Shown here one piece after another: positions 1-64,000 of a DNA stretch of 64,000 nt. Source of the DNA: Wolfiporia cocos. Its lineage: Eukaryota > Basidiomycota > Agaricomycetes > Polyporales > Phaeolaceae. The stretch spans positions 3,162,001-3,226,000 of the forward strand of contig JACCLO010000008.1 of NCBI GenBank assembly GCA_029448655.1, in the 5' to 3' direction. A model generated the notes under the pieces. That model made no database searches and was not told the origin of the DNA. It saw nothing but the letters and a program-made list of their open reading frames with translations. The translations under genes were made by a program, and so were the position numbers. Every line of letters begins with the position of its first letter. Position 1 is the first letter of the stretch.

Positions 1-532
1 CATGCATTGTTTGGTTACCGGTAAGGGAGCCAAACATGAAGATGGTCTGTGCGCAGACATAACTAATACAGCTAAGTCGTAAACTACAATAGACCATGTG
101 CGCCGGTAATGGCCGCACCAGTAAGAACGTTTGTTTGGACCGTAGGTCCATGTTGTGGAAGTGGCTGTAGCTACGTTAGTAAGCCATGCATGTGATTCTT
201 ATATACCGGTATCGGGATATGAGTAATCGTAAGGGCATTGGCATGTGATAACGAGCGGGCCGCTTATCCAATTGTACTGACATAGCCCGGTATCGGGATA
301 TGAGTAAAGCGTGTGACACCGGAGGTTAGTCCGCTGAGTCATTGACGCGTACAAGCGTATTATGTACGTGTTGTTATGACAAGTGGACGTATACCGCGTT
401 GTGTACGTGTTGTTTGGTTGCGTGTACGTGTAGACGGGCGCTTAGCAGCGTAAATGTCTACAGGGTTGTAGAAATACCAGATAAATAGGTAAAAATACGA
501 GAAAAATAGTGGCATGTCCCAAATCTGTGACA
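1..532 (-). repeat. 3' LTR of element A (truncated by window edge)
   Basis: Matches 9273-9804 with no length difference. It ends on the plus strand in tctgtgaca, so the minus-strand LTR begins TGTCACAG, a TG...CA type terminus. The other end lies left of the window. Confidence 0.95.
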
Positions 533-548
533 TTACCCCCTCTTCAGG
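533..548 (-). other. Polypurine tract of element A
   Basis: Plus strand ttaccccctcttc touches the LTR end. On the element strand this is a purine run (GAAGAGGGGGTAA) directly before the 3' LTR, where plus-strand DNA synthesis is primed in LTR elements. B and C have the related attacccccgcttt at the same place, and G has gtaccccctctttt. Confidence 0.85.
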
Positions 549-571
549 TTTCATTGTCCCTAATGGAACGA

Positions 572-1051
572 TTACTTTCCTGTGGAGCCGAATCCATCAG
601 TACCGCGCTCGGATTTAATCTTTTCAAAGTAAGATTTTCCGTGTAGCGTGATATGCGGGTCCTTAGCAACTTCGCAGATGAGCTGAGCAATCTTATCACC
701 GGCCCGAATATCGATAGATATATCGGAGTGATTTCGGAGAATGATGATTACTTCGCCTTGGTAATCGTGGTCGATAACGCCACCCATTACGTCTATGCCT
801 TTTCGGGCAAGACTGGAGCGGGGGGCGATACGTCCGTAAGTGCCGAAAGGTACCTGGATCTTCAGTTTGGTATTGTATTCTGTCTGCCCGTGAGCTGGCA
901 GAACGTCGCCTGTTGCAGTGTACAGGTCAAACCCAACCGAGTCCTTGGTTCCTTTTTCCGGCATCCGGCCGCCTTCACCGATTACGATTTTCAAATCCGC
1001 GTTTTGGTTAATGTCAGCTGACATCCATCCCCCGTCGGGGTGTCTAACCAT
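572..1051 (-). CDS. dUTPase (dUTP pyrophosphatase) encoded 3' of pol in element A
   Basis: A trimeric-type dUTPase hydrolyses dUTP to dUMP and pyrophosphate, limiting uracil incorporation during reverse transcription. The 159 residues from the first Met contain all five family motifs in order: SVGFDLYTA (about residue 42), GRIAPRSSLA (about 78), GVIDHDYQGEV with the catalytic Asp (about 92), GDKIAQLICE (about 118), and the C-terminal GTDGFGSTG that closes the site. The frame is the same as pol and stays open for 43 codons upstream of this Met, back to the pol TGA at 1181-1183. The true N-terminus may therefore lie upstream, by readthrough, or the Met at 1051 may be used. The extra segment is acidic and Trp-rich (DSDDWEADE) and unlike dUTPase. 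Start uncertain; identity secure. Confidence 0.95.
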   Translation of the reverse strand: MVRHPDGGWMSADINQNADLKIVIGEGGRMPEKGTKDSVGFDLYTATGDVLPAHGQTEYNTKLKIQVPFGTYGRIAPRSSLARKGIDVMGGVIDHDYQGEVIIILRNHSDISIDIRAGDKIAQLICEVAKDPHITLHGKSYFEKIKSERGTDGFGSTGK

Positions 1052-1180
1052 GCGCTGCTTAGGATCCTTTGCAAATTCTTCGCGATACTGCGGCCAGTCG
1101 TCTGGCCACGTGCATTCGTCGGCTTCCCAGTCGTCGCTGTCAGGGTCGAAGACATGAACTGCTTCTTTCCTTCTAGCTGA

Positions 1181-1183
1181 TCA
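1181..1183 (-). other. In-frame TGA between pol and dUTPase of element A
   Basis: Plus strand tca, read as TGA in the pol frame. Codons on both sides are open in the same frame (pol from 5107, dUTPase to 572). It is either a readthrough stop, which would make a small fraction of Pol-dUTPase fusion, or a recent nonsense mutation. The next bases on the element strand are TCAGCT, not the CTA context of the best-known leaky UGA sites. Confidence 0.7.
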
Positions 1184-4100
1184 CCTGAGGGGAACATCCT
1201 GCATCGGAATAGGGTGTGAAGCCTTGTATTCCTGCAGAATGTCGTATGCCGAGTCGAGATCCGCTTCGCGTACCCAGGAGTCGTCGTTGATACCGAATCC
1301 CTTCCATCGGATTCTGTATTCAACTCTTCCTGCGCGGAGGCGATGATCTAAGATCTTCTCGACTTCCCATACTTCCTCGCCGTCGACCATTTCTGGTTGA
1401 GGCTCTGGTCTTTTCTGATGCACCGGGTCCTTGTACATGACTAACTTGGAAGCGTGAAATACGGGGTGATAATCCCTGTATTGCTCGTCCATGTGTACCC
1501 TAAAGGTGACCGGAGATAATTGTTCAATTATCTTAAATGGTCCCAAATAGCGTGGACTAAGACTTCTTTCGGAATCTTGCCAGCTACGGGCGTCAACGAG
1601 AACTTTGTCGCCGACCTTAAACGGTACCGAGCGCTTATGTTGATCGTAGTACCAAGACCAGCGTTCAGCAGCCAGTTTCATAGCTGCCTTAGCTTGTTCT
1701 TGTGCTGACCATCGTTCGTAAGCAATGACATTTAGGTCCGTGTATGGTGTTGGACGTAAATTCGTAGGTCCTGCGTTGGGGTGCCTTCCTAGCTCGACAA
1801 AGAATGGACTATTCTTTGTTGTCTCACTAGCCGCGTTGTTGTACGCGAATTCAGCCGTTGGGAGAAACCATGACCAATTATCCTTCTGAATAACATCGAT
1901 GTAACATTTAAGATATTGTTCCAGGATCTGGTTAACTCTCTCCGTCTGGCCATCCGCTTGCGGGTGATAGGCGGTTGTCATTGACCGTTGGATTCCCAAT
2001 TGCTCACACCATCCCTTGAATAAGGCGGCTGCGAATTGCGGGCCTCTATCCGAAATGATTTGTTTCGGAAGTCCGTGGTTCGGATAAATCCGAAGGTACA
2101 GGAGGTTCGCTAATTCTTTTGCCGTTATCTTGTCTGACGTGGGAATGAAGTGCGCTCGCTTGGTAAGCCGGTCCACTATTACCATAATAGCATTGAATTG
2201 TTTCAATTCGCCGCTGGGTGGTAAGTGGACGATAAGGTCAATTGTGACGGTGTCCCAAGGTGCTTCCGGAACTGGGAGCGGTTGCAGGGGTCCGTACGGG
2301 GTTTGGTTGTGGTTCTTCGTGCGTTGACATGTGTCACAACCTTCCACGTATTGCTTTACCATCGTGGTCATTCCAGGCCACCAGTAATTACGTGATAGAA
2401 GTTCATAGGTCTTCCATCGTCCGAAGTGTCCGGCAGTCACATGGTCATGATGTAACTCCAGAATCTTCGTGCGCAATTCTTTAGGCTCTTTTGGAACGTA
2501 CACTTTTCCTTGTCTGAGGAGTAATCCGGCCTCCATGTTCCATTCCTGGAGATCTTTACCGAATTCCTTGGGACCACTTTTCAGTAGTTCCTGGTAATCC
2601 TTGGTAATTTGATCGTCCATGAGGGCTTGTCGGATTTGTCGGAGAAGGTCCTCGTCGCCTGATTGTATCTCCTGCTGTGACGCTTCTAGCGCCCTAACCG
2701 TGAAATATTCCGGTTTCAGCAAAATTTGATCGCGATTATCGAGTTCCACCCCCTCTTCATGGTCTGGCCTCCGTGACAGAGGATCAGCCGTGAGCATTGT
2801 TTTACCGGGTTTGTGGCACATGGTGAAGTTGAACCTTGTCAGGTAAAGACTCCAACGTGCCTGTCTCCGGGTTAGCCATTGTGCCGATTTGAAATATGTC
2901 AGATTGAGATGATCCGACCATACTTCGAATTTGTGTGGATGTCCTTCGAGGTAATGTCTCCATTCCTCTAGAGCGCGGATGATTGCGAGCAACTCCTTAT
3001 CGTAAATCTCATAGTTCCTTTCGGGTGCTGATAGAGATTTCGAGTAAAAGGCTACCGGGTGCCAGAGCTTATCCTCCGAAGAGTATTGTGATAGCACTGC
3101 ACCAGTTGCGTAATCGGAAGAATCCGCTTCCACGCGGAACGGGGACTCCTGATCTGGGATCCGGAGTATTGGAGCCGATGTGAAAGCTTCCTTAAGAGTT
3201 TGGAAGGCTTCCGCTTGTTCGGGTCCCCAGTTCCATTGCGTGTTTTTCTTGGACAGTTCGGTTAACGGCTTAACCACTTTGGAGAAGTCTTTAATGAACC
3301 GCCGGTAGTAGTTGGCGAAGCCAACAAAGGCCTGGACGTCCTTCACCTTGGCAGGTGTAGGCCAGTCCATGACACCGGCTACCTTCTTAGGGTCCATTTC
3401 GACTTTTCCTTTGGAAATGATCATTCCCAGGTATTCAATACTGCTTTGTTCGAAGAAGCACTTTTCAGGCTTCGCGAACAAGTCGTTGTCTTGCAAGATT
3501 TGTAATACTTGCTTGACAATACGACGGTGTTCCAACAGGTCGTTTCCGAACACAAGGATGTCGTCTAGGTAGACAATGACCTTTCCTTCTCTGATAAGGT
3601 CACCTAGAATATCGTTCATCATGTGTTGGAACGTGCTGGGTGCATTACAAAAACCGAAGTACATGACTACAGCTTCGTAAAGGCGGTTAGGCGTAATGAA
3701 TGCGGTCTTCCATTCATCTCCCTCCTTGATTCTTACGTTGTTGTAACCCCAACGCAAGTCGAGCTTCGTGAATATCGAAGCCTGGCTAAGCTTATCGATA
3801 AGCTCGTCTATGCGTGGGAGAGGGTACCTATTTTTAATGGTCAAGTCGTTTACTTTTCGGTAATCGACTACCATTCGGGCTCCGCCGTCTTTTTTAGGGA
3901 CGAAGAAAACCGGGCTCGCGATCGGGGATTTTGAGTGTCGGATGTAGCCCTTCCGTAACTCTTCCTGGATCCACTGATCTAGCGAGTTTGCTTCCTGAGG
4001 AGACATCTTATATGCCTTACTCGGGGGCGGTAGTACCGCATCATCGGGAAAGTCGATGGCGTGGTCGTATGGTTTCCGCTCGGGCATCCTTTCGGATGCG

Positions 4101-5107
4101 CGTTGAGAAAATACCGTGGGACCAAACTCCTGGTATTCCTCCGGAACCAAGGATTTCCATTTCTGGAGATCCACATCTGTCAGGAATTCATCATCCGACT
4201 TCTCCGTTATTGACTGAATGGCGTCGATAAGGAGTTCCGTTCCTTCGTCAAGGGTGTTCACCCAAGCGACAAAGGGATTCTCAGGCTCCTCTAAGCCGAG
4301 AAAATCTATTGGAAAGTCGTTTATAATCTGATAGATGTTGCGAGGTTCGATTTCGTCTTCTTCCTCAGAAATCGAAACCCGTTTGCCATGTTTGCATTTT
4401 TCCGTACACCGATATGTGAAGGTTCCTTCTGGCCAGTTGAAGTCCGGGTTATGTTTCAGGAACCAATCATATCCGAGGATCACATCCGCATTCTGTACGT
4501 CCATTACGTACAAGAATTCGGTGGACTTGTGTTCCTCGTGCACCATATAAGCTTTTACTGCCATATTGATATTACCGGCGGTATTAGAGGTACCGTCGGC
4601 GTTGCGAATCTCGAGAGGCGAAGGTAGTTTCTGAGTGACTAGCTTCTCCTCATGGACGAGTTTCTTATCTATGACGCTTATGGATGCACCGGTGTCGATT
4701 AATGCCATGGCGTTTACTTTCTTTCCATATACCCACAGTTCCACTTCGATAGAGAACGATTTATTGTCGTCTCGAGAATCGTTTCCATGTACATTATACA
4801 AAGTGAAAAATTTAAGCGCGAGCGGGTCAGGGTGAAAGTATTGTACAGGAGGGGCACGTGTAGCTAGTGTCCGAGTCCTCCGGGCAAAGTCCATTGCCGA
4901 GCTGCCGAATATACCGAGATGGGATACCGGGTGACGTACGACCGCCTTATCTTCCCACAAGATAAGGGGTCTCTGTGAAGCCTCTTCGTAGAGGTGCACT
5001 TCTTCGGGGCGCTGTACACTCCCGGCCGCTGCGGGGCTGGTGTGTTCTTCACAGAACATCTTCGAGACGTGTAGTTGGGGCGAGGGGAACCGAGATGGTC
5101 CCGACAT
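1181..5107 (-). CDS. pol: Pol polyprotein of element A (protease, RT, RNase H, integrase, chromodomain)
   Basis: 1308 residues. In order: aspartic protease with ALIDTGASISVID near residue 133; reverse transcriptase with the YLDDILVFG catalytic motif near 511; RNase H (EADSSDYATGAVL, then YDKELLAIIRALEEWRHYL); integrase with an HHCC zinc domain (HHDHVTAGHFG, then CDTCQ, about 883-925) and the DDE triad at TIDLI (951), SDRGPQF (1017) and TERVNQ (1055); and a C-terminal chromodomain (EVEKILDHR ... RIRWKGF ... DDSWV, about 1244-1290), which in chromoviruses steers integration to modified histones. No dUTPase lies between protease and RT, unlike D and E. The frame overlaps the gag end by 59 nt and is offset by +1 (equivalent to -2) from gag, so expression needs a frameshift or reinitiation. 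No recognised slippery site was found. Confidence 0.97.
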   Translation of the reverse strand: MSGPSRFPSPQLHVSKMFCEEHTSPAAAGSVQRPEEVHLYEEASQRPLILWEDKAVVRHPVSHLGIFGSSAMDFARRTRTLATRAPPVQYFHPDPLALKFFTLYNVHGNDSRDDNKSFSIEVELWVYGKKVNAMALIDTGASISVIDKKLVHEEKLVTQKLPSPLEIRNADGTSNTAGNINMAVKAYMVHEEHKSTEFLYVMDVQNADVILGYDWFLKHNPDFNWPEGTFTYRCTEKCKHGKRVSISEEEDEIEPRNIYQIINDFPIDFLGLEEPENPFVAWVNTLDEGTELLIDAIQSITEKSDDEFLTDVDLQKWKSLVPEEYQEFGPTVFSQRASERMPERKPYDHAIDFPDDAVLPPPSKAYKMSPQEANSLDQWIQEELRKGYIRHSKSPIASPVFFVPKKDGGARMVVDYRKVNDLTIKNRYPLPRIDELIDKLSQASIFTKLDLRWGYNNVRIKEGDEWKTAFITPNRLYEAVVMYFGFCNAPSTFQHMMNDILGDLIREGKVIVYLDDILVFGNDLLEHRRIVKQVLQILQDNDLFAKPEKCFFEQSSIEYLGMIISKGKVEMDPKKVAGVMDWPTPAKVKDVQAFVGFANYYRRFIKDFSKVVKPLTELSKKNTQWNWGPEQAEAFQTLKEAFTSAPILRIPDQESPFRVEADSSDYATGAVLSQYSSEDKLWHPVAFYSKSLSAPERNYEIYDKELLAIIRALEEWRHYLEGHPHKFEVWSDHLNLTYFKSAQWLTRRQARWSLYLTRFNFTMCHKPGKTMLTADPLSRRPDHEEGVELDNRDQILLKPEYFTVRALEASQQEIQSGDEDLLRQIRQALMDDQITKDYQELLKSGPKEFGKDLQEWNMEAGLLLRQGKVYVPKEPKELRTKILELHHDHVTAGHFGRWKTYELLSRNYWWPGMTTMVKQYVEGCDTCQRTKNHNQTPYGPLQPLPVPEAPWDTVTIDLIVHLPPSGELKQFNAIMVIVDRLTKRAHFIPTSDKITAKELANLLYLRIYPNHGLPKQIISDRGPQFAAALFKGWCEQLGIQRSMTTAYHPQADGQTERVNQILEQYLKCYIDVIQKDNWSWFLPTAEFAYNNAASETTKNSPFFVELGRHPNAGPTNLRPTPYTDLNVIAYERWSAQEQAKAAMKLAAERWSWYYDQHKRSVPFKVGDKVLVDARSWQDSERSLSPRYLGPFKIIEQLSPVTFRVHMDEQYRDYHPVFHASKLVMYKDPVHQKRPEPQPEMVDGEEVWEVEKILDHRLRAGRVEYRIRWKGFGINDDSWVREADLDSAYDILQEYKASHPIPMQDVPLR

Positions 5108-7082
5108 TGGCGACGGTGGTGGCGGGGGCCGAGGGTCCTGCTGAGTTTGAGTCAGCCGTCACTTCTTCCCAGATCGTTCGGGCACGATACGTCTTGCCAT
5201 CCGCGGGGGGCGCCGAGTACGGCTTCTTGCCAGAAGCCTGTCCCTTTCCACTACCCGAAGGAGCAGCGGACCTCTTGTCAGAAGCTGCCGCATCCTTCGC
5301 CCTTTGTTGTTCGGCCCGCTGAGCGGCAGGCACGAACGTTCCCGCGGCCTTGTCTGCCGCAAGCTTAGGACACTTGTTGAAGTAGTGTCCCGTCTGCTTG
5401 CAGTAAGTGCAGACGGCGTTGGCGGTGTCGGCGGGGGCTTTGGCGGGCGCCTTTCCCTTGTCCTTTTTCTTCTCCGACTTCTTCGCAGAAGCGGAGGACG
5501 TCTCCTTCTTTTCGGCAGGTGCCGAGTCCTTCTTGCCGGCCTTTTCGAGGATCGACCCCTTGATCTTGTCTGGATATGACGTTTGGTACATTTCCAGAGC
5601 GAAGTCGATGAGGGGCTCGATGTCGGTCGGGGCCTTGAAGAACGGAGTCTTGCCGAGGACGTTTAAGGTGTCCTTGACCTTTTCCGGGAGAGTCTCGGTG
5701 AATTCCCACACCAGAGTCTCGTTGGCGGTTTCGGAGAGTCGGCCGAGGGTGCGGAACCGTTCGCAGTAATTGAAATAGTTCGATTCTGCCAGTTCCTTGC
5801 CCTTCGTGCCGTAGTAGCCGCGAATTTCCTTCTTCGCGATCTCCTTATCCGTCATTTTCCCATATTGCACCATTACGGATTTGGTGAAGTCCTCCCAGGT
5901 GCCGAGAGGTTCACCGTTTCCTGCCTTCTTGATGAGAGGCGAGAAAAACTTGTATGCGTCCCCTGTGACGCGGAAGAGGGCCGTGGTGATACGGTCATGG
6001 TCATCGTAGACCCTGAGCGTACCGAAGTACAGGCCCATCTTCTCCACCCATTCCTGTGCAGTCACCTTTCCAGATGACCCAGAGAATTCGGGGGGAGGGG
6101 GAATTTTCAGGTTTTGAGGCAGACCTGGAATCTGCGGGGCGACGGCTGCTGCAGCAGCGGCTGCAGCTTGAGCGGCGGCAGCGGCCTCGGCTGCTCTGGC
6201 TTGAGCATGACCGGGGGCCGGTGTCGGGTCTTCTGGTGGCGTGCGGACGCCGGGAGGGTTGGGAACGGAGGGATTCTTGCGAATCCTCCGGAGTTCCTCG
6301 TCAACCTTCTCCATGCGCTCGGCGAACGCATCCTCGAGGTCGTCGAGCCGGGACCGGTAGTCTTTCCGGAGCTCCTTTTCCAGCGTGGTGAACTTGGCGG
6401 TGTACTCCTGTCGGAGTTCCTTGCCGAGGTCCACCAGGGTGGACAGTACCTCGTTGCGGACCGAATTGACCGCTTCGTGTAGCTCGTCTTGGGCCTTTTG
6501 TTTGATGGCCCTGGATTGCCCAACCAGGGAGTCGATTCTGCCGTGGATTCGCTCCAGGCGAGCGTGCACCATTCGACCGAGGGTGTCGGTGGTGTCGTGG
6601 GAGATGGCCGCACTTCGTTGTACGGCGGCGTCGATGATCGGCCCATGTAGGGACCCATCCACCTTGTGGTGTTCCTCCTCAGGGAGGTACGCCTTGAGGT
6701 TGTTCTCGACAGCGACATTGGTCTGTCGTGTCGGACCCGAAAATTCCATTTCCAGGGTGGTGGCGGGCCCGATAGGGCGAGTTCGACGAGCCGGTGGGTA
6801 TCCGGCAATGGGGGAGCCTGGGCGTGTATCCATGGGGTTGGTCGGAGATTCCCTTTGCGGGGGAGCGAACTCCGGCATTTCTTCTTCCTCTTCCTCTTCC
6901 TCTTCCTCGCTGAGGTGTTCTAGTGTCACCAGCTGCTGGGTTCCCGAGGGACCAGCTTCCGGGGTCACCGGACCTTCTGAGCGGAGGCGCATCTTGCGGG
7001 GGGCGAGGGGGGTGCTAACGGAGGAGGTGGAAGACATTTTTGTGAATCTGTTTGTGACGAATGTTAGTTTCCGGTTACTCAT
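5049..7082 (-). CDS. gag: Gag of element A
   Basis: 677 residues forming the particle shell. The N-terminal part is basic and Ser/Pro-rich, followed by a run of nine Glu (about residues 60-68), a predicted coiled coil rich in Glu/Lys/Arg (about 165-265), an Ala-rich stretch (about 295-325), a gag/capsid-like core with EFSGSSGKVTAQEW (about 333) and WEDFTKSVMVQYG (about 395), a Lys/Ala/Ser-rich linker, and one CCHC zinc knuckle CTYCKQTGHYFNKC (about 557) for RNA binding. The start at 7082 is the first Met of the frame; a second Met 15 codons in is an alternative. Pol begins inside its last codons in another frame. Confidence 0.93.
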   Translation of the reverse strand: MSNRKLTFVTNRFTKMSSTSSVSTPLAPRKMRLRSEGPVTPEAGPSGTQQLVTLEHLSEEEEEEEEEEMPEFAPPQRESPTNPMDTRPGSPIAGYPPARRTRPIGPATTLEMEFSGPTRQTNVAVENNLKAYLPEEEHHKVDGSLHGPIIDAAVQRSAAISHDTTDTLGRMVHARLERIHGRIDSLVGQSRAIKQKAQDELHEAVNSVRNEVLSTLVDLGKELRQEYTAKFTTLEKELRKDYRSRLDDLEDAFAERMEKVDEELRRIRKNPSVPNPPGVRTPPEDPTPAPGHAQARAAEAAAAAQAAAAAAAAVAPQIPGLPQNLKIPPPPEFSGSSGKVTAQEWVEKMGLYFGTLRVYDDHDRITTALFRVTGDAYKFFSPLIKKAGNGEPLGTWEDFTKSVMVQYGKMTDKEIAKKEIRGYYGTKGKELAESNYFNYCERFRTLGRLSETANETLVWEFTETLPEKVKDTLNVLGKTPFFKAPTDIEPLIDFALEMYQTSYPDKIKGSILEKAGKKDSAPAEKKETSSASAKKSEKKKDKGKAPAKAPADTANAVCTYCKQTGHYFNKCPKLAADKAAGTFVPAAQRAEQQRAKDAAASDKRSAAPSGSGKGQASGKKPYSAPPADGKTYRARTIWEEVTADSNSAGPSAPATTVANVGTISVPLAPTTRLEDVL

Positions 7083-7183
7083 TGTCTTAGATTCTTAAGA
7101 AGGGATTTGGTTTGAAAGCTGCAACTTTCGTTATAGATCGCACTCGCACTCTATTTCAGAGTTAAAAGATGATAGTATTGCTA

Positions 7184-8107
7184 CTACACAATCGCGAGTA
7201 TATCCTCTTCTACCGAAGTAGTTGAGGGCCCTGCCACCTTGTCAGGTGGTGTTACACCGAAGGCAAAGGTAATTTGTAGCGCTACGCATTCTGCTACGAT
7301 ACGAGCCAAGTCCGTACGCCAATCCAAAAAGGAAATATTGCCGAGTTGTTTGCAATACTTTTTCATAATTCTCCAGTCTCTATTGGTGATCCTCCCCCGT
7401 CTCGCTCTATCCTTTACGTTATCCACCAAGTCCTCTAATTCTACTACCATAGTATGGAAACGCATGTCGTTTTCCATATGGAAGCCTGGGTAATTAGGGG
7501 GGTGGTTGGCGAGAGGAGTGAGACGAGTGAGAGTGCCTTCTAGCATGGGAATAACTTGATCGCATGCTTGGAGAGGCTTCTTCTTCCCGAAGACGAGGGA
7601 AGGGTCGAGAATCTTGTGGTTGGCCGGAACAGAAGGTCCGGCCGCCAGGCTGGAGAGACGGAGGGCCAGTGAAGAAGCTGCTTGCTTGGCTTCCTTGGCG
7701 GCTTGTTTGGCGGCGATTCGCTTATTCAGCTTATCGCGGGCGAGCTTGAGCTTGTTGAGTTCGCGGAGTTCGATGAGATTCTCCATGGCGGTAATGGAAG
7801 CGGCTAGCTTCTCTTCCTCTGTCCAGATACGCTTAGCAAGCGGAACTGGTTTGGGAGGTCGAGGAGCGGGTTTCCCAGCCTCAGCGATGTGCTTTGGCAT
7901 GTGGACGGGAATCTCCCAAAGATGGAGCTTCCCAGTGTAATCTTCCTTTACAGGAAGGGTGTAAGTGACGTCCTCTGCCCGAGGAATGTCGGTGGTGTCG
8001 ATGCGGCTGAGAAGGGACCGCTTCGCCGGCTTAACGTAGGGGGCAGTGGAGGAGCCACGGGTGCGACGGGTAACGCGGGGCATGATTCTAGAAAGTGCAG
8101 CATTCAT
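7184..8107 (-). CDS. ORF1 of element A, unknown function
   Basis: 307 residues, lying upstream of gag with a 101-nt gap, in the place where most Ty3/gypsy elements have only leader. Features: basic N-terminus (MPRVTRRTRGSS after an alternative Met at residue 9); a proline-rich part (RPPKPVPLAK); a long Lys/Arg/Ala/Leu helix likely to form a coiled coil (ELNKLKLARDKLNKRIAAKQ, about residues 113-145); and a more hydrophobic C-terminal domain (LDWRTDLARIVAECVALQI). No zinc knuckle, enzyme motif or membrane segment is visible. It is not a fragment of the gag that follows. It could be an accessory nucleic-acid-binding or assembly protein, but this is inference; I do not recognise the family. Confidence 0.72.
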   Translation of the reverse strand: MNAALSRIMPRVTRRTRGSSTAPYVKPAKRSLLSRIDTTDIPRAEDVTYTLPVKEDYTGKLHLWEIPVHMPKHIAEAGKPAPRPPKPVPLAKRIWTEEEKLAASITAMENLIELRELNKLKLARDKLNKRIAAKQAAKEAKQAASSLALRLSSLAAGPSVPANHKILDPSLVFGKKKPLQACDQVIPMLEGTLTRLTPLANHPPNYPGFHMENDMRFHTMVVELEDLVDNVKDRARRGRITNRDWRIMKKYCKQLGNISFLDWRTDLARIVAECVALQITFAFGVTPPDKVAGPSTTSVEEDILAIV

Positions 8108-9092
8108 GAGAAACGAAGTTTCCCAGTGATACGTCCAAGAACAGGAATAGAAGGGATTATGTAAGGTAGGGTAGTGGACTCCTTTTCAGGAGCAAAGAAG
8201 GTGTACTACGGGGCATAATTACTCTTATGTTGCGCGCAAACCCTGTGCCGAGACGGCGCGGATATTCGCATGACCCTAACGGTCAGAGGCGCCGACTCCA
8301 GGGGTAGAGTTGCTGACTGCCAGGCCGGTTCCTGGGTCAGATGATTGGGATTCGGATACACGACACCGCCCCGGAGGGACGATGCCGGAAAGTGGCTGGG
8401 ATTTTACATCCCTTAGCCTGTCCATGCTTCAACAATGAGGTTGCCGTCTACAGACTATCACGGGGACTTTTTCAGGACATTGGAATACCATCGCGTCCAC
8501 AGGTAAGTGGATTAGCCCTAAGGCGCGCAAGTGTACCCCTTTGCCCTATTTGACCCCATGACGTGCACGCCGAACTGCCCGGAGGACTTATGTTTTGTGG
8601 CTATCGCACTTGTCCTTTGGCAGGATTATCCGAAGATGATCCCCCTCACTGCTTTTCCCATGACGGGTTCAAAGCAGGGCCCTTACGCCTGGGCGGCGGC
8701 TTTGGAAAATTCCCATGCCATCATAATGATGACCCTGTGGATAGTGATGGGGCGCTGAACAACGCCTGCCATGACAGGGGGTTGGGCGCACACAGGCAGA
8801 CCGTCCCCTTTTCTCCACAGGCGGGTCTTAACCGCGCATAGTCCAAGCTTGTCAGCAAGGACCATGTCTCCTTGACCCTGGAGTCCGGGTTAGGTAGGCC
8901 TCCTGCCTAAAAAGGCGGTGTGGCTTCCCTGGTTGCCAATCCTCTGCCGAGGATGGCGATGTATCCCCCAGATCTCAACTATCACCCCAATCGCCTTGTC
9001 AGGCAGAAAGGGATGTGCGCAGCAACAAGTAATAGCCCCTGTAGGATAGAAACCCAGACCCAAGCGCAAGCGCAAGGGCGGGGGTAGGGGGG
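8108..9092 (-). other. Non-coding leader of element A, conserved with leaders of B and C
   Basis: No supported frame in almost 1 kb between the primer site and ORF1. Blocks shared with B (28010-28928) and C (37190-38144) include gggccccttacgcctggg, gttgggcgcacacaggcaga and ccctggagtccgggtt. The hairpin ctccttttcaggag is at 8179-8192 (CTCCT stem, GAAA loop on the element strand). The likely role is RNA packaging or translation control, inferred from position and sharing with coding-free relatives. Confidence 0.75.
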
Positions 9093-9103
9093 AGATTTGT
9101 TCT
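9093..9103 (-). other. Self-priming primer-binding site of element A
   Basis: agatttgttct, two bases from the 5' LTR edge, is the exact reverse complement of agaacaaatct at 9228-9238 in the LTR. No tRNA 3'-CCA complement (TGG start) is present. This matches the Tf1 arrangement, in which the first ~11 nt of the transcript prime reverse transcription. Confidence 0.85.
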
Positions 9104-9105
9104 TA

Positions 9106-9804
9106 TGACACAGACTAGACTGTGGGACTCACACTGTAACCTAATAAGCGACTTGAAGGAGTTGCTGGAGGTTGGTGAGGAGGCTAGTGGGCGCAAGCAG
9201 AGATGATATGTAACTGTGCGAATGCAGAGAACAAATCTAAGGCTTATCCGCAGTGATAGCCCTACTTATATACATGCATTGTTTGGTTACCGGTAAGGCA
9301 GCCAAACATGAAGATGGTCTGTGCGCAGACATAACTAATACAGCTAAGTCGTAAACTACAATAGACCATGTGCGCCGGTAATGGCCGCACCAGTAAGAAC
9401 GTTTGTTTGGACCGTAGGTCCATGTTGTGGAAGTGGCTGTAGCTACGTTAGTAAGCCATGCATGTGATTCTTATATACCGGTATCGGGATATGAGTAATC
9501 GTAAGGGCATTGGCATGTGATAACGAGCGGGCCGCTTATCCAATTGTACTGACATAGCCCGGTATCGGGATATGAGTAAAGCGTGTGACACCGGAGGTTA
9601 GTCCGCTGAGTCATTGACGCGTACAAGCGTATTATGTACGTGTTGTTATGACAAGTGGACGTATACCGCGTTGTGTACGTGTTGTTTGGTTGCGTGTACG
9701 TGTAGACGGGCGCTTAGCAGCGTAAATGTCTACAGGGTTGTAGAAATACCAGATAAATAGGTAAAAATACGAGAAAAATAGTGGCATGTCCCAAATCTGT
9801 GACA
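9106..9804 (-). repeat. 5' LTR of element A
   Basis: 699 bp, plus-strand ends tgacacag and tctgtgaca. A TATATAAG box on the minus strand (about 9273-9265) lies about 35 nt upstream of the self-primer segment at 9228-9238, which places the transcript 5' end there. Followed by aaaat. Confidence 0.95.
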
Positions 9805-10133
9805 AAAATCCACCAAGAGCCAGGTTTTATGGGACTTGACAGGATTTGAGAGCCGACTGAAAGTATGACAGGTTACAAAGTATGATGCAAAGGGTTGCCT
9901 GATCAAGTAAGGGACTTACTAAATCAGATGGGAGCCACGTCATGCTCATGATCAGATACCCAGACACCTTTCACACTATGTGCGCCCAGCTTCATGTGGA
10001 AATAGCCGATCTGTACTGGCACCTATACTCAACGAGGCGCCGTCATAGATTCCACCTTGCTTCGGCCAAGCCATTTGATTCTTACGGTAGTTGTAACCGA
10101 TCTATTGTGCATGAGATAATGAGCCACTGGTTT
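9805..10133. other. Unassigned sequence between elements A and G
   Basis: About 330 bp with no repeat partner in the window. The only open frame is short (9942-10136) and shows no recognisable domain. Probably intergenic or remnant sequence. Confidence 0.5.
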
Positions 10134-11063
10134 TGACACAAGCAACAAACTAGCACTCAACCGGGGGAAGGGGGCTCGCTCAAAGGCGCCTTCCAGGTCC
10201 CGGGACCACTAGCCGTCAAAGGCCAAGACAAGTCTGAGGTTGTCGCTCAGACTGTCTGGCATATATACTCCTAACCTATTTGTACATGTTTGTACGGTGG
10301 CTCAGAGGCCTCTACGTACTGGTATCTAACTGGCTATGAGCTTCGGGCCGGTAATGGCATCGGAGCGCTGGTATGCGAGGATGTCCATGGCGACGTAGCG
10401 TATAAGGGGCGGATCTAAGGAGTAGCCAATCTGTCGGGTTCGATCGGTGGTTCTCGTCGATCGTAGGTGCGCCGGTAATGGCGGGGTTCTAAGTCCGTGA
10501 TCGGGCGTGGTCTGCCACGATCGGGGTGTAGTGCTCTGTGACTGGTAGGGTTCTCAGTCGTGCAGAGCCTGGGGTTATTATCCCTGCCTGTTGTACTCGT
10601 AGGTCGGGGTGCGTATGGGGTATAGTATAATGTCTATGCCAGTAATGGCGAGTGTCCATGCGGTAGTGACGCGAGGCATCAGGTTTAGTGTTCTGGGTCA
10701 CGTGCGAGCATAGACCGTGCCCCTAGTCGTCGTATAGCGTAGTGTACGGTGGCGGTTTAGCCTGGGTCTGTATAAGGCGTACCGTCGTGCTATTGTAGCC
10801 TGTTGGGCTCTAGGGGTCGGCTCGTGACTCCGGGGTTTAGGGACTAGGCAGCGTATGGTTCTTGCTGCCGGGACTTGGACTGAGTTTAGGGTTAGACTGC
10901 TGGTGGCCTGCTAGTGCCCGTAGTGTCCTGTATAGCGGAGGGCTTCTACTAGCGTTGCCGTGGGGTTTCAGCTGGGCTCGGATAGAGTGCTGTAGTGTGC
11001 GTATGGCGTGAGTGGGGTGCCAAGCTAGCGTGTTCTACTAGGCTTTGAAATTGGCTTGTGACA
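10134..11063 (-). repeat. 3' LTR of element G
   Basis: 930 bp, starts tgacacaagc and ends cttgtgaca. Pairs with 17038-17967 without length change. TSD ggttt immediately to the left. Confidence 0.95.
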
Positions 11064-14000
11064 GTACCCCCTCTTTTAGCAACTCGTCCCCGAGTTTCCT
11101 TGCAAGTTCCTTGGACGTGGTTCGACTGTGCTTGTCTGCACCGGGCGTGATGTACTATCGGTCTGGTCTCGACGTTTTAGTGCCCGCGTGTTTTCTAGTC
11201 TACTTGTAGGCGTGACCAGTGATGTCTGAAGTGCTAGTGTATAGCTTTTCTACTTCAGTGGTCCTATGCCCGCATGTCCTTCTGGTGCTGTTTGACCAGA
11301 TTGTTCGACTCTGAGCTCTGTCTACCGTTGGATCACCTTGGACGCGCGGGTCCTTGGGTCCTGTAGACGTCCTTGCTCTTTGTCTTACGTGTTCCCTGGT
11401 TTCGACAGTGGGTTGTAGTGTAGTGCGTGTATGGTATGTCCGCGTGTCTTTTCTACACAACCCGCTTGCAAGTATCTTTCCCTGGAGCGTTTGACTAGCT
11501 CCGTGTGTCCGTATGTCCTGTTCGTCCGACCTGTTACCTGTTGTCTTTCCGCGGTTCGTGGTAGGGATGTCTCGTCTACCGTAGGTGTAAAATGAATGTA
11601 AGTAATAAGTCCTGGTTCCTATCCGTGTGTATCCTATCTGTATAGTAGGGGGGATGTGGTTCCTTTGCTTTGGTATATGGTTTCGTTACTGTGATGTGTG
11701 TCTTTTTTTATTTTATGTATATGTTTTTGTTTCTTTTTATATTTTGTATGTTTTTTGTTTCTTTTTTGTTCGCCTTCAATTCGTCGGCGTGTTTTTGTAT
11801 CATAAGGGTCGTATCGTATCGTAATATTCGTTGGAAGTGGGGTGTCTGGTTTGTTCTCCCCGGGTTCGTATAGTAAAGGTGTGCCTTTTGCTTATTGCAC
11901 CGTTGTCTACTGCCTAAGTACGTGTGCGCGTGATGGCCTGGTTTGCCAAATGCCGCATAGTGGTAGCCCTTCACCGTGTCTTTGGTGAGGCAAGGGTTCG
12001 TTGTCGATGTCCAGAAAGGGTGATTTTCGTTAAATTGACCCGAAATAATCGATTTCCCCCCCCCTAGATTCAAGCTGTCCTCGGCTTGTCGTTTCCTTCT
12101 ACTTCTACTTATTTTTCCCTTTACTTTCTTTCCCTTCGTGCTTGGTCTGAGGGCGCTTCAGCGGCCTTGGTTCCCGAGGTTATGGTACTGAGAGTCGTTC
12201 GTGACTCGTGTTCCCAAAGGTTTCGGTACTGAAGGGTGGCGTGGCGCGGACGCGAGCTCTGGTCCGATTTCTAGGTACTTGGATCCTTCCGTGTTCGTTC
12301 AAGGTGCGTATGTTTCCCCGCATCCTTGGTGGTTCGTTATTCTATTTTATAAATATAAACGAGTGGTTAGCGATTTAAGGGGCGCTATCCCCCTGTGAGT
12401 TTGCTCGTGCTCGGGTATAGTTTTATTCGTATCTCTAGTAGGGTTTCCCCGGTGTTTCTAGAGATTGAGTCGTTGCAACGGGCCCGTAGGTTCCCGTGCT
12501 TAATCGTATACTTCCGAGGGATGTCTCATCTCGGTTGTATGGGTCGTAAGTACGCTTCTATGCCCTGTATTGGGTTCATAGGCGTTTGCACTGATGTTAC
12601 ATCCGAGGTATTACTCGTCTCGGTATTAGGACTGTATTGTCCGGTGGTTATAGGATATACTTATGTCCGCAGAGGTCCTTGGGTTTCGTTCTGGCCCGCT
12701 GGTCCTCTGCGAGCACAAGGATAATGGTACAGGGGTTTGAGTTGCCCCGGGGTTATAAGTCCATTGTGCGCTCTTTGTGGAGTTCGCACATCTACATATT
12801 GTACAGTTATATTTACACCAAGAGGCGGCATATTGCCGGTTCCCTCTGGTTCCCTTTTCGAGTTCCTCATAGTGTCTTTATTAAAGGAAAGTACTTAGCT
12901 GTGCCCGGTCTGGTTTACCGGGAGGTCACTGCGTTGGTTCTTTTCTGGCCATCTGAGTCTACTGGGGGTTGGTACATGGGCTGTCCAGCTGCCCGATCCA
13001 TTTTACGGCCGGAATCGCCGAATGAGTGTGGGGGGCGTTGATGGCCCGAAGGGTTGTAAGGGCGCTGTTTGGCCCGCGTACGAGGTTGATTCGGGTTGAG
13101 GGACAATGGTGCAGTCCCGTGGTTGCGTAACCGGACATGAGTGGCGGTCCCTGTTCCCACTGCCGTATTCTGGCTTAGGTACTGGGGAGTGGCGTCATGC
13201 CGGGGTTGGTCGGCTTCCATGGTCTTTACTGGCGGCGGCTACATGTTCAGCCGTTGGCCCAGGCGGTGTATGCCTGATCTCCTGCTCGGTTCGTTTCTTC
13301 CTATGTACGTTAGTGAATTTATAATTTAAAGTGCGCGATCTAGCGCGTGGGGGTATAGTGGCTGGGCGTCTGGTTCGCGTGCGGCCCATAGTTCCGGGTT
13401 AGGGTCCGGCACGTGACGTCCTGCCTGCCTTGATCCTGTCGAAGGCGGGGTATAGGTGTATACTATTACAGCCGTCTGCTGGGGTGATGTGTCGGCAGCG
13501 GCGACTTGCTTATTTTTGACGATTCTAGTTGGTGTAGGGGTTTTGAGATCGAGCGGAGGGGGTTGCTTCCTCAGCTGGTGGTTCCGGTTTCTCAGCGTTC
13601 CTGGCGGGGTAACGCGAGGACTAGGGAACCCCTGCTTTGGTTGCGGTTCCCTCAGGCTTGATCGGTTACGACGGAAGTGCGCGTCGTATTGGGTTACCAG
13701 GACCCCCTCTTTAGGGATGGTCCTTCTACTTCTCCTGTTCCTGTTTTCTCTAGAATGTAAGCAAGTATAATATATTTTACATCCCCGCGATCTACTTGGT
13801 TCAGACCGGGGGCGGGGTTGGTTCATTGACCGGAATGATACGTCGGTCGTGCATTCGTTACCCGCGGTATTTCTCGTCGCGGTGGTGGACTGCCGGTGGT
13901 TCTCGTTGGCTGTCCCGGAATGGGTCGTCATGGATGTAGTGGCGATCGAATTGATCCGTCTTGCGCTGAGCTGGTGAGGTTCGCCGGAGCTCTTGCATTA

Positions 14001-17000
14001 GCGGGGATCGGTACTGCTTGGCGAGCCAAGTCGTCGGGCTTCGGAGTACTAATCAAGTTCATATTTCTGAACTAGGGCTTACGACTCCCTGTATGGGGTA
14101 GTTGCCTATCAGACGGGATTTCCTCTACCGAGGTGGCTCAGCCGGGGTCGTAACCGGTGCCGTTTTCCTCTCGGAGTACTTTCCATACGTTCTCAAAATG
14201 TTCCTCTTACTCTGGCCGTTCGAGCTGTGACTGGTCGTATTATTGCGGTACGATCTGGTCCGCGAGTCGGTTCGATATTCCATGGGGTGTCGTTTCGGTT
14301 CCCTAAATGATCTATTCCGTTTCGAATCATTTAGTACGACTTTTAGTGTATGGACAGCGCGGAATGGTCCGTCGCACTGTCCCTTCACGTCCTCGCCGGT
14401 TAAGGCCATTCTGGATGTGGCGGGTTCAATTATTCCCGTGGGTAGTACATGTGCTACTACCGGGGTGCAATGTCCCTAGGGCCCGAAGGCGTAGTGTGAC
14501 CTCCCCGCGGGGTAGGTCGGCATGCCCTAGCTTACGCCGTGTTGCAGTGGCGCAGTTTGTAGCGTAGGGGGTGTCATAAAAAATTCCACGTGCCCCTTCC
14601 CGTTCTTGGGTTGGTACACGCTTCATTGTAAATGTACGCCCTTTGTCTGGGTCGTACTGACTAGGTTCCACGCGCCCGTGGTCTGGGTCCGCGCTTCATG
14701 TGTTATAGGTCGTGAGTCTGGGCGAGGCTGCCATTTCCCCTCGTCCAGACCCGTGGTATGATGTTATCCCTTACTATTGAGGGTTGCATCGGTTTATTTT
14801 TATAAAATATTAGGTGGGAGCGTATTACGCTACTTCCCGGGGTATGTATTTTATTTCATAACGGAGTTATAAGGGTGGAGTGCCCGTGGGCCATTCCTCC
14901 AAATAGAAAGTTCGTAGCGGGATGGTTTACCGCTATAGTTCGTGACAGAGCGGAATGATTCATCGCTCGGGGTCGTGGTTTGCCCCATGGCAGAGTATAG
15001 TCCATGAATTAAAATAAGGGGCATACCTGGTTCGTGTGAGTCCGATACTCGCTTCCTAGGCTTTTCCCGTGAGCCGTTTCCTATTGGACGAAGTGCGTCC
15101 AGACCCCGAGTTCCTCTCCGGGTACTTGCTGTTGGTTACGTCGTCCTCGTGACAGACTGCCGGTCCAGTCGGGATAGATACCGGTTGTGGCGGATGGATG
15201 TCGTGTTATGGCGGAACAGGTACTTGTTCGGCGTCCGCGAGCTTGGTGTGTCCGGAGAGCTCGAAAGCTCGATCCTTCGTCCTTGCGTAGCGTAGCTTAC
15301 TGCTTCCTCTCGCTCCGTCGGTCTCCTTCCTTGGTTGTCCAGTTTCATCGTATACGTCTTTTTCCTTTGTCCAGTTTTATTCATGTCCATCCCTACTCTT
15401 ATTCGGGTTTTGTTCCCCCTAGTAGGTACGCGGTTTCACAGCGTTGCTAGTCCTTAGCATTCCGAGTGCTCAAGGGAGGCGCGGCCCCCAAGATGTTCAC
15501 GGCAGCCTTGGATTTCGCGGTGCTGTCGGAGTGACCGGTGTGTACTTCCTACTTTTGGTCTTTTCGGGGTTACCGATATAGAGTATATTGTCTGGGATTT
15601 TTACAGTCCGTAGTATACATGGGCTAGTAACTACGTATAGTCGTTCGGCGTGCTTGGGAGTTTGTACCTCCTTTTCCCAAGCGCGGTGTAGTGCGTGGCG
15701 GCGTTGGCTGCGTAAAGTGCTGGTGAGGCTTTTCTACTTTACGAGCCGGTGTCGGATTCCGCTACTGTGCAGGCCTTCTGTACGAAGCAGGGAGTTGGGT
15801 ACCCTTGCTTGCCTAATTGACTATGTATTTGTGGACTGTGGATATGTCGGACTAGACGTGTACGTCGGACGGGTTTATCGAGAAGGAATATATTGTCAGT
15901 CCTAAACGAGGGTGTATGTCTCTCCATAGCGGCCCCTGGTCTGCGGGGTACTCGGGGTCCAGTGGTGTTTCATCTTCGGGGTGACCGCTTTCAATCTGTG
16001 GCACGGTTTGTCCCCCTAGGACTTTGGGTGCCACTGAGCCCTTCGCGCGACCAGTCATGGTAGGGCGGCACGGAGACTTATCGTTCTAGCCACGGCGTTC
16101 TTCGCGGCAATGTCCAAAAGGAAAAGGTCCTGTGCCGGGGGCGACCAAGCCCAGTCTCCGGCGGTGTACGTAACGAGTGTGTATGTACTGAATTCCTACA
16201 GTACGCAAAGTGGAGTCACGATCAGATTTCCCCTGTATTCTTTCGGAGCGCCCCCCGCCCACTGTGGCATTCAGCCTATAGCTGCTATTGGGGTGGAGAC
16301 TACAAACTCCTACTTTTCGGGTACTTTCAATCTACTCTAATCTGCATCCATCACTTTTCGGTGATGCGCCAAGAAACGCCAAGGGGTTTTCTGCCCAAGG
16401 CCGGCAAGAAAATGCAGCCTCCGAATCCTCGTCCAGCCCCAGAGCTAATCCGGGATACCGGGGGACCGGGATCTATCCGCCTATGTGATGGGGCGTGTAA
16501 AAGTCTATAGTATAAGCCAAGTGGCGTAATGTACTGGCCGCTGTCTGGGCCCTTCAGCCGCTGGTTAGGCGCTGGGTTCTATGGTAACCGGGGGGACTGT
16601 AATGTCCGTACAGTCGGGCCGATAATGGCCGTAACTAATCGCTCAGCTCCCTGGTAAACTGCCAGCGGGCCCCTTATCGTCTTTGATTATTTCACGACGG
16701 GTGCACGGTTTCGCTGGTGGGGTTGTAACCCAAAGCCTTGCCCAAGCATTGCGCGAGGGTGGCCCAGTAGCTTCAGAGACAACGGTGAGGAGGGGTCCCC
16801 TCACGCTGCTCGATGTACCCCCAGATTCCAATGCTCCTTGACCCTGGAGCGTACGGGTGTAAGACCTTGACCCTGGTCGTCGGGTATAGTTGCCCTTAAC
16901 CCTGGTGCGGTGGGTGTAAGATCTACAATGCCCGGATGACCGCAGTCAAACAAGGGCAAAAGAGAAATGCACGTTACCCCTCGTGCGCCGGGGTTGGGGA

Positions 17001-17025
17001 GTGGTGAACACCTCCCCGGGGGTTG
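11064..17025 (-). other. Non-coding interior of element G
   Basis: About 6 kb with no credible coding frame on either strand. Contains a T-rich run (11700-11770) and, towards the right, a leader-like block sharing gcgggcccctta and ccttgaccctggag (16660-16860) with the leaders of A, B and C. Otherwise unrelated by eye to those elements. Confidence 0.75.
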
Positions 17026-17036
17026 AGACTTGTCTT
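17026..17036 (-). other. Self-priming primer-binding site of element G
   Basis: agacttgtctt beside the 5' LTR is the exact reverse complement of aagacaagtct at 17129-17139 inside that LTR (and 10225-10235 in the other copy). Confidence 0.83.
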
Positions 17037-17037
17037 A

Positions 17038-17967
17038 TGACACAAGCAACAAACTAGCACTCAACCGGGGGAAGGGGGCTCGCTCAAAGGCGCCTTCCAG
17101 GTCCCGGGACCACTAGCCGTCAAAGGCCAAGACAAGTCTGAGGTTGTCGCTCAGACTGTCTGGCATATATACTCCTAACCTATTTGTACATGTTTGTACA
17201 GTGGCTCAGAGGCCTCTACGTACTGGTATCTAACTGGCTATGAGCTTCGGGCCGGTAATGGCATCGGAGCGCTGGTATGCGAGGATGTCCATGGCGACGT
17301 AGCGTATAAGGGGCGGATCTAAGGAGTAGCCAATCTGTCGGGTTCGATCGGTGGTTCTCGTCGATCGTAGGTGCGCCGGTAATGGCGGGGTTCTAAGTCC
17401 GTGATCGGGCGTGGTCTGCCACGATCGGGGTGTAGCGCTCTGTGACTGGTAGGGTTCTCAGTCGTGCAGAGCCTGGGGTTATTATCCCTGCCTGTTGTAC
17501 TCGTAGGTCGGGGTGCGTATGGGGTATAGTATAATGTCTATGCCAGTAATGGCGAGTGTCCATGCGGTAGGGACGCGAGGCATCAGGTTTAGTGTTCTGG
17601 GTCACGTGTGAGCATAGACCGTGCCCCTAGTCGTCGTATAGCGTAGTGTACGGTGGCGGTTTAGCCTGGGTCTGTATAAGGCGTACCGTCGTGCTATTGT
17701 AGCCTGTTGGGCTCTAGGGGTCGGCTCGTGACTCCGGGGTTTAGGGACTAGGCAGCGTATGGTTCTTGCTGCCGGGACTTGGACTGAGTTCAGGGTTAGA
17801 CTGCTGGTGGCCTGCTAGTGCCCGTAGTGTCCTGTATAGCGGAGGGCTTCTACTAGCGTTGCCGTGGGGTTTCAGCTGGGCTCGGATAGAGTGCTGTAGT
17901 GTGCGTATGGCGTGAGTGGGGTGCCAAGCTAGCGTGTTCTACTAGGCTTTGAAATTGGCTTGTGACA
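17038..17967 (-). repeat. 5' LTR of element G
   Basis: 930 bp. A TATATA box near 17166-17171 lies about 30 nt upstream (minus strand) of the self-primer segment 17129-17139. Right flank ggttt is the target duplication. Confidence 0.95.
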
Positions 17968-18047
17968 GGTTTACATGCTCTCTGAGGGACTGTGCATATT
18001 ACTGAGTAAAGCCATGTGTCTTGTAACTGCCATTGGTACTGCTGTGC

Positions 18048-18805
18048 CATTAGTCCTGTAATAAATATGTCCACCCTCTTTAATCCTGCAATTAATATAT
18101 CTGTCCTCTGTGTTACGGTCGGTACGATATTCGCATATCTTTGACGCCTCACTGGAGAGGAGGACTTAGCATTCAACCGCATCGCCGTGCGTTTATTTCC
18201 AGGGTTCTCTGCTCAACCAGCGACCCTCGTTTCATGTACAACAGCCCTATGCCCATAGTCGCGTAGCGTATCAGGTTCTAGCGGATATCTGGTGTCTAAC
18301 CACAGTGCTTCTGCGTTTCACCTACTGTTGCGCTCAACCACAACGTTTCAGCTTAGTTATCATAGCATACTAACCTTATGGACTTAGTGGTAGCAGTACC
18401 AAGGACACTATGACCCCGATTACAGAAGCGTAGTATAAAAGACTCTGATGTAAACACTGGCCGAGTTCCTCAGCTCGACCTTGTTGAATTACAAGGATCC
18501 TATACTCGTTCTCAAAGGCTTGAGCAATTAAGCCCGCAGCTAGTATATCGACACTCGACTCTGCTGAGTCCGACGGGTAGTGCGCTACTCGATACGCTGA
18601 GTAACTCGACTTAGTTATTTCAGCTAAACGGATATTCGATCCGTAACACTCTGTGATCCTGCAATTTGACATTTCAGTCCTCGTTGATCCTATAAATAAT
18701 ATACCGGTCCTCATTGATCCTGCAAATAGCATGCCAGTCCTCATTGATCCTGCAAATATTAATTCAGTCATTGTTGATCCTACAATTTACATTCTGGTCC
18801 TCGTT
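18048..18805. repeat. 30-bp tandem repeat array interrupted by a solo LTR
   Basis: At least seven diverged units of about 30 bp with the core gatcctgcaaat...cagtcctcat: two left of the solo LTR (18048-18110) and five right of it (units beginning near 18654, 18685, 18715, 18745, 18775). Removing the LTR makes the array continuous. Because the unit is a multiple of three, both strands keep open frames with 10-residue periodicity (VLIDPANSMP on plus, GSMRTGMLFA on minus). No Met context or domain suggests a real gene. Confidence 0.8.
18111..18648 (+). repeat. Solo LTR of the element D family
   Basis: 538 bp from TGTTACGG to CCGTAACA, with perfect 5-bp target duplication ctctg on both sides (18106-18110, 18649-18653). 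Clearly similar to the D LTRs (shared gacgcctcactggagaggagga, tataaa box and cagctcgaccttgttg self-primer) but diverged. Solo LTRs arise by recombination between the two LTRs of an inserted element. Confidence 0.93.
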
Positions 18806-19453
18806 GGTGCTGCCATTACCTCACACGTAGTATCTGCTCGTATCTACATATATCTACAAAGCTGGTATTTACAATAGTTAGCAGACTAGATATGAGAGCT
18901 CACATTTTGCTGATGGAGCAGAGCAGCATACAAATTGGACGCTTCAGCCGTAATAATTGGGTATTGATCCGGGGAACAGCCCTTGATATCAATGAAATAG
19001 CGGGATGCTGTGCATATTTCTTTGCTGCACGTTGGGGATTCATTTGGGGTTCAACGCAAGAATCGGATTTCGGACGACTGCCGAGCTGCATGAGTAGACC
19101 GATATATGGCCGGTCATCTTTTGAAGTTCACGGGAAAAATCCCCTGCCACCGTTCATCTTCTCCTCCTTGATCGTCACTGCTGAGTCGCTCCGCTTGTTC
19201 TTGCATTGGATCAATAGACCCGTCATTGCATTCTCACACAGCTTGTCCTTCGAGTTGAGGAGCACAGGAATGATGCAATCGATTACGTCTTGATTAGGGG
19301 CGCACTGCATGGCTGCTCCTCGGGCGAGAGCTGCCCACGCACCATAGGAGTTTGAGACGGACATGTCTTCGTTCCTCACGGAATGGGTAAAACGAACAAC
19401 TGCATCCCTGAAAGTGACCTCGAAGGTCTTCGTGGGCGACGGTATGTTCTCAG

Positions 19454-19530
19454 TGTTGGAATAAACCAGCAGGGGCATACCACAACTCCACCGTGGAGTA
19501 GTGGTATGCCCCTGCTGGTTTATTCCAACA
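19454..19530. mobile_element. 77-bp near-perfect palindrome inserted with 5-bp target duplication
   Basis: Begins TGTTGGAATAAACC and ends GGTTTATTCCAACA. The 38-nt arms have a single mismatch (a19484/a19500) around one central base, 19492. It is flanked on both sides by ctcag (19449-19453, 19531-19535). Removing it with one ctcag makes the pseudogene frame continuous and matches the corresponding part of copy 3 (KVPEN), which proves insertion. TG...CA ends and a 5-bp duplication are typical of LTR-integrase products. Confidence 0.85.
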
Positions 19531-20311
19531 CTCAGGAACCTTATTCTTGACCTCCTCCAGCTTTGTAGCACCGAGTAGAGCTTCTATAAATGTGAAGAGG
19601 CTAACAGGCTTAGAGACAGATAGCCCGTCGCCGACCCCATATTCCTTCTTAGCTGCTGCATCGAATGCCTCTGCCAAGAGTAGGCGCATAATCAGCTCTC
19701 CTCTGTTCCCTCTCTCGACAAGGCCACAATTCACGGCTGAAGCAATTATCGATATTGCCGGTTTCTCGAGCCGAGCCATGGCACGAAAAGCCGCTTCAGC
19801 AAGAATGGGCTCCGAGGGGTATCCTGACCAAAGATATTCTTGGTGTTTGGGAACACTGTATGCGATTCGCATGTTTGATGTGACCATCTCTACCGTCATC
19901 GTGCATGCCGTCTCTTGGGTTATATTGAAGTCCAGCAACAGCCTAACAGAAAGGATAGCAAGCCTCGCACGGTCATGATCGGTGCTTGTGGTGGAGATTT
20001 GGTTGCTGAAGTTATTGGTGCCTGTGAGTTTGGCCATGGCAAGAGCAATCAGGCTTTCACGAACTCCGTCATCTCCATTTTCAAGAGTTGCCCACCTAGT
20101 GAATCCAGCTCGTTAAGATATCAAAATGGGTTCAAATGGATGGAAGCTTACAGAGGACGGCCGAATCGACTTGAGGGACTTCAGTCAATTATCTTAATCT
20201 GCCAACTGCCCTTCACTTAAGAAATCGCAGTTGCGAGCTAGGTTTGCACGCAGATTAATCTGCTAACTGCGGCAGATTAATCTACTGTGACAAAAAAATG
20301 GCACATCCCAG

Positions 20312-20395
20312 ATTCGAACCAAGGACGTTAGCGCAGATGAGAATAATAGCATCACAGCGTAATTAGCCAACTGAGCCATTGCGGCAACAGGTACC
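20312..20395 (-). other. tRNA-like sequence in left fold-back arm
   Basis: On the minus strand: A-box-like GGCTCAGTTGG, then B-box-like GGTTCGAATCT, then ATGTGCCA. Diverged inverted partner of 20674-20759. Stems are poor, so a functional tRNA is unlikely. Confidence 0.5.
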
Positions 20396-20673
20396 ATTGA
20401 CCAATCAAAATATATATAACGCAAATTTTACACACAATTTTCGCAAATCATCAAGGCAACTAACTGCTCCAACAAGCATACAGAAATCAATAGTGGTAGC
20501 TTGATTTACCATGCTTGACCTGGAGCAACTCACCATGGGAAAGCTGAATACACTGGAATCACAGGTCTTTAGAGGCAGATTCATTTGTATTTGTGTTATG
20601 GAAGATGTTAAACTGCGAAAATGAAGTTTACAAAATACTCTATATATTGCTTAAAATGGGGGCAACACCAGTT

Positions 20674-20759
20674 GCACTGTAGCTCAGTTGGCTAATTACG
20701 CTGCGATGCTGTTATTCTCATCTGCGCTAAGGTCTTTGGTTTGAATCCGGGATGTGCCA
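20674..20759 (+). other. tRNA-like sequence in right fold-back arm (A and B boxes)
   Basis: Box A TAGCTCAGTTGG at 20680-20691 and box B GGTTTGAATCC at 20738-20748 sit at tRNA-like spacing, with GCAC at the start and GTGC at the end able to pair. The anticodon arm does not form cleanly. Probably a tRNA-derived, Pol III-type promoter remnant. Confidence 0.55.
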
Positions 20760-22921
20760 TTTTATTGTCACATGAGATTAATCTGCCACAGTTAGCAGAT
20801 TAATCTGCGTGCAAACCTAGCTTGCAACTGCGATTTCTTAAGCGAAGGGCAGTTGGCAGATTAAGATAATTGACTGAAACTCTACTCGACTTATGAAAGA
20901 CAGCTGACACGTGTCCTTGAGTGTACATTGGCCAGCCTCTATGAGCTGCTTTCCGTCAAGCAAACAGTCAAAGGGCAACTCTGTATATGGAGCTTGTAGC
21001 GAGTTGTATTCCACCTGATGCAGGCGCATTGAAGCATGCATAGGAAGGGGGGCTGCGACTTCGTGTAGACTGGAGTTGGTCGATAGAGTGACAGCGAATA
21101 GGGTTAGGTGACGTATGCGGTTCAATGCGGATAGCAGTGCGTCATATCGCGAACGGGGACAATTCTGTGTGTTGTCATGCGCTGCAGACTCCTCTTGTGT
21201 CTGCAACATGGACTTCGCTAGTGTTTGCACTTCATCGAAATAAACTACAAGATCTAGTGAGGTCTGACCCTCCTCGTCATCGTTTCCATCTACAGTTTGG
21301 CGAGAAGTCAATGTCTTGAGATAATCTATGAGGGAAGAACCTGTGGCCACTGTGTCCCGGGCTTGGCACTTGATCTCATCGGCAGTAGCGTGTGGAATGT
21401 ACTATGTATACGCGAGTCAGGGTTACAGCAAGGAATGTCGAAACGATGAACGCACAGTAATCCGCTTTATCATGGACTCATACAAAGACACCCTATTAGT
21501 TGTAAGGTAATCCCACCAAACCCTTGTGAGATCACACTCGACCGTGTACTGATCCTTCGTAAGTTCCTTCATGACCTCTTCCACGCGAGAAAACAGATGC
21601 TCAAAGAATATGAGATATCGCAGCAGCACATCTTCATAATAAGCGGCGTCATTCTTGAGCAGGAAGTTGACGACCTCTGTATCAGCCGGAGGGTATGGAA
21701 GGCCTGTACTGCCTTTGGTCGCTGCTCTTTCTGAGAGGATGAATCTACTCACCACTCTTGTCATTCGGCTGCTGGATACAAAAGGGAATGGTGAAGATGA
21801 GTTTGGCCATTTCGTCAACCGTACGTGATTTGCCAGTGCCTGAGCTTTGAATGATGGGTAAAATATTTGCAAAAACATATGGCTCTTGACCCTTGGGCCT
21901 GCACTCCGAATTCATCGTGCAGATTTCGTTCAGCAGCAATCTGTGCCAAGCACCTGCGTACCCTTGTTTCCATGCTTTCGCGAGAGCTAATGGCATGTCA
22001 GCTGGCATGCTGCAGCAGCACAGACATCATTTCATCTCACCTTCACCTGTTAAAACAAGTCCGCAACACATCAGCGTCGGCTGTAAACTCAAACGTTATG
22101 ATACTTACGCTGTTCAGCCCTCAGCTTGAGAGGTACGGTTTGTTTTTGGTCACTTCAATGTGGAGGTTTCTCGTGCAGATCAGCTAGTTTAGCTTGCAAA
22201 GATGAGCAATGAGCAATGATATGCTGCAACACAGTCGGACGCACATTGCTCGCGGAGCTTCTGGAAAGACCACGTCTCCTTACATTCAAGCAGAATGTCC
22301 CTCAGATGTGGGTGCTTCTCCCAAGCCTCGCTCCAGGCCCCTGCTGCGATTAAAGGAGATTTAGTGTTCTCGTAGGCATCGACAGACTCCAAGAGGACAT
22401 GTCAAAATAATTGGTGTTCTTCATCAGGATCAAGTTGCCCATCCCATCTTCTACGCTTAATGTGCTCATCAAGCATCTGATGAGCCTCAGGTGTGAGTAT
22501 GGAATGATTCTGTGAGCCTGCTGATGCTCTTGAACAATCGGAGTGGTTGGATTCTGGTCCAGTGACAATAAGTCCCAGTTCAAGCGACCACGCCATGATC
22601 ATGGCGAACGCGAGGCTCACCACCGCTAACTGTCCTCGGTCGATCACCACTAACCAATTTTGGCGAACCGCCGGTTCCTATCTTCGGCCGCTTCGGGTCC
22701 TCTGGCTTGTCTTCCGTGCTGTGCCATTTCCGAGCTGAGACGTCGTCATTACTACGACGAGATGTGAAGAAAGAGCAAAACTCACAGGGCATATTGAGCT
22801 GCACGATAATATCCACCAGTTCGACTTGGCCCTCATCCCCAAAGGAAGCCATCTTTGTCATATCCAGCTGTGTCACAATGGCATCGAGGCCCGGCTTCTG
22901 CAGCTCCTTCAATCTGTCCAT

Positions 22922-23880
22922 CAGGATATCCCATGCCTTTCGCCCTGCCCCGTCCTCCTTGGGAAGAGGCTCTTTGGGCTGTGGAAGCTGTAAGAGTCGT
23001 CAAAATGCAGCAGAGATCATGGCTACATACCTTTCAGAGAATAATGTTCGATGCATCGACTTGTGGCCGCCTCTCATCGCCGATAGCCCTCACAAGGGCA
23101 GTACACGAACGAGCATTGCAGTCGATGAAGACAGATAAAACTGGCTTGGGATCAGGGTCATAGAGGAGATAAGATATTTCGAGCATATCAGACATGATGG
23201 AGCGAGTGAGACCTTGAGCGCCTATGCATGTGGCATCCTTGTTCGTGTTCGAGTTACGGGTGCCAACACTCTTGGCTCATTACTTATGAAGAAATCTGGA
23301 CGGAGTCATACTGTAACGTAACCTGCTCACCCCTACCTTCATCACCTTTTGGAGGATAGGTCTTCTGCAGTTCTAGCAAGGCTGGAATCTGCTCCGAGTG
23401 AATGCAATCCTCCCACCAAAAATTGGGATGTAACTCACGTGCATTCGCTCACGTGCAGTCTCCCGACGCGTCGCGTGCAACTCTAGCCTACGTTCTAAGC
23501 TCTATGCGAGATGTTTGTAGATAGTTTTCAAGTAGATCTATACTGCATTCATATTGTAAACAAACAAGCAACTATAACTGTTGTGCCGAGATCAAGAAAA
23601 GTACATCACGTGACCCTAGAGGACAATCTCCTGCTCACCGACTGCCTCAGCCCATGTATGAATTTCGACACGACACTGTTATTCAGATGGAAGACTCTCC
23701 TGGGGACTCTACTCTGTCGATCAAAACTCCGAACAAAAATGTCAGCGCTGCCACAAGCAGAAGCTCGTTGCAGAGTTTCCTTTAAAGAAGCGCAATAACT
23801 CTAATGGCCAGGGGCGAAGTATGACCTGCCAAGTATGCACATTGGCCAAATTAGCCAACAAGCAAAAGCATAAGATGTAC
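22922..23880. other. Unassigned sequence upstream of NTPase pseudogene copy 1
   Basis: About 960 bp with only short frames and no recognisable domains. May contain decayed upstream exons or promoter of the minus-strand gene; nothing is firm. Confidence 0.4.
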
Positions 23881-23966
23881 CTACTCCCAAGCTCCATGAC
23901 AGTAGTGCTTTGCCAGTTGGATGGCTTTCTTGGCATGCTCGGCAAACAGCAAGGTGTGATGGATTT

Positions 23967-25064
23967 TGACACAGATGGCTCTGTGGGACTCACCAAGCCA
24001 GTATCCTTGCGATGAACTAAGGCGACTAGGTGAGGTAGAGGTTATCAGACGCAATAGTAGATGGAAGGTTCTTCTACGGCGTACGCCGAGAAGAATAGAA
24101 CTGAAGTTATAGAGCGCTTGGCTCCTACTTATATACATGTGTACGGGAAGGTCACGTGCTACTAGCTAGCTATGTCCTTACCGGGTTATGTGGCTTTGCC
24201 AAGTGGCGAAGCTTTATCTTATCTGATGTTTTTAGTTACTCTATCTAGAATGGCCGTGGAAGGCCCTAATGGCCGACCCAATCGTAATAGAGGGATTATG
24301 TCTTTATTGTGATGCTAACGCGGGCGCAGCCCGGGTATAGGTGAAGCCGGTTGCCGGATACCTTGCGGTATAATGGCGATTGGCCGTGCTTCGTTGGATG
24401 ACCAAGGCGAGGCGCCGAGGTCGTTATGCTATTGGGCCAGCAGGCACCGTAGCATGTGATATGTCCGGACCGGAAGGTTACCGGAACATATGTTGGTCTT
24501 AGCCGTGAGGCGAGGACCGGTGTTTGGGCAACGCCGTGATGGCAGAAGCCCGGGACTTGGAGTACGCCGAGTCCGTGGGAGGCCGAGAAGGCCGTAGCCT
24601 ATAGCGATATTGCCTTGATGCTAATATAGTGCTATTTGGCCGTGTTGCCATTATTATGCGAAGGCGTGGCGCGCCTGAGGTGCCATTGTGATCTAGGATC
24701 TTATGGCGATGGGAAGCCGGGAAGGCCGACCCAATAGTACAAGGCCGCGAGGCACTGTTTGTACTTGTGGACATTATTATGCGAGCGTGCCGCGCTCGGC
24801 CTATCATTATGATCTAGGATCTATGACGTGGCTGGTCTTGCTCTGTCGGGCGAGACCTGTATGACGTAGCTATACTATGCTATTGGACCGGAAGGTGCCG
24901 TAGCGTTATGTAAGCTGGTCATGTGGTTGACGAGCCCAGTTAAGAGCTTGTCGTTGTGGCAATGGGGGTTAACCCGTAGATAACTTGTAGGTAGACGTAT
25001 AAATCCCAGGTAAATTGCTATAATCGTAGGAAAAATGCTGTAAGTCCCAGATAAATCTGTGACA
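23967..25064 (-). repeat. 3' LTR of element B
   Basis: 1098 bp, tgacacag to tctgtgaca; offset of exactly 4975 bp to the right copy with no difference noticed. Followed by the purine tract (plus: attacccccgcttt). Confidence 0.95.
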
Positions 25065-28000
25065 TTACCCCCGCTTTAGGTTTCATCGTCCCTGATGAAA
25101 CTATTCCTCATTATGTACGTCCCAAGAGCGGTATAACGCGTGATGACGAAGTGTCAAATGCCGTTAAGGTGCTGCTTCAATTTTTCAATTGAACAGGGAT
25201 AAATGGGGGGTTTCAGGACTTTGTATTGGAACCTGAGCGTTGTATGGGATAGCGATTGTATTCCTTATGGTGATTTGTAACGCGTGATAGCGAGGTGCTA
25301 AATGCCGTTACTAGCGATTATCAACGCGTGATGACCGAGAGGTCAAATGCCGTTGTTAGGGGGATGTAGTCTTGTTACTTAGAGTGTATTGTCATTGTGC
25401 ACGCGGATCCTAAGAGGAAGGGCTTTCCTGTTATCGCTGAAGGTGTTCTAGTGCCTTTTCGCGACCTTGGGCGGATTGTTGCTTTTGCTTATGACGTTAC
25501 TCGTAGTAGAAGGCGATATGGAAATGTTCATCATATAGTGCCTTTGAAGTCTACTAGTAATCTGTGCTCCAATAGCTTGCCAAGCATATTAGAGGGTGCA
25601 TTGTGTCGTTGTACGTATTTCGGATAGCATTGTGCGATATTCCTTAGAGTGAGGGCTTCACTGTTAGCTCTGGAGATTTTCTAGTGTCTCTTCGAGCCCT
25701 TTGGCGGATATGGTGCTTATGCGTAGTACCCATTGAGTGTAACATGGCGGTGCTTTTTCGACGTCTATTGCCTAGCGGTGAATGGGATTGCAAGTTCCTT
25801 CATTCGCGTGGCGGGTGTCTTAGGCTTTGTGCTTGTACAGGGGTAATCCTACTTTGTACGACTTATGCGGGTGAGCGGTTATTAAAGGACGTCGCCTTAT
25901 GAACGTTTATGAGGCGTCGCCTCCCTAGTATCGCAAGTACTAAGCGTGAGACATTTGTCAATGCCCATTTGTTGCAGGGGTTGTGTCCCCTAGTTAGATT
26001 GCTTTCATGTAGCGATCTCTTCGGAGTCGTAAGTTCCGGAATGAAGCTGTGCCTTCGTGGTTGTGTGCACTTATTTATTAACGAGTAGGCTTCTCGTGTA
26101 AAACCCCATAGTATAGGTACTAATCATTGTGCATTATGTTCATATGCTTATGATTGTATTCCCTAGACTGTAATGTCGTTGCCGTAGTGAGGCCTTATTG
26201 GGTAACCGTGAGAACATACATCCTTTTCAGGAGTTGTCTCGTATAGGTATATCCCGTAAGGGCTGAGGTCACGTGGTGGCGATGACGGTAGTTTCCAATG
26301 TGCTTGTATGTCGTTAAAGTCGTTGTTCGATTGAATGTGACATTGTAAGCGTGGGAACTGATGTGAACATTGGGGGAGGATATGTTTTGCTATTGGATAG
26401 ATAGCTACTATATTCCTATTACAGGGTTGTCGTCCATATACGAATAGGACAGTACGAGCATGAATGAGGGTAATCAGGCCTCTTAGTGCATGTCGTTGGT
26501 TGCTTTAATGACCGTAAGGTACATTTGTAAGCGTGGGATAGTGGACTTGTTAAGGTCCTAGGTGCGAAATTAGGGTTTCCACCCCCTCTTTCACGTTTGA
26601 TCTCCCGATCGAACCTATCCAGATGGTTTTGGTTTTTAAAGAGGTTAAACCGCCTCTATACCCAGATAAGGGTGGGTGGATGTGGGCCGAAGGTATTCTT
26701 GACGTATATCCATATACGGCTGTATCCAGTAGTCGCTCGCATATGCGACCAGATTTTTATACTAAGGTTTCCAAGCCCTAGTTTGTCGGAATCGAGGGGT
26801 TTTCCAGGCCCATATTCGATGTAGTGACGAGATGTAATCCTTTCTTGTCGTAAGGATACAGATCCGGATTTATTTATTGCGCGTCTCGACGGCGCAGGTT
26901 TCCGTAAACCAAGCAAATAAATGATAACCGATTGCCAAATCGGCCTGATTGTCCTAATAAGGGGGGCTCCCTTGTTATCTCTGGAAGTTTTCGAGTGCTT
27001 CTTCGAGACCTTTTGCGGACGATCGCATTGAATTGCTAAGGTGTATTTTTCGAATTCGGTTATTCTCCCCACAGAGAAAAGTTGAATCGAAGTGAAATCA
27101 AGAGTGAGGTAGCGAGCCTCGTGACGAATTTTGCGAGTGGCGTGCGAAATTGTCGATTTCAAATACAGGGGGGAACCGATTGGAGATCGGTTGTGAATTC
27201 GGCGATTGTGCGAGAATGCCGAATGAAGTGTGATTCTAGAAGCCTTGCGGCCTCCGCTACACTTCAAGGGAACGCGTATCAATAGCGTGTGTCCCTTGTT
27301 TTCCTTTCCTCTAACCCAGATTGCAAGATTCAATGAAGTAATCTTGTTGCGATCTGTTTGTACATGGGTGGCTGGTGGAAACAGCGCTGTACCCAATTAT
27401 TTATAGACGCTTGTCAGACGTCTCTTCCCAAACGGATGGTAATTTCCTTTTCAGGAGTTCCATTACCGAAAGGGGTGCCCCCGTTCAAAGGTTCTTATGA
27501 CATGTGACCAAATGACAGATGCTCAAATAACCCGAATCCCCTTTTCAGGAGCGAAGACCGAAGTCAAACGGGCGCCGACGGATTATGTGAATCCTAATCG
27601 ACTTGGTACTTAGGCATTCCCATAGTAATAATAGTTATAAGCATATATTTGCCAAGCGTACGCGATCCTACGTCTAAAGGAACAGGTACTAGTATCGTTC
27701 TTCGATTGACTAAGTGTACCCGTAAGACGTAAAGGTTGCTTTTTATGTACATAAGCGACCTTAACCAGGCTAGATAACCTGGGAACCAGCAGGTGACGCA
27801 GGATTTCCAAAGGCGAATACAAATGCTATTGGACGGTTTCTAAGCTAATACAAGTATTTGCTATTTACTAGGAGCCGCCACTAAAACTACATATTTATCT
27901 ACTTATTGACTGGGATACCAGGGTACCTGAAAGAGAGCTCGTCATCAGCGATCAACGCTGAGTGGTCATGTCTAACACAAGAAGAACGGGGGCATGGTTA

Positions 28001-28928
28001 GGGGCGCCCTTTTCAGGACGCCGCGCGGAAGTTAGCCGACAGGTGTCTTCATCGAAGCGCGCGACTTCCTTGTTGAAAGAGAGTCGGTGACTGCCAGCGC
28101 TTGACAGGCTGGGTCACATGGTTGGGAATAGGATACACAGCCCATTTCCTCGCGGAGATGAGCTGGAAAGTGGTCGCAGTTTTACACCGCGACCGGTCCA
28201 CGCTTTAGTGGTAAGGCTTGCCATCTATAGCCACCTGGGTGTCACATCAGGGCTAAAAAACCATTGTCGATCAAAGATCGCGAGAGATCAGCGCTCCACA
28301 CATCAAAGATGGTGGGCTACGCGATCCTCTTCCAACGGGGCCCCAAATCCGTTTAACCCAGGCTCGCACACCGAGCTGCCCGTAGGACTTACGCTATTGG
28401 TTACCGCGAGTGACCTCGGCTGGTTTGACCTTGCGAGTCGCACCACCTCGCCACTTGGATTCCCCGAAGGAGATCCCAAGCGGGCCCCTTACGCCTGGGG
28501 GGCGGCTTTGGAAGATTCCCACACCCTACTAAGGGAATACGCCGAAGCGCATATCCCTATGGGGATCCTGCTGATAGGGATGGGTCCCTGAACAGGGATT
28601 GCCATGCCAGGGGGTTGGGCGCGCACAGGCAGACCGTCCCCTCTTCTCAACAGGCGGGTCTCAACCGCTGACAGCCGCAACCTTGCCAGGAAGCAGCCGT
28701 CTCTCCTTAACCCTGGAGTCCGGGTTTGCAGGACCCTGCCGCTGATTAGGCAAGCAGAGCCCCACTGGGTGGCAGCAGGCCGCTAAGCCCGCCACCGATG
28801 TATCCCATATCCACAACCACGGAGCATACATCCCCTTTGCAGGAGAGTAGCGGCCCCTGCGCTATCTCAGACACCTGTTGGAGGAAAAACCCAGGCGCCA
28901 CCAGTTAAGGAGGCGCAGGGGGGTAGGT
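25065..28928 (-). other. Non-coding interior of element B
   Basis: No coding frame is conserved with C: the 246-residue minus frame at 26656-27396 is broken in C. Three copies of a module aacgcgtgat-hairpin-aaatgccgtt occur at 25135-25165, 25279-25309 and 25323-25354. The cctttcagga-type hairpin recurs near 26222, 27448, 27540 and 28007. The right part (28010-28928) is the leader shared with A and C. Confidence 0.8.
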
Positions 28929-28940
28929 AGTTCTATTCTT
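28929..28940 (-). other. Self-priming primer-binding site of element B
   Basis: agttctattctt is the exact reverse complement of aagaatagaact at 29066-29077 in the 5' LTR (12 nt). Confidence 0.85.
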
Positions 28941-28941
28941 A

Positions 28942-30039
28942 TGACACAGATGGCTCTGTGGGACTCACCAAGCCAGTATCCTTGCGATGAACTAAGGCGA
29001 CTAGGTGAGGTAGAGGTTATCAGACGCAATAGTAGATGGAAGGTTCTTCTACGGCGTACGCCGAGAAGAATAGAACTGAAGTTATAGAGCGCTTGGCTCC
29101 TACTTATATACATGTGTACGGGAAGGTCACGTGCTACTAGCTAGCTATGTCCTTACCGGGTTATGTGGCTTTGCCAAGTGGCGAAGCTTTATCTTATCTG
29201 ATGTTTTTAGTTACTCTATCTAGAATGGCCGTGGAAGGCCCTAATGGCCGACCCAATCGTAATAGAGGGATTATGTCTTTATTGTGATGCTAACGCGGGC
29301 GCAGCCCGGGTATAGGTGAAGCCGGTTGCCGGATACCTTGCGGTATAATGGCGATTGGCCGTGCTTCGTTGGATGACCAAGGCGAGGCGCCGAGGTCGTT
29401 ATGCTATTGGGCCAGCAGGCACCGTAGCATGTGATATGTCCGGACCGGAAGGTTACCGGAACATATGTTGGTCTTAGCCGTGAGGCGAGGACCGGTGTTT
29501 GGGCAACGCCGTGATGGCAGAAGCCCGGGACTTGGAGTACGCCGAGTCCGTGGGAGGCCGAGAAGGCCGTAGCCTATAGCGATATTGCCTTGATGCTAAT
29601 ATAGTGCTATTTGGCCGTGTTGCCATTATTATGCGAAGGCGTGGCGCGCCTGAGGTGCCATTGTGATCTAGGATCTTATGGCGATGGGAAGCCGGGAAGG
29701 CCGACCCAATAGTACAAGGCCGCGAGGCACTGTTTGTACTTGTGGACATTATTATGCGAGCGTGCCGCGCTCGGCCTATCATTATGATCTAGGATCTATG
29801 ACGTGGCTGGTCTTGCTCTGTCGGGCGAGACCTGTATGACGTAGCTATACTATGCTATTGGACCGGAAGGTGCCGTAGCGTTATGTAAGCTGGTCATGTG
29901 GTTGACGAGCCCAGTTAAGAGCTTGTCGTTGTGGCAATGGGGGTTAACCCGTAGATAACTTGTAGGTAGACGTATAAATCCCAGGTAAATTGCTATAATC
30001 GTAGGAAAAATGCTGTAAGTCCCAGATAAATCTGTGACA
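28942..30039 (-). repeat. 5' LTR of element B
   Basis: 1098 bp. A TATATAAG box on the minus strand near 29110-29102 lies about 33 nt upstream of the self-primer segment 29066-29077. Flanked on the right by gattt. Confidence 0.95.
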
Positions 30040-30177
30040 GATTTCGAAGCACGCCTGATGATCGAGCCACTGCGCCGTGAGACAATGAAGATCTCTGATG
30101 ATATGGTGTACTACCACTCCTTTACCCACCACTTTGAACTCGGTTTTTCGTTGATTGGCCAATGCACTTTCCTCCAA

Positions 30178-30358
30178 AGTAATGAGTGGGATATATCAAC
30201 AAACGTATGAGGTATACATATCAAAATTATCTGAGGCATTGCTGGTGAACGTGTGGAGTATCAAGTAAAACATGTCAAAGTAACAGAATGTCACGAAAAC
30301 CACTCCTTCACCCAGCATGACTACACCTCAATTTGGAAACTCCGAGTCCCAACCGCGT
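30178..30358. other. Unassigned sequence left of the inverted duplication
   Basis: Short unique stretch; no frame with a recognisable domain. It ends where the inverted copy of 39117-39823 begins. Confidence 0.4.
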
Positions 30359-31146
30359 GCGCTCAAGCGCTCATTTATCACCATGTCGCGGAAGCTCTCA
30401 TTCCATACAAGTCACTCATTTGTCATGCCTACTCTCCATCATTTTTGGTGGCCTCAATCTCATTCAGATCCTCTACATCATAGAGGGAAATGTACTCAGA
30501 AATGGATTCAGTAAATCTGGAAGCTATTAGATTCATGATCTATTTCAACTGTAGACTACAGTTGTTCGAAACATAGTGCATTTCATCTAGATTAGGCAAT
30601 CACAGATATATGTGTGTTCACAGGCAATGAACCATTTGTCAGAACTTGACGAAGAATTTGAGCATAAGCATAGAGCATATACAAAGGTGTGTTTAAAAAA
30701 CGGGAGCATAATTCAAAGTGGGGGAGGAGTTAGAGCCGAGTGGGTAAAGGAGTGGCCGTGGGTAAAGGAATGGTAATACACTGTAGGTCGGCTACCCAAT
30801 GGAAGTGCGCAGATCTCCTTGTTGCGCATGTCTCAAATATCATGGGCTACCATTTCACGTATGTAATTCTATATTTGTACCGGTTGCTCATTGATTCATT
30901 CTGCCGAAGTTGTTACAGCTACTTTGATTTTTTGAACACTGGCAGAACTCACCATGAGACAAATACAATACAGGGACTTGTTGCGCAACCAACCCCCCTG
31001 GCTACTCGTGACTCTACTGGGTGCATCCCCAGTTGTACTAGTGTATAGGGCGCGTTTCACCTTTGGCAGATCCAACTCTGCCCTCATTTCATATCTATCA
31101 TTTATTGGCTGATAGATGGTGTTCAACCGCCATCATTCCTATCTAT
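30359..31146. repeat. Left arm of a large inverted duplication
   Basis: 788 bp that read as an apparently identical reverse complement of 39117-39823 plus 33205-33290 (the right arm is split by element C and its TSD). Frames in the two arms translate identically over 102 residues (30740-31048 plus; 39134-39442 minus). The arm includes 552 bp of non-LTR flank and the first 236 bp of an E-family LTR. Identity stops sharply at 31146/33205, while the LTR similarity continues at clearly lower level. Confidence 0.85.
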
Positions 31147-32106
31147 TGTCTCAGATATATCACTACATACCTATCAAATGTCTGAGACTATAGCGTAGAT
31201 AGTATCTGGGACAGGTCTGACCTGTCGCAGATCTGCTCTGTGGTGTCGCCCTGCTATTTCCTAGGTATTTTACAGGGCATTTACGATGTACGACGGCCCC
31301 TGGATCCTACGGTAGCACCTCTATGACCCTGTCCCTTCTGTTTAGCGCCTGACCTAGTAGATTAGGATAAGTGAAGATGTTCATGCGCGCTAGGGTGCGC
31401 GCGCCTCTACTTACATCACGGTCACAGTATTTACATGTCTCATCACGGTAGTTACCTAGTCACGGACCTGTAGGTTTATGTGCACAGACCGCGCCTTTAG
31501 GGTAGGCTGTTGTGTGCCGTTCGTCTGCTAGAGGGAAGCTCTCAAATGCCTAGCATCGAGAGTCCTGACCGTCTCGTCTCACCACAAGCATGCTAGTCTG
31601 GTAGCGACACCATACAGCCTGACTCGCCACCTTACCTCCACCTGCCTCTGTGGATAAGGAGTTAGAGACTTAGGGGTTCCCCGGCAGGGCCAGTCCCACA
31701 GTCTGGTAAGACTGTGTCATGACCCCTAAAACCCGACGTAGTATATAAACTCATGTATTTGTCGTTGAGGCTCTTCAGCTCAACCTTGTTGTACAAACAA
31801 GAAGTCTTATACTTGTTCTCAAATGTAGGAAACTACGCTCAGTATTTCTCACTTGAGCAACCGAACGGCTATAAGTCCTTGAAGTGCACACTGACTTCTT
31901 GGACTTAGGCAAGTCTATTTGACTTGCACCTTGAACAGATTATGTCCTCTAACACATATTGGATATCGAACGATCTCCTAGGGACTTCATCTAGGACTTG
32001 AAGGCATCTAACAAGTATTTGCCTTGCATATGGCGACTTGCCTACGTGCAGAAGAACGATCTATATTTGCAACTTGAATATACAAATGGGTATTTGACCC
32101 GTAACA
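30911..32106 (+). repeat. E-family LTR, old copy, plus orientation, interrupted by a solo LTR
   Basis: From TGTTACAG to CCCGTAACA, colinear with the 709-bp LTRs of element E once the insertion 31223-31719 is removed. It differs from the E LTRs mainly at CpG sites changed to TpG or CpA, on both strands (for example actcgttc to acttgttc, aacgcgtatt to aacacatatt, gactcgaa to aacttgaa). This fits methylation-linked decay of a silenced copy. Confidence 0.88.
31223..31719 (+). repeat. Solo LTR (TGTCGCAG...CTGTGTCA) nested in the E-family LTR
   Basis: 497 bp with perfect 5-bp target duplication tgacc (31218-31222 and 31720-31724). Shares gcctgacctagtagat with the LTR-like sequence at 54212-54769. 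No coding sequence. Confidence 0.88.
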
Positions 32107-32263
32107 TTTCCCCACCTATAAACCCCATTCTTTTTGTATTCCAATGTAATTAATATGTACAAATTCAATGGTATTAATAGAACTCCGATTGGAGGGATGT
32201 TTAGGGTGGATGCGTGGAGGACGCGTCGGATACCATCGGCCATACCTCGGCCATGCCAAAAAC
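32107..32263. other. 157-bp spacer between the two inverted E-family LTRs
   Basis: AT-rich left part, then ccatcggccatacctcggccatgcc. No frame. It is the centre of the inverted arrangement. Confidence 0.6.
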
Positions 32264-32713
32264 TGTTACGGGTTGAATACCCATTCGTATATTCGAGTCG
32301 CAAATAGAGATCGTTCTTCTGCACGTAGGGACGTTGCCATGTGCGAGGCAAATACTCGTTAGATGCCTTCAAGTCCTAGGTGAAGTTCCTAGGAGATCGT
32401 TTGATATCCAATACGCGTTAGAGGATATAATCTGGTTCGGGTGTGAGTCTAATAGATATAAGACTCACAGTCAGTGAGCAATTCAAGGACTTAGTTGTTC
32501 GGTTGCTCGAGTGAGAAATACTGAGTGTAGTTTCCTACATTTGAGAACGAGTATAAGACTTCTTGTTTGTACAACAAGGTCGAGCTGAAGAGCCTTGACA
32601 GTAAATACATGAGTTTATATACTACGTTAGGTTTTAGGGGTCAGGTTAGTCCCAGATGTCACCGATACTATCTATGTTATAGTCCCAAATGTTTGATAGG
32701 TATGTAGTGATAT

Positions 32714-33189
32714 TGTCACAGATTTCTGGGGCATTATATTAACTACCCCCTCCCTAGGTCGAACCAGGGATCTCATGCGTTGTAGTCACATGATCTGTGC
32801 CTGGTAGTGTAGTGGTATGAGCGTACTCCGGTATGTAGTACATTGGTCATGTGATTCGGCTTAGTCAGTGGCACTACAGCGCCTGTGCACGGACCTTTAC
32901 TTTAGGGCCAGTACTTACAGTAGTAGTGCGTGCGGCTCATGTATATAAGCCACCATCTGAGGTCTTACAACCTCAGACTTGGAATCATCAGCATTGGGGC
33001 GAGTCACTCAGCGTACTCCTTTCCTCAGCGTGCTAGACTGGCAGTCAACCATCTCTACTTAGTTATGGTCTACCTTGGGTCGCTAGCCAACACCCAGTCC
33101 AGTTGCCCTTCAAGACGTTAGGTCTTAGGTCTTAGACGTTAAGTTGAGGACCATGGGCATTAGTTGTATGTTAGTTATATTCTGTGTCA
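32714..33189 (+). repeat. Solo LTR (TGTCACAG...CTGTGTCA) nested in the inverted E-family LTR
   Basis: 476 bp; target duplication gatat/aatat (one mismatch) at 32709-32713 and 33190-33194. TATA-like tgtatataagcc followed by the inverted pair ctgaggtcttacaacctcag. Same family as the solo LTR at 53529-54000. Confidence 0.85.
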
Positions 33190-33290
33190 AATATATCTGA
33201 AATGATAGATAGGAATGATGGCGGTTGAACACCATCTATCAGCCAATAAATGATAGATATGAAATGAGGGCAGAGTTGGATCTGCCAAAG

Positions 33291-34249
33291 TGACACAGTA
33301 CGCCTGTGGGACTCACCAAGTGCCTATATTGTTGGATAAGGCGACTTAGAGAGGTAGACGATACCAGCGCAGCAGGATGTGAGAGGTTATTCTACGGCGC
33401 AAGCCGAGAGAATAATAGAACTAAGGTTAAAGGGCGTCAAGCCCCTACTTATATACATGTTTATGCGGATGGCGCGTGCTACTAGCTAGTACTACCATTC
33501 CGGGTTATGTGGCTTTTGCCAAGAGGCGAAGCGCTATCTTGTCTGATGTTTATGGACTCTATCTACAATGGCCGTGATGGGCCCTAATGGCCGCACCAAT
33601 CGTAGGAGAGGGATTTGTGTATATTATCATATGAACGCGGGCGCAGCCCGGGTATATGGGAAGCCGGTTGCCGGATACCGTGAGGTATAATGGCGATTGG
33701 CCGTGCTTCGTTGGATGACCAAGGCGAGGCGCCGAGGTCGTTATGCCATTGGACGGGAAGTACCGTGGCATGTGTTACAGCCCGGTCCGGATGGTTACCG
33801 AGGCATGTATTGGACTTAGCCGTGAGGCGAGGTCCGGTGTTTGGGCGACGCCGTGATGGCAGAAGCCCGGGACTTGGAGAACACCGAGTCCGTGGGAAGC
33901 CGAGAAGGCCGACCCAATAGTACAAGGCCGCGAGGCACTGTTTGTACATGTGGACATTATTATGCGAGCGTGCCGCGCTCGGCCTATCATTATGATCTAT
34001 GATCTATGACGTGGCTGGTCTTGCTCTGACGGGCGAGACCTGTATGACGTATGCTGTGGTGTTGCTATTGGACCGGAAGGTGCCGTAGCGTTACGTAAGC
34101 TGGTCATGTGGTTGATAAGCCCAGTTAAGAGCTTGTCGTGGTGGCAATGGGAGTTAACCCGTAGATAACTTGTAGGTAGACGTATAAATCCCAGGTAAAT
34201 TGCTATAATCATAGGAAAAATGCTGTAAGCCCCAGATAAATCTGTGACA
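33291..34249 (-). repeat. 3' LTR of element C
   Basis: 959 bp, tgacacag to tctgtgaca, offset of exactly 4867 bp to its partner. About two thirds of it is recognisably related to the B LTR. Confidence 0.95.
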
Positions 34250-37200
34250 TTACCCCCGCTTTAGGTTTCACCGTCCCTGGTGGAACGATTCATTCTTATG
34301 TATCCCAAGAGCGGTGCGACGCGTGATGACGAAGTGTCAAATACCGTTGCTGTGCTGCCATACTGTAGGTTGTATGCAGGGATAAGATGAGGTTTCAGGA
34401 CTTTGTAGTGGAGCCTGAGCGTTGTATGGGATAGCGATTTTATTCCTTATGGTGATTTGTAACGCGTGATAGCGAAGTGCTAAATGCCGTTACTAGCGAT
34501 TATCAACGCGTGATGACCGAAAGGTCAAATGCCGTTGTTGGGGAAGGATAGTCTTGTTACTAGAGTGTATTGTCATTGTGCACGCGGATCCTAAGAGGAA
34601 GGGCTTTCCTGTTATCGCTGAAGGTGTTCTAGTGCCTTTTCGCGACCTTTGTCGGATTGTTGCTTTTGCTTATGACGTTACTCGTAGTAGAAGGCGATAT
34701 GGAAATGTTCATCATATAGTGCCTTTGAGTCTACTTGTAATCTGTACTCCAATAGCTTGCCAAGCGTATTAGAGGGTGCATTATGTCGTTGTACGTATTT
34801 CGGATAAGCATTGTGCCGGATACCTGTAAGAAGGGGCTCTTCTGTTAACTCTGGAGATTTTCTAGTTTCTCTTCGAGTCCTTGGGCGGTTATGGTGGCTT
34901 ATGCGTAGTACCCGTTGAATGTAACATAGCGGTGCTTTTTCGACGTCTATTGCTGTATATCGGTGAATGGAGTAGCTGGTTCCTTTCATTCGAATAGCGG
35001 TTGTCTTAGGCTTTGTGCTTGTACAGGGGTAATCCTACTCTGTACGACTTATGCGGGTGAACGGTTATTAAAGGACGTCGCCTTATGAACGTTTATGAGG
35101 CGTCGCCTCCCTAGTATCGCAAGTACTAAGCGTGAGACATTATTTCAATGCCCATTTGTTACAGGGGTTGTGTCCCCTAGTTAGATTGCTTCAATGTAGC
35201 GATCTCTTCGGAGTCGTAAGTTCCGGAATGAAGCTGTGCCTTCGTGGTTGTATGCGCTTATTTATTAACGAGTAGGCTTCTCGTGTATAACCCCATAGTA
35301 AAGGTACTAATCATTGTGCATTATGGTCAATGCTTATGATTGTATTCCCTAGACTGTAGTGTCGTTGCCGTAGTGAGGCCTTATTGGGTAACCGTGAGAA
35401 CATACATCCTTATCAGGAGTTGTCTCGTAAAGGTATATCCCGTAAGGGCTGAGGTCACGTGGTGGCGATGACGGTAGTTTCCAATGTGCTTGTATGTCGT
35501 TAAAGTCGTTCTTCGATTGAGTTATGACATTGTAAGCGTGGGAACTGGGATGATCATTGGGGAAGGATATGTTTCGCTATTGGATAGATAGCTACTATAT
35601 TCCTATTACAAGGTTGTCGTCCATATACGAGTAGGACAGTACGAGCATGAATGAGGGTAATCAGGCCTCTTAGTGCATGTCGTTTGTTGCTTTCAAGACC
35701 GTAAGGTACTGTTGTAAGCGTGGGATAGCGGACTTTTGAAGGTCCAGAATGCGGGCTTAGGGTTCTCACCCCCTCTTCCACGTTTGATCTCCCGATCAAA
35801 CCTATTCCGTTGGTTTTGGTTTTTAAAAGAGGTTAAACCGCCTCTATAACCCAAATAAGGGTGGGTGGATGTGGGCCGAAGGTATTGTTGACATATATCC
35901 ATGTACGGCTGTATCCAGGTCGCTCGCATATGCGACCAGATTTTTTATACTAAGGTTTCCCATGCCCTAGTTTGTCGATACCGAAGAGTTTCTCAGGCTC
36001 TTGTTCGGTGTAGTGACGAGATGTATTCCTAATCGGGAGATAGGAAACAGATCCGGATTTATTTATTACGTGTCTCGACGACGTAGGTTTCCGTAAACCA
36101 AGCAATTGTAATGATATCCGATTGCCAAATCGGAGTGATTGTCCTAAAAGATGGGGCTCATCTGTTACTTCGGAGGATTTTCGAGTTTCCTTTTGAAGCC
36201 TTTTGCGGACGATCGCATTTTATTGCTAGTGTGAATTTCCAAATACAGTTGTTCTCCCCACAGAGAAAAGATGTCGTATTGGAGTGAAATCGTAAGTGAG
36301 ATAGCTAGTCTCGTGACAATATTTGCGAGTGGCGTGCGAATTTGTCGATTTCGATTCGGGGGGGGGACCGGTTTGGGACCGGTGTGAATTCGGCGATGTG
36401 CGAAAATGCCGAATGAAGTGTGATTCTGGAAGTCTTGACGACCTCCGCTACACTTCAAGGGAACGCGTATCAATAGCGTGTGTCCCTTGTTTTCCCTTCC
36501 TCTAACCCAGATTGCGAGATTCAATTAAGTAATCTATTGCGATCTGTTTGTACATGGAACGCCGGTGAGAACGGCAGTGTTTCCAATTATTTATAGACGC
36601 TTGTCAGACGTCTCTTCCCAAACGGATGGTAATTTCCTTGCCAGGAGATTCCATTACCGGAAGGGGTGCCCCCGTTCTAAGGTTCTTTAACGAATGAAAT
36701 GACCGTGACTAATGCTCAATAACCCGAATCCCCTTTTCAGGAGCAAAGACCGAAGTCAAACGGGCGCCGATGGATTATGGGTAATCCTTATCGACTTGGT
36801 AATAGGTATTTCCCACAATAATGATAGTTATAAGCATATATTTAACCATAGCGTACACGTTCCTACGTCGGGCAAGGTACTAGTATCGTTGTTCGATTAA
36901 CTAAGTGTACCTAAGACGAGAAAGGTTGCTTTTTTATGTACATAAGCGACCTTAACCAGGCTAGATAACCTGGGAACCAGACGGTGACGCAGGATGTTCA
37001 AAGGCTGAATACAAATGCTATTGGGCGGTTACTAAGCTACTTTACAAGGTAAGTAAACTACTGGAGCCGCCGCTAAAACCATATATTAACTACTATTGAC
37101 TGGGATACCAGGGTACCTAGAAGAGCGAGTCATCAGCGAACTATCGCTGAGTGGTCATATTCATTGAACACAATAAGAACGGGGGCATGGTTAGGGGCAA

Positions 37201-38144
37201 CCTCTTGAGGGTTGCCGCGCGGAATTAAACCGCCAGGTGTCGTCGCAGATGCGCAGACCCAGTGCCAGAAGGCGGAGATATTCGCTTGTGCTTGGAACAG
37301 AGGCGCTCACTCCTGGGGTAGGGTCGGTGGTTGCCAGCATTTGATCGGCTGGACCACATGGTTGGGAAGAAGATACACCGCCCCACCCCTGAACAGGAGC
37401 AGAGCGGGAAAGTGGGCCGCAGTATTGCACCGCAGCCCTTACCACGCCTCAATGGCAAGGCTTGCCGTATTAGGCCCCACTTGTGTCCATCAAGGGCAAC
37501 TCCTCTGTCGATCAAAGATCGCGCTTTAACGGACGCTCCACGCATCTAAGATGGTGGGCCACGCCGCAGGCTTCCAGAGGGACCCTCAGATCCAGTTTCC
37601 CGTGGTGAGCACGCCGAGCCGCCCGAAGGACTGACGCTATTGGCTACCGCTCAATGACCTAGGCCGGCGCGGCCTTGCGAGCCGCGCCACCTCACCACTT
37701 TAATCCAATTAAGGATCCAAAGCGGGCCCCTTACGCCTGGGGATCGGCTTGCAAGATTCCCACGCCGCCATAATGGCGACTCTACTGGTAGAGATGGGGC
37801 GCTGAACAGCGCTTGCCATGTCAGGGGGTTGGGCGCACACAGGCAGACCGTCCCCTTTTCCCAGTAGATGGGTCTCAAACGCTGGCGCCAGCGACCTTTT
37901 CAGGAAGCCAGCGCCTCTCCTTAACCCTGGAGTCCGGGTTTGCAGGACCGTACCGCTGATTAGGCAGGCGCAGCCCCACTGGGTGGCAGGGGGATCAAAC
38001 CCCCGCCGCTAGTATCCCCCAGAACCCAACCATTTAGCATACAACCCTTGTCAGGGCTGCAGAGGCAGAGTGGGGCGCAATCTCAGACACCTGTGGGGGA
38101 AAAACCCCAGGCCCAACCAGTTAAGGAAGGGCGGGGGGGTAGGA
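34250..38144 (-). other. Non-coding interior of element C
   Basis: Homologous to the interior of B. The hairpin module gcgtgat-hairpin-aaat(g/a)ccgtt recurs three times (34319-34347, 34461-34491, 34505-34536), the third with loop GAAA where B has GAGA. A strong hairpin ggcaacc-tcttga-gggttgcc lies near 37196. The leader block (37190-38144) is shared with A and B. Confidence 0.8.
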
Positions 38145-38156
38145 AGTTCTATTATT
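38145..38156 (-). other. Self-priming primer-binding site of element C
   Basis: agttctattatt is the exact reverse complement of aataatagaact at 38278-38289 in the 5' LTR (12 nt). It differs from the B site at two positions, and both partners changed. Confidence 0.85.
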
Positions 38157-38157
38157 A

Positions 38158-39116
38158 TGACACAGTACGCCTGTGGGACTCACCAAGTGCCTATATTGTT
38201 GGATAAGGCGACTTAGAGAGGTAGACGATACCAGCGCAGCAGGATGTGAGAGGTTATTCTACGGCGCAAGCCGAGAGAATAATAGAACTAAGGTTAAAGG
38301 GCGTCAAGCCCCTACTTATATACATGTTTATGCGGATGGCGCGTGCTACTAGCTAGTACTACCATTCCGGGTTATGTGGCTTTTGCCAAGAGGCGAAGCG
38401 CTATCTTGTCTGATGTTTATGGACTCTATCTACAATGGCCGTGATGGGCCCTAATGGCCGCACCAATCGTAGGAGAGGGATTTGTGTATATTATCATATG
38501 AACGCGGGCGCAGCCCGGGTATATGGGAAGCCGGTTGCCGGATACCGTGAGGTATAATGGCGATTGGCCGTGCTTCGTTGGATGACCAAGGCGAGGCGCC
38601 GAGGTCGTTATGCCATTGGACGGGAAGTACCGTGGCATGTGTTACAGCCCGGTCCGGATGGTTACCGAGGCATGTATTGGACTTAGCCGTGAGGCGAGGT
38701 CCGGTGTTTGGGCGACGCCGTGATGGCAGAAGCCCGGGACTTGGAGAACACCGAGTCCGTGGGAAGCCGAGAAGGCCGACCCAATAGTACAAGGCCGCGA
38801 GGCACTGTTTGTACATGTGGACATTATTATGCGAGCGTGCCGCGCTCGGCCTATCATTATGATCTATGATCTATGACGTGGCTGGTCTTGCTCTGACGGG
38901 CGAGACCTGTATGACGTATGCTGTGGTGTTGCTATTGGACCGGAAGGTGCCGTAGCGTTACGTAAGCTGGTCATGTGGTTGATAAGCCCAGTTAAGAGCT
39001 TGTCGTGGTGGCAATGGGAGTTAACCCGTAGATAACTTGTAGGTAGACGTATAAATCCCAGGTAAATTGCTATAATCATAGGAAAAATGCTGTAAGCCCC
39101 AGATAAATCTGTGACA
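38158..39116 (-). repeat. 5' LTR of element C
   Basis: 959 bp; minus-strand TATATAAG box near 38322-38315, about 33 nt upstream of the self-primer segment. Right flank caaag. Confidence 0.95.
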
Positions 39117-39823
39117 CAAAGGTGAAACGCGCCCTATACACTAGTACAACTGGGGATGCACCCAGTAGAGTCACGAGTAGCCAGGGGGGTTGGTTGCGCA
39201 ACAAGTCCCTGTATTGTATTTGTCTCATGGTGAGTTCTGCCAGTGTTCAAAAAATCAAAGTAGCTGTAACAACTTCGGCAGAATGAATCAATGAGCAACC
39301 GGTACAAATATAGAATTACATACGTGAAATGGTAGCCCATGATATTTGAGACATGCGCAACAAGGAGATCTGCGCACTTCCATTGGGTAGCCGACCTACA
39401 GTGTATTACCATTCCTTTACCCACGGCCACTCCTTTACCCACTCGGCTCTAACTCCTCCCCCACTTTGAATTATGCTCCCGTTTTTTAAACACACCTTTG
39501 TATATGCTCTATGCTTATGCTCAAATTCTTCGTCAAGTTCTGACAAATGGTTCATTGCCTGTGAACACACATATATCTGTGATTGCCTAATCTAGATGAA
39601 ATGCACTATGTTTCGAACAACTGTAGTCTACAGTTGAAATAGATCATGAATCTAATAGCTTCCAGATTTACTGAATCCATTTCTGAGTACATTTCCCTCT
39701 ATGATGTAGAGGATCTGAATGAGATTGAGGCCACCAAAAATGATGGAGAGTAGGCATGACAAATGAGTGACTTGTATGGAATGAGAGCTTCCGCGACATG
39801 GTGATAAATGAGCGCTTGAGCGC
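39117..39823. repeat. Right arm of the inverted duplication (outer part)
   Basis: Apparently exact reverse complement of 30359-31065. It ends exactly at the first base of the left LTR of element D. Continues on the other side of element C at 33205-33290. Confidence 0.85.
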
Positions 39824-40357
39824 TGTTACGATCCGTATGAATCCGTATATTTTGACGCCTCACTGGAGAGGAGGACTTAGCGTTCAACCGCTGTATTTAC
39901 CGATTATTCTTAGGGTCCCTGCTCAACCACCGACCCTCGTTTCATGTACAACAACCCTACGCCCCTAGTCTCATAGCGTATCAGGTTCTAGGTGATATCT
40001 GTTGTATATCTACAGAGCTTCTACGTTTCAGCCACTGTTGCGCTCAACCGCAGCGTTTCGGCTTAGTTATCGTAGCGTACTAACCTTATGGACTTAGTGG
40101 TAGCAGTACCAAGGACACTATGACCCCGATTGCAGAATCGTAGTATAAAGACCCTGTTGTAAATACTGGCCGAGTTCCTCAGCTCGACCTTGTTGAATTA
40201 CAAGGATCCTATACTCGTTCTCAAAAGACTTAAGCAATTAAGTCTGCAGCCAGTATATCGACGCTCGACTCTGCTGAGTCCGACGGGTAGTGCGCTACTC
40301 GATACGCTGAGTAACTCGACTTAACATCTCAGCTGAACGGATATTCGATCCGTAACA
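39824..40357 (+). repeat. 5' LTR of element D
   Basis: 534 bp, TGTTACGATC to GATCCGTAACA. TATAAAG at 40144-40150; the self-primer segment agctcgacctt at 40181-40191 lies just downstream, at the expected transcript start. Confidence 0.95.
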
Positions 40358-40358
40358 G

Positions 40359-40369
40359 AAGGTCGAGCT
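40359..40369 (+). other. Self-priming primer-binding site of element D
   Basis: aaggtcgagct, one base from the LTR end, is exactly complementary to agctcgacctt at 40181-40191. Confidence 0.87.
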
Positions 40370-40402
40370 CTTAACAGACTCACTTACCAAGAGTGCAAGT
40401 CC

Positions 40403-42052
40403 ATGCAACGCTTTGACCTGGATCTCCCGAACCGGTTGATCCATCTGCTCCCCGAAGAATACAGACGCATCTACTACGAAGACAAACACGAGTGGAGAGA
40501 TCCCCCCGCAGGGTTCTTTGCGAAAGGAGGGTATCTCACCGTCCCGACGCCAGACAGACTTATTCCCTCGTGGGTACAGTTACCCCCATCCTCGAACGAC
40601 CCCTGGGAGCAGACGCGCGCCGCTTTCGAACGCTTTGGAAACGTCACAAACTTGATGACACCGACCATCACCATATCTCGAACAGGCGATGGACAACTCG
40701 GAGGACAGACAACGAACCCCAACCCTGCAGGAGGAAGCATGGGTCTGGGAGGTACAACCTTGGGCGGAAGTGCTGTTCCGGGAAGCAGCGGCACGAGCCA
40801 GGGCGCAGGGGGAGTGGCCAATATCCCTCCGCCAGTTAATAATCCGCTACCTGGAAATCTTAGCGGAACAAACCCCACCGGACCAGGAGCGTCTGGAGGA
40901 GGAGGAATTCCTAGAGGGGGAGGTCCCCCCGGGGGCGGAGGTCCCCCGGGCGGCACCGGTAATCCAGCAGGCGGCGCAGGAGGCAATCCAGGAGGACCAC
41001 CAGGCGGAGGAGGAGGACCACCAGGCGGAGGAGGCCCCCCAGGCGGAGGGAACCCCGCGGGATGGGGCGGGCAGTTCGCCCCACCAGGGCGAGGGAACCG
41101 CATAAAGCTCGCCACCCCCGAACCCTTCAAGGGAGAACGAAAGAAGCTACAACGCTTCAAGAATGATTGCAACACATGGTTCACCATGTTCGCGGCAGAC
41201 TATCAGACCGACGATCAGAAAATCCTCTTCATCATGTCCTACATTCGAGGAAGCGACCGAGTAGACCAATGGAAGGAGAACTACTACGCCAAGCACACAG
41301 ATCCGGCGACAGGAGCATTCGTCCTCCCCACGCTACTCCAGTTCAGTGCAGAATTCGATGCCGCATTCGAGCCCATCGAAGAGAAACAGAAAACCAATGA
41401 CGATCTCTTCGACCTCAGACAGGAGAAGAAGAACATCGACGACTTCAATATTGAATTCGATAACCTCGTAGGGAAAACGGGACTGGACCGACAACAGTGC
41501 AACCCACTCCTCGTCACCTTGTACAAGAGAGCCATCCGACCCGCACTCGTTACGCATATCATAAATATTGTTCCCCCCGTCATAACCCTCACGGACTGGA
41601 TGAAACAAGCATCCATCAACGAGAACAATTATAACACGTTCATCAAAGGACGAGGAGACCCCAAGAAGAAACCCCAGTGGCGACCCAAGGGACCTAGCTC
41701 CCCAGCCACACCGACTCCCGTGAAAGACCCGAATGCAATGGACGTTGACCGAATGTCCACGGAAGAGCGACGCAAGCTCCAAACTGAGGGGCGGTGCTTC
41801 AATTGTAAGGAGAAGGGCCACCTCTCCAGCAACTGCCCAAAGCGAAAGAAGAAGTCTCCTGCGAAGGGCAAAGCTCGAAAGGTAGAGGCCGTAGAGGAGG
41901 GGAACCCCGCCGCCCACACGGAAGAAGAAGACACCGAGGACGAGGACGATGGAGCCACCGCAGTGGAAGAAGCAGTTAATGCGATCAGGATTCTCAAGGC
42001 TAAGAACCCCTCGTTCCTTGCCCAGATTCTCGATGACCAGGATTTCGAATAG
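40403..42052 (+). CDS. gag: Gag of element D
   Basis: 549 residues. An N-terminal domain shared with element E (LPNRLIHLLPEE, EWRDP, WEQTRAAFERFGN, residues 8-80) is followed by a Gly/Pro-rich low-complexity region (about 95-230, runs of GGPPGGG), a gag core (PEPFKGERKKLQRFKNDCNTW, about 235-255, written here only by its ends; then ILFIMSYIRGSDRVDQWKE), and one CCHC zinc knuckle CFNCKEKGHLSSNC (about 465) with a basic then acidic tail. The start at 40403 lies 45 nt after the LTR, which fits a short leader. The pol frame is open (-1) from 42004, overlapping the last 49 nt. Confidence 0.94.
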   Translation: MQRFDLDLPNRLIHLLPEEYRRIYYEDKHEWRDPPAGFFAKGGYLTVPTPDRLIPSWVQLPPSSNDPWEQTRAAFERFGNVTNLMTPTITISRTGDGQLGGQTTNPNPAGGSMGLGGTTLGGSAVPGSSGTSQGAGGVANIPPPVNNPLPGNLSGTNPTGPGASGGGGIPRGGGPPGGGGPPGGTGNPAGGAGGNPGGPPGGGGGPPGGGGPPGGGNPAGWGGQFAPPGRGNRIKLATPEPFKGERKKLQRFKNDCNTWFTMFAADYQTDDQKILFIMSYIRGSDRVDQWKENYYAKHTDPATGAFVLPTLLQFSAEFDAAFEPIEEKQKTNDDLFDLRQEKKNIDDFNIEFDNLVGKTGLDRQQCNPLLVTLYKRAIRPALVTHIINIVPPVITLTDWMKQASINENNYNTFIKGRGDPKKKPQWRPKGPSSPATPTPVKDPNAMDVDRMSTEERRKLQTEGRCFNCKEKGHLSSNCPKRKKKSPAKGKARKVEAVEEGNPAAHTEEEDTEDEDDGATAVEEAVNAIRILKAKNPSFLAQILDDQDFE

Positions 42053-42159
42053 GGAGGAAGCGCACGGTCTTACCTCCCGAAAGCGCAGCTCATGTAATTA
42101 CCTCGTATGAACGCGACCGGTCGCTGTTTATCCCCGTAACCCTGAAGCTGCAGAAAGCC

Positions 42160-45100
42160 GTGAAAGTAAACGCCCTCATCGACTCGGGAGCCATGTCCTC
42201 CCTGATCCATTCAAAACTTGTCATTCGACACCGAATCATGACTCGACCTCTACGAAACCCAATCACCGTCCGGAACGTCGATGGAACCACCAACAAGGAC
42301 GGACAGGTAGATCGGGAAGTCTACCTCCCCATCAAATACGGAGGAAAGGAACGAAAAGTCCGCTTCCTCGTAGGAAACATCGGAAAAGAAGAAGTAATCC
42401 TCGGATACAATTGGTTGAAAAAGGAGAGCCCTGTCATCGATTGGGCAACAGGGAAGGTCGATATCGCCCCTGACAAACCAACAGAAAAAGCCCGAACGAC
42501 CGACGCCATAATCCAACTCGACACTGTCAAAATGACAGTAGCCCCTGAAGGGAAGCTCCCAACGCGGGGAACCGACGGAGCCATTGGATACGACCTATAC
42601 GCCTCAAAGGATGAGGAAATCACCCCTGGGGGATGGAAGGCGATCCCCACTGGGGTTCGGATGGAGATCCCGAAAGGGTCTTACGGGAGGATAGCCTCAC
42701 GATCGGGCCTCACGCTCAAACACGGGCTCACGGTTGGGGCAGGAGTGATCGATCCTGACTATCGCGGAGAAGTCCAAGTCATCCTGTTCAACCAATCAAC
42801 GACGCCTCATCGTATCATTCCCGGAATGCGCATTGCACAAATAATATTTGAACAAGCCCTCACCCCCGAAGTAGTCCAGGTAGAGGAGCTCGATGAAACA
42901 AAGAGAGGGGATGCGGGCTTCGGCTCCACCGACACTCGGCAGCCAGAGGAGGATCCCATCTCAGATGAAGAATACCAACTACTCAGGAGATTTGTCCGAA
43001 CCAAGAAACTGGTCGCCCCTAGAACCAGGAACCCAAGGCGATTCCAGCAGGAAAGCGCAGCCCTATCCCGCATACGCAAGGTGGTGACGAAATCCCAGAA
43101 ACTCCCCGAGACAGAGAAAAGGGGGCCCACAGAGGACGCCCTCCCCGAACACCTGAAAGACTTTGCACACGTCTTCAGCAAGAAAGCCGCAGCCGCGTTT
43201 CCCCCTTCGAGACCGTGGGACCATGCTATCGAACTAAAACCTGACTTCGTACCCCGAGACTGCAAGGTATACTCGCTGTCCCCCAGAGAACAAAAGGCCA
43301 TGGACGAATTTCTGGCAGAAAATCTCGCCAAGGGATTCATCCGACCATCGAAGTCCCCCATGGCGTCCCCCGCCTTCTTCGTCCCAAAGAAAGACGGAGG
43401 GCTGAGGCCCTGCCAGGACTACCGATACCTAAACGAAGGAACGGTTAAGAACGCTTATCCCCTACCCCTGATATCCGAACTCATCGAGAAGCTAAGAGGG
43501 GCAAAGGTGTTCACCAAAATGGACCTGCGAGCAGGATATAACAATGTACGGATCCGAGAAGGCGATCAATGGAAGGGCGCATTCAAAACCAATGCTGGCC
43601 TCTACGAACCAACAGTAATGTTCTTTGGGATGTGCAATTCACCAGCAACGTTCCAGGCCATGATGAACGAGATACTAAAAGAGGAAATCGCGGAAGGATG
43701 GGTATTAGTCTACATGGACGACATCCTCATCTTCTCTCCAGACCAAACGACCCACAGAGAGCGAGAGCGACGAGTCCTGCAAAAGCTGGCTGAAGAAAAG
43801 CTATTCGTGAAACCCGAGAAATGCGCGTTCGGGGTAGAGAGGGTAGAGTTCCTTGGACTCGTAATCGCCCCCAGCCAAATCCAGATGGACCCCGCCAAGC
43901 TCAAAGGGATCCGCGACTGGCCACCCCCGCGAAATGTCAAAGGGGTCCGCTCCTTCTTAGGGTTCGCGAACTTCTACAGAAAGTTCATCGACCACTATTC
44001 CGCGCACGCGCGACCGCTCATCGACCTCACAAAAACGGCAACGGGCACAGGGTTCAAGTGGACAGAACGAGAAAGCGAGGCGTTCGAATTCTTAAAAAGT
44101 CAGTTCGTAACAGCCCCCGCGCTGCTCCTCCCCGACAAAGAAAAACCCTTTATCCTGGAAACCGACGCCTCCCAGTTCGCCCTCGGAGCAGTGCTCAAAC
44201 AAAAAGACGATGACGGAAACAAGCGACCAGTGGGCTATCTATCACAGTCCCTCACCCCGGCCGAACGAAACTACGAAATCTACGATCGAGAACTCTTAGG
44301 AGTGGTTCGCGCGCTGGAAGAATGGCGCCACCTTCTAGAAGGGGGTCCACATCAGATCCTGATCAGGAGCGATCACCAGAACCTTACGTATTGGCGAAGC
44401 GCCCAGAGATTGAATCGGAGGCAAGCGAGATGGCACCTGTTACTATCTCAATTCGACATACGGCTACAGCACGTCCCAGGAAAGAAGTTGGTAATGGCAG
44501 ACACCCTCTCGCGCCTCATGAATTTGGACAGCTCCGACCACGACAACGAAGACATTCTGATGCTGCACGATACCCTATTCATTCACGCAATCGAAGTCCC
44601 GATCATCGATCGGATCAAGATCGCGAAGTCCTTCGATCCGATCGCGGAACAGGGACTCCGCGCCCTTGAACAAGGGGAACAGCCTCCTTTAAGGACAGTA
44701 ATGGAAGACTGGCAGTACACCGAAGGGGTCCTCTTGTATAAGGGGCGGATGTACGTGCCAAGGGACCCGGGCCTGAGAAAGGACGTTATCTCAAGATATC
44801 ACGACCCAATAGCGGCAGGTCACCCCGGAATTTGGGGGACGACCCTGAAGGTGCAAGAGCACTTCTGGTGGCCCGACCTGCGAAAAACCGTGGCCGAATA
44901 TGTCAAAGGCTGCGCCATCTGTCAGCAGATGAAACCCGACCGACATCCGACAAAGGCGCCGCTGCAACCGATTCCGACCCGAAAAGACGCACTCCCCTTC
45001 TCACAATGCTCAGTGGACTTCATCACCGACCTCCCCCGGGTAGGGAAATATGATTCGGTTATGGTCATTGTCGATCATGGGCTGTCAAAGGCGATATCCC

Positions 45101-47151
45101 TGACCCCATGCGATAAGACCATCACCAGTGAAGGAGCCGCCGACATATTCCACCGGAAAATCTACTCGAAGTACGGGCTCCCTAGGAAAATCATCTCGGA
45201 CCGAGGCCCCCAGTTCGCCTCGAAGTTTTTCCAAGCTCTCTGCAAGCTTCTAGGGATCGACTCCGCCCTGAGTACGGCGTATCACCCACAAACCGACGGA
45301 CAGACTGAGCGGATGAACCAACAAATAGAAGTCTACCTGCGTATCTACTGCATGAGCGACCCGTACCTCTGGGCCGCCAGACTCCCAGATGTAGAATTTG
45401 CCCACAACACGCGCAGGACCGAAAGAGGTTTGGCCCCCACCGAAGTCATCATGGGGTATATTCCCCGGGGATTGCCCGAAGAAGACAACCCGACATCGGT
45501 GCCAGCCGTGGGAGAAAGGCTGAAAAGCATCAAAGAGGCAAGGGAGAAGGCTATCGCCGCGCACGAACTAGCCCAAAAACGAATGGCCGGACGGACCCTG
45601 CGCGATTTGCCTAAACTTAGCAAGGGAGACAAGGTGTGGCTTGATGCCAAGAACCTCCACCTCCCGTACGAATCACGGAAGCTCGCTCCAAAAAGGGAGG
45701 GACCGTTCACCATCGCCGAGAAGCTCGGGGCCGTCATGTACAGGCTGGCTCTGCCCCCGCGGTGGAAGATACACCCGGTCTTCCATGCCTCGCTACTGAA
45801 ACCGTTCAATGAGACAAGGGTGCACGGGCCCAATTACACGAAACCACCCCCGGACCTGGTCGAAGGGCACAAAGAGTACGAGGTCGGTTCCATCCTGAAT
45901 CAAAGGCAACATCGAGGGAAAAGGCAGTATCTGGTCCATTGGAAGGGCTACCCAACCGCTGACGACTCGTGGGAAGACGCAACGAACTTGAAGAATTCCC
46001 CCGACCTCCTGGAGGACTACAAAAGTCGGCGGAGGGGGAGCAGAACCCGCCAGGTCGAAGAAGTAACATGTCGACGCCTCCGCCTAGCCAACCCGACCGT
46101 CCCAGGGCGCCGACGCTGCGTCGGTCCCTCGCCGTCCGCATGGGATACCAGACAGGCAGGTGTTACGGGTGTCCTGAGGAGGCCCATCTCCGCATCCGCC
46201 ATGCGCTCACCTGGCACAGGTCCGACGTCCCCCCCGGAGGTCATCCAACCCCCTGGACCGATCGATTTGAGCTCGTACAGGAGCTCGCCGCCGTCTACGA
46301 CAGCTATCAAGACGTCACCGAGCGGCTTGTCCAACTCGAACGGACAGTCCGCTGGCAGAGACAGCAGCTTGGGCGGAACATCGATCAGTGGATCGATCAC
46401 CTCGGGGCGTCGACGCCATCGCGAATCCGGAGAGAGTTCAACCAAGGAGAAGAAGGCCCGCGTCGCCCGCCCCGTCAGCGAAGCCCCGTCCCTCCAATGC
46501 CCTCCTGGCTACTCGACGACGATGAATTGGCTCGAATTGCAGAACCGTACGATTTTATGGAATACCGCTCTCTGGTACCTGACCACGCTCCCCTTGAGAC
46601 CTCCGCCGCAGGAGCTCGACCTGGAGAACCGGAGAGCCCTGCTCCTCATCCACGAAGCAGCGAACGACGCCCAGTTTGAGAGGGGCCGAGCAGCGCTAGG
46701 ATTGCCACCCCGCCGCTCACTGCCCCAGCTGACGACGAAGCTGGTCGACGATCTCCGTCAATTGAGGTCATCAGCCGAGAGGAGTTCGAGCGGGGTCGCG
46801 ACGCCTGGAACGACCCCCTTCTCAGTCTACCTAGATGGCTCCGGGAGCGCATCTGGGTCCACCACCACCACCAGCGGTACGAATCCGGCGACTATCTCCG
46901 CGACGTCCCCTCCGCTCGATCCCCGCCCAGGCCATCTCAGGCAGAGCCCTGTCGAAGCTGTGGCAGCCCCTACCATTGGATCCTCGACTGCCCCGACTAC
47001 CGCTGCCCCACGTGTCGGGTATCCCAGCCCGGACATCGACGAGGGGAATGCGCGCCCTACCAGCTCTGGGTCCCTCCCGCCACGCCTCCTCTCCCCGATG
47101 GAGATGCAGGGTATAACGACCCCGACCCCGAGGCCCTTTGAGTGGCCGTGA
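42160..47151 (+). CDS. pol: Pol polyprotein of element D with dUTPase between protease and RT
   Basis: 1663 residues counted from a GTG at 42160; the frame is open back to 42004 and no ATG opens it. Residues just upstream (AAHVITSYERDRSLFIPV) are conserved with E, so translation probably enters from gag by a -1 shift. Order: protease ALIDSGAMSS (about 5); dUTPase with AIGYDLYAS (140), GRIASRSGLT, GVIDPDYRGEV, GMRIAQIIFE and GFGSTD (253); RT YMDDILIFS (517); RNase H (ETDASQFALGAVL); integrase HHCC and DDE at SVDFI (951), SDRGPQF (1013), TERMNQ (1048); chromodomain (YLVHWKGYPTADDSWED, about 1265). About 370 more residues follow, part of which (ELQNRTILW, GRAALGLP) is conserved with E. Confidence 0.96.
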   Translation: MKVNALIDSGAMSSLIHSKLVIRHRIMTRPLRNPITVRNVDGTTNKDGQVDREVYLPIKYGGKERKVRFLVGNIGKEEVILGYNWLKKESPVIDWATGKVDIAPDKPTEKARTTDAIIQLDTVKMTVAPEGKLPTRGTDGAIGYDLYASKDEEITPGGWKAIPTGVRMEIPKGSYGRIASRSGLTLKHGLTVGAGVIDPDYRGEVQVILFNQSTTPHRIIPGMRIAQIIFEQALTPEVVQVEELDETKRGDAGFGSTDTRQPEEDPISDEEYQLLRRFVRTKKLVAPRTRNPRRFQQESAALSRIRKVVTKSQKLPETEKRGPTEDALPEHLKDFAHVFSKKAAAAFPPSRPWDHAIELKPDFVPRDCKVYSLSPREQKAMDEFLAENLAKGFIRPSKSPMASPAFFVPKKDGGLRPCQDYRYLNEGTVKNAYPLPLISELIEKLRGAKVFTKMDLRAGYNNVRIREGDQWKGAFKTNAGLYEPTVMFFGMCNSPATFQAMMNEILKEEIAEGWVLVYMDDILIFSPDQTTHRERERRVLQKLAEEKLFVKPEKCAFGVERVEFLGLVIAPSQIQMDPAKLKGIRDWPPPRNVKGVRSFLGFANFYRKFIDHYSAHARPLIDLTKTATGTGFKWTERESEAFEFLKSQFVTAPALLLPDKEKPFILETDASQFALGAVLKQKDDDGNKRPVGYLSQSLTPAERNYEIYDRELLGVVRALEEWRHLLEGGPHQILIRSDHQNLTYWRSAQRLNRRQARWHLLLSQFDIRLQHVPGKKLVMADTLSRLMNLDSSDHDNEDILMLHDTLFIHAIEVPIIDRIKIAKSFDPIAEQGLRALEQGEQPPLRTVMEDWQYTEGVLLYKGRMYVPRDPGLRKDVISRYHDPIAAGHPGIWGTTLKVQEHFWWPDLRKTVAEYVKGCAICQQMKPDRHPTKAPLQPIPTRKDALPFSQCSVDFITDLPRVGKYDSVMVIVDHGLSKAISLTPCDKTITSEGAADIFHRKIYSKYGLPRKIISDRGPQFASKFFQALCKLLGIDSALSTAYHPQTDGQTERMNQQIEVYLRIYCMSDPYLWAARLPDVEFAHNTRRTERGLAPTEVIMGYIPRGLPEEDNPTSVPAVGERLKSIKEAREKAIAAHELAQKRMAGRTLRDLPKLSKGDKVWLDAKNLHLPYESRKLAPKREGPFTIAEKLGAVMYRLALPPRWKIHPVFHASLLKPFNETRVHGPNYTKPPPDLVEGHKEYEVGSILNQRQHRGKRQYLVHWKGYPTADDSWEDATNLKNSPDLLEDYKSRRRGSRTRQVEEVTCRRLRLANPTVPGRRRCVGPSPSAWDTRQAGVTGVLRRPISASAMRSPGTGPTSPPEVIQPPGPIDLSSYRSSPPSTTAIKTSPSGLSNSNGQSAGRDSSLGGTSISGSITSGRRRHRESGESSTKEKKARVARPVSEAPSLQCPPGYSTTMNWLELQNRTILWNTALWYLTTLPLRPPPQELDLENRRALLLIHEAANDAQFERGRAALGLPPRRSLPQLTTKLVDDLRQLRSSAERSSSGVATPGTTPFSVYLDGSGSASGSTTTTSGTNPATISATSPPLDPRPGHLRQSPVEAVAAPTIGSSTAPTTAAPRVGYPSPDIDEGNARPTSSGSLPPRLLSPMEMQGITTPTPRPFEWP
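46068..47141 (+). pseudogene. Overlapping ORF3 of element D (helical domain plus two zinc knuckles), one internal TGA
   Basis: This frame runs inside the 3' end of pol in a different register. It begins at ATG 46068, which has an equivalent in E (61875), just after the pol chromodomain. The N-terminal part is well conserved with E: L-IRHALTW, then a Tyr/Gln/Leu/Arg-rich helix (VYDSYQDVTERLVQLE). A single TGA at 46677-46679 interrupts it. The same frame then continues with RSPSIEVISREEFERG, DYLRDVPS and two knuckles, CRSCGSPYHWILDC and CPTCRVSQPGHRRGEC, before stopping at 47139-47141. Likely an RNA-binding accessory protein (inferred). In E the frame is intact, so D's TGA is probably a loss or is read through. 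Confidence 0.72.
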
Positions 47152-47196
47152 TGCTTGGATTTCATCGAGGGCGATGACGGCTTAGGAGGGGGGTGA

Positions 47197-47730
47197 TGTT
47201 ACGATCCGTATGAATCCGTATATTTTGACGCCTCACTGGAGAGGAGGACTTAGCGTTCAACCGCTGTATTTACCGATTATTCTTAGGGTCCCTGCTCAAC
47301 CACCGACCCTCGTTTCATGTACAACAACCCTACGCCCCTAGTCTCATAGCGTATCAGGTTCTAGGTGATATCTGTTGTATATCCACAGAGCTTCTACATT
47401 TCAGCCACTGTTGCGCTCAACCGCAGCGTTTCGGCTTAGTTATCGTAGCGTACTAACCTTATGGACTTAGTGGTAGCAGTACCAAGGACACTATGACCCC
47501 GATTGCAGAATCGTAGTATAAAGACCCTGTTGTAAATACTGGCCGAGTTCCTCAGCTCGACCTTGTTGAATTACAAGGATCCTATACTCGTTCTCAAAAG
47601 ACTTAAGCAATTAAGTCTGCAGCCAGTATATCGACGCTCGACTCTGCTGAGTCCGACGGGTAGTGCGCTACTCGATACACTGAGTAACTCGACTTAACAT
47701 CTCAGCTGAACGGATATTCGATCCGTAACA
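47197..47730 (+). repeat. 3' LTR of element D
   Basis: 534 bp, matching 39824-40357. Preceded by a purine tract ending gggtga. Right flank catgg differs from the left flank agcgc. Confidence 0.95.
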
Positions 47731-48201
47731 CATGGCCCGTACTGGCCAGTCCACAGTCCCGGCAGATGTCATCCTTTAGTACCAGCATGTGGGAACCTGG
47801 GCCGCCACGTGCCTTCCCCTCAGTACCAGTCCTTGGGAACCTGGTCAGCAGACGCCCCGATCATGGACATAGAACCCCACCATTACCGGCGAACCTCAGA
47901 TCAACAAGAACCACCGATCGGGCCTTACCCGCTACGTTGCCATAGACATCCAGCGCTCCCCTAGCCGTACCAGCGCTCATGCTCCGATGCCCTTACTGGC
48001 CACCACGTAGTATGTAGATTACCTCAGCACTGAGGTGCCATAACATGTACAAACATATGTAGGACTATATAAACACCAGACAGTCTTGAGCGAACCTCAG
48101 ACTTGTCTTGGCCTTTCCAGCCTTGAGATGCCCGGACCAGGAAGGCGCTTTCACGTGACCCCCCTTCCCCCGGTGTGTGTCTTAAGGTTGTGCTTGTGTC
48201 A
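47731..48201 (+). repeat. Fragment of a G-type LTR (plus orientation)
   Basis: Starts abruptly at the D boundary and ends gcttgtgtca. Contains a TATATAAA box (48066-48073) followed by agacttgtctt (48099-48109), which is the G self-primer sequence, and the G-like cctcagacttgtcttggcc. The 5' part of the LTR is missing, so D sits at its breakpoint. Confidence 0.8.
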
Positions 48202-48237
48202 GGATGAGGTGGAGGGTGCGCTGTGTCTCATGATGTA

Positions 48238-51200
48238 AGAAGATTAGGCTGATCGCAAGGTGTAGCCACTTTGAAGTCATGGAATGAAAAATTCCGCAGA
48301 AATTGTGTTCAGGCCTTCCTCAAATACATAGATATGAAACGTGACGATGAGGAGGACCGGCAGTTGTACGCGTGTTATTGTGCGATTGTTCAATCGTCCG
48401 GAATGGGCAAGTCTTGACTGATGAAAGAAGTAGGCCATGAAAGAATTGTTATTCCCATCTGTCTATGAGAGATGGGCTCCACAGGTATGATTTAGCTCGT
48501 TGGACATCGTTGTTCATGCAAAGTGTGCGGTATATAGGTTTTCCTCCTAGGGTAGTGATGTGCAAAGCCTGGCTCGGCTCAAAGCCCGGGGCTTGGGCCC
48601 GGCTTTGAAGGGCTCGGGCTCAGCAAAATGTCAGGCTGGGCCCTCCCTGACGGCTCAGGCCGGCTCGGGCCCGGCTCAGGCTCAGGCCGGGGCTTATAGT
48701 CAATCAGGAAGGACCTCAAAGTTATTGGTTTGTACAGCTCAAAATTGCAGCACAACACATTCAGAATGCACATATGTCCGCTATTTATTGTTGTCCTGAT
48801 CTACATGTACTTTTATAGCTGCCCATGACACTGACGAAAAATCTAGGTCTCGATCACAACCCCGATCACAACCCTGATCGCAATAGTTACGAAGTTCTGC
48901 ACCAGTCACAAGTCATGGTATGGTTGTTGAGAGTATTTAGGATGAAAGTATGCAAAATCCTGTACCAACGGACCTATTTTTGCTCATTACAACAAAGCTA
49001 CAGTTGCACGCCTAAAGCCGCCAGCTCAGGGCTCTGCTATGGCCGGCTCACAATCCAAGCCGGGCCCTAAGCCGTTGTAAGCTGCCCCCAAGGCTCGGCT
49101 CGGCTCGGCTCAAGTCGGCTCGGCCAGGCCCGGCTCACGGCTTTGAGCTGGGCTGCACATCACTATCCTAGGGACGCTAGTGTTTGCAACTTTTTCGAGA
49201 ATGCACAGGGAGGCGGACGCAACCAGGCGTTGTTGGCATCATATACATTTCTGATTTCGATTTTCGAATCCATTGGAGCTCTCTTTTTCAGGGCAGACAA
49301 CAACGCTGAAGAGTCCGCGCCACACGGGAAATTCAGGGAATGCAAACTGTACAAGGAAGTAGCTACCCACTTCCTTCACTTCATGTCCGATGGTCAGAGA
49401 ATGGACAGCCCTGGTGAGAATCACAAACGGTTTTATCAAAAAGTGATTGATAAAGGTATGCATCAACTTATCTGTGCCAGCACTTTATCTCATCTGATCT
49501 CGGGCTATAGCGTCTCAGGCATGCGAACTGGCCAGCTGTCAATCATCAAACGATGGCAACGTTGACATCACCATTGATCGCCGCAGCCCGACAAGGTACT
49601 TGCCACGTGGGTTCAACATTTACATGGGTTATATTATCGTGCAACTCACTCTTGAATGATAATAGAACAGATCGCGGATCGGATCGGAATGGAGTTTAGC
49701 GCGTTACTTGCACAGATTGATCAATTGGTTGATGTCCCTGCAGACAATGCGATCATCATTGTGTTCGATGAAGCACACACCCTCGCCACAATCAAGCGCG
49801 ATGGAGAAGACGGCGAGACATGGTCCACTTTCGGCGAACTCCGGCGTGCTCTAAGAGAGCTGACACAATCCTCCCGCCTGTATTCCGTCTTCTTATCGAC
49901 TACTGGAAGCGCTGTTCAACTTGCACCGCTTCCTCATGACGATCCTTCAAGACGCATAAGTTCCGGGATAGAATTCGTGAACGATGCATTCGTGGATCTT
50001 GGTTTCGATCATTTCGCCACGGGATACAATGAGCATACCAATCCCAAAATCTCGGATGTGGTACATCTTAAACAGCTTGTTCTAATAGGAAGACCCTTGT
50101 GAGTCTCCCATTCATCCCATGATGCGCCTGCTCCAACGCATGCACCTTTCGCCAGATTCGCGGCCAGATACAAGCTTGGATCAACGACCGTTAGGCAAAA
50201 CATGATTTACTTCGCTATAGAAAAACTCATCAATGGGACGTGGCCTGCCACGAGCCTGGATCTCTCCCAAAAGCTTGCCTGCCTGTCAGTGCGCCTTGCA
50301 TTGACGTACGAGCCGAACACATCGGCGTTGAAAGAACAGCGCAATCAGGTGGCAAAACATATGCGTGTGGCTCTGTTTCCAGCTGGCCAGCAACATGATA
50401 TGGTGATGTTGTCGGCTTCCGAACCCGTGCTTGCCGAGGCCGCGCGGGTGGTATTTCATCATAAGGACTTTGACGTACCACAGGCACTGCTTGATATGGT
50501 AAAGGGTTCTTATGTGAGTGTAGGTAAACGAGGCGAGGTCATTGCACGTCTACTCCTTCTGCTGGCATGTGACAGACTGAGTCGTCCGGAGTCCTACACG
50601 TCACTCGAAAAGCTCCGATATGCGATAGTACCTCAATTCCTGGAACAGCTGTGGCCTAGCTGCAACACCTCCCAGACTAAGCCGACATTCGTCTCGTTTG
50701 CGGAAGACGTGGAAGAGGAGTTCGCTTGGCCGCACCGGCGAGTGGAACCAACACCGACGCTGGGAGAAGCCTTCAAGGATGTGAAGATATTCTTCAATCA
50801 CTTCTTGCAGTTTCGCGAAGAGGGTGTGGTCAATTGCCAGTACTTGTGTTTCCTCATGCTTCGCGGAGCGGCTGCGATATGCTGCCCTCAGCAAACTGCC
50901 ATCAATATAATCATTCCTGTCTTGTTCGAAGGAACAGAACTCAGGCCCGACAAATCCACTGCCATTGTCATCCAAGTCAAAATGGACCGGCGCTACAGCG
51001 AGAAGGCGACAGCGCACTGATTCGAGTACATCGACTCAGTATCGTTGAACATCTTCGATTCAAAGTGCTACAAACCACTGATCGTCCGGATTGTGCTTGC
51101 GCTGGCAGCACCATGTGCAAGCCTTAGCACCGGCCCTTTCGGTTCCCTCTCAGGCGGTACAAAAATACCCAGAGGGACCTCCCATTAGACACGCAAACAA

Positions 51201-51530
51201 TCGTCCGGAGAGGCATTCACCGCCTACGACCTGTGGTCTGCCAGTATCGCCAAGTTTGGCCCAGTAGGTTCGGGTAAGCCATCGGCTTGGAACCTTCTTC
51301 TCAATATTGTGCCGCGGCTGGACACCATGTTTCGCGACAAGCAACTTTATCATGGGGAAGACTTGGGGAGGGCAATGGATCCATGTAGTCTTGTTGACCC
51401 AGGCCACTGGCCTATGGATGAGCGTTCCTGAACAGGGGCCGTTGTAGGGATACCTGATTGGTCTGAAAGTAGCAATAAAATTCACAACCAACAGTCGGGT
51501 TTGGGCAGTATACACTTTGTTCACTTCACA
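48238..51530 (+). pseudogene. P-loop NTPase / nuclease-like gene, Crinkler-type family (copy 2, decayed)
   Basis: Second member of the family at 18900-22921, in the opposite orientation. In order: NCVQAFLKYIDMKRDDEED before a Walker A-like QSSGMGKS at about 48392, followed at once by a stop; a hAT-type insertion; a helical region (49175-49560); Walker B IIIVFDEAHTLATI (about 49755) with a following LSTTGS; an intron 50099-50155 (GTGAGT...GCCAG, 57 nt); the largest open part at 50202-51020 with SEPVLAEAA, GKRGEVIARLLLLLA and RGAAAICCPQQTAINIIIPV followed by IVIQVKMD (PD-(D/E)XK-like, Q-x-K); and a C-terminal part in another frame (LFDSKCYKPLIVRIVLALA, then FTAYDLW near 51210). Several stops and shifts make it a pseudogene, though 49656-51020 is little damaged. 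Family assignment from recall. Confidence 0.72.
48553..49165. mobile_element. Non-autonomous hAT-type DNA transposon
   Basis: 613 bp, ends TAGTGATGTGCA and TGCACATCACTA, flanked by a perfect 8-bp duplication tcctaggg (48545-48552, 49166-49173). The subterminal parts are rich in ggctcggctc-type repeats. The 8-bp duplication and short TAG-type inverted ends are the hAT signature. No transposase frame; it splits NTPase copy 2. Confidence 0.93.
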
Positions 51531-51716
51531 GACCATGCCTCAGTCCTTCGAGATCCTCGTGACGTACTCCGTGCACGATCCGATGAGAATTGAGCTCTTG
51601 CCGAGAGAGGGAACAAAGGTCAGCTGATTATGGGCCTCTTCTTGAGACAAGTGTTCGATGCAGCAGTTAAGGTCGGCAATAGGGCTATCTGTCACTGAGC
51701 TGTTAGCCTCGCATTT

Positions 51717-51899
51717 TTGGGAGCCTTGCTCGGTACTATAAGGCTCGAGGAGATCAAGGAGAAAGTTCCTGAGAACACACCGTCGTCTGCCAAGGAAGCC
51801 TTCAAGAATGTGCATGTTTATTTTACCCATTTCGTGGAGAATGAAGATATGACTGCCTCCCACCCCTATCGTGCTTGGGCAATTCTTGCCGAGGATTAA
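51717..51899 (+). pseudogene. Third fragment of the NTPase/nuclease family
   Basis: 60 residues beginning GALLGTIRLEEIKEKVPEN and continuing through FKNVHVYFTHFVENEDM to a stop. They correspond to the middle-to-C-terminal region of copy 1 (LLGATKLEEVKNKVPE, FTHSVRNEDM). Truncated on both sides. It serves as the undisrupted reference showing where the 77-bp palindrome entered copy 1. Confidence 0.75.
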
Positions 51900-52382
51900 T
51901 CCCCAGTGAGAATTCAAGGTATTTTTATGTATCCAGATGTACCCGGTACATCTGGATATTAGTTGAACCATAGACTACATGACATGAGGATACATGGTAG
52001 ATGCTCGCCAAATGTATCTTACCGACTCCAAATACATCAAAAGGTACCTAGGGGAGATTCCAATACATTCAACATATTTGGATGTATTCCAGGGTTGCTC
52101 AGAAAGGAACAGCAATACATCACAACTAATCCTAAGGTATATGGATTGCTCCTTGTCCCTGCCCCACCCTGTCCCAGCTCCTCACTCTCTGCTCTCTGCT
52201 CCATACCCCCACTCCCAAGAAAATTCAGTTGGATGTCTCTTCCCCAATTCATTTTCCATGCACTTTCTACAGTGTATAATAAATGTATTAAGGATGTATA
52301 TGAGTTAAAAAAATAAGCACCAGTTTGTTCGCAGCAGCGGTATACATCTAAGAGTCAATTGAATGACTTGTGATAATGCTAT
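51900..52382. other. AT-rich stretch with a perfect 27-bp palindrome and repeated atacat motifs
   Basis: atccagatgtacc at 51931-51943, one base, then its exact reverse complement to 51957. Many related gatgtat/atacatc words follow to about 52300, with a pyrimidine-rich run (52149-52215). No frame. Possibly a small decayed DNA element; not assigned. Confidence 0.45.
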
Positions 52383-52988
52383 TGTCACAAGAAAGTGAGT
52401 ATTGCCTCATTTCCTCTTATATAGGCCAAATACATGGCATGTCCCTACGATACAGGCCCAAGGGCACCCTTAAAAAAGCCCTTAAAGGCTTGTAGCCACC
52501 CTCACGCCCCTTACTGGACGCATAGGGCCTTAGGTACACGGTCAAAAGGTAGACACATGACCAAGACGCATAGACAGGTGACCGCGTAACGGCACATGAT
52601 CTACAATGACTAGCACCCAGCACCTGACAAGGTGTCTGGGGGCATATGAGTTCACAAGGTCTCATTACTGGGGCCTTGGTTACCATCATATCAGCCCAGG
52701 CTTGATGCCAGGCTATGACCCAGTCTTGTGCCCCAGCCTCCAGGCAATAATGGGCGCACAGACCATGTCTTGAGGGCAGGTAGTTACAGAGTAGTTACCT
52801 GGTCCTTCATGTATATAAGCCTTTGTCTGAAGTCCCTAGGACTTCAGACTATGATTGTCATTTGGACCCAGAAGGTCCCTTGATCCTCTCCGCTTGTGAG
52901 CCCCACTACTGCTTCTTAGATACTACCTAGAAGGCGGCTTCTACCCCGTACAGTATACCATACAGATGGCGAATCCATACATCTGTCA
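52383..52988 (+). repeat. Probable solo LTR, boundaries uncertain
   Basis: Begins TGTCACAAGA and may end CATCTGTCA. Contains tgtatataagcc followed by the inverted pair ctgaagtccctaggacttcag, the same promoter-proximal layout as the LTRs at 32714 and 53529. No matching target duplication was found. Confidence 0.45.
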
Positions 52989-53080
52989 GAAACACGAACA
53001 CAACCACCCATGTCAAATAGACCAAAACCTGTGCAAGGTAATTGCTGGGCGTGGGGACACGCAGCTAGAAGAGGGGGTAC
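52989..53080 (+). other. Remnant of an internal end with polypurine tract
   Basis: The last bases, agaagagggggtac, abut an LTR start and match the G polypurine tract type, so this is probably the 3' end of a lost internal domain. Confidence 0.5.
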
Positions 53081-53462
53081 TGTCACAAGCCGATTTCTTT
53101 TGCCTAGCCAGCGACTAGTGACTAGAGCCTAAACCCTTATCTTATCTAAGCGCGCACCTAAGCAGTCACGTGCAAGGACCACGATCACCCTATCACGTGC
53201 AACCAGACCCCCGGACACTCTGTGCCGTGTAACTACACCCATTATAGGGTTATCTACATTATCTCGGACTATCAGCTTATGTAATAGCTATACAGTAGCC
53301 AAACATGTACAAACAGTAGAACAGCATATATACTGGCCGACGAGCAGGGTAGCACCCCAGACTCGTCTTGGCCTTATACGCCTTGAGTAACCTCAGATCA
53401 GGAATATGCTTTCACGCGAGTCATATTCCCCTGAGTAGTTGGTTGAAGTGTTGCTTGTGTCA
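53081..53462 (+). repeat. G-related LTR (plus orientation)
   Basis: 382 bp, TGTCACAAGCCG to GCTTGTGTCA. TATATA box near 53324, then agactcgtctt (about 53370), a variant of the G self-primer. The preceding polypurine tract suggests a 3' LTR of a truncated element. Confidence 0.7.
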
Positions 53463-53528
53463 GGGGTAGCCTCAGACGTCACCAGTATATATACATGCAG
53501 TCAGACCCTGACTACCTAACCACCTTGC

Positions 53529-54000
53529 TGTCACAGTTTTTGTGGCATAAGGCTAATTGCCAGACCCCGGGTTCGAACCTGGTCACCCTTGTTGTACGTC
53601 ACCTGACATGCGCTCCCCTGTAGCATAGTGGTTGGTTGCTACTTGGTACTTACTATAGGTCACATGGACATTGCGTAGTTAGTCGTTAGCTTAGTCATGA
53701 TTGGCGCTGCGCGCGGGCAGTGCACAGGCCACCTTTAGGGTGGTCAGCACTCATAATAGTTAGCGCTTACTTCATGTATATAACTACGCCGTCTGAGGTC
53801 TTACAACCTCAGACTGTTTATTGTAACTTTGGGGCGTGTCCCACTTGCTTCACTGCTGCGCGTGCTTGTCTGATGGCTCGCCCTCAGTAACCCTCTGTCT
53901 TCGGTCGCCTACCCTGATGGTGCGCCCTCAGTATGCCCCTGCCTCTATGGCAGTTACCCTAGACATGGAGACTTGTACGTTCAGCCGTAAGTCTGTGTCA
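53529..54000 (+). repeat. Solo LTR with tRNA-box-like motifs
   Basis: 472 bp, TGTCACAG to TCTGTGTCA, perfect target duplication cttgc (53524-53528, 54001-54005). tgtatataac then ctgaggtcttacaacctcag. Near its start are the palindromic ggttcgaacc (53570-53579) and tagcatagtggttgg (about 53621); the relative at 32714 has weaker versions. Confidence 0.88.
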
Positions 54001-54211
54001 CTTGCCCTAAAGGTGCGGTCTGTGCGCAGTAGGTCATGTGCTACTGTGACGCTGCTACCTAGAACTGTTAAAGCTACTGACCATAGAAATAGCAAGATAA
54101 GATCAAGATTTATCTACCCATGCACATGCTGTCCAACGAGCGGCTAAAAGGCCCTGAAAACCGGTATTTTGAGGCAAAATAAATAAGGGGAATTAACACC
54201 ACAATTTCTTG

Positions 54212-54769
54212 TGACAACAACCCGTAGGGGCTCTACAACATCCCTCACTATGGATTGCAAGGCGCCACTGCATGCATGGCTAACTCCCTGCACCCTTGCT
54301 ACCTCCATGTCTGCTCCCTAGATACCGTACAGACCACCTGACCTAGTAGATAAGCGCTCCAGGGTAGCGTGCACTGCTGCTCACTCACATGATGGTCACT
54401 CACTTAGTTACTTGTGGTGTTATATCACGGCCACCTGTAGCACCACCTCTGTTGTATGCACAGACCCAGACTTTAGGGCATACCACTAGCGCTGTACACA
54501 CCTGTATATAAGTAGACAGCAGATGGGGCTTACTCCCCATCTTTAGGATTTTTGGCAATAGGGCTTAGGCCCCTGTCTTTCAACCTCTCTGTGTGCACTG
54601 GTCAACACCGCCCCTTGTTCCCTCTCATCTGACTTGACTGAGGTGTATCTCAGCTTATAAGGCACTTAGGCACCTGAAGGCTCAGCGCTGCACACTGCTC
54701 TAGCTGGACGCTAGGCCATAGAGGATTCCCGGCTGCACTGGTTGCACTGACGTTGTGAGTCTGTGTCAC
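54212..54769 (+). repeat. Probable LTR related to the solo LTR at 31223
   Basis: TGTGACAAC... to GTCTGTGTCA, with tgtatataagtag and cctgacctagtagat shared with 31223-31719. No target duplication recognised, so boundaries are tentative. Confidence 0.5.
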
Positions 54770-55235
54770 TGATCTCCCAAACATATATTTGGACAAAAGC
54801 CACACAGAAACTAAGTTTGCTTCTTTTATACTTCACGGAAGCATTCCTGAGAATATCAGAACCACCTATACATTCCAGAAAGCATTTCAGACAACTTTAA
54901 CTCAATTACACTTCAGGGATCAGTAGATACACATGGTTACCACCCATTGCAGATCCCCAGCCATATCACACATGCTAAAACTCACAGAAACCCTTGACAA
55001 AGGTCTAACGAAGTCTATTAGCTCTAGTTCACTACTCAGACACCGCTAAACCATTACAGGTATGCAAGACACATAGGTACACACACAGATTCATGTATAT
55101 ATAGTAAAACCCACCAAGTCTGATCCTCAGCTTGGCTTTAATCAAGTATATCCTCCTCAGTTCCTCTTGCATCTGGGCATCAGTCTGATAACATGCAGCT
55201 GCCATTACTGGCATCTAGCACCTTTGTAGTCAAGG
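54770..55235. other. Unassigned sequence left of element E
   Basis: AT-rich, no domain-bearing frame or repeat partner in the window. Confidence 0.4.
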
Positions 55236-55944
55236 TGTTACGGTTATTTTTAATTTTTCGAGTATCGACAGAACTCACCATTGGACGAATACGATACAGG
55301 GACTTGTTGCGCAACCAACTCCCCTGGCTACTCGTGACTCTACTGGGCGCATCCCCAGTTGCACTAGTCTATAGAACGCATTTCATCGCTGGCAGATCCA
55401 ACTCTGCCACCGTTTCATGTTCATCGTTTATTAGTTGACAGATGGCGTTCAACCGCCATCATTCCTATCTATCGTCTCAGATATATCACTACATACTTAT
55501 CAAACGTTTGGTACTATAGCGTAGATAGTAGCGGTGACATCTGGGACAGGCTTGACCCCTGAAAGCTAACGTAGTATATAAACTCATGTACTTACTGTCG
55601 AGGCTCTTCAGCTCGACCTTGTTGTATAAACAAGAAGTCTTATACTCGTTCTCAAACGTAGGAAACTACGCTCAGTATTTCTCACTCGAGCAACCGAACG
55701 ACTAAGTCCTCGAAGTGCACACTGACTTCTCGGACTTAGGCGAGTCTTATATTCTATTCGACTCGCACCTGAACAGATTATATCCTCTAACGCGTATTGG
55801 ATATTAACCGATCTCCTAAGAACTTCACTTAGGACCCGAAGGCATCTAACGAGTATTTGCCTTGCATACGGCTACGTGCCTACGTGCAGAAGAACGATCT
55901 ATATTCGCGACTCGAATATACGAACGGGTATTCGACCCGTAACA
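55236..55944 (+). repeat. 5' LTR of element E
   Basis: TGTTACGG to CCCGTAACA. TATATAAA near 55576, self-primer segment agctcgacctt at 55610-55620, about 33 nt downstream. Confidence 0.96.
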
Positions 55945-55945
55945 G

Positions 55946-55956
55946 AAGGTCGAGCT
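55946..55956 (+). other. Self-priming primer-binding site of element E
   Basis: aaggtcgagct, exactly complementary to agctcgacctt at 55610-55620; same sequence as in D. Confidence 0.87.
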
Positions 55957-55990
55957 TATCACTCCCTCACCTACCACGGTGTAAGGGCAC

Positions 55991-57838
55991 ATGATATTTG
56001 GACCAGAATTCCCAGCACGACTGATTGAACTCTTGCCCGAGGACATTCAGGGAGTCTACAGACTCAACCGATACGAGTGGACTGACACCATTGGAGCCTT
56101 CCGTAACCGCGGAGGAATTGTTGTCATTCCAAGAGAAGATAGGGCATCGAAGTGGGTAGAAGTATACCCCTCCGCAAGAACGACCGCTTGGGAAATAACG
56201 CGTGAAGCGTTCGAACGATTCGGAGAAATCCCTCCGATGTCAACCGCGACGTTGACCGAAAACGAAACCGAAACCATCAACAGAACCTTCGATGCCGATG
56301 GAAATACGAATCAGCCTTCGGGCGCCACAGGAATGGCAGGAATTGAGCGCATCGGAGATGATGGGAGAAATCCTGGAAACTTTACAGGAACAGATAACAG
56401 CCAGACCGGAGGACAGGACCCTCCAGGATTTATATCTGCTTTTGCGCAGAGTGGGATTGGGCCTATGGCTGGAGGAACAAACCTCTTTGGAAACCCCCCA
56501 CAGAACGCACCCGGAATGGGTAGCGGAGGAAATCCGTCTTGGACTAGCCCAAGCGGAGGAATGGGAATGACAAACCCAGGAACATGGCCTTCAGGCCTAT
56601 TTGGACGAACCTCCGCAGGTACAAGCGGAGGAGGACTGGGAGGAAACTTCGGACTCGGAGGAGGGAATGCCCCCCCTCCTGGAGGACTCGGAGGAGGAAC
56701 CCCCACGAACCCCGGAGGAGGAAACCCTGGAGGGAACCCAGGGAACCCCGGAGGAAACCCAGGAAACCCGGGTGGAGGATACCCGGGAGGAGGAGGACCC
56801 CCGGGAGGCCCTCCACCACCGAATGCGCCGCAGCCTCAACCTCCGGTGCCGAACCCGTATTACCGACCCCCGATGATAAAGATCAATCCCCCAGACGTAT
56901 TTGACGGGGAACGATCCGACATGCAGAACTTCATAAACCAGTGCAATTCCTGGTTTACGATGTACGAAACGTCGTTCCAGAACGACGTTCAGAGAGTGAT
57001 CTTTATCCTCTCTTATATTTCGAACAAGGGGAAAACGGGCCAATGGAAACAGAACTATCACCGGGTTTATACGAACCCCCTGACGAAGCGATTCTTCCCG
57101 CCTAGTCTCGCACAATTCGATGCAGACTTTCAGAAAGCCTTCGGAGCCATCGAAGAGGTACAGAAGGCGCGGAAAAAAATCCTGGAAGTAGCCCAGGATA
57201 GAAAGGACGTCGATGATTATATCACCGAGTTCAACAACTTGGCCGGAAAGGCCCAGTACGATCGATACAGTGCGGACGGAAACGCGTTGCTCATAACCCT
57301 CTTCGAGAAAGGGTTACCCGAACACACGACCCGATACATCATCGGGGTACGGCCGCTGCCGGCGACCATTGACGAATGGCAGTCCGCTGCCTCGTACTAT
57401 GAAAATACGTACAAGATATTCTTGAAACGGGATAAGCCGTTTATCAAGAAGAAGGCTTGGCAAGCCTCGAACCAGAATAACGGACGCACTAGTGCTCCTC
57501 AGACGACCACACCGAAAGATCCGAATGCGATGGATGTAGATCGAATGACCACCCAGGAAAGAGACGATCACATCAAGAAGGGCAAGTGTTTCACCTGCCA
57601 TCAGCCAGGGCATATGTCGCGAGATTGCCCGAAGAAGCCAAGGAAGCCAGCCCGCCCTAGGCGGACTACTCGAAAGACCAAAGAAGAAGAAGCCGAGCAA
57701 GAAGCCCGCATCGAAGAAGTCTCTGAGGAAGAGACTGAGTACATCACCGCTAACAGAGCGGTCACAGCAATTAGGGCTCTGAAAGCCAAGAACCCCGAGC
57801 TCCTAGCACGGCTCGTAGAAGAACAGGATTTTGCCTAG
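55991..57838 (+). CDS. gag: Gag of element E
   Basis: 615 residues. An N-terminal domain as in D (FPARLIELLPEDIQ, YEWTD, WEITREAFERFGE), a long Gly/Pro/Asn-rich low-complexity region (about 100-285), a gag core (PDVFDGERSDMQNFINQCNS near 300, FILSYISNKGKTGQWKQ), one CCHC knuckle CFTCHQPGHMSRDC (about 532), a basic then acidic tail, and a C-terminus (KAKNPELLARLVEEQDF) matching D. The start is the first Met, 46 nt after the LTR. Pol is in the -1 frame, open through the gag end. Confidence 0.95.
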   Translation: MIFGPEFPARLIELLPEDIQGVYRLNRYEWTDTIGAFRNRGGIVVIPREDRASKWVEVYPSARTTAWEITREAFERFGEIPPMSTATLTENETETINRTFDADGNTNQPSGATGMAGIERIGDDGRNPGNFTGTDNSQTGGQDPPGFISAFAQSGIGPMAGGTNLFGNPPQNAPGMGSGGNPSWTSPSGGMGMTNPGTWPSGLFGRTSAGTSGGGLGGNFGLGGGNAPPPGGLGGGTPTNPGGGNPGGNPGNPGGNPGNPGGGYPGGGGPPGGPPPPNAPQPQPPVPNPYYRPPMIKINPPDVFDGERSDMQNFINQCNSWFTMYETSFQNDVQRVIFILSYISNKGKTGQWKQNYHRVYTNPLTKRFFPPSLAQFDADFQKAFGAIEEVQKARKKILEVAQDRKDVDDYITEFNNLAGKAQYDRYSADGNALLITLFEKGLPEHTTRYIIGVRPLPATIDEWQSAASYYENTYKIFLKRDKPFIKKKAWQASNQNNGRTSAPQTTTPKDPNAMDVDRMTTQERDDHIKKGKCFTCHQPGHMSRDCPKKPRKPARPRRTTRKTKEEEAEQEARIEEVSEEETEYITANRAVTAIRALKAKNPELLARLVEEQDFA

Positions 57839-57927
57839 GAGGGAAGCCCACGGTCTTACCCTCCGAAAAAGCAGCACATGTAATTACCTCGTTCGAGAAG
57901 AATCGATCCCTCTTCATCCCGGTAATC

Positions 57928-60900
57928 ATGGCGCTGGCAAAACCCGTGAAGTGCAATGCACTAATTGACTCAGGAGCAATGTCGAACCTGATCCACAGCA
58001 GAGTGGTAGAAAAATACAAGGTGCCCACGCAACCCTTGAAGAACCCGATCATCGTCAAAAACGTTGACGGAACGGAAAACAAAGATGGGCGAATAGACCG
58101 AGAAGCCACCATACTACTACGATATCCGAAGACCCAGAAAACGCGAAAAGTCCGATTCCTCGTAGGATCAATCGGAACAGAAAACATGATTCTAGGGTAT
58201 GGATGGCTAAAAGATGAAAACCCCACAATCGACTGGAAGGACCAAACAGTCGATATACGATCGATACTAGGGGCAGAAGAAAAGAAACAGGAAGCCACAA
58301 TCCGAATGGATACGGTGGAGATGGTAGTTGCCCCAGAAGGAAGAATTCCAACAAGGGGGACCCAAGAAGCTGCGGGGTATGACCTATACGCCGCAGAAGA
58401 AACCGAGATTCCCGCCGGAGGATGGAAACTCGTCTCCACAGGAGTAAAGATGAAGATCCCAAAGGGATCGTATGGAAGGCTGGCCGGACGATCGGGCAAC
58501 ACCCTCAGACACGGATTGGTAGTACAAGCCGGAATCATAGACTCGGACTACCGAGGAGACGTCGGAGCCATTGTCTTCAACTACTCGGACAAAGCGCATA
58601 GAATTATCCCGGGCATGCGAATAGCCCAGATAATTTTCGAACGACACCTCACCCCTGACATCTTAGAGGTCAAAGACCTAGATGAAACAGAACGAGGGGA
58701 GAAAGGGTTCGGATCCACGGACCAGCCAGAAGAAACAGCGCAGCGGCTCTATACTCCCGAAGAGTACGAAGCGATCCGACGCTTCGCGAAAGATAACCCT
58801 AGGATCATAGGGAAGAAAGGGGAAACGCGAAAGAAGTTCCGAACAAAGATACAAATCATCAACGCTGTCAGGAAAGCGCTAACGAAGTCTCAGGAATTCG
58901 CACAGAAAACCCCCGAACGAGAAAGAACGATTGAAGAGATGGTCCCGAAATACCTACTGGACTTCGCCAAGGTGTTTAGTAAGGAATCCGCAGCAGCGTT
59001 CCCCCCATCGAGACCATGGGACCACGCCATCGAATTAAAACCCGATTTCGTGCCGAAAGACTGCAAAGTCTATGCACTCTCACCCAAAGAACAACAGGCG
59101 CTGGACGAATTCCTGAAAGAAAACCTGGCAAAAGGTTTCATAGTCCCTTCAAAATCCCCGATGGCGTCACCATTCTTTTTCGTCCCAAAGAAAGACAGCG
59201 GCCTGCGACCCTGTCAAGATTATCGATATCTGAACGAAGGAACGATAAAGAACGTCTATCCCTTGCCACTGATCTCAGAACTCCTGGAAAAGCTAAAAGG
59301 AGCAAAGGTCTTCACAAAAATGGACCTTAGAGCGGGATACAACAACGTGCGAATCAAAAAGGGGGACGAATGGAAAGCGGCCTTCAAAACAAACCGAGGG
59401 TTGTACGAGCCCACGGTTATGTTTTTCGGATTGTGCAATGCACCCGGGACCTTCCAAGCAATGATGAACGAAATCTTGAAAGAAGAAATCCTCGAAGGAT
59501 GGGTGCTTGTTTATATGGACGACATCCTCATTTTCTCAGAAAACGAGGAAGTACACAAGGAACGGGAACGGCGGATCCTTCAGAGATTGGTGGATAACCA
59601 TCTCTTTGTGAAACCCGAGAAATGCGCCTTCGGTGTCGACAGAGTCGAATTTCTGGGACTAGTCATCACCCCAGGAAATATCCAGATGGACCCAGCGAAA
59701 CTCAATGGGATTAAGGAGTGGCCGACTCCCCGAAATCTCAAAGAAGTCAGATCCTTCCTAGGATTTGCGAACTTTTATCGAAAATTTATCGATCACTACT
59801 CTACGCACGCCCGACCCTTGGTAGACCTCACAAGAACGGTCACGGGGACAGGATTCCAATGGACGGAGAAAGAACAGAAAGCATTCGAATTCATAAAGAA
59901 AGCATTCACGACGGCGCCCGCACTGGGGACACCAGACAAAGAGAAACCGTTCATCCTCGAAACAGACGCATCTCAGTTCGCCACAGGAGCAGTACTGAAA
60001 CAAACGGATGAAACAGGGCGAGAACGGCTGGTGGGATATCTCTCACAATCCCTGACATCAACAGAACGGAACTACGAAATCTACGATCGCGAACTACTCG
60101 GAATAGTCCGAGCATTAGAAGAATGGCGACACCTATTAGAAGGAGCACCGCATCGGATCTTGATCCGAAGCGATCATCAGAACCTGACGTACTGGAGAAG
60201 CGCACAGCGCCTAAATCGGCGACAAGCGAGATGGCATCTATTCCTTTCGCAATTCGACCTGAAATTGCAGCACGTCCCCGGAAGGAAACTAGTCATGGCC
60301 GACACGCTTTCCAGGTTGTACCACCTGGACGAAAGCAACAAAGACAACGAGGGAATCACCATGATTCCAGACGAACTCGTCGTCCACGCAATCCAGATCC
60401 CGATTATCGATCGGATCAAGAACGCCCACGATCGAGATGAATCTGCGGAACAGGCGATCCGCGCCCTGGAAGGAACAGGCGAATTCCCCGCGAGAACCAC
60501 CGCGGATGAATGGCAACAAACAGATGGGATACTGCTCTACAGGGGCAGGATGTACGTGCCGAAGGATGAGGGCCTTCGACGAGACGTCATCTCAAAATAC
60601 CATGACACGATCCCGGCCGGACACCCTGGGATCTGGGGTACAACAGTACAGGTTAAGACCCATTTTTGGTGGCCCGACATGGGAACAATGATAGCGGAAT
60701 ACGTCCGGGGCTGTGCAATCTGTCAACAGATGAAACCTGATAGAAATCCGCTGAAACCCCCTTTGCAGCCAATACCGACACGGGAAGACGCCCTCCCCTT
60801 CTCACAATGCTCGGTCGATTTTGTCACCGACCTGCCAAGAGTCGGAAAGTATGACTCCATGATGGTAATTGTCGACCACGGCCTATCCAAGGCCATCTCT

Positions 60901-62982
60901 CTCACCCCATGCGACAAAACGATCACGAGCGAAGGGGCCGCAGAAATATTCCATCAGAAAATATACTCACAATACGGCATACCCCGAAAGATCATTTCAG
61001 ACAGGGGACCGCAGTTCGCATCGAAACTGTTCAAGGAATTATGCAAGCTGCAGGGAACGGAATCTGCGATGAGTACGGCGTACCATCCACAGACCGACGG
61101 ACAAACGGAAAGAATGAATCAACAGATCGAAGTGTACCTTCGTATCTATTGCATGAACGACCCTTTCCAATGGGTACAACGACTACCTGACGTCGAATTT
61201 GCGCACAACACCAAGCGAACCGAGAACCGACCTGCGCCCCTTGAAATAATCTTGGGTTACATTCCAAGGGGATTCCCAGACTACGACAGGGTAGGAAACG
61301 TCCCGGCAGCAGTCGACAGGATCAAGAAGATCAAGGAGGCGCGAAAGATGGCATTCAGCGCGCACGAACTAGCTCAGAAAAGAATGGCAGGACGTTTCCT
61401 CCGAGAATTACCAAAGCTCGAGAAAGGAGACAAGGTTTGGCTTGACGCAAAGAACCTAACCATCCCCTACGAATCCAACAAGCTAGCACCAAAAAGAGAA
61501 GGACCCTTCACCATCACAGAAAAGATGGGACCCACGACATATCGGTTGCAGTTACCAGCGAACTGGAAAATTCATCCGGTATTCCACGCTGCCTTACTAA
61601 AACCATTCAAAGAAACAAGGGTGCACGGACCCAATTACTTACGGCCGCCACCTGATATCATCAAGGGACAGGAGGAATACGAAGTCGAAGCTATCCTAGC
61701 TGACAGATGGCGAGGAAAGAAGCATCAGTACTTTGTCAAGTGGAAAGGCTATGCTACAGCTGACAACTCATGGGAAGACGAAGGAAATTTGGAACACTCC
61801 AAAGAGATGATAAAAGACTACCACAGGACGAGAGTCAGGGCAGCCCCAACACTCGAAAACCGAACAGTAATAGTATGTCGACGACTCGCCACCAACTCCC
61901 TCGCCGCGCTCCGACCCCTCACGGCGATGCGGGACACAGGGAAGGACGACCGAGAGGTACGCCGCAGAGGAGGTACTCCCCCCAACACCTACAGATCAGA
62001 CACGCCCTGCTCTGGTACAGGGCCGAGGGACCTTTTGCTGGCCGAGCCGATGGCTGGACGGCCCTCTTCGACATCGCGCAGGATCTCACCCACGTCTACA
62101 GCTCGTACCAGAATATCACCGAGGACCTCATCCGAATGGAGGGGCAGATCAGAGCACAGAGAGAGGGACTCGAGTTACTCACCGACAGACTTATCGACCG
62201 ACTGGCCGCCACCACGACGGCCCGACTACGACACGCGCTCAACGACTTCGAGGATCGCGAGCACGCTACTCCCAACCGACCCGAATACGTACCACGACCC
62301 GCCCGCTTTTTCACCACCGACAAACGACGCCGAGTTGCAAGGCCGTTTAATTTTATGGAGGGCGATAGAGTATTATTTCCACTGCCTACCGAGACTCAGA
62401 GGGCCCGCCGAACAGGAGTTAGAGACCCGACGCCACGTATTCCTGGTATGGGAGGCAACGGGAGACGTGAACCACCTGCACGCCCGACGAGCCCTAGGAC
62501 TACCCCAGAACGACAGCGAAGAGCGAATAGCACGCCGCCTATTCGACGATCTCCATCAGTGCAGAGCATTACCCGCGAGGAGTATGAGCGAGGTGCGAGG
62601 GAGCACAAACGAGACACCGCCTCCTTACCCACGTGGGCGCAACGGAACCTCCACTGCGCCGCTCACCACTGGAGATATCGACACAACAAATATCTCAGAG
62701 ATATCCCTTCTCTACGGGTACCAGCGAGGTCCTCGCCTGAACAACCCTGTCGACAGTGCGGATCCGCTAGCCACTGGATCCTCGACTGCCCCGACTATAT
62801 TTGCAGAACTTGTGGGCTCAATCAACCAGGTCATCGACAGAATGAATGCCGCCAACACTTCGTATGGCGAACTCCTACGACCCCGTCCCTCAGCGGGAAC
62901 GGCGACATCTATAACGAACAGGACGCCGAGGCACTCTGAGGAGAGGAACTTGGAAAATTTGTCGAGGCCGACAAATGTCTAG
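57928..62982 (+). CDS. pol: Pol polyprotein of element E with dUTPase between protease and RT
   Basis: 1684 residues from ATG 57928; upstream codons in frame (AAHVITSFEKNRSLFIPV) are conserved with D, so entry by -1 frameshift from gag is likely. Protease ALIDSGAMSN (about 11); dUTPase with AAGYDLYAA (149), GRLAGRSGNT (an unusual Gly for the usual Pro in motif 2), GIIDSDYRGDV, GMRIAQIIFE, GFGSTD (257); RT YMDDILIFS (528); RNase H (ETDASQFATGAVL); integrase with HPGIWGT/CAICQQ zinc residues and DDE at SVDFV (962), SDRGPQF (1023), TERMNQ (1060); chromodomain (YFVKWKGYATADNSWED, about 1277). The remaining ~370 residues overlap ORF3; ELQGRLILW and ARRALGLP there are conserved with D. Confidence 0.97.
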   Translation: MALAKPVKCNALIDSGAMSNLIHSRVVEKYKVPTQPLKNPIIVKNVDGTENKDGRIDREATILLRYPKTQKTRKVRFLVGSIGTENMILGYGWLKDENPTIDWKDQTVDIRSILGAEEKKQEATIRMDTVEMVVAPEGRIPTRGTQEAAGYDLYAAEETEIPAGGWKLVSTGVKMKIPKGSYGRLAGRSGNTLRHGLVVQAGIIDSDYRGDVGAIVFNYSDKAHRIIPGMRIAQIIFERHLTPDILEVKDLDETERGEKGFGSTDQPEETAQRLYTPEEYEAIRRFAKDNPRIIGKKGETRKKFRTKIQIINAVRKALTKSQEFAQKTPERERTIEEMVPKYLLDFAKVFSKESAAAFPPSRPWDHAIELKPDFVPKDCKVYALSPKEQQALDEFLKENLAKGFIVPSKSPMASPFFFVPKKDSGLRPCQDYRYLNEGTIKNVYPLPLISELLEKLKGAKVFTKMDLRAGYNNVRIKKGDEWKAAFKTNRGLYEPTVMFFGLCNAPGTFQAMMNEILKEEILEGWVLVYMDDILIFSENEEVHKERERRILQRLVDNHLFVKPEKCAFGVDRVEFLGLVITPGNIQMDPAKLNGIKEWPTPRNLKEVRSFLGFANFYRKFIDHYSTHARPLVDLTRTVTGTGFQWTEKEQKAFEFIKKAFTTAPALGTPDKEKPFILETDASQFATGAVLKQTDETGRERLVGYLSQSLTSTERNYEIYDRELLGIVRALEEWRHLLEGAPHRILIRSDHQNLTYWRSAQRLNRRQARWHLFLSQFDLKLQHVPGRKLVMADTLSRLYHLDESNKDNEGITMIPDELVVHAIQIPIIDRIKNAHDRDESAEQAIRALEGTGEFPARTTADEWQQTDGILLYRGRMYVPKDEGLRRDVISKYHDTIPAGHPGIWGTTVQVKTHFWWPDMGTMIAEYVRGCAICQQMKPDRNPLKPPLQPIPTREDALPFSQCSVDFVTDLPRVGKYDSMMVIVDHGLSKAISLTPCDKTITSEGAAEIFHQKIYSQYGIPRKIISDRGPQFASKLFKELCKLQGTESAMSTAYHPQTDGQTERMNQQIEVYLRIYCMNDPFQWVQRLPDVEFAHNTKRTENRPAPLEIILGYIPRGFPDYDRVGNVPAAVDRIKKIKEARKMAFSAHELAQKRMAGRFLRELPKLEKGDKVWLDAKNLTIPYESNKLAPKREGPFTITEKMGPTTYRLQLPANWKIHPVFHAALLKPFKETRVHGPNYLRPPPDIIKGQEEYEVEAILADRWRGKKHQYFVKWKGYATADNSWEDEGNLEHSKEMIKDYHRTRVRAAPTLENRTVIVCRRLATNSLAALRPLTAMRDTGKDDREVRRRGGTPPNTYRSDTPCSGTGPRDLLLAEPMAGRPSSTSRRISPTSTARTRISPRTSSEWRGRSEHRERDSSYSPTDLSTDWPPPRRPDYDTRSTTSRIASTLLPTDPNTYHDPPAFSPPTNDAELQGRLILWRAIEYYFHCLPRLRGPAEQELETRRHVFLVWEATGDVNHLHARRALGLPQNDSEERIARRLFDDLHQCRALPARSMSEVRGSTNETPPPYPRGRNGTSTAPLTTGDIDTTNISEISLLYGYQRGPRLNNPVDSADPLATGSSTAPTIFAELVGSINQVIDRMNAANTSYGELLRPRPSAGTATSITNRTPRHSEERNLENLSRPTNV
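61875..62939 (+). CDS. Overlapping ORF3 of element E: helical domain plus two C-terminal zinc knuckles
   Basis: 354 residues from the ATG shared with D (the frame is open further up, to an ATG at 61770 not conserved in D). Features: LQIRHALLWYRAEG; a helix-rich part (VYSSYQNITEDLIRMEGQIR); an Arg/Pro-rich linker; SITREEYERG; YLRDIPS; then two zinc knuckles, CRQCGSASHWILDC and CRTCGLNQPGHRQNEC, near the C-terminus. It lies entirely within pol but in another register. Likely an RNA/DNA-binding accessory protein, perhaps a second nucleocapsid-like product; no signal peptide or membrane helix, so not an envelope. Expression route unknown. Confidence 0.78.
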   Translation: MSTTRHQLPRRAPTPHGDAGHREGRPRGTPQRRYSPQHLQIRHALLWYRAEGPFAGRADGWTALFDIAQDLTHVYSSYQNITEDLIRMEGQIRAQREGLELLTDRLIDRLAATTTARLRHALNDFEDREHATPNRPEYVPRPARFFTTDKRRRVARPFNFMEGDRVLFPLPTETQRARRTGVRDPTPRIPGMGGNGRREPPARPTSPRTTPERQRRANSTPPIRRSPSVQSITREEYERGAREHKRDTASLPTWAQRNLHCAAHHWRYRHNKYLRDIPSLRVPARSSPEQPCRQCGSASHWILDCPDYICRTCGLNQPGHRQNECRQHFVWRTPTTPSLSGNGDIYNEQDAEAL

Positions 62983-62993
62983 GGAGGGGCTGA

Positions 62994-63702
62994 TGTTACG
63001 GTTATTTTTAATTTTTCGAGTATCGACAGAACTCACCATTGGACGAATACGATACAGGGACTTGTTGCGCAACCAACTCCCCTGGCTACTCGTGACTCTA
63101 CTGGGCGCATCCCCAGTTGCACTAGTCTATAGAACGCGTTTCATCGCTGGCAGATCCAACTCTGCCACCGTTTCATGTTCATCGTTTATTAGTTGACAGA
63201 TGGCGTTCAACCGCCATCATTCCTATCTATCGTCTCAGATATATCACTACATACTTATCAAACGTTTGGTACTATAGCGTAGATAGTAGCGGTGACATCT
63301 GGGACAGGCTTGACCCCTGAAAGCTAACGTAGTATATAAACTCATGTACTTACTGTCGAGGCTCTTCAGCTCGACCTTGTTGTATAAACAAGAAGTCTTA
63401 TACTCGTTCTCAAACGTAGGAAACTACGCTCAGTATTTCTCACTCGAGCAACCGAACGACTAAGTCCTCGAAGTGCACACTGACTTCTCGGACTTAGGCG
63501 AGTCTTATATTTTATTCGACTCGCACCTGAACAGATTATATCCTCTAACGCGTATTGGATATTAACCGATCTCCTAAGAACTTCACTTAGGACCCGAAGG
63601 CATCTAACGAGTATTTGCCTTGCATACGGCTACGTGCCTACGTGCAGAAGAACGATCTATATTCGCGACTCGAATATACGAACGGGTATTCGACCCATAA
63701 CA
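62994..63702 (+). repeat. 3' LTR of element E
   Basis: 709 bp; ends CCCATAACA (CpG changed to CpA relative to the 5' copy). Right flank caagg is the target duplication. Confidence 0.96.
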
Positions 63703-63707
63703 CAAGG

Positions 63708-64000
63708 CTGCTGATGTGCCTGCCTACCCCTCATGTCAGTGCTATGACTGGCATCTGACATATATGATACATGATCTATGTCATTATAGATATGTGCATG
63801 AATACTTACCACCATTAGGGCAAGCCTCGCCATTAGGGCAGGCTTTGGTAGAGTAGTGCAGCACCATGTACATATGTGCTAACACATGAGGCTACCCCTC
63901 ATGTTTAGTATTCTCGACTATGGGTACCTTAATTGGTACACCCTTTACCCTTGACCTCTGCATGCCTGCTTTGTGACATCCACATGCTTCGTCCAGTCTC
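63708..64000. other. Unassigned sequence right of element E
   Basis: No frame or repeat partner; contains cattagggcaagcc/cattagggcaggct direct repeats (about 63814-63842). Cut by the window end. Confidence 0.4.

What the first reader, a model, noticed from the sequence alone, without database searches (positions are those of the whole stretch)
1..63702. All six LTR-bounded elements use a self-priming site, and the primer pairs covary between families
Seen: each element has an 11-12 nt site 1-2 bases inside the 5' LTR that is exactly complementary to a segment of the same LTR about 30-35 nt downstream of a TATA box. Pairs: A 9093-9103 with 9228-9238; G 17026-17036 with 17129-17139; B 28929-28940 with 29066-29077; C 38145-38156 with 38278-38289; D 40359-40369 with 40181-40191; E 55946-55956 with 55610-55620. 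The sequences differ (agatttgttct, agacttgtctt, agttctattctt, agttctattatt, aaggtcgagct), so the pairing is kept by compensatory change; B and C differ at two positions on both sides. Known: Tf1 of fission yeast primes reverse transcription with its own transcript 5' end. Inference: the same mechanism operates here, including in elements without any coding sequence.
Basis: partly seen in the sequence, partly recalled or inferred. Interest (0 to 1): 0.88.

Follow-up and report, generated by a model that had tools for sequence, protein, structure and literature searches.

The report
Self-priming retrotransposons with matched primer pairs
Six mobile elements in this fungal genome each carry a landing site that matches the probable start of their own transcript, so they can probably start copying themselves without borrowing a host tRNA; in the copies examined the two matching sites change together, and although the mechanism is known from fission yeast, here it also seems to serve elements without recognisable genes.

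Summary
In detail: all six pairs are exact reverse complements, starting after a 1-2 nt spacer past the 5' LTR. The host genome is held (64.4 Mb, probably an agaricomycete), so covariation could be tested widely. Of 94 sites examined, 84 are real 5' LTR junctions and 77 of those keep an exact match of 11 nt or more in their own LTR. They form 14 distinct primer:PBS pairs; swapped combinations give 0 of 182 matches of 11 nt. For B and C, 163 sites are matched and 0 mismatched. Control: three Copia elements of the same genome have a PBS matching a host tRNA-Met, not their LTR. Best explanation: Tf1/sushi-type self-priming, a known mechanism. Additions: elements without recognisable coding sequence (B, C and G, recently moved; V5, undated) carry their own pairs, implying priming within the family; and a hairpin at the inferred U3/R border covaries, its arm reaching into the primer in 12 of 15 representatives. 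Transcript starts and cleavage were not tested.

The parts
9093..9103 (-). PBS of element A
   Evidence: Exact 11-nt complement of 9228-9238; 2-nt spacer to the LTR end at 9106
9228..9238 (-). Putative self-primer (RNA 5' end) of A
   Evidence: TATA first T 34 nt upstream
9106..9804 (-). 5' LTR of A; the 3' LTR is cut by the window edge (1-532)
   Evidence: 1 difference in 532
1181..5107 (-). Pol of A: protease, RT, RNase H, integrase, SH3_Tf2-1, chromodomain
   Evidence: Pfam
5049..7082 (-). Gag-like ORF of A with zinc knuckle
   Evidence: Pfam gag and zinc-knuckle hits below cut-off, CCHC motif
17026..17036 (-). PBS of element G
   Evidence: LTR end at 17038
17129..17139 (-). Putative self-primer of G
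17038..17967 (-). 5' LTR of G; 3' LTR 10134-11063, TSD AAACC
   Evidence: 5 differences in 930, TSD
17130..17161 (-). U3/R hairpin of G, its 3' arm inside the primer
   Evidence: Fold, 9 primer nt paired upstream
28929..28940 (-). PBS of element B
   Evidence: 149 exact copies with LTR end genome-wide
29066..29077 (-). Putative self-primer of B
28942..30039 (-). 5' LTR of B; 3' LTR 23967-25064, TSD AAATC; no recognisable coding sequence inside
   Evidence: 0 differences in 1098; no polymerase match
29079..29105 (-). U3/R hairpin of B, ending just before the primer
   Evidence: Fold, covariation in the B/C families
38145..38156 (-). PBS of element C
38278..38289 (-). Putative self-primer of C
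38158..39116 (-). 5' LTR of C; 3' LTR 33291-34249, TSD CTTTG; no recognisable coding sequence inside
   Evidence: 0 differences in 959; 45 of 50 B/C gaps are not multiples of 3
38289..38318 (-). U3/R hairpin of C
40359..40369 (+). PBS of element D
40181..40191 (+). Putative self-primer of D
39824..40357 (+). 5' LTR of D; 3' LTR 47197-47730; flanks AGCGC and CATGG, so no TSD
   Evidence: 3 differences in 534
40168..40189 (+). U3/R hairpin of D
   Evidence: Fold
42160..47151 (+). Pol of D: protease, dUTPase, RT, RNase H, integrase, SH3_Tf2-1, chromodomain
   Evidence: Pfam; of 28 genome matches scored, 19 are at 96% identity or more, itself included
40403..42052 (+). Gag of D with zinc knuckle
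   Evidence: Pfam zinc knuckle above cut-off, gag model just below it
55946..55956 (+). PBS of element E
55610..55620 (+). Putative self-primer of E
55236..55944 (+). 5' LTR of E; 3' LTR 62994-63702, TSD CAAGG
   Evidence: 3 differences in 709, TSD
55597..55617 (+). U3/R hairpin of E
   Evidence: Fold
57928..62982 (+). Pol of E
   Evidence: 62% identical to D pol over nearly its whole length; Pfam not run on it
55991..57838 (+). Gag of E with zinc knuckle
   Evidence: Pfam

Best explanation
These are Ty3/gypsy chromovirus-type LTR retrotransposons, and non-autonomous LTR elements some of which resemble them, that prime reverse transcription with the 5' end of their own RNA, as Tf1 does. Inferred steps: RNA starts at the LTR segment about 33 nt after TATA; its first 11-12 nt pair with the PBS just past the LTR; RNase H cuts after nt 11-12; the freed end primes minus-strand synthesis into U5. 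Shown here: the geometry, exact complementarity, covariation and lack of a tRNA match among the tRNAs compared. I further infer that the match renews itself: when plus-strand strong-stop DNA copies the attached primer, the daughter's PBS becomes a copy of the primer, so a change at the LTR start reaches the PBS within two rounds. That would explain why mismatched pairs are rare.
For: Six exact pairs. 77 of 84 real junctions keep an exact match of 11 nt or more; 14 distinct pairs, own LTR 11-12 nt, 0 of 182 swapped combinations at 11 nt or more. B/C: 163 matched, 0 and 0 mismatched. 9 of 11 primer positions vary among the 14 pairs, compensated in each. TATA first T 32-37 nt upstream in 14 of 15 representatives. 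The predicted minimum-energy fold joins 10-12 primer nt to the PBS in 15 of 15 leaders. tRNA-primed Copia control in the same genome, 3 elements. Chromodomain and SH3_Tf2-1 in A and D pol.
Against: No transcript ends, cleavage or cDNA seen. 7 of 84 real junctions lack the exact match: L045, L046, L047, L048, L103, L106 (LTRs 76-89% identical to the reference) carry substitutions on one or both sides, and L079 keeps only a 77-nt LTR end. V2 has no TATA at the usual place. The two flanking duplexes of the Tf1 'pretzel' were not found as a rule. No RT tree with Tf1 was made. The primer-copying step is inference from recalled retroviral biology.
Confidence: 0.92

Rival explanations
1. A host tRNA or tRNA half is the primer and the LTR match is incidental.
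For: Copia elements of the same genome do have a PBS matching a host tRNA-Met, 12-13 nt, so tRNA-half priming probably exists in this host.
Against: Gypsy PBSs match 30 tRNA loci by 5-8 nt, the level of random 14-mers, and that tRNA-Met by 3-5 nt; none has TGG in the first 8 nt. Only 30 of 49 tRNA hits, plus the tRNA-Met, were compared, and 49 is itself a lower bound. Incidental matching cannot give 14 of 14 cognate pairs.
Confidence: 0.02
2. The complementary pairs are kept as a long-range RNA helix (packaging, dimerisation or translation control), not as primer and PBS.
For: Covariation alone shows a helix, not priming; the leaders fold well (z -1.2 to -6.5).
Against: One arm sits where an LTR element's PBS must be and the other where TATA places the RNA start; the tRNA comparison found no other PBS in the first 14 nt; the arrangement equals that described for Tf1 and Tj1 (PMC7175516, PMC4600332).
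Confidence: 0.05
3. Non-autonomous elements are primed in trans by RNA of an autonomous partner.
For: B and C share 74-77% identity with A over about 220-250 nt of the internal 5' region, so A may supply their proteins.
Against: B and C primers and PBSs differ from A's, and each matches its own LTR only. Priming between copies of one family is not excluded.
Confidence: 0.03

Closest known systems
Tf1/Tf2 of Schizosaccharomyces pombe
   Same: First 11 nt of the Tf1 RNA complementary to the PBS, cut between nt 11 and 12 (PMC7175516, section 20 part 1 of 2 read); chromodomain; Ty3/gypsy pol.
   Different: Here 11 or 12 nt; LTRs of 534-1098 bp in the window against 358 and 349; dUTPase in D, E and beside A; no consistent pretzel side duplexes; a covarying U3/R hairpin that I have not seen described for Tf1.
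Tosmo1-3, Tcry1 and Tj1 of other fission yeasts
   Same: Each has its own self-primer and PBS and can form the pretzel fold, so several related elements with separate pairs are already in print (PMC10085805, passages; Tj1 also PMC4600332, section 3 read).
   Different: Coding elements; no swapped-pair or genome-wide covariation count in the passages seen.
Tcn1 of Cryptococcus neoformans
   Same: Basidiomycete Ty3/gypsy element proposed to self-prime (PMC7175516, passage).
   Different: Sequence not compared here.
Plant Tcn1 clade and TAR elements with predicted self-primers
   Same: Predicted in a systematic survey from an LTR region complementary to 10 bp or more starting 0-5 bp past the 5' LTR (PMC6317226, passages).
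   Different: Prediction element by element; no cognate-versus-swapped test in the passages seen.
PosPlaTy3 elements of Postia placenta
   Same: Basidiomycete chromoviruses with dUTPase between PR and RT, or at the C end of Pol (PMC2864245, passages), as in D/E and beside A.
   Different: Primer not discussed for them in the passages seen.

Membership tests
Tf1/sushi group of chromoviruses | PR-RT-RH-IN order of Ty3/gypsy | tested here: met
   A and D pol by Pfam; E by 62% identity to D
Tf1/sushi group of chromoviruses | Chromodomain at the end of integrase | tested here: met
   PF00385 in A and D pol
Tf1/sushi group of chromoviruses | PBS complementary to the element's own LTR/RNA start, no tRNA match | tested here: met
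   tRNA part on 30 of 49 hits plus one tRNA-Met
Tf1/sushi group of chromoviruses | RT phylogeny groups with Tf1, sushi, Maggy | not tested
   Tf1 and sushi sequences were not at hand; some agaricomycete hits are named 'Tf2' by their sources
Tf1/sushi group of chromoviruses | Three-duplex 'pretzel' leader | tested here: inconclusive
   Central duplex in 15 of 15; side duplexes not clearly better than with shuffled R, best z -2.27 of 30 tests
Tf1/sushi group of chromoviruses | RNA starts at the self-primer; RNase H cut after nt 11 | not testable with these tools
   Only TATA spacing of 32-37 nt in 14 of 15
Non-autonomous LTR elements (LARD/TRIM-like) | LTRs, PBS, PPT and TSD but no coding region | tested here: met
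   B, C, G: TSD and near-identical LTRs, purine tract before the 3' LTR of B, C, G, no tblastn match to A/D/E proteins, no Pfam match above cut-off in six ORFs of 120 aa or more; B/C indels mostly not in threes. V5: internal 789 nt, longest stop-free frame 132 codons, on the antisense strand; its TSD not examined
Non-autonomous LTR elements (LARD/TRIM-like) | PBS complementary to a tRNA (usual for TRIMs) | tested here: not met
   Self-complementary PBS instead

The most novel reading that the evidence does not exclude
In these elements the primer sequence is held in a covarying network, not a single pair. Besides the PBS it pairs (12 of 15 representatives) with an arm between TATA and the primer, forming a hairpin across the inferred U3/R border that also covaries. 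If RNA starts at the primer, this hairpin exists only in the 3' LTR of the genomic RNA, where it would hide the second copy of the primer and so ensure that only the true 5' end is used. Together with copying of the primer into the daughter PBS, the pairs form a self-renewing, family-private priming code that even elements without coding sequence carry.
Probability: 0.3. Interest if true: 0.7.

Novelty: new member of a known kind. Interest (0 to 1): 0.5.

Why it matters
Self-priming was demonstrated for Tf1 and elsewhere is mostly inferred from complementarity. One genome here offers at least 14 cognate pairs and about 1,180 PBS-pattern matches against 24 in the controls, which turns the inference into a covariation test. 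It suggests how a primer/PBS pair can drift while staying matched, and that elements without recognisable coding sequence can carry a priming system of their own. Annotation that looks only for tRNA-matching PBSs would miss these.

Tried and rejected
Considered and rejected: tRNA priming; chance complementarity; an artefact of LTR repeats (sense and reversed controls 5-8 nt). Side duplexes of the pretzel: no general support. The U3/R hairpin is not unusually stable against other windows of the same LTR (fractions as stable 0.018-0.68), so only its covariation is used. One search was given 11 of the 13 distinct V rows (the rows of L043 and of L058/L075/L078, near copies of rows used, were left out); one search was given all 10 distinct B/C rows. 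I drew both structures from these same sequences. The permutation (0 of 2000) and shuffles ignore relatedness of families. In one search the number of pairs with double changes (227 of 500 shuffles reach it) and of further pair types (450 of 500) are not above shuffles; covariation score and cells paired are (0 of 500). Relatives in other hosts: two scans of viral contigs found none; no relatives of this host are held. The papers of Atwood-Moore 2006 and Lin & Levin 1997 were not held; I know them by title and recall only. Statements on what is unpublished rest only, a library of open papers, seen as listings.

Not done: RT tree with Tf1; structure of V1-V4 and V6-V8 elements; Pfam on E pol; 19 of 49 tRNA hits. 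Loci were chosen by hand from the first listed places, variants preferred. That the tRNA-Met is the initiator is my recall of its sequence; ARAGORN gives tRNA-Met only.

Full report
The observation. The six claimed pairs were checked letter by letter and all are exact reverse complements. Self-comparison and end motifs give the 5' LTRs: A 9106-9804, G 17038-17967, B 28942-30039, C 38158-39116 (minus strand), D 39824-40357, E 55236-55944 (plus strand). Between the LTR's terminal CA and the site lie 1 nt, or 2 nt in A. Four of the five elements with both ends in view have 5-bp target duplications (G, B, C, E); D has none; A's far LTR is cut by the window. LTR pairs differ by 5 of 930 (G), 0 of 1098 (B), 0 of 959 (C), 3 of 534 (D), 3 of 709 (E) and 1 of 532 (A), so all six probably moved recently, those without recognisable coding sequence included.

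The host. The window lies in a held genome of 64.4 Mb in 76 contigs. Searching D pol residues 380-1290, the named full-coverage hits of highest identity are agaricomycete (Sparassis 59%, Lyophyllum 55%); the two top scores are amphibian proteins covering about 60% at 41%, and an ascomycete hit covers all at 38%. I infer an agaricomycete.

Covariation genome-wide. The pattern of B's LTR end plus PBS occurs 149 times, reversed control 0. A looser pattern for the TGTGTCA ends has 622 matches against 20 in the control (some places match twice), one for D/E-like ends 412 against 4. The patterns asked only for the LTR end and parts of the PBS, not for the LTR partner. I took 88 such sites (8 returned, 80 fetched, chosen by hand from the first places listed, variants preferred) and the six of the window: 94 in all. 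77 have an exact antisense match of 11 nt or more in the 1350 nt before the LTR end. Of the 17 others, 10 are not 5' LTR junctions: L059, L060, L062, L064, L076 have no LTR match, L073 and L077 only distant pieces, L039, L044, L061 a whole LTR followed by unrelated sequence. The remaining 7 are real: six diverged copies with substitutions on one or both sides (L045, L046, L047, L048, L103, L106) and one with only a 77-nt LTR end (L079). So 77 of 84.

The 77 fall into 14 distinct primer:PBS pairs. Each PBS matches its own LTR by 11-12 nt; in the 182 swapped combinations none reaches 11 (mean 6.1, maximum 9); sense and reversed controls give 5-8 nt. Among the 14 primers 9 of 11 positions vary; position 1 is always A and position 11 always T. 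Close pairs differ by one or two compensated changes: G/G2, B/C, V2/V3, V5/V6/V7, V7/V8, V4/V7. For B and C a genome-wide count was made with exact 12-nt primer, 100-130 nt of spacing and exact PBS: 163 matched, 0 with B primer and C PBS, 0 with C primer and B PBS. Copies with other changes or spacing are outside this count.

A control within the genome. Of four Copia (RVT_2) loci fetched, three show LTRs (L119, L121, L122; none found in L120). Directly past each lies TTATGAGCCCTG. It is complementary over 12-13 nt to a host tRNA-Met, found by a pattern typed from recall of the initiator's anticodon arm and confirmed as tRNA-Met by ARAGORN and as tRNA by Rfam; its longest match in its own LTR is 4-5 nt. 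The 14 gypsy PBSs match that tRNA by 3-5 nt and 30 other tRNA loci by 5-8 nt, random 14-mers by 7.0 on average. Only 30 of the 49 tRNA hits were compared. The method therefore tells the two priming modes apart.

Elements and proteins. A and D pol hold protease, RT, RNase H, integrase, SH3_Tf2-1 and chromodomain; D also dUTPase between protease and RT; E pol is 62% identical to D. B, C and G have no tblastn match to the A/D/E proteins and no Pfam match above cut-off in the six ORFs tested; 45 of 50 gaps between B and C interiors are not multiples of three. V5 (L058) is a tandem with a 561-nt LTR and a 789-nt interior whose longest stop-free frame is 132 codons, on the antisense strand; it was not dated. 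A G2 site at C1:496275 lies about 4.3 kb before an RT on the same strand, so G2 is probably autonomous. Since B, C, G and V5 carry pairs of their own, the primer most likely comes from RNA of the same family.

Structure. In 15 of 15 leaders (14 primers, D and E apart) the predicted fold includes 10-12 primer nt paired to the PBS. TATA's first T lies 32-37 nt before the primer in 14 of 15; V2 has TATA only at 53. The 'pretzel' of Tf1 has two more duplexes beside the PBS (PMC10085805, passages); simple tests find no general counterpart. Many LTRs end in a predicted hairpin beside the PBS.

A second, unexpected feature: a hairpin across the inferred U3/R border. In 12 of 15 representatives (not A, B, C) its 3' arm takes in 4-9 primer nt. 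In the V families (11 of 13 distinct rows) 5 of 9 pairs show changes on both sides, 96.9% of cells pair, covariation score 0.347 against 0.110 in shuffles and at most 0.180 in slid controls. In B/C two pairs change on both sides, in 6 cells; covariation score and cells paired exceed all shuffles, but the number of doubly changed pairs and of pair types do not. The arm near TATA fits its own primer better than other families' arms (0 of 2000 permutations reach it). These tests partly ignore relatedness, and I drew the structures from the same sequences. The hairpin is not especially stable for these LTRs. By the folds and the distances its left arm starts before the primer, some 4-10 nt after TATA's first T in A, B, C and G, about 13 nt in V5, and 22-24 nt in D and E. 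If RNA starts at the primer, that arm is absent from the RNA's 5' end and the hairpin exists only in its 3' LTR. My reading, at about 0.3, is that it masks the 3' copy of the primer sequence. A DNA-level role or an upstream transcript start is not excluded, least of all in D and E.

How it most likely works. RNA starts at the segment; the first 11-12 nt fold back on the PBS; RNase H cuts; RT extends. All of this is inferred from Tf1 (PMC7175516 section 20 part 1 of 2 read; Levin's papers recalled or seen as references only). The rarity of mismatched pairs is best explained if the daughter's PBS is copied from the primer, as retroviral PBSs are copied from the tRNA (recalled).

Compared with what is known. 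Self-priming is described as common to the Tf1/sushi group in fungi, vertebrates and some plants (PMC6317226, PMC10085805, passages), several fission-yeast elements each have their own self-primer (PMC10085805, passages), and it was proposed for Tcn1 of a basidiomycete (PMC7175516, passage). So the mechanism is known and these are most likely new members. New to me, within the open papers searched (listings), are the cognate-versus-swapped test across one genome, self-priming elements without recognisable coding sequence that carry their own pairs, and the covarying U3/R hairpin. dUTPase in such elements is known (PMC2864245, passages).

Noticed in passing
window 42160-47151, 57928-62982, and about 581-1099 minus strand: dUTPase domain between protease and RT in D (Pfam) and, by homology, E; in A a dUTPase-like stretch lies just after the pol stop codon in the same frame. 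Known from Postia elements.
   Followed up: partly
G000 contigs C21, C22, C30, C31, C35, C36, C38, C39, C40, C49, C50, C51: B-family PBSs recur at steps of about 4.9-5.0 kb, two or three in a row, in some contigs at near-identical positions (C21/C49, C38/C43): tandem LTR-internal arrays, perhaps one repeated region of the assembly.
   Followed up: no
G000:C5:1591409-1595472: Four PBS-pattern matches at 1351-bp spacing; L058 shows the first unit to be V5, a short non-autonomous element with shared LTRs.
   Followed up: partly
window 39117-39823 and 30359-31065: A 707-bp stretch is 100% identical in inverted orientation, between elements C and D and beyond B; with D's missing TSD this suggests recombination or gene conversion.
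   Followed up: no
window 7184-8107 minus strand: ORF of 307 aa upstream of A's gag-like ORF without any Pfam match.
   Followed up: partly
window 50202-51020 and 19191-19965: Distantly related ORF pieces (272 aa ORF, 33-34% identity); no Pfam match to the longer one; DNA nearby is also repeated in inverted orientation.
   Followed up: no
window 29043-29070 minus strand, primer end and following R: In B and C a predicted hairpin directly after the primer takes in primer nt 8-12; its far arm changes with primer position 10, so three sites change together.
   Followed up: partly
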